DNA of 26,236 bases, taken from IMG/VR virus record IMGVR_UViG_3300040801_004232, positions 1 through 26,236 of that record. One strand, 5' to 3'. The notes beneath the pieces are model-generated. The model saw nothing but the letters and a program-made list of their open reading frames with translations. It did not search any database and had not been told where the DNA came from. Shown here in pieces: positions 1-26,236 of this stretch. How positions within the stretch are numbered: position 1 is the first letter of the stretch; each line of letters opens with the position of its first letter. The position numbers and the translations under genes were made by a program. Origin of the DNA: a virus.

Positions 1-48
1 CCCTCAAAATCGATTACACGTTTTTCTGCACAGGGAGTGCAGCACTTT

Positions 49-69
49 GTACTAACAATGTACTAACAA
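49..69. repeat. GTACTAACAA direct pair, 11-bp period
   Basis: GTACTAACAA occurs at 49-58 and 60-69, one helical turn apart, just after the odd palindrome GTGCAGCAC (37-45). The same pair with the same spacing occurs inverted at 25824-25844. Single copies are at 302-311, 9753-9761 (last base changed) and 25577-25586. The spacing suits a protein binding two sites on one DNA face, like an operator or a replication iteron. The protein is unknown. Confidence 0.6.
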
Positions 70-161
70 AACCCTACTATCTGGCCCCATCATCACCCAA
101 GCGGGGTAGTGTCCCTCCTAGGAGATGGGGAGGGGGAGCGATGATGCAAGCAGGGAGTGGT

Positions 162-216
162 GTGACGGGACTGATCTGTATTACCTATATATAGGTTTTG
201 TGACGGATTCCGATCA
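162..216. promoter_or_regulatory. Operator-promoter-like core, left copy
   Basis: Two motifs of the form GTGACGG-N4/5-GATC lie at 162-177 and 200-216, in the same orientation, on either side of the perfect 12-bp palindrome CCTATATATAGG (184-195). The second motif contains the small dyad CGGATTCCG. This 33-bp core (184-216) is the best conserved part of the module and recurs at 9633-9665, 25674-25706 and 25932-25964. A palindromic TATA block between paired binding sites suggests a regulated, perhaps bidirectional, promoter. A replication-initiator site is an alternative. Function is inferred only. Confidence 0.5.
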
Positions 217-372
217 GGGTTTAGCTCCCTCCCCGACTGGGTTCTGGGCGACGAACCCCCAAAAATCGATTACACGTCGTTCTGTTCGGGGTTGCGGTAC
301 ATTGTTAGTACAAAGTGCTGCACTAAGTCCTCCTATCCTCCCACCCAAAACCCCAAGGCGGCCCATATAATC

Positions 373-380
373 GGAAGGAG
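373..380 (+). promoter_or_regulatory. Ribosome-binding site GGAAGGAG of the giant gene
   Basis: GGAAGGAG is a strong Shine-Dalgarno match, but it sits 16 nt before ATG 397, longer than usual. It is the best site near the start of this frame. The alternative ATG at 481 (protein beginning MDLFGGG) has no good site in front. TATAAT at 365-370 is too close to the ribosome site to be its promoter. Confidence 0.5.
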
Positions 381-396
381 TCCCCCATAGATCGCC

Positions 397-3300
397 ATGC
401 TCCCCTTCTACGTCCCCCTTTGCCGTCCCCCTAAAGCCCGCCAAGACTCCATCGCCGCCCTCTACAAAGCGGCCTACCAGATGGATTTGTTCGGGGGTGG
501 TGCAGATGAGCCTGTGAAGGCAACCCCCAAGGCACGGCGTCGAGAGCGGCAGCAGAAACAGCAAACCCAGCAACTTGAGCTATTTTCAGGGTTCAAACCC
601 AAAGAGCCTAAGTCAACAGGGAAGAAGTCGAGGGAGCGATCGCCTAAAGGGGGGCGACACTATCGCAATACAAAGACAGGGCAAACCCAATTCTTCCCAG
701 GGGGGCGTTTCATCCCAAAAGAGTTTGAGCCAGCAACCTCAACACCTACTACTCCCCCATCGCCCACAACGGGACTAGAGTTGTTTGATTGGGGAGCCAA
801 GCAGTCTCCTAAACCTGTCAAGCGATCGCACCCCAAGACACCCGTAAAAACCGAGTTAACTCCTAAGTTAGAAACATCAACCCCCATCGAGTTAGAGCCT
901 AGTCCTAAAAAGGTGGAACCAAGAACTAAAAACGCAGGGAAAAAGGCTGATTACCAAGTAGCAAAAAACAGGAATGAGCGGATAGATATTAACAATAAAG
1001 CCAAGGAACTCCTAGCAAAAGAAAACCTAACAGACGACGATCGCCGCACTCTTGCCAAGTATTCAGGACGGGGTGGACTAAGGACAGAAGATGCCTCGAC
1101 AAGCGAGTATTACACCCGTTCAGACGTAGCCGAGTTTACCTGGGATATCCTCAAGCGTCATGGATTCAATGGTGGGGCCGTCCTGGAACCATCCTGTGGG
1201 GCGGGGGTGTTTCTTGGCACGGCTCCCGAGAATACGAAATGCGTTGGTGTCGAGATTTCCGATACCAGCGCGGCGATCGCCTCCAAGCTAAATCCCGATG
1301 CCGACATCATCGAGGGGCGCTTTGAACGGTTCGCGATCGACAATGAGACACAGTTTGAGGGCGTCGTCGGCAACGTTCCCTTTGGTTCCCGATGGACGGA
1401 TAGCGATTTCGAGGCCAACGCCTATAAGAAGAACCTACGCCGTGCTGAGGATGTCTTCGTCGCTGGTTCCCTCGACGCCCTAGCTCCTGAAGGGATGATG
1501 GCCATCATTGTTCCCCATGGCGTTGTCTCCGGGCGTAACCACAAGTCTCTACGGCGTGAGATTGTAAAACAGGGGCGGGTGTTAGGAGCCTACCGCCTCC
1601 CAGAAAGCACCTTCAAGCATTCGGGAACTTCCGTGGTGACGGACATCCTGGTTGTCCAGAAGCACCCAACAAAGGTACTGAACGCGATCGCCGCCAAAGA
1701 CAAAGACGCGATCGCCGCCACAAGCGACGACAGTTTCGTAGGCGGGGCTTACTTCGACAAGCACCCAAATCACATCGCCGGGGAAGTGGCCACCAAGAAC
1801 CGCTACGGTAAAGAGATGGAAACCGTGGTTGGGGACATCGACGCCAAAACCCTAGCAGGACTTCCTGAGTTCTCCCCAGTCGTTGACTACAGCGAGTTGG
1901 GCGATGAGGGGAAACCCGCCAAGCCCTTACTAACCGTGGGCGATTGCCGGTATATCAATGGCCGCCAGTATTGCCTCAACGAGAACCACCGCTGGGTACG
2001 AAATGACATCGAGGAGGATAGCGTTCCGGTGGATGGTGAGGCGTATGGCACGGATTCAGTTGAGGAGGCGATCGCGCGCCTAGAAGACATCGGCAAGCGG
2101 GTTGATATCCCCCATGAGAGCCTAGAGGCGTACCTAGCCCTAGCCCGTGCCGAGAATATCGGAGTGGTTGAAGGCCTAGTCGAAGCCAGCAAAGCCCTAG
2201 AGGGGAGTAACGGCGATCGCGCCAAACTCATCCACGCCATCCTCCTCGCCCATCACATCAAACACGTTGAGGGTGATCCTATTGAACTACAGCGGGCCCT
2301 AGAGTTGCTGCAATCGTACCGAGAGCGTCACGGGAACCCGGCGATCGACTCATCACTCACCAAGATTGCCTTGAGGTTCCCTTCCTTACTAGCTCTCCAG
2401 GGGGCATATCACGAAGATGGGGGCATTAGCGATCGCTTTGCAGATCCCGACAAAATGGAAGTCAAGGCGGGGCGTAAAATCTCCGAGAATATCGACGAGG
2501 CGGTTCGAGATGCCTTCCGTACCAACCTTGGCCCTGTCGAGTTGTCCGATATCCGCGATCGCCTACCCGAGCCACTGCACTCCCTCTCCGACTCAGATCT
2601 CAAGGCAACCATCCTAGGTGATGCTGGGGTGGGATACCATCGCGGCGCATTTCTTCCTATTGAGGATCTGTTGGTGGGGGATGCTTACGCCTTGGTTGAT
2701 GAGATGGCCCAGTATCGCGATGTTTCGGGTGAGGGTTCCCCTGAACGCCAAAAGTATGACGAGCAAATCGCCGAAGTGTACCGCCGCATCGAGCCGCGCA
2801 CTATCGATGATATGAAGATCCCTTTATGGGCAACCGGATCATGGCTCCCCGTCGAGGCGGTTAATGGGTTCCTCGAATCCTTGGGGTATGGACAGGTAGA
2901 ACGGAAATGGAACGGAGACTGGGATGCGATCGATGGGGGATACATTCCCGAAGATATCCTGACGACGATGAACCGGGGGACAATTAGCCATGGGATTAAC
3001 ACCAAAGAGGCTAAGGCGGCGATCGCGGGGGTTGAGGAAGACTTGAGGGATTGGTTAGCGGGTTCCGAGTGGCGCTCTGACGTAGAGGAGTCCTATAACG
3101 CCGCCTACAATGGCCGCCTATCTCGCACCTACTCGGGAGATCCCCTAGACATTGAATCCCTCAATCCGGCGATGTCGCCCCATGATTACCAATGGAGTGC
3201 AATCCGCGAGTTTGCCGACAAAGGGCGTGGCATTATGGCCCTTGATGTTGGACTGGGGAAAACTCCCACAGCCATCCTCCTATCCCAGCACCTACGAGAG

Positions 3301-6300
3301 CAAGGGCGCTGCAAGAAACCCTGCTTTGTTGTCCCCAAGTCCGTCCTTGCTAACTGGTTCTCCGAGGCGGGATTGTGGACGCCCGACATCAACATCTTAG
3401 TGGTGGGGCAAACCCAGCAATTCTGGGGCGATGGCTCTCCAGCGTGGGAGTTGCCAGGGTATGCTGTGCAGTTGCAGCGCGGTGTCCCCAAGCGAGACAA
3501 GGATGGGAAATATCTCTGCAAGCGAGACACGGACGGGGCTGTGGTTGCGATCGCCGAAAGCACCCTACATAAGAAAGGCAACCTCTACTTTAAGGATGAC
3601 TCCAAAGCGGATAAGGAACGCAAGTTGCAGCAGTTATCCCAAAATGCCTACGATATGGTGCTAATGTCAGAGCCTGTCTTCCAGTCAATCGAACTCGACG
3701 CCGATAAAGAGATTGAATACCTCGACGATATCGTTGGGCGACACGTCAAGAAAGGCGTCGCCAGCACCGATCGCGCCCGAGAGAAAGCACTCCAACGCCA
3801 AGAGGCCAAACAGGCAAGTCTCGCCAATCGCCGCCTCGACAAATCCAACAACATCACCTGGGAAGAATTAGGAATTGATGCCCTGTTTGCAGACGAGGCC
3901 CATCACCTCAAAAACCTATTCGCCCCTATGCGTCAACAGGGGACAGCGTTTATCTCCTCCTCCGAGTCCAAGCGATCGCTCGACTTCTACTACAAATCCC
4001 GACAGATCCGCGAAAACAACGACGGCGGCAATGTCTTCATGTTGACAGCCACCCCAACAGTCAATAACCCCCTTGAGGTGTTTAATATGATGCAGTTTGT
4101 GGCCCCAGAGGAGTTTGATCGCCGGGGAATAAGCAACGTTGATGACTTCCTAGAGATGTTTGGGCGCTTCGATACGGTATCGATGCCAGGGACAAACGGC
4201 GAACTTCAGGAGAAGACAGGGCTAACGGGGTTCAAGCATCTCAAGGACTTGCGCAAGCTATTCTTTGGATCTTGCCGATTGCAGAATGCCAAAGATGTCG
4301 GGCTTCCCATACCAGAGGAGATCACCCACAACGTTGAGGTAGAGATGACGCCTGAGCAGCAGCGCATTTACGCCACGTTACGCGATCGCGCTACCGCCCT
4401 ACAACATTCCAACGACAAAGAGAGTGAGTCGGATCACATCTTCTCCGTAATTTCCGATATGGACAAAGCGGCCACCTCCCTGAGTTGGTACGATGCCACC
4501 GCATCCGGGAACGCTGAGAAGGTGGGTGACTTGTCGGGGGTATCCTCGCCGAAGATCGAAGAATGCGCCCGCCTGGTTATGTCCTCAAAGTCCGCCAATG
4601 AGGGCAAGCAAATCATCTTTTGTGATGCTAACGAAGTCCATGACGACATTAAGGCCAAGCTAGTGAGTCAGGGATATCCGGCTGAGAAGATTGCGATCGT
4701 TAACGGGACAACGTGCAAGCGTTCGAGCGATCGCAAGAAAATCAGCGATCAATACAATAGTGGGCAAATCACCCTCGTTATTGGCAACACGGCCACAATG
4801 GGGGAAGGGGTGAACCTCCAGATCGGGACGACGGATATTCACCATATCAACACCCCATGGACTCCCAAGGATGAGACACAGCGAAACGGGCGCGGGGTGC
4901 GTCAGGGGAACAAACTCGACGAGGTTCAATGCCACTATTACCACGCTAAAGGCTCCTTTGACGGTTATCGCCAAGCCACGATCGCCCGTAAGCGCGGATG
5001 GATCAATGAACTCTGGAAGGGTTCAGAGGATGACGCCGACAACCAAGATACCGGGAAAATGTCTGGGGATGAAATGACGATCGCCCTGTCGGCAGATCCT
5101 GAGAAAGCCCGCCGCGAGTTAGAGTCAAACCGCCAATTACAAGAGCAGCGCCTCAAGCAGAAGAAGCGCAAAGACGCCCTATCCACATTCAAGCGACTAC
5201 AATCTGCCACCAAGGCCCTCGACGCCATCAAGGACAAAGAACCCGACAAGGCAAACCTACTTGGCACTACGGTTGATCGGATGCGGCGATCGTTGGCTGC
5301 CAATAGTGAGTTCACAGAGAAGGAATTACTAAGTTCTCCCCACAAGGCGATCGCCACCAAGGATGGGCTAATCACCTCGAATAGCTACATCAAGTATGCC
5401 GGGCGCTATTATCAGGTTCAGAGTGTCAACAGTGATAACACGGCCACTATTATGCAAGTGGGACTCCGTGTATCGCCTGACACTGTTAAGGCGAGTAAAC
5501 TCGCTCGTGAGTCTATTAGCATCAGCGATGGGGAGATGGTGGGTAAAAAGATTTCTGATTCTTTGACGATAAGCGATGTGTACAACAGGTTCACCCAAGG
5601 CGAGCGCAACAATAACCGCGATCGCATCCTCTCCGCAATCAGGGAAAACAACCCAGGGGCAAGCGTCCCAGTCCTCACTAAAGATGGGGAATTATCCGTT
5701 AAACCCTTACGGGATCTCGATAATACAGAGGGAATCATCTGGAACCCCGCACCCACGCCTGAGATGGATAAGGCGATCGTTCTCGCCTATGGGGATGCGG
5801 GGTTTGATGAACGGCAAGTTTTGGTGTCGCTCTACCGAGGCGCACACCCAGAGGAACACGCCGCAACGTCGAACTACGTCTTGGGCGACGAACTCAACAA
5901 AAAGTACGCCGCTGCCATACGAGAGCGTCGAGATGAGAAGCGATCGCACGCAAGAGCCACCACCGAAAGCGCCCCCACCCCTGCGAGCAAACCCCCAAGT
6001 CCTGCGGAAAACTGGAGTGCTAAAAAGCAGTTGCCCTTCATGCGTGGGGTGAAAGATATTGTCTTTGGCGGTGGGGAGCTAACCGATGAGCAAACCGACA
6101 CTGCGATCGCCCTGACGGACGCAATCTACAACGCGATCGCCCCTGAAATCCACGCCACAACAGATCTTAGCCGTCAGACAGAGCAGCGCCGATTGAAGGA
6201 AAGGGCCCAAACCGCAATCTACCAAAAGCAGTTCTTTAATATCCCAAACTTATTCCAACGCCGTCAAGAACTATTGGCTCGGGTTCTCGATATCGCCCGC

Positions 6301-6777
6301 GATCGCCAAGAGGCAATTGTCGGCAGGCCCCCCATCACTTCCTCATCTCCATCTTCAGATCGTCCAACCCTCAACCATAATAAAGAGAGGAACGGAATTG
6401 AGTTGAAATTCCCCGGCAAGCCTAGCGACGCGGTTCGGCAAAAACTCAAGGCAAATGGATTCCGCTGGAGCCGCAACCAGGGCGTATGGTATGCCAAGGA
6501 CAATGAGGCTCGATCGCGCTTCGCCGAAACCCTAGTAGAACCCCCACCGGAGTTAAGCAAAAATGCTCTACGATCGCCCCGAACTCGAAGCCCGCATCGC
6601 CGCCGCAAACGCCAACCACCCCGAGTACATCCGCAAAGCCGCGCGGGGGGTATCTACCTGGCTCCGGCAAAATCCCCAAGAGTGGCAGCGCTTCGGCCCG
6701 TGGTGGCCCAAGGTTCAGGAAATCCTTTTGAAGTATCACCCCGATCTGCCCATCCAGTATTGGAACCACGGCGATGA
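397..6777 (+). CDS. Giant DarB-like DNA adenine methyltransferase-helicase (SNF2 type)
   Basis: This 2126-codon protein combines an N6-adenine methyltransferase with a superfamily 2 (SNF2-like) helicase. Residues 1-180 look disordered and basic. Next comes the family signature LAKYSGRGGL, then methyltransferase motif I LEPSCGAG (263-270) and motif IV NVPF (326-329), a variant of NPPF. The helicase shows Walker A DVGLGKT (950-956), a DEAH box (1166-1169), motif III LTATPT and motif VI QRNGRGVRQG (from 1495). A small domain with KANGFRWSRNQGVWYAK lies near 2000-2045. This architecture matches phage P1 DarB and related plasmid and ICE proteins, which protect DNA from restriction; DarB is carried in the P1 head. 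The last 70 residues or so read out of frame over the next gene and look non-native. Start 397 is chosen for the upstream GGAAGGAG; 481 is an alternative. Domain calls are firm; the anti-restriction role is inference. Confidence 0.9.
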   Translation: MLPFYVPLCRPPKARQDSIAALYKAAYQMDLFGGGADEPVKATPKARRRERQQKQQTQQLELFSGFKPKEPKSTGKKSRERSPKGGRHYRNTKTGQTQFFPGGRFIPKEFEPATSTPTTPPSPTTGLELFDWGAKQSPKPVKRSHPKTPVKTELTPKLETSTPIELEPSPKKVEPRTKNAGKKADYQVAKNRNERIDINNKAKELLAKENLTDDDRRTLAKYSGRGGLRTEDASTSEYYTRSDVAEFTWDILKRHGFNGGAVLEPSCGAGVFLGTAPENTKCVGVEISDTSAAIASKLNPDADIIEGRFERFAIDNETQFEGVVGNVPFGSRWTDSDFEANAYKKNLRRAEDVFVAGSLDALAPEGMMAIIVPHGVVSGRNHKSLRREIVKQGRVLGAYRLPESTFKHSGTSVVTDILVVQKHPTKVLNAIAAKDKDAIAATSDDSFVGGAYFDKHPNHIAGEVATKNRYGKEMETVVGDIDAKTLAGLPEFSPVVDYSELGDEGKPAKPLLTVGDCRYINGRQYCLNENHRWVRNDIEEDSVPVDGEAYGTDSVEEAIARLEDIGKRVDIPHESLEAYLALARAENIGVVEGLVEASKALEGSNGDRAKLIHAILLAHHIKHVEGDPIELQRALELLQSYRERHGNPAIDSSLTKIALRFPSLLALQGAYHEDGGISDRFADPDKMEVKAGRKISENIDEAVRDAFRTNLGPVELSDIRDRLPEPLHSLSDSDLKATILGDAGVGYHRGAFLPIEDLLVGDAYALVDEMAQYRDVSGEGSPERQKYDEQIAEVYRRIEPRTIDDMKIPLWATGSWLPVEAVNGFLESLGYGQVERKWNGDWDAIDGGYIPEDILTTMNRGTISHGINTKEAKAAIAGVEEDLRDWLAGSEWRSDVEESYNAAYNGRLSRTYSGDPLDIESLNPAMSPHDYQWSAIREFADKGRGIMALDVGLGKTPTAILLSQHLREQGRCKKPCFVVPKSVLANWFSEAGLWTPDINILVVGQTQQFWGDGSPAWELPGYAVQLQRGVPKRDKDGKYLCKRDTDGAVVAIAESTLHKKGNLYFKDDSKADKERKLQQLSQNAYDMVLMSEPVFQSIELDADKEIEYLDDIVGRHVKKGVASTDRAREKALQRQEAKQASLANRRLDKSNNITWEELGIDALFADEAHHLKNLFAPMRQQGTAFISSSESKRSLDFYYKSRQIRENNDGGNVFMLTATPTVNNPLEVFNMMQFVAPEEFDRRGISNVDDFLEMFGRFDTVSMPGTNGELQEKTGLTGFKHLKDLRKLFFGSCRLQNAKDVGLPIPEEITHNVEVEMTPEQQRIYATLRDRATALQHSNDKESESDHIFSVISDMDKAATSLSWYDATASGNAEKVGDLSGVSSPKIEECARLVMSSKSANEGKQIIFCDANEVHDDIKAKLVSQGYPAEKIAIVNGTTCKRSSDRKKISDQYNSGQITLVIGNTATMGEGVNLQIGTTDIHHINTPWTPKDETQRNGRGVRQGNKLDEVQCHYYHAKGSFDGYRQATIARKRGWINELWKGSEDDADNQDTGKMSGDEMTIALSADPEKARRELESNRQLQEQRLKQKKRKDALSTFKRLQSATKALDAIKDKEPDKANLLGTTVDRMRRSLAANSEFTEKELLSSPHKAIATKDGLITSNSYIKYAGRYYQVQSVNSDNTATIMQVGLRVSPDTVKASKLARESISISDGEMVGKKISDSLTISDVYNRFTQGERNNNRDRILSAIRENNPGASVPVLTKDGELSVKPLRDLDNTEGIIWNPAPTPEMDKAIVLAYGDAGFDERQVLVSLYRGAHPEEHAATSNYVLGDELNKKYAAAIRERRDEKRSHARATTESAPTPASKPPSPAENWSAKKQLPFMRGVKDIVFGGGELTDEQTDTAIALTDAIYNAIAPEIHATTDLSRQTEQRRLKERAQTAIYQKQFFNIPNLFQRRQELLARVLDIARDRQEAIVGRPPITSSSPSSDRPTLNHNKERNGIELKFPGKPSDAVRQKLKANGFRWSRNQGVWYAKDNEARSRFAETLVEPPPELSKNALRSPRTRSPHRRRKRQPPRVHPQSRAGGIYLAPAKSPRVAALRPVVAQGSGNPFEVSPRSAHPVLEPRR

Positions 6778-6982
6778 GGCCCCGGACTACCTGGAACGGT
6801 ACGATTATGGCGATGAACTATTAAACTGGTTTGCGGCGATCGCCACATTGCACCAGTTTGGGAAATACGCCGTCAGTGCCGATGCGCCCCACTCGATTGA
6901 GATGCCCGACGGCTCTCGTCAACTTTATGTACCCGGAGTAGGAATAATCGATGTCAGCGAACCCCGCACAGAAACTACTTGA
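6563..6982 (+). CDS. Conserved-looking protein of unknown function, 139 aa
   Basis: I do not recognise this family. The protein is acidic and rich in aromatic residues (WLRQNPQEW, FGPWWPKVQ, DYLERYDYGDELLNWF), which is the composition of a real folded domain. The ATG at 6563 has GGAG 10 nt upstream. It overlaps the last 215 nt of the giant gene in another frame. In that overlap this frame is the protein-like one, so it is probably the original gene and the giant protein's tail is the extension. It ends inside the start of the next gene (32-nt overlap), so the two are likely translated together. Its position directly behind the methyltransferase-helicase suggests a partner or accessory role; nothing in the sequence proves it. 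Confidence 0.7.
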   Translation: MLYDRPELEARIAAANANHPEYIRKAARGVSTWLRQNPQEWQRFGPWWPKVQEILLKYHPDLPIQYWNHGDEAPDYLERYDYGDELLNWFAAIATLHQFGKYAVSADAPHSIEMPDGSRQLYVPGVGIIDVSEPRTETT

Positions 6983-7457
6983 GATGATGGCCGCGAGTCA
7001 GTCGAAGATTGATAGGATCCGCGACATTCACCGGCGATCGCTCAACTCAATCCCCCAACGACGCAACACCACAGACGAGTCTCTGAACGAGTTACGCCAG
7101 AAAATTAACGCGGCGGGTATTGGGGGCGATCGCGCCTCAGAGGATGCCTACCTCAAAGCCCTGCGCGATCGCCTCTACTTGGATCGCTCTGCCGCCCTTG
7201 GTGAGAAACTTCTCCCCCCCGATTCAACACCTCCACCTCCCTCACTGCGTAAGGCGATCGCCTATGGGGAGCTTCTTCTTGATATCTACGGTGGGGGACG
7301 ACTCGTTAAAGGGGCCATGGGCGATGTTGAGGCGATCGCCCACACACTACTAAAATCAAATCATCCCCAAGCCAAGGAACTCGCATGGAAACTCAAGAGC
7401 CTCCCATCATCGAACTTATCGAGTGCGTCGAACTCCGGGACGAGCGATCGCGCCTAG
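6951..7457 (+). CDS. Unknown protein, 168 aa, mostly helical
   Basis: I do not recognise this family. The first 80 residues are charged and helix-prone (LLEMMAASQSKIDRIRDIHR, then ESLNELRQKINAA), followed by a proline-rich hinge (PPDSTPPPPSL) and a more hydrophobic helical part (GELLLDIYGGGRLVKGA). There is no signal peptide or clear membrane helix. The gene overlaps its upstream neighbour by 32 nt and the downstream one by 73 nt in different frames, so it belongs to the same transcription unit as the methyltransferase-helicase. Several HIP1 sites lie inside it. Confidence 0.65.
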   Translation: MSANPAQKLLEMMAASQSKIDRIRDIHRRSLNSIPQRRNTTDESLNELRQKINAAGIGGDRASEDAYLKALRDRLYLDRSAALGEKLLPPDSTPPPPSLRKAIAYGELLLDIYGGGRLVKGAMGDVEAIAHTLLKSNHPQAKELAWKLKSLPSSNLSSASNSGTSDRA

Positions 7458-8263
7458 AGCTTGAGTCCTGGCAACATCTAATGAAGTTTCCGGGTGAGTT
7501 ATTTTTCGGGCGCACCGGCGCACACAGCATCCATCCCGAAGTGGTGGATGAGATGGGGGTTAGGGATTGGAATTACACCCACGCCAATCCAAACAGCACC
7601 GCGTCCTACCCTCATCGCGACTGGAACCCCGCCGAAGTCCCCGACAATGAGAGCTTCTTCAACTTTCAGGACTACTGGGGAGAGAAAACCCGATCCGCTT
7701 CACAGGTTGAGGACGCCCCCCCAAAATGGGACACTTCCCGCCCAACTCTTGCGAGATCGTTTGAGCAGGCACAGCAGCGGGCGATCATCGACTACGAGGT
7801 GAATCCCCTGATTACCGAGCTTGGCCTAAACCTAGATTTTCCCGTCCCTCCCGAGGTAGATCCTGATTTGGAGGGAGTTGTTTGGGCGGCTAATCTGGCA
7901 GCCAACGAAATCCTCGGGCGAGACATTCTCCATCGCCCTCTCGCCAGCCAACTGGGAGCGCGAAACTGCGGGGCGATCGTGGCACGGTATCTCAATCGGC
8001 GGCGGCCAGTCGAGACTCTTACTCGCTTATCATCACTCCACGAGGCGATCACCTTCAAGTACAACACCGTCAACCGAGAGAAAAGCCACTGGATTAACCG
8101 GGCCCAATTGCCCGTGTTGGCCCCAGACTTGTCGATTCACCATCCCCTAAATGCCGTCATGCTGGCAACCGTGGTTACGGCACTATCCCGGATAGAAACG
8201 CTCACCGGCCGTATCGAGTCGTTTTATAGGGGCGCGTCCGAGTGTCTGAGGGCGTGTCGCTAA
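7385..8263 (+). CDS. Unknown protein, 292 aa, last gene of the first operon
   Basis: I do not recognise this family. The first 120 residues contain scattered aromatic and acidic segments (PGELFFGRTGAHSIHPEVVD, ESFFNFQDYWGEK). Residues 135-290 form an alpha-helical domain with NPLITELGLNLDFPVPPEVD, AARNCGAIVARYLNRRRP-like basic helices and a hydrophobic C-terminal helix (LNAVMLATVVTALSRIETL). No catalytic motif is evident. It starts inside the preceding gene and its 3' end overlaps the convergent gene on the minus strand by 81 nt. It could be a head-internal or DNA-associated protein given the operon, but that is a guess. Confidence 0.65.
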   Translation: METQEPPIIELIECVELRDERSRLELESWQHLMKFPGELFFGRTGAHSIHPEVVDEMGVRDWNYTHANPNSTASYPHRDWNPAEVPDNESFFNFQDYWGEKTRSASQVEDAPPKWDTSRPTLARSFEQAQQRAIIDYEVNPLITELGLNLDFPVPPEVDPDLEGVVWAANLAANEILGRDILHRPLASQLGARNCGAIVARYLNRRRPVETLTRLSSLHEAITFKYNTVNREKSHWINRAQLPVLAPDLSIHHPLNAVMLATVVTALSRIETLTGRIESFYRGASECLRACR

Positions 8264-8896
8264 CAAGGTTCTCAGTCCAAACTCATCAAGGGAACCGCGC
8301 GATCGCTCCTGTGCGCTCCATTCAGTGTCGTCGAGTCCAGGAATGTGGAAGCGGAAAATCTCCCGAGCTTCGACGCGGTACTCTCTCAGGTATAACTCCT
8401 CGGGCGATCGTGGGTGGGTATGGTGAATCAAACGATCTACCTGGTAATACCCACCATCAGGGAAGTCTAAGACGATCGCATTTTCAAACTCCCCATACCC
8501 ATAAACGAGGTTGACACCCCCCGCACGACATAACTCCTTAGTGCGATCGCCGGCGGTGATATCTCGAATTGCTCGTTTCATGCTGACAAACTTCTGTTTA
8601 CTCTCGAAGCTGGGGGTACTGGCGTAAAGCATTCGCGCCCTGTCAATGTCTCCCTCGTACTCGCTGGGACAATATAGGATCTCATCACGGCGGCGGTTCT
8701 CCCTCTGTCTTGGTGGGGGTGTTGGTAGGGGTGGGGCCGGCTGATCTAGGATGAGATCATCTAGTGCCTCTATTTTTATCGTCATCACCCCTTCCGGGGT
8801 TACGCTAAAGTCACGCCCGATCAACAATTTCCACTGTTGAGCCAGGGCTAAAGCATCAACAAGAGAGGGTTGAGAGAGCTTGATGGAAGATTCCAT
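8183..8896 (-). CDS. Unknown protein, 237 aa, minus strand
   Basis: I do not recognise this family. The start at 8896 (MESSIKLSQPSLVDALALAQ) is preferred to 9049, because the 51 residues upstream are cysteine- and serine-rich and are an antisense shadow of the plus-strand gene at 8883. After a helical N-terminus and a short beta-like segment comes a proline-rich linker (PAPPLPTPPPRQREN). A basic/acidic domain follows, with a conserved-looking stretch GGVNLVYGYGEFENAIVLDF, HHTHPRSPEELYLREYR and IFRFHIPGLDDTEWS. It overlaps the convergent gene before it by 81 nt and shares 14 nt with the divergent gene after it. Confidence 0.65.
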   Translation of the reverse strand: MESSIKLSQPSLVDALALAQQWKLLIGRDFSVTPEGVMTIKIEALDDLILDQPAPPLPTPPPRQRENRRRDEILYCPSEYEGDIDRARMLYASTPSFESKQKFVSMKRAIRDITAGDRTKELCRAGGVNLVYGYGEFENAIVLDFPDGGYYQVDRLIHHTHPRSPEELYLREYRVEAREIFRFHIPGLDDTEWSAQERSRGSLDEFGLRTLLATRPQTLGRAPIKRLDTAGERFYPG

Positions 8897-9116
8897 AGCG
8901 GCGATTGAAGGGTGTTTGAGAGGATGCCAGCAGGATATAGCGCAAACCGCAGTCGATCTACAGAATCGGCTGCGGTTTGACGTGACATTGAGGGGGGAGT
9001 TTGTCGATACCCTCGTCTTGGAGTTCTGCTTATCTCGGGCTGTCTCCATGGTACGCGATCGCGCCCTAGAGAAACACGCCCTAGATGTTATCGAGACTCC
9101 AAATGGTGTGAACTAG
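8883..9116 (+). CDS. Small unknown protein, 77 aa
   Basis: The frame encodes a compact helical protein (MEDSIAAIEGCLRGCQQDIA, RFDVTLRGEFVDTLVLEFCL, VRDRALEKHALDVIE) with an amphipathic pattern expected of a real gene. ATG 8883 is preceded by GAGAG at a normal distance; a TTG three bases earlier is also possible. It lies between two minus-strand genes, overlapping the start of one by 14 nt and the end of the other by 36 nt. The family is unknown, and its size and location would suit a regulator or small anti-defence protein, without direct evidence. Confidence 0.5.
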   Translation: MEDSIAAIEGCLRGCQQDIAQTAVDLQNRLRFDVTLRGEFVDTLVLEFCLSRAVSMVRDRALEKHALDVIETPNGVN

Positions 9117-9482
9117 TCCAGTCTCCGGTGGGAAGACTAAAATCTGACTATTATTGATATCCGGGAATAGTTGCAGACAGCGCCCTTTAATGCGATCGCG
9201 CTTCAGGGTGGCGGTTAGGCGCTCGGTGTTGGAGACGGGGTAAATCTTGAGTTGGACGCGCTGAAGGTACTTCGAGTTGTCTGATTTTCCCTTCCTCGTG
9301 TTAACTACCACCTCCCACTTTCCGTCCCACGGAGCCAGTACAGGACTCTTGAGCCTCATCATAGGGGAGTCTTTGTCTTGGTAAACCCACCATGTTTGCC
9401 CATTACTCTGGTTGAATTGGGGATTATTGTCCAGTAGTGGAACCCATGCACGGGGGGTTAGATCGTTGATGATATATCGCAT
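9081..9482 (-). CDS. Unknown protein, 133 aa, minus strand, beta-rich
   Basis: I do not recognise this family. The sequence alternates hydrophobic and polar residues as in a beta-sheet domain, with many tryptophans (AWVPLLDNNPQF, QTWWVYQDKD, PWDGKWEVVVNTRKG, VQLKIYPVSNTERLTATL). The lysine/arginine content and the WEVVVN-type strand would fit a nucleic-acid- or ligand-binding small barrel, but no named fold is claimed. No good Shine-Dalgarno sequence precedes the ATG. Instead the start codon is the end of a 15-bp element (CAAGACAAGACAATG on this strand) that is repeated 329 bp away. It is divergent from the virion operon and shares its control region. Confidence 0.65.
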   Translation of the reverse strand: MRYIINDLTPRAWVPLLDNNPQFNQSNGQTWWVYQDKDSPMMRLKSPVLAPWDGKWEVVVNTRKGKSDNSKYLQRVQLKIYPVSNTERLTATLKRDRIKGRCLQLFPDINNSQILVFPPETGLVHTIWSLDNI

Positions 9483-9494
9483 TGTCTTGTCTTG
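9480..9494. repeat. 15-bp direct repeat, copy 1 (over the start codon of the minus-strand gene)
   Basis: CATTGTCTTGTCTTG occurs here and exactly again at 9809-9823. The identity stops at both edges. Together the two copies bracket the middle repeat module. They could be a target-site duplication, a duplicated leader, or chance helped by the low-complexity CTTGT pattern. Confidence 0.55.
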
Positions 9495-9632
9495 TTGATG
9501 GTTCGTAGTAGATGCACCCGTAGGCTTATTCTTCTAGGGCGCTACGGATTTAAAGTTAAATGTAGCACGGCAAGTAGGAGGGCGTCAACATCTTTCTTGG
9601 GAGTCGTGGGTGCGTGTCATGTTTGTTTACTA

Positions 9633-9761
9633 TCTATATATAGGTTTTGTGACGGATTCCGATCATGCCTTAGCCCTATCCCCGTATGGGTTCTGGGCGA
9701 CGATCGCCCAAAAAACGATTACACGTTTATCTGCGTCAGGATGCAGTACCTTGTACTAACA
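9633..9761. promoter_or_regulatory. Middle copy of the conserved module, between divergent genes
   Basis: The 33-bp core is present at 9633-9665 with one change in the palindrome (first C to T). The CGAT-centred block follows at 9696-9725 (changed to GACGATCGCCC, which creates a partial HIP1 site), and one GTACTAACA element is at 9753-9761. The upstream GTGACGG-N4-GATC motif is degenerate here. The copy is in the same orientation as the left one and lies about 220 bp before the virion operon. It sits between divergent genes, as expected for a control region. Confidence 0.6.
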
Positions 9762-9808
9762 TTGCAATATCTTTCGCGATCGCCTATATTGGTAGAGAGA
9801 GCCAGGCT

Positions 9809-9823
9809 CATTGTCTTGTCTTG
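9809..9823. repeat. 15-bp direct repeat, copy 2
   Basis: Second copy of CATTGTCTTGTCTTG. On the minus strand it also ends in ATG, but the reading frame behind it has only 30 codons and runs into the repeat module, so it is unlikely to be a gene. Confidence 0.55.
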
Positions 9824-9841
9824 CCTTTCTTTTAACTCCTC

Positions 9842-9876
9842 AATCCCCCTAGCGGCCCTGTGCCGTCAGGGGGATT
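9842..9876 (+). promoter_or_regulatory. Hairpin over the ribosome-binding region of the protease gene
   Basis: AATCCCCCT (9842-9850) pairs perfectly with AGGGGGATT (9868-9876), and an inner CGGC/GCCG stem closes on the loop CCTGT. The right arm ends 9 nt before ATG 9886 and contains the only purine-rich candidate ribosome site (AGGGGG). The stem could therefore hide the start of the virion operon until melted or bound. There is no T-run after it, so a terminator is less likely. Confidence 0.5.
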
Positions 9877-9885
9877 GTTGGTAAT

Positions 9886-11130
9886 ATGCAGAATTTCCAA
9901 TCACCCTCCACCCTTTTTAGACAACTTAATAAGACATCAGACGGATGGAAAGTCGGTGGCGTTGCCTCCGGTTTTTTTCGTGACTTAGATGGGGATGCGA
10001 TCGCACCCGAAGCCGTCCAAGACGCGATCGCCGGGTTCATGGCCCAGCGAACCAATGGGAAGGAAGGGGGAGCTATTCGCCTACACCATGACTTCTGGCA
10101 ACCGTTCCTGACGCGGGCGGTGCGATCGCTCCCAATGTCCGACGAGAAGCAAGAGAAGTTGATCGCCGCGATCGCCCTCCCCCTCGGGCGCGTCACCAAG
10201 ATGTGGGTAGAGCCAGACGGTACAACGCAATGGGAGGGCGTGTTTGCCAAGGCGAATCCAATCTCTGAAATTATTTGGAAATTACTAAAAGAAGATGCGA
10301 TATCACTGGGCGTTTCCCTGGGAGGGAAGATTTTTAGCACCCGGCCGGGGCGCGACGCGATCGGGCAACCCTGCAACGTCATTGATCACATCCGCCTCGA
10401 CGAACTCAGTATCACCGACAACCCGGCCTATCGCCTCACAAACGGCGAAGCTGATGGGGCCTCGGTGTTGGCACTAACCAAGGCGATTATGGATACCGGA
10501 ACCCTCGAAACCCCAAAACCTTTACCGGGCGCTGCGACAGCATTCAATAATGGCGACTCACAGGCAAAAGTGGGAATGTCGCGCCCCCTTGACGGCACTC
10601 CCACCTCGTTGAAACCCATGACGCCACAGGCTCAGGGAAAAATCCAGGCGGACGGCGATCAGTCTCCGACAGGGATTGGTGGGACTGCTAAAAACACCGC
10701 GCCGCCTAAAGGGAAAGGGAATATCCCATCAGACGATTGGGGAATTACCGTGTCTCAATTCACGAGGGACTTAGAGAAGTCTTGCTGCGAGATGAAGAAA
10801 AAAGGGGACGCCACCCCGGAGCGCCTTGAACACCTCAAGAAAGGGCTGATGGGGCTAACCGAGTTAACCCCAGAGCCTCCTGTTGCCCTTGTGAATTTCT
10901 GCCGGTTCCTCCAGCAAGTCGGCATGGCCATGGCGGAATTGCCCCACATGGACGACTACCAGGCGGGGGGGACGATCGCCGCGATTCAAGGTGATCTCAG
11001 GAAGGCCCTAGAAGACTTTGAGGAAAAAGTCCCCGAAGATCTCAAAGGAAAAACGTTTCGCCCCGAAGGAACCCCAGGGATTGATACCCCTCAAATAACC
11101 TTCCCGTCTCAATACGTAATGTACGATTAA
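9886..11130 (+). CDS. Prohead (capsid maturation) serine protease, 414 aa
   Basis: The first 200 residues match the phage prohead protease pattern: VASGFFRDLDGDAIAPEAV at the N-terminus, then RLHHDFWQP with a candidate catalytic histidine, LGVSLGG with a candidate catalytic serine, and DELSITDNPAY, which resembles the end of the XkdF/HK97 protease core. Residues 210-290 are a flexible Gly/Pro/Lys linker. The last 130 residues form a helical domain with two cysteines (EKSCCEMKKK) that may act in scaffolding, as fused protease-scaffold proteins do. It is the first gene of the virion operon and lies just before the scaffold-like and capsid genes, the usual order, but the portal and terminase normally found upstream are absent. 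The family call is good; the exact catalytic residues are inferred. Confidence 0.78.
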   Translation: MQNFQSPSTLFRQLNKTSDGWKVGGVASGFFRDLDGDAIAPEAVQDAIAGFMAQRTNGKEGGAIRLHHDFWQPFLTRAVRSLPMSDEKQEKLIAAIALPLGRVTKMWVEPDGTTQWEGVFAKANPISEIIWKLLKEDAISLGVSLGGKIFSTRPGRDAIGQPCNVIDHIRLDELSITDNPAYRLTNGEADGASVLALTKAIMDTGTLETPKPLPGAATAFNNGDSQAKVGMSRPLDGTPTSLKPMTPQAQGKIQADGDQSPTGIGGTAKNTAPPKGKGNIPSDDWGITVSQFTRDLEKSCCEMKKKGDATPERLEHLKKGLMGLTELTPEPPVALVNFCRFLQQVGMAMAELPHMDDYQAGGTIAAIQGDLRKALEDFEEKVPEDLKGKTFRPEGTPGIDTPQITFPSQYVMYD

Positions 11131-11135
11131 AAACC

Positions 11136-11960
11136 ATGAATCCCGAAGTATTGCAACAGCTTCAGCAACTCCTCACACAAGCCGTAACGATGCTGCAACA
11201 AGCGTCTGCCGCTACGGCTGCCCCCGGAGAAGGAATGCCGGGTGAGGAAGGAATGCCGCCAGAGGGTGGTGAAATGCCGCCGGGTGAAGGAATGCCCGGA
11301 GAGGAAGGAATGCCGCCAGAGGGTGGTGAGGGGGAATCCCCTATCCCGCCCAACGACGAGATGGATGACACAGATATGGGGAACAACGATATGAACGGAG
11401 GTAATGGCGGGTTAGATAACCGCATCCAGGAATTAGAGCGTCACACCGGGCTAAAGAAATCGGTGATCGCCGGTATGCCCGTTGTCGCCCGAGTAGATAA
11501 CCTAGAGCGTCACTGGCTTGGGGAATGTTATCAAGGCACGATCGCCCAACGTGTCGGACAACTTGAGGGTGTTGTGGCCCCAGAACGCCTGAAGAAATCC
11601 TCCAAGCAAGACTCCCCCTCCTCCGACGAGGTGGACGTTGACGAGATTATCGGGCGCACGGTGTCGAGCCAGTTGGAGGCGCTACTACCAAAACTCACCA
11701 AGTCGATCGCAAGAGAAATCCGCTCATCCGACTCTCAATCCCTCCCCGACATCAGCAAGATGCGCCAAAACCAAACCACGGGGCGGCGATCGCAGCCATC
11801 AGCACAAACCCCAGACGAGCGCCTAGCTAAAGCGGCCCAACAGATGGGGATGGACGATCAGGGGATGGACGAGCCATTGAGTCTTGGGGATTATCTCCAG
11901 GCTCAATACTTCGCTAACAAAGCGGGAATCGCCCTACCAGATCCTGACGCCGACGACTAA
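11136..11960 (+). CDS. Scaffold-like protein with Gly/Glu/Met/Pro repeat, 274 aa
   Basis: Position between protease and capsid, acidic composition and helical ends fit a capsid assembly scaffold. After a glutamine-rich helix (LQQLQQLLTQAVTMLQQ) comes a 19-residue tandem repeat beginning GEGMPGEEGMPPEGG (DNA period 57 bp from 11226). A segment NRIQELERHTGLKK and RVDNLERHWLGE..RVGQLE then shows spaced R-x-x-x-LE motifs of a style I associate with cyanobacterial proteins. The C-terminal 60 residues are acidic and helix-prone. Its sequence is too simple to name a family. A decoration or head-internal protein is possible instead. Confidence 0.6.
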   Translation: MNPEVLQQLQQLLTQAVTMLQQASAATAAPGEGMPGEEGMPPEGGEMPPGEGMPGEEGMPPEGGEGESPIPPNDEMDDTDMGNNDMNGGNGGLDNRIQELERHTGLKKSVIAGMPVVARVDNLERHWLGECYQGTIAQRVGQLEGVVAPERLKKSSKQDSPSSDEVDVDEIIGRTVSSQLEALLPKLTKSIAREIRSSDSQSLPDISKMRQNQTTGRRSQPSAQTPDERLAKAAQQMGMDDQGMDEPLSLGDYLQAQYFANKAGIALPDPDADD

Positions 11961-11988
11961 CCCTCTCTCACAAGTAGGAATAACAAAA

Positions 11989-12969
11989 ATGCCAGTAGCT
12001 CCCCAGCAAATTCTAAAACGAGATCTCCTGAAGGCTCTCTCCATGGAGGGTGGCGGCGGTGCTGAGGTGACGTTGCAAACAACGATCGCCTCGGAAGTCG
12101 TCCCCCTCATTCGTCAGCAATGCTTTATTCGCCAGATTGCGGATAAGAGTAAATCGCTGATCAATATGTCAAAACCCAAGCTCCGGGTTCCCCGCCTAAT
12201 GCGGGCCCAAGGGGTGTACTCCGTCCGTCCAGGGGAACCTGCACCCCAATTTAATGCCCGCCTCGAAGGGATCGATCTCGTCCCAGAGAAGCTGATGACG
12301 TGGCTTCCCATCGAATCCGAGGTGTTTGAAGACTCCACCATCAAGTCGATGGAATCGATGCTCAAAGAGGAGATGGCCCGTGAGTTTGCCCAGGGTGAGG
12401 AATTGTCCTTCCTGTTGGGCGATCGCGATGTCGATCACGGCAATGGCTCTCCCCTCAATGTGTTTGACGGACTATTCAAGCAAGCTGGCGCGCCCCCGGT
12501 GAACTTTGATCCAACCCTAGGCGATGACGATTCAACCAATCCAATTGTCTCAAACATCATCAGGGCGATGCGCTTCCTGGGTATTTATGGGCGCAACAAG
12601 CGAGATCTCACGATTCTCGTCGGGCTAAGTGCAGAGGAGGCTTTATTGCGCTCTAAGTCCTTCCAAACCATGAGTAGTTACGCTTTCGGCTCCGGGGCGG
12701 GACTGTTTACTGGGGAGATTGGACGCCTAGCCGGCGCACCCGTCATCGCCTCGACATTCCTCGACGCTCAACCCGGTGAGAACTATTCCCGCTGCCTAAT
12801 CCTCAACAACTCCAGCTTTGTGATTGGGGATTGGCAGCAGTTCTCAATCCGGGTGTTCAACGAGATCCTGGCTCGTACCGACGAGGTGGCGATCCGGGCC
12901 CGTGAGCGTATCGCCTTTGCGACGCGCTATCCCGAAGCCATCACCCAGATCCTCAACTTCCCTGCTTAA
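11989..12969 (+). CDS. Major capsid protein (HK97-fold type), 326 aa
   Basis: The length, position after protease and scaffold, and content fit a major capsid protein. Features typical of the family are an N-terminal helix region followed by LKVPRLM-like strands (KPKLRVPRLMRAQGVYSVRP), LMTWLPIESEVFEDS, and a long acidic helix KSMESMLKEEMAREFAQGEE preceding FLLGDRD. A central DGLFKQAG follows, with a C-terminal strand set GAPVIAS, SSFVIGDWQQFSIRVF and IRARERIAFATRYPEAI. The start at 11989 has AGGA 9 nt upstream; the longer frame from 11884 overlaps the scaffold gene and is not protein-like there. Confidence 0.85.
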   Translation: MPVAPQQILKRDLLKALSMEGGGGAEVTLQTTIASEVVPLIRQQCFIRQIADKSKSLINMSKPKLRVPRLMRAQGVYSVRPGEPAPQFNARLEGIDLVPEKLMTWLPIESEVFEDSTIKSMESMLKEEMAREFAQGEELSFLLGDRDVDHGNGSPLNVFDGLFKQAGAPPVNFDPTLGDDDSTNPIVSNIIRAMRFLGIYGRNKRDLTILVGLSAEEALLRSKSFQTMSSYAFGSGAGLFTGEIGRLAGAPVIASTFLDAQPGENYSRCLILNNSSFVIGDWQQFSIRVFNEILARTDEVAIRARERIAFATRYPEAITQILNFPA

Positions 12970-12970
12970 G

Positions 12971-13474
12971 ATGCCAAAGTTCACCCTGAAGTCATCAAAG
13001 TTTACCGGGATCTCCCTAAACTGCCCCGAACGTCCCGAGACGGGGGACAGTGGGAGTTACTTTTTCCCAGTAAACTCACCCGTCCTGGTTACTCACGCAA
13101 CGATGGAGGCGATCGAGGATCAATTCTCATCCTTTCCTCCATCTATCCAGAGGGCGTTTACCCTCCAAGTCGAGGTGTCCGAGGATGCTAAGAGCGAAAC
13201 TCCATCCGAACCTAAACCTCTCCCACCTCCGTCCAAAGACGATCCGGAATGGGGCGGGGAATCTGAGGAATTGATCGCCGCCGAAGTCGCGAAACTTCTC
13301 GAAAAGACGATCGCAGAGGGCAAGCCCATCCTCCAGAAAACCTCAGCCAATCCCGACTTCCCCCTCGCCCTTCGCATCGCCTACCTAGAGTCTGTATCCA
13401 CAGATCCAAGGTTGCAGAAGGGACTCCAGGAATACGCCCTAGAGCTACACGAAGATATCAATGGCGACAATTGA
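12971..13474 (+). CDS. Unknown virion-operon protein, 167 aa (head-associated?)
   Basis: The protein begins MPKFTLKSSKFTGISLNCPE and has a beta-rich first 60 residues. A proline-rich linker (EPKPLPPPSKDDPEWGGE) and a helical acidic tail (EELIAAEVAKLLEKTIAEGK, ALRIAYLESV) follow. It starts one base after the capsid stop codon and overlaps the next gene by 14 nt. The place between capsid and connector is where short head proteins with a small beta domain and a helix often lie in myovirus clusters, so a head-completion or decoration role is reasonable but unproved. Start 12971 is preferred to 12824, which lies inside the capsid gene. Confidence 0.65.
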   Translation: MPKFTLKSSKFTGISLNCPERPETGDSGSYFFPVNSPVLVTHATMEAIEDQFSSFPPSIQRAFTLQVEVSEDAKSETPSEPKPLPPPSKDDPEWGGESEELIAAEVAKLLEKTIAEGKPILQKTSANPDFPLALRIAYLESVSTDPRLQKGLQEYALELHEDINGDN

Positions 13475-14738
13475 TACTGTCTCTATTCCTAGATCCGATA
13501 ACTGGCCCATTCGCCGCCAACTCTGGCAATCAGGGGACAAACTCCCTGGGATGGAACAATCGTTATCAGAGGATTTGGGGCGTGAGCTATCGGTGCGCTG
13601 GGTACAGGATGACACCGACGAGGTGGTGTTCGAGTCATCTGATGCGATCGCCATCATCAATGCCGTCCTGGGGGTAGTCGAAATCATCCCGCCGCCCGAG
13701 TTGTGGCAGTCAGTGAGGCGCGATCGCCCCTACCGTGTCGAGGTGTGGGCCTATGGGAGTGAAGGTGATCGCTTTGGGTTCCATCAGTTCATGCCCGAAC
13801 CCCAATCAGTATCTCTCGATGGAGTGGCAGTGTATGCCTCCCCTAGTCAGGTGCTAGATGTCCTAGGAATGGTTCCGGGGGCGGACGTGATGACGGCGAT
13901 CGACATCAGCGAGGGGTGGGAGAGTAACGAGCTTGGGTATTGGGTTCGCCCCCTACCTGAGACGTTGCACGGAGTTTGGGTGGACAACCTTTATCTCTCT
14001 GAATATCCCTACTCGGAGCTTGGGGTGTGCGATCGCGGCTACGCCCGGCATGGTGGCACCCTCTATCTCAAGGGGCATGATCTGAGTTTATCCACCGTAG
14101 AGACGGCATACAGTGAGCGGGTGTTGAGGTTGTTGAATACAGCTACGGCTCAAATCGAGCGACAGACGGCGCGTTTCTTCAATCGCCGCCGGGTGATTCG
14201 AGAGACACACCGGGGGTTGAAGTCCCAAAAACAGATTTATGCCCGGCAAACCCCAATCGCCGTCGATGCCTTCTTTCGACTCGATGCCTTTTCATCACTA
14301 CGAACCTATCTGCGCTCCTATACCGAGCTATCAATCTCCCATCCCCAATATCGCAACCCCGCCGCTTCCCATGTCCATGTTGAGCATGAGACGGGATGTA
14401 TCACGATCGCCCACTCGTTCTGGGATGCCCCGATGGAGTTAGATCCCGGTGTGCTGGGGTGGACATCATACCTCCCACCGGGTGACAACAACATCGAGAT
14501 CACCTATACCGCCGGGGGGGAGATCCCCTACGAGATCACTGAGGCGGTGTCGTTACTGGCGGCGGTGTCGTTATCGCGATATTGGCAACAGTCAATCACC
14601 CAGGGAATGCAAGGAATCACCCTGGGATGCGTCTCCCTTAACTTTGGGGAGCTATTTAAGTCGTTCACCCCGGACTGGATATCTCGGGTGAATTGCATCG
14701 TCGCGGGACATCAACGAGTTTCTATCGAAGGATTCTAA
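13461..14738 (+). CDS. Head-tail connector/adaptor-like protein with long N-terminal domain, 425 aa
   Basis: The C-terminal half resembles phage head-tail connector (gp6-like) proteins: a helix with TATAQIERQTARFFNRR, beta strands around HVHVEHETGCITIAHSFW, NNIEITYTAGG, then ITEAVSLLAAVSLSRYWQQS and a Gly-rich ITLG turn. Typical gp6-like adaptors are about 100-200 residues, so the first 215 residues are an extra domain, beta-rich with many tryptophans (PPPELWQSVRRDRPYRVEVW, TLHGVWVDNLYLSEYPYSEL). No name is given for that domain; a head fibre or neck attachment is possible. It overlaps its upstream neighbour by 14 nt. The connector call rests on the C-terminal half and on position. Confidence 0.6.
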   Translation: MATIDTVSIPRSDNWPIRRQLWQSGDKLPGMEQSLSEDLGRELSVRWVQDDTDEVVFESSDAIAIINAVLGVVEIIPPPELWQSVRRDRPYRVEVWAYGSEGDRFGFHQFMPEPQSVSLDGVAVYASPSQVLDVLGMVPGADVMTAIDISEGWESNELGYWVRPLPETLHGVWVDNLYLSEYPYSELGVCDRGYARHGGTLYLKGHDLSLSTVETAYSERVLRLLNTATAQIERQTARFFNRRRVIRETHRGLKSQKQIYARQTPIAVDAFFRLDAFSSLRTYLRSYTELSISHPQYRNPAASHVHVEHETGCITIAHSFWDAPMELDPGVLGWTSYLPPGDNNIEITYTAGGEIPYEITEAVSLLAAVSLSRYWQQSITQGMQGITLGCVSLNFGELFKSFTPDWISRVNCIVAGHQRVSIEGF

Positions 14739-14740
14739 AC

Positions 14741-15481
14741 ATGGCATTAAACAAACAGACGGCAAACTTTCCACCCATCCACGCGCCGGAACAATCCTGG
14801 GAGCAATCCCTACGGGCCCTTGAAAATGTCCGGGGCCATCAAGGGATTGTGAACGGACTCAAAATGTCCATCCCCTCACCATCGGGACTGATGCCTGAGA
14901 TTGAAAATGGCAATCTCCTGATGGGCGATCGCGTCTATGGGATTCATGGCTCGCTTCTAGCTGAGCCGGCGATCGCCTCGTCCTCTAAGCTGTTCATCTT
15001 CGACTTGGCAGGGGCGCGTTACGAGGATGATCAACCCGTTGGTAGTGTGAAGATTGCAGAGGTTGCGGCGGATGCGACGGCGATCGCGGCGATCGGGCAA
15101 AACATTAACTACGGCGGGTTCCGCTACGGCATTAAGGGGGAAATCGATCTCGCTCATTGCGTCAAAGCAGCAGACACTCCCCTCGTCACCTTCACCAAGC
15201 CATCAGGAATGACAAATATCCGCGTCTCTCATGGGGAGGTGACTCTCATCGACGCTGTGACAGGTGGGGGTGCTGGGGATCTGGCGCGGCTCGTTTGTGA
15301 AGGCGATACGGTGGCTTCGCACGACATCAACGCTGCGGCCACGTTGGGGGCGGCAACAGTTTCTGACACTTCCTTGGTGTACCGAGGTGAGGAATCACTC
15401 CTGTTTAGCTACCACGCTATCGACGGCAACGCCGACTTGACGGGACGGGTTCGCTTCTCTGCTGAGATCACGGTTTACTAA
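14741..15481 (+). CDS. Unknown virion protein, 246 aa
   Basis: The start at 14741 has GAAGGA 8 nt upstream; the longer frame from 14693 lies inside the preceding gene. The protein begins MALNKQTANFPPIHAPEQSW with a short helix. It is then a beta-rich, alanine/glycine-rich sequence (GDRVYGIHGSLLAEPAIASS, NINYGGFRYGIKGEIDLAHC, GMTNIRVSHGEVTLIDAVTG) ending in a clear strand (GRVRFSAEITVY). This looks like a structural virion protein, perhaps a decoration, stabilising or fibre protein of the head or neck. No family is recognised. Confidence 0.65.
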   Translation: MALNKQTANFPPIHAPEQSWEQSLRALENVRGHQGIVNGLKMSIPSPSGLMPEIENGNLLMGDRVYGIHGSLLAEPAIASSSKLFIFDLAGARYEDDQPVGSVKIAEVAADATAIAAIGQNINYGGFRYGIKGEIDLAHCVKAADTPLVTFTKPSGMTNIRVSHGEVTLIDAVTGGGAGDLARLVCEGDTVASHDINAAATLGAATVSDTSLVYRGEESLLFSYHAIDGNADLTGRVRFSAEITVY

Positions 15482-15482
15482 A

Positions 15483-15977
15483 ATGCTGAGTGGTGGGTTA
15501 TCCAACTTTCAGACAGACTTAATCATCGCCTCGATTCGCAATGCTATCAATCACCCCCTGATTGGTGTCCCAGTGTTGCGATATCGGGCCGAGTTCGCCG
15601 CCGATCGCAATTATGATCGCCACGGAAACCCCCACTACCTATCTCCCGATGCGACTCAAGATGCTACAGGGATTATCTACCCAGAGCCTCCCGAGTCTAT
15701 ACGGGGGGTATTTTGCCCAAACAGCATCACCGCAATTCAAGAGTCGGCGGGGCAACGAATTGAGGTGGACGCCAATCTATTTCTAGTTGGAGATCCTGGC
15801 CCCGTGTATCAACTCTCCCAAAATCGGCCTAAGCGCCAAGATAAATTTATTATCTCCGGTGCAACCTATTACGCCGCGACACCAGCTTACCCATGCTCGT
15901 CTGGGGAGGTTATTGGGGCCTACCGGATCTCCCTTGCTCGTCAACGCCAGGAGGTGGAAAATGCAAGGCTCCTTTGA
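15483..15977 (+). CDS. Probable neck or head-closure protein, 164 aa
   Basis: The length, the predominance of beta strands (IGVPVLRYRAEFAADRNYDR, IRGVFCPNSITAIQESAGQR, EVDANLFLVGDPGPVYQLSQ) and its location between connector and sheath suit a head-closure or neck protein, many of which are small beta barrels of this size. The motif D(K)FIISGATYYAATPAYPC with a C-terminal basic helix recalls such proteins, but similarity is not strong enough to name a family. It starts one base after the previous stop and overlaps the next gene by 17 nt, so translation is coupled. Confidence 0.5.
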   Translation: MLSGGLSNFQTDLIIASIRNAINHPLIGVPVLRYRAEFAADRNYDRHGNPHYLSPDATQDATGIIYPEPPESIRGVFCPNSITAIQESAGQRIEVDANLFLVGDPGPVYQLSQNRPKRQDKFIISGATYYAATPAYPCSSGEVIGAYRISLARQRQEVENARLL

Positions 15978-16197
15978 TGATACGGATACCTGGATTGATG
16001 ATTTTGTCTATCTCGTTGTGCATCTAACACCATTATTGGCGATCGCCCTTGGGGTGTTAGTCCTCCTCCTCTCTCCCGCTGATCTCCCTGAAAATATAGC
16101 AAGATCTCGGCACGAGATGGCACAAATGCTCATCGTTGGTGGGTTGGGGGGGTTTACTCCATCTGCCCTCGGGCGTAAGGGGAGATCGTCGGAATGA
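15961..16197 (+). CDS. Small membrane protein, 78 aa (one transmembrane helix)
   Basis: A single strong transmembrane helix is visible (VYLVVHLTPLLAIALGVLVL), preceded by an acidic N-terminus (MQGSFDDTDTWIDDF) and followed by a polar tail with arginines. AGGAGG (15949-15954) stands 6 nt before the ATG, one of the best ribosome sites in the window. The gene overlaps its neighbours at both ends, with an ATGA junction at 16194-16197. One-helix proteins in a tail operon include holins and neck-associated membrane proteins. A holin among neck genes would be unusual, so this remains a candidate. The longer frame from 15787 reads over the preceding gene and is rejected. Confidence 0.6.
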   Translation: MQGSFDDTDTWIDDFVYLVVHLTPLLAIALGVLVLLLSPADLPENIARSRHEMAQMLIVGGLGGFTPSALGRKGRSSE

Positions 16198-16775
16198 ACC
16201 AAAATTATCCCAGTATCAGGGCCCGGTTCCAAGGGGCTAAGACGCGACTTGCGGCCACCATTAACCCGACAACACGCCGTGCTACTGAGGTACTACATAA
16301 GCAGGCGATCGCCCACCTCTCAGGGACTCCTTTTACCTCAAAAACTGGGACTTGGCGCATCAATGCCAGTCAAAAATCCATTGACGGGGTGAAGTTAGAG
16401 CATCCCTACCGCTCCCCCTATCGCGGGCGGGTGACGGCGGCGGCTTACTCGGAGTATCCGGGGAACCAACCCGTCAACTACCTTGCAATCCTAGAGTACG
16501 GGCGTGGTGAGATTCGCCCAAAATACACCCCATCGGCTCGAAACGGGTTTCAGTCTAAAGCGAGGCTCACCATCCCCGGAGGGAATCGCTATCTGTCCTC
16601 GGGTTCTAAAGGGTTCCGGGGGGTGTCAGGTAACTACAGCTTCGCTAAACGTATTGGGCCAATGGATGGGCGATATTGGTTGGAGGCGGCGATCGCCAAG
16701 AGTCGAGAGGAAATCCTTGAACTCTCCCGCCACGACATTGTGGACGATCTAAACAGGTACTTCCGTGGACAATAG
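16194..16775 (+). CDS. Tail-completion / HK97 gp10-like neck protein, 193 aa
   Basis: The N-terminus is a long basic helix (ARFQGAKTRLAATINPTTRR, VLHKQAIAHL). Then come TSKTGTWRINASQK, NYLAILEYGRGEIRP, which resembles the Y-A-x-x-x-E-F/Y-G pattern of HK97 gp10/tail-completion proteins, and a C-terminal helix (GRYWLEAAIAKSREEILELS). This order matches minor tail or neck proteins that join the head connector to the tail. It is translationally coupled to the small membrane protein through ATGA. The call is by pattern and location only. Confidence 0.5.
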   Translation: MNQNYPSIRARFQGAKTRLAATINPTTRRATEVLHKQAIAHLSGTPFTSKTGTWRINASQKSIDGVKLEHPYRSPYRGRVTAAAYSEYPGNQPVNYLAILEYGRGEIRPKYTPSARNGFQSKARLTIPGGNRYLSSGSKGFRGVSGNYSFAKRIGPMDGRYWLEAAIAKSREEILELSRHDIVDDLNRYFRGQ

Positions 16776-17487
16776 CTTTGACGGACTGTTCAACTATCGC
16801 CGTCCCCTCAACGGGAAACGCCTCTTGGGAGCGATTTGCCGTGAGTTTGCCAAAGAGTTCAACCTTGCCGCTCGGGAACATTTATCAAGGATCTATGGCA
16901 GCGATCGCATGAGCGCCTTTGTCCCCCTAACCGTGACGGCGGCCTATCCCACTTCTCAACAGCATTGCCCACGAATTGCCATTACGCAACAAAACTCATC
17001 GCCGCGATCGCTCTGTGTCGGGAATGGTGGTGAGATTCGCCAGATCTCCAAGGACGGGGAATCTTCATTGAACTTAATCTCGGGTGTGGATATCACCGAC
17101 ACAATTGAACTTGCCTTGTGTTGCCTAAACGCCGGAATGCGGGATGATCTCTCTCAGTGGCTGCACCAGTATCTTATTGATGCCGTCACCTGGAATATGT
17201 CCGCCTTGTCGAGCTATGGCGTTCAGGACTTACGCTGCCAGAATATCCGCGATGATGTTGTCGAGTACCAGGGCGGGCAAGGGCAACCAGGCTTTGAGTT
17301 TTATTCCGCCCTGTTGACGATTTCGACAACCTATCAGTTATCTGTCTATTCTGAAGTTTCAACGATCGCCGCCCTCTACAATTGGCAGCAATGGGGCGGG
17401 GATTTACTTTGGGGTGGTGCGGTTGGCGATATTCCAGAGGATGTTCCCCCTCACCCCGATCCCGATCCCTTCAACCTAATGAGGTAG
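16765..17487 (+). CDS. Probable tail terminator or neck protein, 240 aa (GTG start)
   Basis: The GTG at 16765 is the first workable start and overlaps the previous gene by 11 nt. The sequence begins with a helix (LLGAICREFAKEFNLAAREH), then a beta domain with VPLTVTAAYPT, IELALCCLNAGMRDDLSQWL and FYSALLTISTTYQLSVYSEV. The last segment is the strand pair often seen near the end of phage tail terminator proteins. Its place just before the tail sheath also suits a terminator. The acidic Pro/Asp-rich tail (PEDVPPHPDPDPF) is unusual. A minor structural protein is an alternative. Confidence 0.5.
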   Translation: MDNSFDGLFNYRRPLNGKRLLGAICREFAKEFNLAAREHLSRIYGSDRMSAFVPLTVTAAYPTSQQHCPRIAITQQNSSPRSLCVGNGGEIRQISKDGESSLNLISGVDITDTIELALCCLNAGMRDDLSQWLHQYLIDAVTWNMSALSSYGVQDLRCQNIRDDVVEYQGGQGQPGFEFYSALLTISTTYQLSVYSEVSTIAALYNWQQWGGDLLWGGAVGDIPEDVPPHPDPDPFNLMR

Positions 17488-17493
17488 TCCCCC

Positions 17494-17637
17494 ATGGATA
17501 AGCATGAGTTTTGTAAATATCACGTCGTCGGCAAGCCTCGTCAAGCCATGGCGATGGCTGTTCTCCCAGACGGCGATCGCCCCCTAGAGGACTGGGAGCA
17601 ATTGTTCGATAAAGTTCTTAAGCAGAAGGTTAACTAA
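17494..17637 (+). CDS. Tiny conserved-looking gene, 47 aa, before the sheath
   Basis: A short frame encodes MDKHEFCKYHVVGKPRQAMA followed by MAVLPDGDRPLEDWEQLFDK and a basic end. It has GAGG upstream, starts 6 nt after the previous stop and ends one base before the sheath start codon, filling the gap exactly. A HIP1 site lies within it. The single cysteine-x-x-x-histidine pattern (CKYH) is too little to claim metal binding. Its role is unknown; an operon-fitting position supports it as real. Confidence 0.55.
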   Translation: MDKHEFCKYHVVGKPRQAMAMAVLPDGDRPLEDWEQLFDKVLKQKVN

Positions 17638-17638
17638 T

Positions 17639-20512
17639 ATGGCAACTGGAGTAGTTCATGGCGGCGCATACCTACAACAGCCGGGGGCCTATAGCGTTGT
17701 CGATGCGTCAGGATTGGAGACTGCGCCCCCTATCGCTTGGGGGACTGTGCTGTGTTGTGGCCCCGCTCTCGGGGGAACCCCGAACCAGCCCTATGTTTTG
17801 AAAGATCCCTATCAAGCGGTGCGGCTGTTCGGCGCTGGGAGTCCCTTGTGCGACTTAGTTCGACTCACCTTCTCGGGTGGTGCTACCCAGGTTATGGCGA
17901 TTCGCAGCGATCGCGCCCATCGTGCCTCGGGAACTTTAACCCCCATTGGTGGTGGTGCATCCCTCAAGGGTGAGTTTAAGGATTACGGGGCCTATGGCAA
18001 CACCTATCGACTCACCTTTCGCCCTGGATCGATCGCGGGAACCATGGCCGTACTCGAAGGTAGTCGCATCGACGGTTCCCTCGATGAGCGCCAAATCGAC
18101 AACGAGCCGTCCCTATCTAATCTTGTACGGCGCATCAATGCCGAGTTCCCTATCAACCTCGACATTACCGCCGGTGGAGAACGGGCTACTGGGACTGTCA
18201 CCTTATCCACCTCACAAGTCGATGGGCGCGGGCAACTCAATGGCGAGCAGGGTGACATTATCTCTAACCAGGCGTACCTCTACCACTTTGCCGCAGCCGT
18301 AATGGCTGATTCGGCGCGATCGCTTGTCGCCAGCTTTGCCTCCCCCATCTCATTCGCGGCCACGGCGATCGCCACAGGAACGGGAGTCTTCACCGCGACG
18401 GGGCATACCTTTGTCGATGGGCAAACCGTCACCCTCACGGGCGTCACCCTACCAAACGAGACACCGGCGGGGGATTATGTCGTCGCCAATGCCGCTTCTA
18501 ACGCTTTAACCCTGGCCCCACGGATCACCTCGGGTGCGGCCAGTATCATTGAATCCCACGCGGCGGGGGTGTTCACCGCGACGGGACATGAACTCAGCGA
18601 CGGAATGGCGGTGCGCTTTTCGGGGGATCTCCTAGAGGGGATGGGACGCGATCGCGCCTATTTCGTCGTCTCATCCGATGCCAATACCTTTAGCGTGGCT
18701 CTCACTCACGGCGGCGCGGCGGTGACGAGTTTCACAGGAGATCTCGACTCCCTCTCCGTGTCTTCCTATTCCGATGCCCCACTAACGACGCTAACAGGGA
18801 CAATCGACACCGCACTCATCACCGCCAAATACTCGCGCGTTACCGTACAAGAATCAACCCCAACCTCACTCAATGGAGAGTACGCCGCAACCCAGACACG
18901 CGATCGCTTCACCCTCACCCCTACGTCGGTAACAGCGAGTAAGACTCAATACGGCTCGGACACCTCACGCCTTCGACTACCCGAGGGGGAGACTTGGAAT
19001 AATTCCACCTACCCGTCCTTGCCGGGTTCTGTCTTTACTATCAGCGGTGGTGACTATGCCGGGACGTACTGGATACTGGAGCATGAGTGGGACGGAGAGG
19101 ATAGCGATCGCACCCGTATCGTCCGCAAGCTCGACGGCGATCGCCAAATCGATAACGGCACCATCTCTGGGGCAGACTTTGAGTTTCGTGAGGCGGTGTT
19201 CCTATCGAAAGCGCCCCAACCTCCCACGACGGCGGTGACGACAAAGCTACCCAGTAACGGACTCCTTGCCAGTGGGGGGCATTATGTCACCCTGGTTGTA
19301 GGGGAACAGACGGTTTATCACGTCACCAGCCCCGGCGATACCATCGAAGGTGTCGGGAATGCGATCGCCGCCGCAATCAACGACGATCCTGAGTTGAACA
19401 AATTGGCCACCGCGAGCGTGTCCTACAATGCCGGGGCCTATCAATCCACTCTGTCATTGACGGCGATCGCACCGGGGATCTCCGCCAACACTACCGCCCT
19501 CCAAGTCCTCACCAACACCCAAGATACGCTCTCAGTCGCAACGTCTGGCAACACCTTCTCGGGTGGTGTCGATCCCCTGCCCCCATTGGATGCCAGTGGA
19601 CAAGTGGGTGGGACGCTCCAACTATCGGGAGGGTATGATTCGCTTCCCACTTACGGCGATTGGCTCGAAACCCTTGAGGTGGCCGCCAAAGTCAACTGTC
19701 GCTATCTCGTCCCCGCGACGGACAACCTTGGGGTGCAGGCGGCATTCTCGGAGCATTGCCGAGTGATGTCCTCAACACCTCAACGCCGGGAACGTATCGC
19801 TCTCTTTGGCCATCCATTAGGGTGGACGTACTCCGAGATCCGCGATCGCGCCGAATACTTCCAGTCTGAGCGGGCCGTATTCTGCTCGCCGGGGTTCCAG
19901 GCGTCCGACAACATCACTGGACTGGTGAAAGACTATCCCAGTTATTATCTGGCTGCGATCGTTGCCGGAATGCTCAATAGTGAGGGGAATGGGGTTAGTG
20001 ATCCGATCACCCACAGCTACGTCCCAGGCATTCTACGACTCCTAAAGGATTATGAACCAGGTTCTCACGAACTCGATTTAGCGATTGGTTCGGGGGTTCT
20101 CTGTGTTGAACGAGATCCTTCATTGACGCGCCAATCCCGTGGCTTCCGTATCGTTCGGGGTATCACAACCTATCGCGGCACTGGCTCCGGGATGCGATCG
20201 AACCAATACCAGTCAATCTCGGTTATCAACCAAGCAGACTATACAGCGGCAAGGATTCGCGACATGGAGGAAAGCCTGTTTGTGGGGCGGGGAATGCTCC
20301 CAGAAACCCTATCTCTGGTTGTCGAGAAAATCAACCTAGAACTTGATCTCATCTCACGGGAGGGAATCCTTTATGGGTTTCGTCCCTCTGCGACGCGGGC
20401 CACAATTTCGTCTCAGAGTGATAATGCCGTCGCTACGAGCTACATTGTGTATCCCTCCGCTGCGATGGAGTTCATCCTCAACACCCAACTACTTCTACCC
20501 ATCCCGAGGTAA
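17639..20512 (+). CDS. Contractile tail sheath protein, 957 aa, with inserted repeat domains
   Basis: The start (GVVHGGAYLQQPGAYSVVDA) and the ATQVMAIR strand match the N-terminal part of tail sheath proteins. The last 300 residues match the conserved sheath core: YYLAAIVAGMLNSEGNGVSD, LTRQSRGFRIVRGITTYRGT, SISVINQADYTAARIRDMEE and SYIVYPSAAMEFILNTQLLL. Sheath polymerises around the tail tube and contracts on infection. At 957 residues it is larger than many sheath proteins. The excess lies at roughly 240-620, including two related units that begin GVFTATGH at residues 249 and 310, resembling repeats found in tail surface proteins. Such insertions usually decorate the outer sheath surface. 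The sheath call is strong; the insertion's role is inference. Confidence 0.88.
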   Translation: MATGVVHGGAYLQQPGAYSVVDASGLETAPPIAWGTVLCCGPALGGTPNQPYVLKDPYQAVRLFGAGSPLCDLVRLTFSGGATQVMAIRSDRAHRASGTLTPIGGGASLKGEFKDYGAYGNTYRLTFRPGSIAGTMAVLEGSRIDGSLDERQIDNEPSLSNLVRRINAEFPINLDITAGGERATGTVTLSTSQVDGRGQLNGEQGDIISNQAYLYHFAAAVMADSARSLVASFASPISFAATAIATGTGVFTATGHTFVDGQTVTLTGVTLPNETPAGDYVVANAASNALTLAPRITSGAASIIESHAAGVFTATGHELSDGMAVRFSGDLLEGMGRDRAYFVVSSDANTFSVALTHGGAAVTSFTGDLDSLSVSSYSDAPLTTLTGTIDTALITAKYSRVTVQESTPTSLNGEYAATQTRDRFTLTPTSVTASKTQYGSDTSRLRLPEGETWNNSTYPSLPGSVFTISGGDYAGTYWILEHEWDGEDSDRTRIVRKLDGDRQIDNGTISGADFEFREAVFLSKAPQPPTTAVTTKLPSNGLLASGGHYVTLVVGEQTVYHVTSPGDTIEGVGNAIAAAINDDPELNKLATASVSYNAGAYQSTLSLTAIAPGISANTTALQVLTNTQDTLSVATSGNTFSGGVDPLPPLDASGQVGGTLQLSGGYDSLPTYGDWLETLEVAAKVNCRYLVPATDNLGVQAAFSEHCRVMSSTPQRRERIALFGHPLGWTYSEIRDRAEYFQSERAVFCSPGFQASDNITGLVKDYPSYYLAAIVAGMLNSEGNGVSDPITHSYVPGILRLLKDYEPGSHELDLAIGSGVLCVERDPSLTRQSRGFRIVRGITTYRGTGSGMRSNQYQSISVINQADYTAARIRDMEESLFVGRGMLPETLSLVVEKINLELDLISREGILYGFRPSATRATISSQSDNAVATSYIVYPSAAMEFILNTQLLLPIPR

Positions 20513-20517
20513 TAGCT

Positions 20518-21132
20518 ATGCCATTTCGCACTCTTTACTCAAACATTGACAACGAGATCGAATCCCACGCCGTCTCTAGTTTGGAGATCCGCATCAGCAT
20601 TAACGGGTTTCCTGTTGGACGGGCGACGGGGTTAAGGAAGTCTGGGAATACCGCCATTCGCCCTGTTACTGAGATTGGCAGCGATCGCCCAGCCGAGTTC
20701 CTAGACGGAATCAAACAATATCAGGGTTCTTTGCAAACCGTCCTCCTATTCTATGGTTCATTGATCAAGCGAATCTCATCAATGGCGGGTGGGGAAATCG
20801 ACGAGATGAGCGCATCAGCCACCTTATCGAACCTACCTGAGTTCGATATTGAGATCGCCCGTCGGGGAACTCCCACCTATCGAGATCCTGGGAAGTATAA
20901 CCCAGGGGGACAAGCTCAGGAATTAGCGGGTTCGGGTGGTGTTGTTGAGATCCTGAGGGGGTGTATGATTGAATCATTTGAGAGCGCATACACCGCTGAG
21001 AACGCCCTAATCACGGAGTCGATGAACTTCAAGTTTGTCGATGTCTCATTCGGGAACCTCTCGGGGGCCAACGTAACTGGACGAAATGAACCAACCGACA
21101 ACACAGCACCCAACACCGGCGTCATCATCTAG
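20518..21132 (+). CDS. Tail tube protein, 204 aa
   Basis: The size, position directly after the sheath, and pattern fit a contractile-tail tube protein. It has an N-terminal strand LEIRISINGFPVGRATGLRK, then TEIGSDRPAEFLDGIKQYQG, a helix-loop with LLFYGSLIKRISS, LSNLPEFDIEIARRG and a C-terminal strand ITESMNFKFVDVSFGNLSGA. GAGG precedes the ATG at a normal distance. The tube forms the inner channel, with the tape measure inside. Its last 47 nt overlap the chaperone gene in another frame. Confidence 0.85.
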   Translation: MPFRTLYSNIDNEIESHAVSSLEIRISINGFPVGRATGLRKSGNTAIRPVTEIGSDRPAEFLDGIKQYQGSLQTVLLFYGSLIKRISSMAGGEIDEMSASATLSNLPEFDIEIARRGTPTYRDPGKYNPGGQAQELAGSGGVVEILRGCMIESFESAYTAENALITESMNFKFVDVSFGNLSGANVTGRNEPTDNTAPNTGVII

Positions 21133-21691
21133 CCCGGTAGATAGTCGCCCACTCTCTGAGCGCCTAGACGATCCAAACGCCTACTTCACCCACTCCGAGC
21201 TATTCCAAGCCTTCGAGTTGATTGGCCCACGTCTGGGATGGTATCGCGATCGCCGCCTCCCAGATGCCGATCAGCTATCTTCTATTGAAACAGCTTCGAT
21301 GATCGTTGGAGGGTTTGAGAAATTTGGGACGATCGTGGTGAAGCCACAAACCATCCAAGACTCGATGGTGACGATCGCCTCAATTACCGATAGGATACTC
21401 GGAGAAAACCTCTCCCCTAGCGATCGCACCTATCGCAGCGCACAGGCGATCGCCATCGCCCGCAACGCAATCGTCTCTCCCCCTGGTTTTGTGGACAAAC
21501 TCCTAGAGTCCACAGATCCGGGGGATTATCGCTTTTTCTATACCTTCCTAGAGGAGTATGGGCAATGGTTGAGCGATCGCAAAGATGAGGCGATGAAAAA
21601 AAAGTCCTCGACAGCAACTGGGAGCGAATCTGCTTCTACGTTAGAGATCGGCGAAACGTCCTTCCCACAAACCCCGATTGGCTCCTTCTAA
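21086..21691 (+). CDS. Tail assembly chaperone, short (G-type) form, 201 aa
   Basis: A gene of this size between tube and tape measure, with a slippery sequence near its end, is the standard tail assembly chaperone. The protein is mostly helical (FTHSELFQAFELIGPRLGWY, DGGFEKFGTIVVKPQ-like middle, YRSAQAIAIARNAIVS, FFYTFLEEYGQWLSDRKDEA). The zero-frame ending after the slip site (KSSTATGSESASTLEIGETS) is polar and non-descript, as expected. It binds the tape measure during tube growth and is not part of the finished tail, by analogy with lambda G/GT. Confidence 0.78.
   Translation: MNQPTTQHPTPASSSSPVDSRPLSERLDDPNAYFTHSELFQAFELIGPRLGWYRDRRLPDADQLSSIETASMIVGGFEKFGTIVVKPQTIQDSMVTIASITDRILGENLSPSDRTYRSAQAIAIARNAIVSPPGFVDKLLESTDPGDYRFFYTFLEEYGQWLSDRKDEAMKKKSSTATGSESASTLEIGETSFPQTPIGSF
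21598..21604 (+). other. Programmed -1 frameshift site A AAA AAG
   Basis: A run of eight A (21596-21603) followed by G places the heptamer A AAA AAG in the correct frame, the same heptamer as in E. coli dnaX. A Shine-Dalgarno-like GAGG (21587-21590) lies 7 nt upstream, where such a site can stimulate -1 slippage. After a slip, translation continues at GTC 21604 and stays open to TGA 21841-21843. Confidence 0.8.
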
Positions 21692-21843
21692 CCCCCTCCC
21701 AGGTGATTCACGAATACCGCTCTCTACTGAAGTTACAGCAAGAGCGATCGGGGAAAGGCAAGGATGAGGCGATTGAGGATACCGAGTTTGACGCGCTCCT
21801 AGCAGAACAAGGAATCAAGAATGGCAAACGATCGCGAGATTGA
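21604..21843 (+). CDS. -1 frame extension (T part) of the tail chaperone; fusion 21086-21843, 252 aa
   Basis: No start codon is needed: this frame is reached by slippage in the chaperone gene. It encodes 79 clearly protein-like residues (VLDSNWERICFYVRDRRNVL, NPDWLLLTPSQVIHEYRSLL, then charged helix EDTEFDALLAEQGIKNG). The stop overlaps the tape-measure start by 23 nt, as in other GT arrangements. In phage lambda the GT product, but not G alone, contacts the tail tube subunits, and the same division of work is expected. The fusion has 173 residues from the zero frame plus 79 from this one. Confidence 0.75.
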   Translation, partial: VLDSNWERICFYVRDRRNVLPTNPDWLLLTPSQVIHEYRSLLKLQQERSGKGKDEAIEDTEFDALLAEQGIKNGKRSRD

Positions 21844-24532
21844 GATCCGCCTAGGGCTTGATGTCCAACCCCTTGAGTCCGACTTAGATCGGGCCGAGGG
21901 GTTGATGCGTCGTGGGGTTGATCGCATGGGGGACATCGAACCACCGCGCGTCACCGCTCAGGATGCTCAACTTTTCGTTGACGAGGGATATCAACACCAA
22001 CCCCGAAATTATCCCGCACCGCCCGAGCCGCCGCCCCTACCGCCTGAGTTCAACCCAGACGAGCCAAGTCCCATCCCCAATGCCCAGATATTCCCCCCTG
22101 CACCCCCTGTAATTCCGATGGGCGGATCGGAATCCGCACCAAACTCTCCATTAGGAAGAATCAAGGACTTCCTGCGATCGCATCTCAGCGGGGAACCCCA
22201 GGATAGAGACGAGGAAAGGGATGATCGAGAAAGAAGCGACGATTTAATTGCTGAGGAACCCACCGCATCTGAGGAAGCGAGGGAGGAAAGAAGGACAGAA
22301 TCCGACGATTTATATGCCCAGCAGCCGGGAATCCAGAAGGGGTGGGAGCAATTAGCGCAAATCAAAGAACTCGCTGAGAAGTCGCCTGATGCGGCTGAGA
22401 GATCGGCGGCAGGGTTACATCGTCGTATGGCGGGACTAGCAGCGGACGATCCCGAGCAAGCTGAGGCGGCCCAAGAGTTGATTGATGCCCTCAAGGAACT
22501 AACGGGGGAAATGCGCCGCAGTGGGGATGACGATCGCGAAACCCCTGGAGGGTTGCCCGTGAAGCTGCTTCAATTCATGCGGCAAAATGCGATGTTCAAT
22601 ACCGCATCCCAGGTGGGGGGACATCTTCAGCAGGGGAACCTGGTTAGTGCCGGGGCTTCCGCGTTAGGGGGGATGATTGGCACGGCATTTGGTGGCCCAG
22701 CCGGGATGATGGCGGGTTCAGCGATTGGTGGCATGGCCGGAGGGGCGATCGAGACATTGTTCTCAGCCAGTCGTGGGGCGCGGGAGCATGAGCAGCAAAT
22801 CACGGATACCTCAGCCCGGCTTGGAGGGTTCGGCGGCGATCTCGATGCACTCCATGTCGATCGCATCGCTGAGATGGAGAACTGGGGATATAAACCCCAA
22901 GAAACCGTAGGGATGTTCGACGCGCTGAGAGAAACCAACGTCATTGATGCCATTGATGATGAGGCGATGCGCCTGGTTGAGTCCCTTCAGGGAATGGCGC
23001 GGGCCACGGGAATGAGTACCGATGCCCTAACCAAGTTTTATTCTGAATATCGGGCCGGTGGTGGGGAGGGTTCGGCTCAAGAGTTTGGGGAAGAACTCAT
23101 CTCTGGGGCCATTGAGTCAGGATTTGAGGGAAACCTAGCTCAGTATGCCGAGTTGTTGGGAAGTGCGCGTCAGCAAGTGATCCATCAGGGTGGGCAAGCG
23201 GATGAGGGCGATCGCGGCATGGCGTCCATCCAGCGCATGATAACAGCCCTTACTGGTGGAGAGGGGCGAACCGATGCACTCCTCCAAAGCAATATGGCAA
23301 TGACGCAGGCGGCGATGTCGAGAATGATGTCCACTGGTGGTGCGCAAGCCTATAGCCGTGATGAGACGGCGATGATGTTGGCAGGGATTGATCGCTCAGA
23401 GGCCCGTTCTGCATTTGCGACTCCCGAGCAGCAAGCCGAGAATGCGATCGCCCGGATGGATAAGGTAATGGGAGATTTCCTTGGGGGCGGGGGATTGTCG
23501 GCGCTAGGGATGGATGAACAGGGGTTACGGCAGGCGATGGAGGCTAACCCCGACTTCCTGATGGACAAGCTCTCTAGTGCCAACCCCGATCGCAATCAAG
23601 CGGGGCAACTCCAGGATCTGTTTATTCAATCATTCCAATCCCAGTATGGCCGCGCCCCCGATGCGACGGATACTCAACTCTTTACCCAGATAGGGGCCGA
23701 ATCATTCATGAATCCTGGGTTAGCTCCTGACTCCCAGATAGGTGGCGGACAAACCATTACCGAGCTAATGGAGGAAGTCGGGCAAACTGACGGGCAAAAG
23801 GCACGAGAGGCTGAGGCGGATCGTCATATCCAAGCGATGCGAGTCTTTGAGGAGATGAAAAATGTTCAGACGGGCATTGATAATCTCTTGGCTGATGGAT
23901 TCGAGGGTATCGCCGATCTCACGGACACGATCAAATCCGAACTCCCCAACCTAGGGGATACCCTTGGCGACATCGCGATCGCCCTCACCCATCTTGCCAA
24001 CCCCATCGGATCAATACTTGACTTAATTGGGCGTGGGGTTCAATTCCTTCTTGGGGGTGGCGACAATACCAGTGTCACCCTGGATACATCGAACCTTGCT
24101 ACCCTCCCTGATGTTGAAGAAGGGATCGAGGGTGTAGGTGATGACATTGAGGCGACATCCCTATCCGACGCGATGGGACTAGGAAACCTTGGGGATGGGG
24201 TTACTTTAGCTGATATGGGGATCCGTATGGGTGAGACAAGCGAGTTGAGCGATCGCTTTGAAGGGGGCAACCTCTTTGGATTTGGGAACCGTCTCGACGA
24301 CATTGAGATCCCAGAGAATGGCGGCGAACCCCCAAGCTCAGTGTCGGGCGGCGATGAGCGTCAACCCTTCAACCTCACGAACAACATTGAGATCCAAATC
24401 CCCGAGGGGGCCAGTCCGTCCGACTATCAAAGCGCTGTTGAGCGGGGGGTGCAAACCTCTAGCGACGACTTCCTTGATCGCTGGAACTCATCCGTATTCT
24501 CGGAACGTGCCACTGTTCAACCCAACCATTAA
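21821..24532 (+). CDS. Tape measure protein, 903 aa
   Basis: Position after the chaperone and internal features identify the tape measure, which sets tail length and is ejected with DNA. AAGGA stands before the ATG at a good distance. The first 50 residues are a typical start (MANDREIEIRLGLDVQPLES). Residues 60-115 are proline-rich, 125-180 are extremely charged (DRDEERDDRERSDDLIAEEP), and 270-315 hold a Gly/Ala/Met-rich hydrophobic segment (GGMIGTAFGGPAGMMAGSAI) suitable for membrane insertion. Long alpha-helical sequence follows, and the end (NNIEIQIPEGASPSDYQSAV) resembles C-termini of other tape measures. At about 1.5 angstrom per residue, the length suggests a tail near 130 nm, an estimate only. 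Confidence 0.82.
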   Translation: MANDREIEIRLGLDVQPLESDLDRAEGLMRRGVDRMGDIEPPRVTAQDAQLFVDEGYQHQPRNYPAPPEPPPLPPEFNPDEPSPIPNAQIFPPAPPVIPMGGSESAPNSPLGRIKDFLRSHLSGEPQDRDEERDDRERSDDLIAEEPTASEEAREERRTESDDLYAQQPGIQKGWEQLAQIKELAEKSPDAAERSAAGLHRRMAGLAADDPEQAEAAQELIDALKELTGEMRRSGDDDRETPGGLPVKLLQFMRQNAMFNTASQVGGHLQQGNLVSAGASALGGMIGTAFGGPAGMMAGSAIGGMAGGAIETLFSASRGAREHEQQITDTSARLGGFGGDLDALHVDRIAEMENWGYKPQETVGMFDALRETNVIDAIDDEAMRLVESLQGMARATGMSTDALTKFYSEYRAGGGEGSAQEFGEELISGAIESGFEGNLAQYAELLGSARQQVIHQGGQADEGDRGMASIQRMITALTGGEGRTDALLQSNMAMTQAAMSRMMSTGGAQAYSRDETAMMLAGIDRSEARSAFATPEQQAENAIARMDKVMGDFLGGGGLSALGMDEQGLRQAMEANPDFLMDKLSSANPDRNQAGQLQDLFIQSFQSQYGRAPDATDTQLFTQIGAESFMNPGLAPDSQIGGGQTITELMEEVGQTDGQKAREAEADRHIQAMRVFEEMKNVQTGIDNLLADGFEGIADLTDTIKSELPNLGDTLGDIAIALTHLANPIGSILDLIGRGVQFLLGGGDNTSVTLDTSNLATLPDVEEGIEGVGDDIEATSLSDAMGLGNLGDGVTLADMGIRMGETSELSDRFEGGNLFGFGNRLDDIEIPENGGEPPSSVSGGDERQPFNLTNNIEIQIPEGASPSDYQSAVERGVQTSSDDFLDRWNSSVFSERATVQPNH

Positions 24533-24534
24533 CC

Positions 24535-25554
24535 ATGACAACCGTTCAACCTCAGAAGGAATTTAAGGCTAGAACTATCCCCATCTATAACCCCCTCATG
24601 GAGTTCTCGGATGCCCATCCGGGGGACACGCCACACCCAGGAGGCAAGGGGACGATCGCCATTAAGGCCCGCATCCTCTCCAAAACTGGGGACGTGGTGG
24701 TTGACTTTAATGAGCTTCAAGACTTGATTGGGTATCGCGACAGCTTAACAACAGAGGCTCCTAACGGCTCGTTCACTCTAACGATGCGGGCCCTAACTAG
24801 CAACTTCGAGCTACTGAAGAAAGTTCACCCCGGCATGGTTATCGAGGTTTATGCGGCCCGTAACGCCGATCCAATTATTGGCGCTCACCCTGATCCATCC
24901 CAGATCGAGCCAGGGTGGACGTACTTGGAGCCGCAAGAGGTAACAGTTCCGGCGGGGGGTTCTTCGACGGCGATCGCGGGATCCGTCGGCGGCGATCATA
25001 TTCCTACTGGGGAACAAGGGACGGTGGCAGCGATTGACGGAGGTAAACTTCTTGGTGCGCCTTACTACTCTCAACGGGATAATGCAATCAATCCTAGTGT
25101 GTCTTGCAATGCAACATCTATCGCTCAGGCGGCGGGATTTTATGGTATTCGCGCTCAGGGTTCTGGACAACTAGAAGATGAGTTTACGGCATGGATTCAA
25201 GAGAGAGGATTAGATCCCGGAGCGCCTGATACTCTTGTTCAGTTAGCGGCGGCTCATGGGATGCGATCGCGCTTCACTCCTAGTGCAGACTTTGATGAAA
25301 TTCGCGCTCATTTAGACTCAGGAAATCCCGTAGTTGTTCATGGATATTTTACGGGGCCAGGACATATCGTAACTGTCGTTGGTTACAACCAAAACGGCTT
25401 TATTGTTAACGATCCTTGGGGTGATTGGAAGTCAGGATATGGCGATACGAACGGAGAGAATGTCGTTTATCCTTACGACGATATGCAGGCCGTCCTCCAA
25501 CCCGAGGGGGCGGGGAACACCTACGCCCACTTCATGACTCGCTCCGGGGGGTGA
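24535..25554 (+). CDS. Baseplate-hub N-terminus joined to a C39-like peptidase, 339 aa
   Basis: Residues 1-115 resemble the start of a tail hub protein (XkdQ/gp27 type): VVDFNELQDLIGYRDSLTTE, GSFTLTMRALTSNFELLKKV, HPGMVIEVYAAR. After a linker, residues 173-330 form a papain-like C39-family peptidase with PYYSQRDNA, candidate catalytic Cys191 in SCNATSIAQ, His277 in GHIVTVVGYN and Asp293 in VNDPWGDW. The N-terminal glutamine in YYSQ could serve the oxyanion hole. Such C39 domains are common in cyanobacterial secreted proteins and could cut peptide crosslinks in the cell wall. The peptidase DNA (about 25055-25490) is more AT-rich than its surroundings, which suggests a transferred domain. The rest of a normal hub is missing. 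Domain calls are good; the job at the tail tip is inference. Confidence 0.75.
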   Translation: MTTVQPQKEFKARTIPIYNPLMEFSDAHPGDTPHPGGKGTIAIKARILSKTGDVVVDFNELQDLIGYRDSLTTEAPNGSFTLTMRALTSNFELLKKVHPGMVIEVYAARNADPIIGAHPDPSQIEPGWTYLEPQEVTVPAGGSSTAIAGSVGGDHIPTGEQGTVAAIDGGKLLGAPYYSQRDNAINPSVSCNATSIAQAAGFYGIRAQGSGQLEDEFTAWIQERGLDPGAPDTLVQLAAAHGMRSRFTPSADFDEIRAHLDSGNPVVVHGYFTGPGHIVTVVGYNQNGFIVNDPWGDWKSGYGDTNGENVVYPYDDMQAVLQPEGAGNTYAHFMTRSGG

Positions 25555-25673
25555 TGGATTGACGAAGTGCAGTACGTTGTTAGTACAAAGTGCTGCAACT
25601 TGATGCAGAAAAACGTGTAATCGATTTTTGGGGGTTCGTCGCCTACAACCTAGACAGGGAGGGAGCTAAGATA

Positions 25674-25728
25674 TGATCGGAATCCGTCACAAAACCTATA
25701 TATAGGTAAATAAGATCATGTCCGTCAC
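25674..25728. promoter_or_regulatory. Operator-promoter-like core, right copy 1
   Basis: The same arrangement as at 162-216 but inverted: GTGACGG-N5-GATC motif (25674-25690), CCTATATATAGG (25695-25706) and GTGACGG-N4-GATC motif (25713-25728), all read on the minus strand. Its 33-bp core is identical to the left core. Confidence 0.5.
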
Positions 25729-25931
25729 ACCACCCGCCTCACCCGCATCATCGCCACCCCACCCCATCTCCTAGGAGGGGCCACTACCCCGCTTGGGTGA
25801 TGATGGGGCCGGATAGCAGGGTTTTGTTAGTACGTTGTTAGTACAAAGTGCTGCACTCCGATGCAGAAAAACGTGTAATCGATTTTTGGGGGTTCGTCGC
25901 CTAGAACCCAGTCGGGGAGGGAGCTAAGATA

Positions 25932-25986
25932 TGATCGGAATCCGTCACAAAACCTATATATAGGTAATACAGATCATGCCCGTCAC
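25932..25986. promoter_or_regulatory. Operator-promoter-like core, right copy 2
   Basis: Third full paired-motif core, inverted: motifs at 25932-25948 and 25971-25986 with CCTATATATAGG at 25953-25964. Read to the right it is followed by ATG 25976 inside the second motif, but the frame behind it is doubtful. Confidence 0.5.
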
Positions 25987-25990
25987 CACC

Positions 25991-26236
25991 CACCTCACCC
26001 GCATCATCGCCACCCTTCCCATCTTCATGTGGAACTCATCCTCTCCCACTAGGGAATCAGGACAGGAGAGCCATATAGGGGCGCTGAGGCGACGAGATAG
26101 GGAAACCTACAGGAAGGGGAGGCAACCCACCCTCATCGCCCTCCTAGGCGGCGCTATTTACACCACGCTGATCAGCGTGATGTAGGCTTCCAGAACCCGT
26201 GAGGGAGTACCCCCCCCTAGGATGAGGGGGATAGAC
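25991..26236. other. Right flank without a supported gene
   Basis: Beyond the second module unit I see no supported coding sequence. The stretch holds the 26-bp palindrome, several CCTAGG sites and, at the very end, a C-run/G-run dyad (around 26210-26230) that may continue outside. A 69-codon frame from 25976 crosses it, with a hydrophobic end (LIALLGGAIYTTLISVM), but it begins inside the conserved operator-like motif without a ribosome site. Confidence 0.5.
26159..26184. promoter_or_regulatory. 26-bp near-perfect palindrome
   Basis: The core CACGCTGATCAGCGTG (26164-26179) is a perfect 16-bp palindrome. Extension to 26 bp has only one mismatched pair. It lies outside the module repeats and has no partner elsewhere in the window. 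A symmetric operator for a dimeric regulator, or a recombination or resolution site, are possible readings. No T-run follows, so a terminator is unlikely. Confidence 0.55.

Follow-up and report, generated by a model that had tools for sequence, protein, structure and literature searches.

A dispersed three-block intergenic cassette as a candidate late-operon control element of a cyanobacterial myovirus

To our knowledge, late-gene control is hardly known in cyanobacterial phages outside the marine T4-like group. Dispersed repeats of phages are already known, and include the stoperators of Cluster A mycobacteriophages, short elements of about 13 bp that mostly lie in the direction of transcription. 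All tested intergenic repeats of halovirus HF2 were found to be promoters (PMC8707807). The HF2 class I and class II repeats resemble the cassette described here in being multi-block and confined to the intergenic DNA of one tailed virus, and in including one divergent copy, which in HF2 has lost a block. They measure 58 and 29 bp, with archaeal TATA/BRE promoters inside the repeat (PMC8707807), whereas the cassette measures about 130 bp, spreads three blocks over more than ten helical turns, contains no recognised core promoter, belongs to a virus of a bacterial host, occurs in tandem pairs and appears to differ in sequence. The SAS/ESAS elements of Cluster K mycobacteriophages (PMC3203893) share with it inverted-repeat extensions, a position upstream of a subset of genes and a mostly uniform orientation, but they consist of 13 bp plus 17-bp inverted repeats and are present in many copies at the translation starts of single genes; the cassettes are few, large and placed about 80-120 bp upstream of operons. 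According to PMC9283540, Cluster A stoperators are likewise dispersed phage-wide and are binding sites, each being one asymmetric site at which a monomeric repressor stops elongation, whereas the cassette is a long composite at operon starts. The 17-bp palindromic repeats of Cluster O mycobacteriophages (PMC4351075) are also dyads spread over the genome, but there are more than 30 of them, many inside genes, and they have no composite structure. The cassette differs from these repeats in size, three-block rigidity, pairing and sequence. It had been claimed that no cyanophage element of this type has been described; none was found in limited literature and database searches, although repeats of the general kind occur in other viruses.

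The window (the whole stretch of DNA analysed) comprises the linear virus record IMGVR_UViG_3300040801_004232 (26,236 bp) and is a fragment of a larger genome. Five cassettes were located in its left, middle and right non-coding gaps, and the predicted conserved module, with the same block order in all three gaps, was thereby confirmed (whole-unit matches with E = 1e-30 to 1e-52; identity between units 78-95% over 125-190 bp). Unit W1 (about 1-85, + strand) is cut by the contig start and retains only blocks B (CGATTACACG) and C (AGTGCAGCACTTTGTACTAACAA), a second GTACTAACAA following 11 bp further on. Unit W2 (184-313, +) has block A at 184-215, block B at 267-276 and block C, with a reversed centre, at about 293-324. 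Unit W3 (9633-9762, +) carries A, B and C at the same spacing and lies in the divergent gap that precedes the operon of protease, capsid and tail genes. Units W4 (25577-25706) and W5 (25835-25964) are inverted (- strand); 22 bp separate W4 from the stop codon of a C39-peptidase gene, and 12 bp separate the arm of the dyad that flanks W4 from that codon; W5 carries a tandem GTACTAACAA. A sister contig, IMGVR_UViG_3300040801_003698, holds two further full units (14506-14635 and 14829-14958), a strongly diverged unit (about 34212-34343) and a unit truncated where the contig stops (34629-34743). Units are often paired, 256-258 bp apart in the window and 323 bp apart at 14.5-14.9 kb of the sister contig. 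The motif CCTATATATAGG was found four times with up to two mismatches (0.62 expected) and GTACTAACAA seven times with up to one mismatch (0.42 expected), and neither count was reached by any shuffle.

Alignment of all copies defined three conserved blocks. Block A reads (T/C)CTATATATAGGTTTTGTGACGGATTCCGATC, also given as CCTATATATAGGTTTTGTGACGGATTC, and in most copies its first 12 bases form a perfect palindrome (CCTATATATAGG), which is replaced by CCTGTACAGG in the diverged one. Block B reads CGATTACACG, or CGGTAACACG in the diverged copy. Block C, TGCAGYAC.TTGTACTAACAA, follows 26 bp after B and extends in some copies to an imperfect dyad, AGTGCAGCACTTTGT-ACTA-ACAACGTACTGCACT; in W2 the centre of block C is reversed (GTTAGTAC), in agreement with such an imperfect dyad or symmetric site. 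Counted from TTTTGTGACGG of block A, B lies at +71, TGCAG at +97 and TTGTACTAACA at +106. Block order and spacing are identical in all complete units of the window, and the 71/97/106 bp spacing is exact in seven copies, the contig-end copy being without C. The diverged copy (34224) has a spacing of 73/99/108 and a largely changed linker sequence. Spacing that is fixed despite a changed linker argues for function and not for recent copying alone.

The cassette is regarded as non-coding because the variable columns are not codon-phased (10, 9 and 11 across the three codon phases), and a coding repeat was rejected on this basis. A conserved small ORF was likewise rejected, the blastp match between window 9492-9884 and contig 14296-14718 being the module read in frame. 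A structured RNA or riboswitch was rejected as well: folding was no better than that of shuffled sequences on either strand (z +1.2 and -0.05), with no Rfam match.

The core of block A, CTATATATAG, is an NrdR-box core, identical to that of E. coli nrdAB box 1 (PMC12176259). NrdR requires two 16-bp palindromes 15-16 bp apart, upstream of ribonucleotide reductase genes (PMC12176259). Units acting as sites of a host regulator such as NrdR would agree with this core and with the ribonucleotide reductase encoded on the sister contig, but a second box at the required distance is missing from every unit (best 5-6 of 10), the reductase gene has no unit before it and the diverged copy carries CCTGTACAGG; this explanation was judged extremely improbable, and NrdR boxes were rejected.

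The exact 32 bases of block A were scanned against IMG/VR, where the sole match was the sister contig (34,743 bp). Patterns of 15-17 bases gave, outside the sister contig, only chance matches in IMG/VR and genome contigs. Searches of 50,697 phage records and 72,556 plasmids did not find the cassette, and 386 genomes of the phylum Cyanobacteriota gave only weak matches of 25-33 bp, in a search for which no positive control was possible. An interspersed cyanobacterial chromosomal repeat was rejected, since these 386 genomes held no copies beyond such short chance matches; scattered copies on unrelated chromosomes, named in the original prediction as evidence against it, were not seen in the collections searched. 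A CRISPR spacer route to the host was also rejected, the one 32-bp match lying outside any CRISPR array.

No genes are common to the window and the sister contig. Genes for capsid, connector, sheath, tape measure and C39 peptidase lie on the window; those for terminase, portal, a 1664-aa helicase and ribonucleotide reductase lie on the sister contig. The last 42 bases of the sister contig have 30 exact bases in common with the start of the window, including the variant CCCTCAAAATC, which is present in no other unit; the last 12 bases of the sister contig, past this overlap, differ from the window. When the two were joined at the overlap, a continuous alignment with the reverse complement of window 25548-26190 ran across the join. 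Their tetranucleotide profiles correlate with r = 0.974, compared with 0.96-0.97 between halves within each contig and at most 0.43 for 167 unrelated loci, and a 92.5-kb relative shows the order portal - helicase - DarB - protease - capsid - sheath, which is colinear with the two records joined. On the strength of the end overlap, the repeat alignment across the join, the tetranucleotide profile and the gene order in relatives, the two records are most likely pieces of one myovirus genome. We take the assembler to have broken this genome at the repeats; such repeats can split phage genomes in metagenome assemblies, and these two records may serve as an example. The palindrome HIP1 (GCGATCGC), known from cyanobacteria (PMC4390886), occurs 72 times in the window and 100 times in the sister contig (less than one expected), which points to a cyanobacterial host.

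Gaps were counted in the joined genome by using hand-checked gene calls, which gave four divergent, four convergent and eight codirectional gaps (at least 100 bp), 16 in total. Cassettes occupy three of the four divergent gaps and none of the convergent or codirectional ones, for which the chance probability, on hand calls and few gaps, is 4/560 = 0.007. The units in these three gaps face + operons, namely those of the portal (contig 15036 onwards), of the DarB-like N6-methyltransferase/helicase (window 397-6777, downstream of W1-W2) and of protease, capsid and tail. The last begins downstream of W3 with a gene at 9886-11130 (+), without a family match, to which a prohead-protease role is assigned from its position, and continues with the major capsid protein (11884-12969, +) and the tail sheath protein (17639-20512, +); the gene diverging from W3 (9081-9482, -) has no family match either. 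No unit lies in the divergent gap of the terminase operon (131 bp). Within the window, units are also missing where operons converge, at about 8.2 kb, and from the gaps between codirectional genes at 6.8, 17.5 and 21.7 kb. The statement that the cassette-bearing gaps are exactly the operon boundaries therefore holds for divergent boundaries and not for convergent or codirectional ones.

Functionless duplications, or a mobile repeat spread in intergenic DNA, would account for the high identity between copies, the tandem pairs and the lack of matches elsewhere. This origin is nevertheless very improbable: the repeat was not found on the searched chromosomes or plasmids, its gap type and direction are non-random, and the block spacing stayed fixed while the linkers of one copy diverged.

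In the three gaps, about 83, 123 and 77 bp separate the end of TTGTACTAACA from the start codon. The best -10-like hexamers in these stretches are TATAAT, TATATT and TAGAAT, and their summed score exceeds that of shuffles (p = 0.0008). In the window, TATAAT lies at 366-371 (+), between W2 and the DarB-like start at 397, and TATATT at 9785-9790 (+), between W3 and the gene start at 9886; both are consensus matches only. The units themselves contain neither a conserved -35 nor a full sigma-70 promoter. A shared helical phase of the distances from dyad to -10 was not detected (p = 0.53), and the geometry of class I/II activators (dyads at -41.5, -61.5 or -71.5) was rejected with this result, the observed distances being 40.5, 64.5 and 70.5.

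The right-hand pair W4-W5 (site 25566-25964) lies directly behind the gene of the C39-type peptidase domain protein (24535-25554, +), the last gene before it, and has the opposite orientation to the left and middle units. It points left, into the 3' end of this + gene, the only adjoining one, as the window ends before the next gene to the right; in three of the four long relatives described below the genes that follow the C39 gene likewise lie on the + strand, i.e. against the direction of W4-W5. With this orientation the pair cannot drive a neighbouring operon in the usual direction. The pair belongs to a stretch of about 640 bp that repeats, in inverted orientation, the block before the DarB gene. 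The right arm of this long inverted repeat spans 25548-26190 (-), and the left arm is composed of the sister contig from about 34397 plus window 31-345, so that inverted repeats of about 640 bp flank the whole window once the left end is joined. The outer edge of both repeat arms is marked by a long near-perfect palindrome (about AAATCACGCYGATCAGCGTGATTTA), which lies at 26160-26186 with a perfect 16-bp core, CACGCTGATCAGCGTG, and as a near-copy at 34408-34432 of the sister contig. The W4-W5 site may be a duplication, may mark where an invertible segment ends or may act in both directions.

These flanking repeats, the assembly breaks that coincide with them and the 92-95% identity of copies in different surroundings would also be expected if the units were recombination sites or a rearrangement hot spot, at which the 25-kb capsid-tail segment, flanked by inverted pairs, may invert and the duplications arose by homologous recombination. 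Recent copying alone leaves the spacing kept in the strongly diverged copy unexplained, however; no recombinase was recognised among the genes tested, and the middle unit W3 is single and lies outside any inverted pair. Recombination as the role of the units was thus considered distinctly unlikely.

The capsid protein finds relatives at 70-75% identity, four of which are long (G390, G391, G395 and G396; 76-93 kb). A portal homologue is present in three of these four (53-57%) and a homologue of the 1664-aa helicase in two of the three; the cassette is absent from all four. The sequence of the closest relative, L257 (4.7 kb; capsid protein 75% identical), begins within the protease gene and so does not reach the orthologous gap. 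The comparable gaps of the relatives contain repeated elements that differ from the cassette and are shorter. The sequence CATATTTACTCTACCATGGCATATTTGCAATA precedes the portal gene in the three portal-holding relatives, and G390 and G391 carry it once more at another place. The sequence TCGTATTGTCAACACTTTTCGATA adjoins the protease gene in two relatives and is found elsewhere at one to five places per genome. On its reverse strand a TATCG/CGATA dyad encloses TTGACA, and TTGACA-N17-TACAAT can be read there by eye towards the divergent small gene; the dispersed TCGTATTGTCAACACTTTTCGATA dyads, in two to five places per genome, are likely to be operator-promoters of this phage group. Different repeats in comparable gaps indicate an intergenic operator/promoter layout that is common to the lineage and differs in sequence, which fits control elements with exchangeable specificity. 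A cassette common to several virion operons, with other repeats in the relatives, suggests exchangeable specificities like those of immunity groups. Examples of TCGTATTGTCAACACTTTTCGATA in G396 are at 26058-26081, 14252-14275 and 75625-75648. HIP1, present at 72 per 26 kb in the window, occurs 143-174 times in the four long relatives and not at all in L257; such a density may reflect a long stay in HIP1-rich hosts or adaptation to them.

A replication or packaging signal had been offered as the alternative to control, and it explains the operon-directed orientation less well. Replication or partition sites, i.e. dispersed origins or centromere-like sequences to which a phage initiator or a ParB-like protein binds, could take the form of large composite palindromic units with tandem copies at several intergenic places; the helical-turn tandem (11 bp) of GTACTAACAA in W1 and W5 would suit them, and the odd orientation of W4-W5 would be irrelevant. 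The constant orientation into virion and late operons and the similar distances to start codons in three gaps would be unexpected, however, no ParB or initiator was found among the genes tested, and the relatives are without such sites and have promoter-like elements instead. We regard this alternative as unlikely.

The cassette is probably a cis-acting element for transcription control of late operons, private to one cyanobacterial myovirus lineage and bound by a phage regulator. This reading is favoured by the fixed geometry, the dyad end blocks, the placement and orientation, the downstream -10-like hexamers and the different elements of the relatives. A dedicated control cassette for separate operons had been postulated; it is the reading best supported by geometry and placement, the exception being W4-W5, which point against the sole adjoining gene. 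A phage-encoded, possibly host-assisted, regulator would bind the dyads and set several virion and late operons on or off together, by activation or repression. It would act from upstream on a sigma-70-type promoter, the -10 of which would follow block C and precede the start codon. None of the genes tested on either contig was recognised as encoding a regulator, and the cassette provides a concrete DNA target for fishing out the regulator. A bolder and rather doubtful elaboration is that the rigid A-71-B-26-C arrangement would be an assembly site for a multi-protein, enhancer-like complex, often in tandem, that switches late operons in either direction, with the inverted copies also letting the 25-kb segment invert; such an architecture is not known to have been described in cyanophages.

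Further observations concern the genes of the two records. DarB of phage P1 is an antirestriction protein; the DarB-like product immediately behind the left units of the window is a methyltransferase-helicase fusion of 2126 aa. The sister contig IMGVR_UViG_3300040801_003698 encodes a CobO/BtuR-type protein and a ribonucleotide reductase (L018 2420-3625 and L019 10617-14114), the former with two matches to the ATP:corrinoid adenosyltransferase (CobO/BtuR) domain, the latter with family homology that is broken by a long, intein-like insertion. The pairing of these two genes suggests that the phage may supply the cofactor to its own cobalamin-dependent reductase. A virion structural protein (L018 4562-6382, -) has a match to the catalytic domain of alpha-L-arabinofuranosidase B and is possibly a sheath- or wall-degrading protein or a receptor-binding protein.
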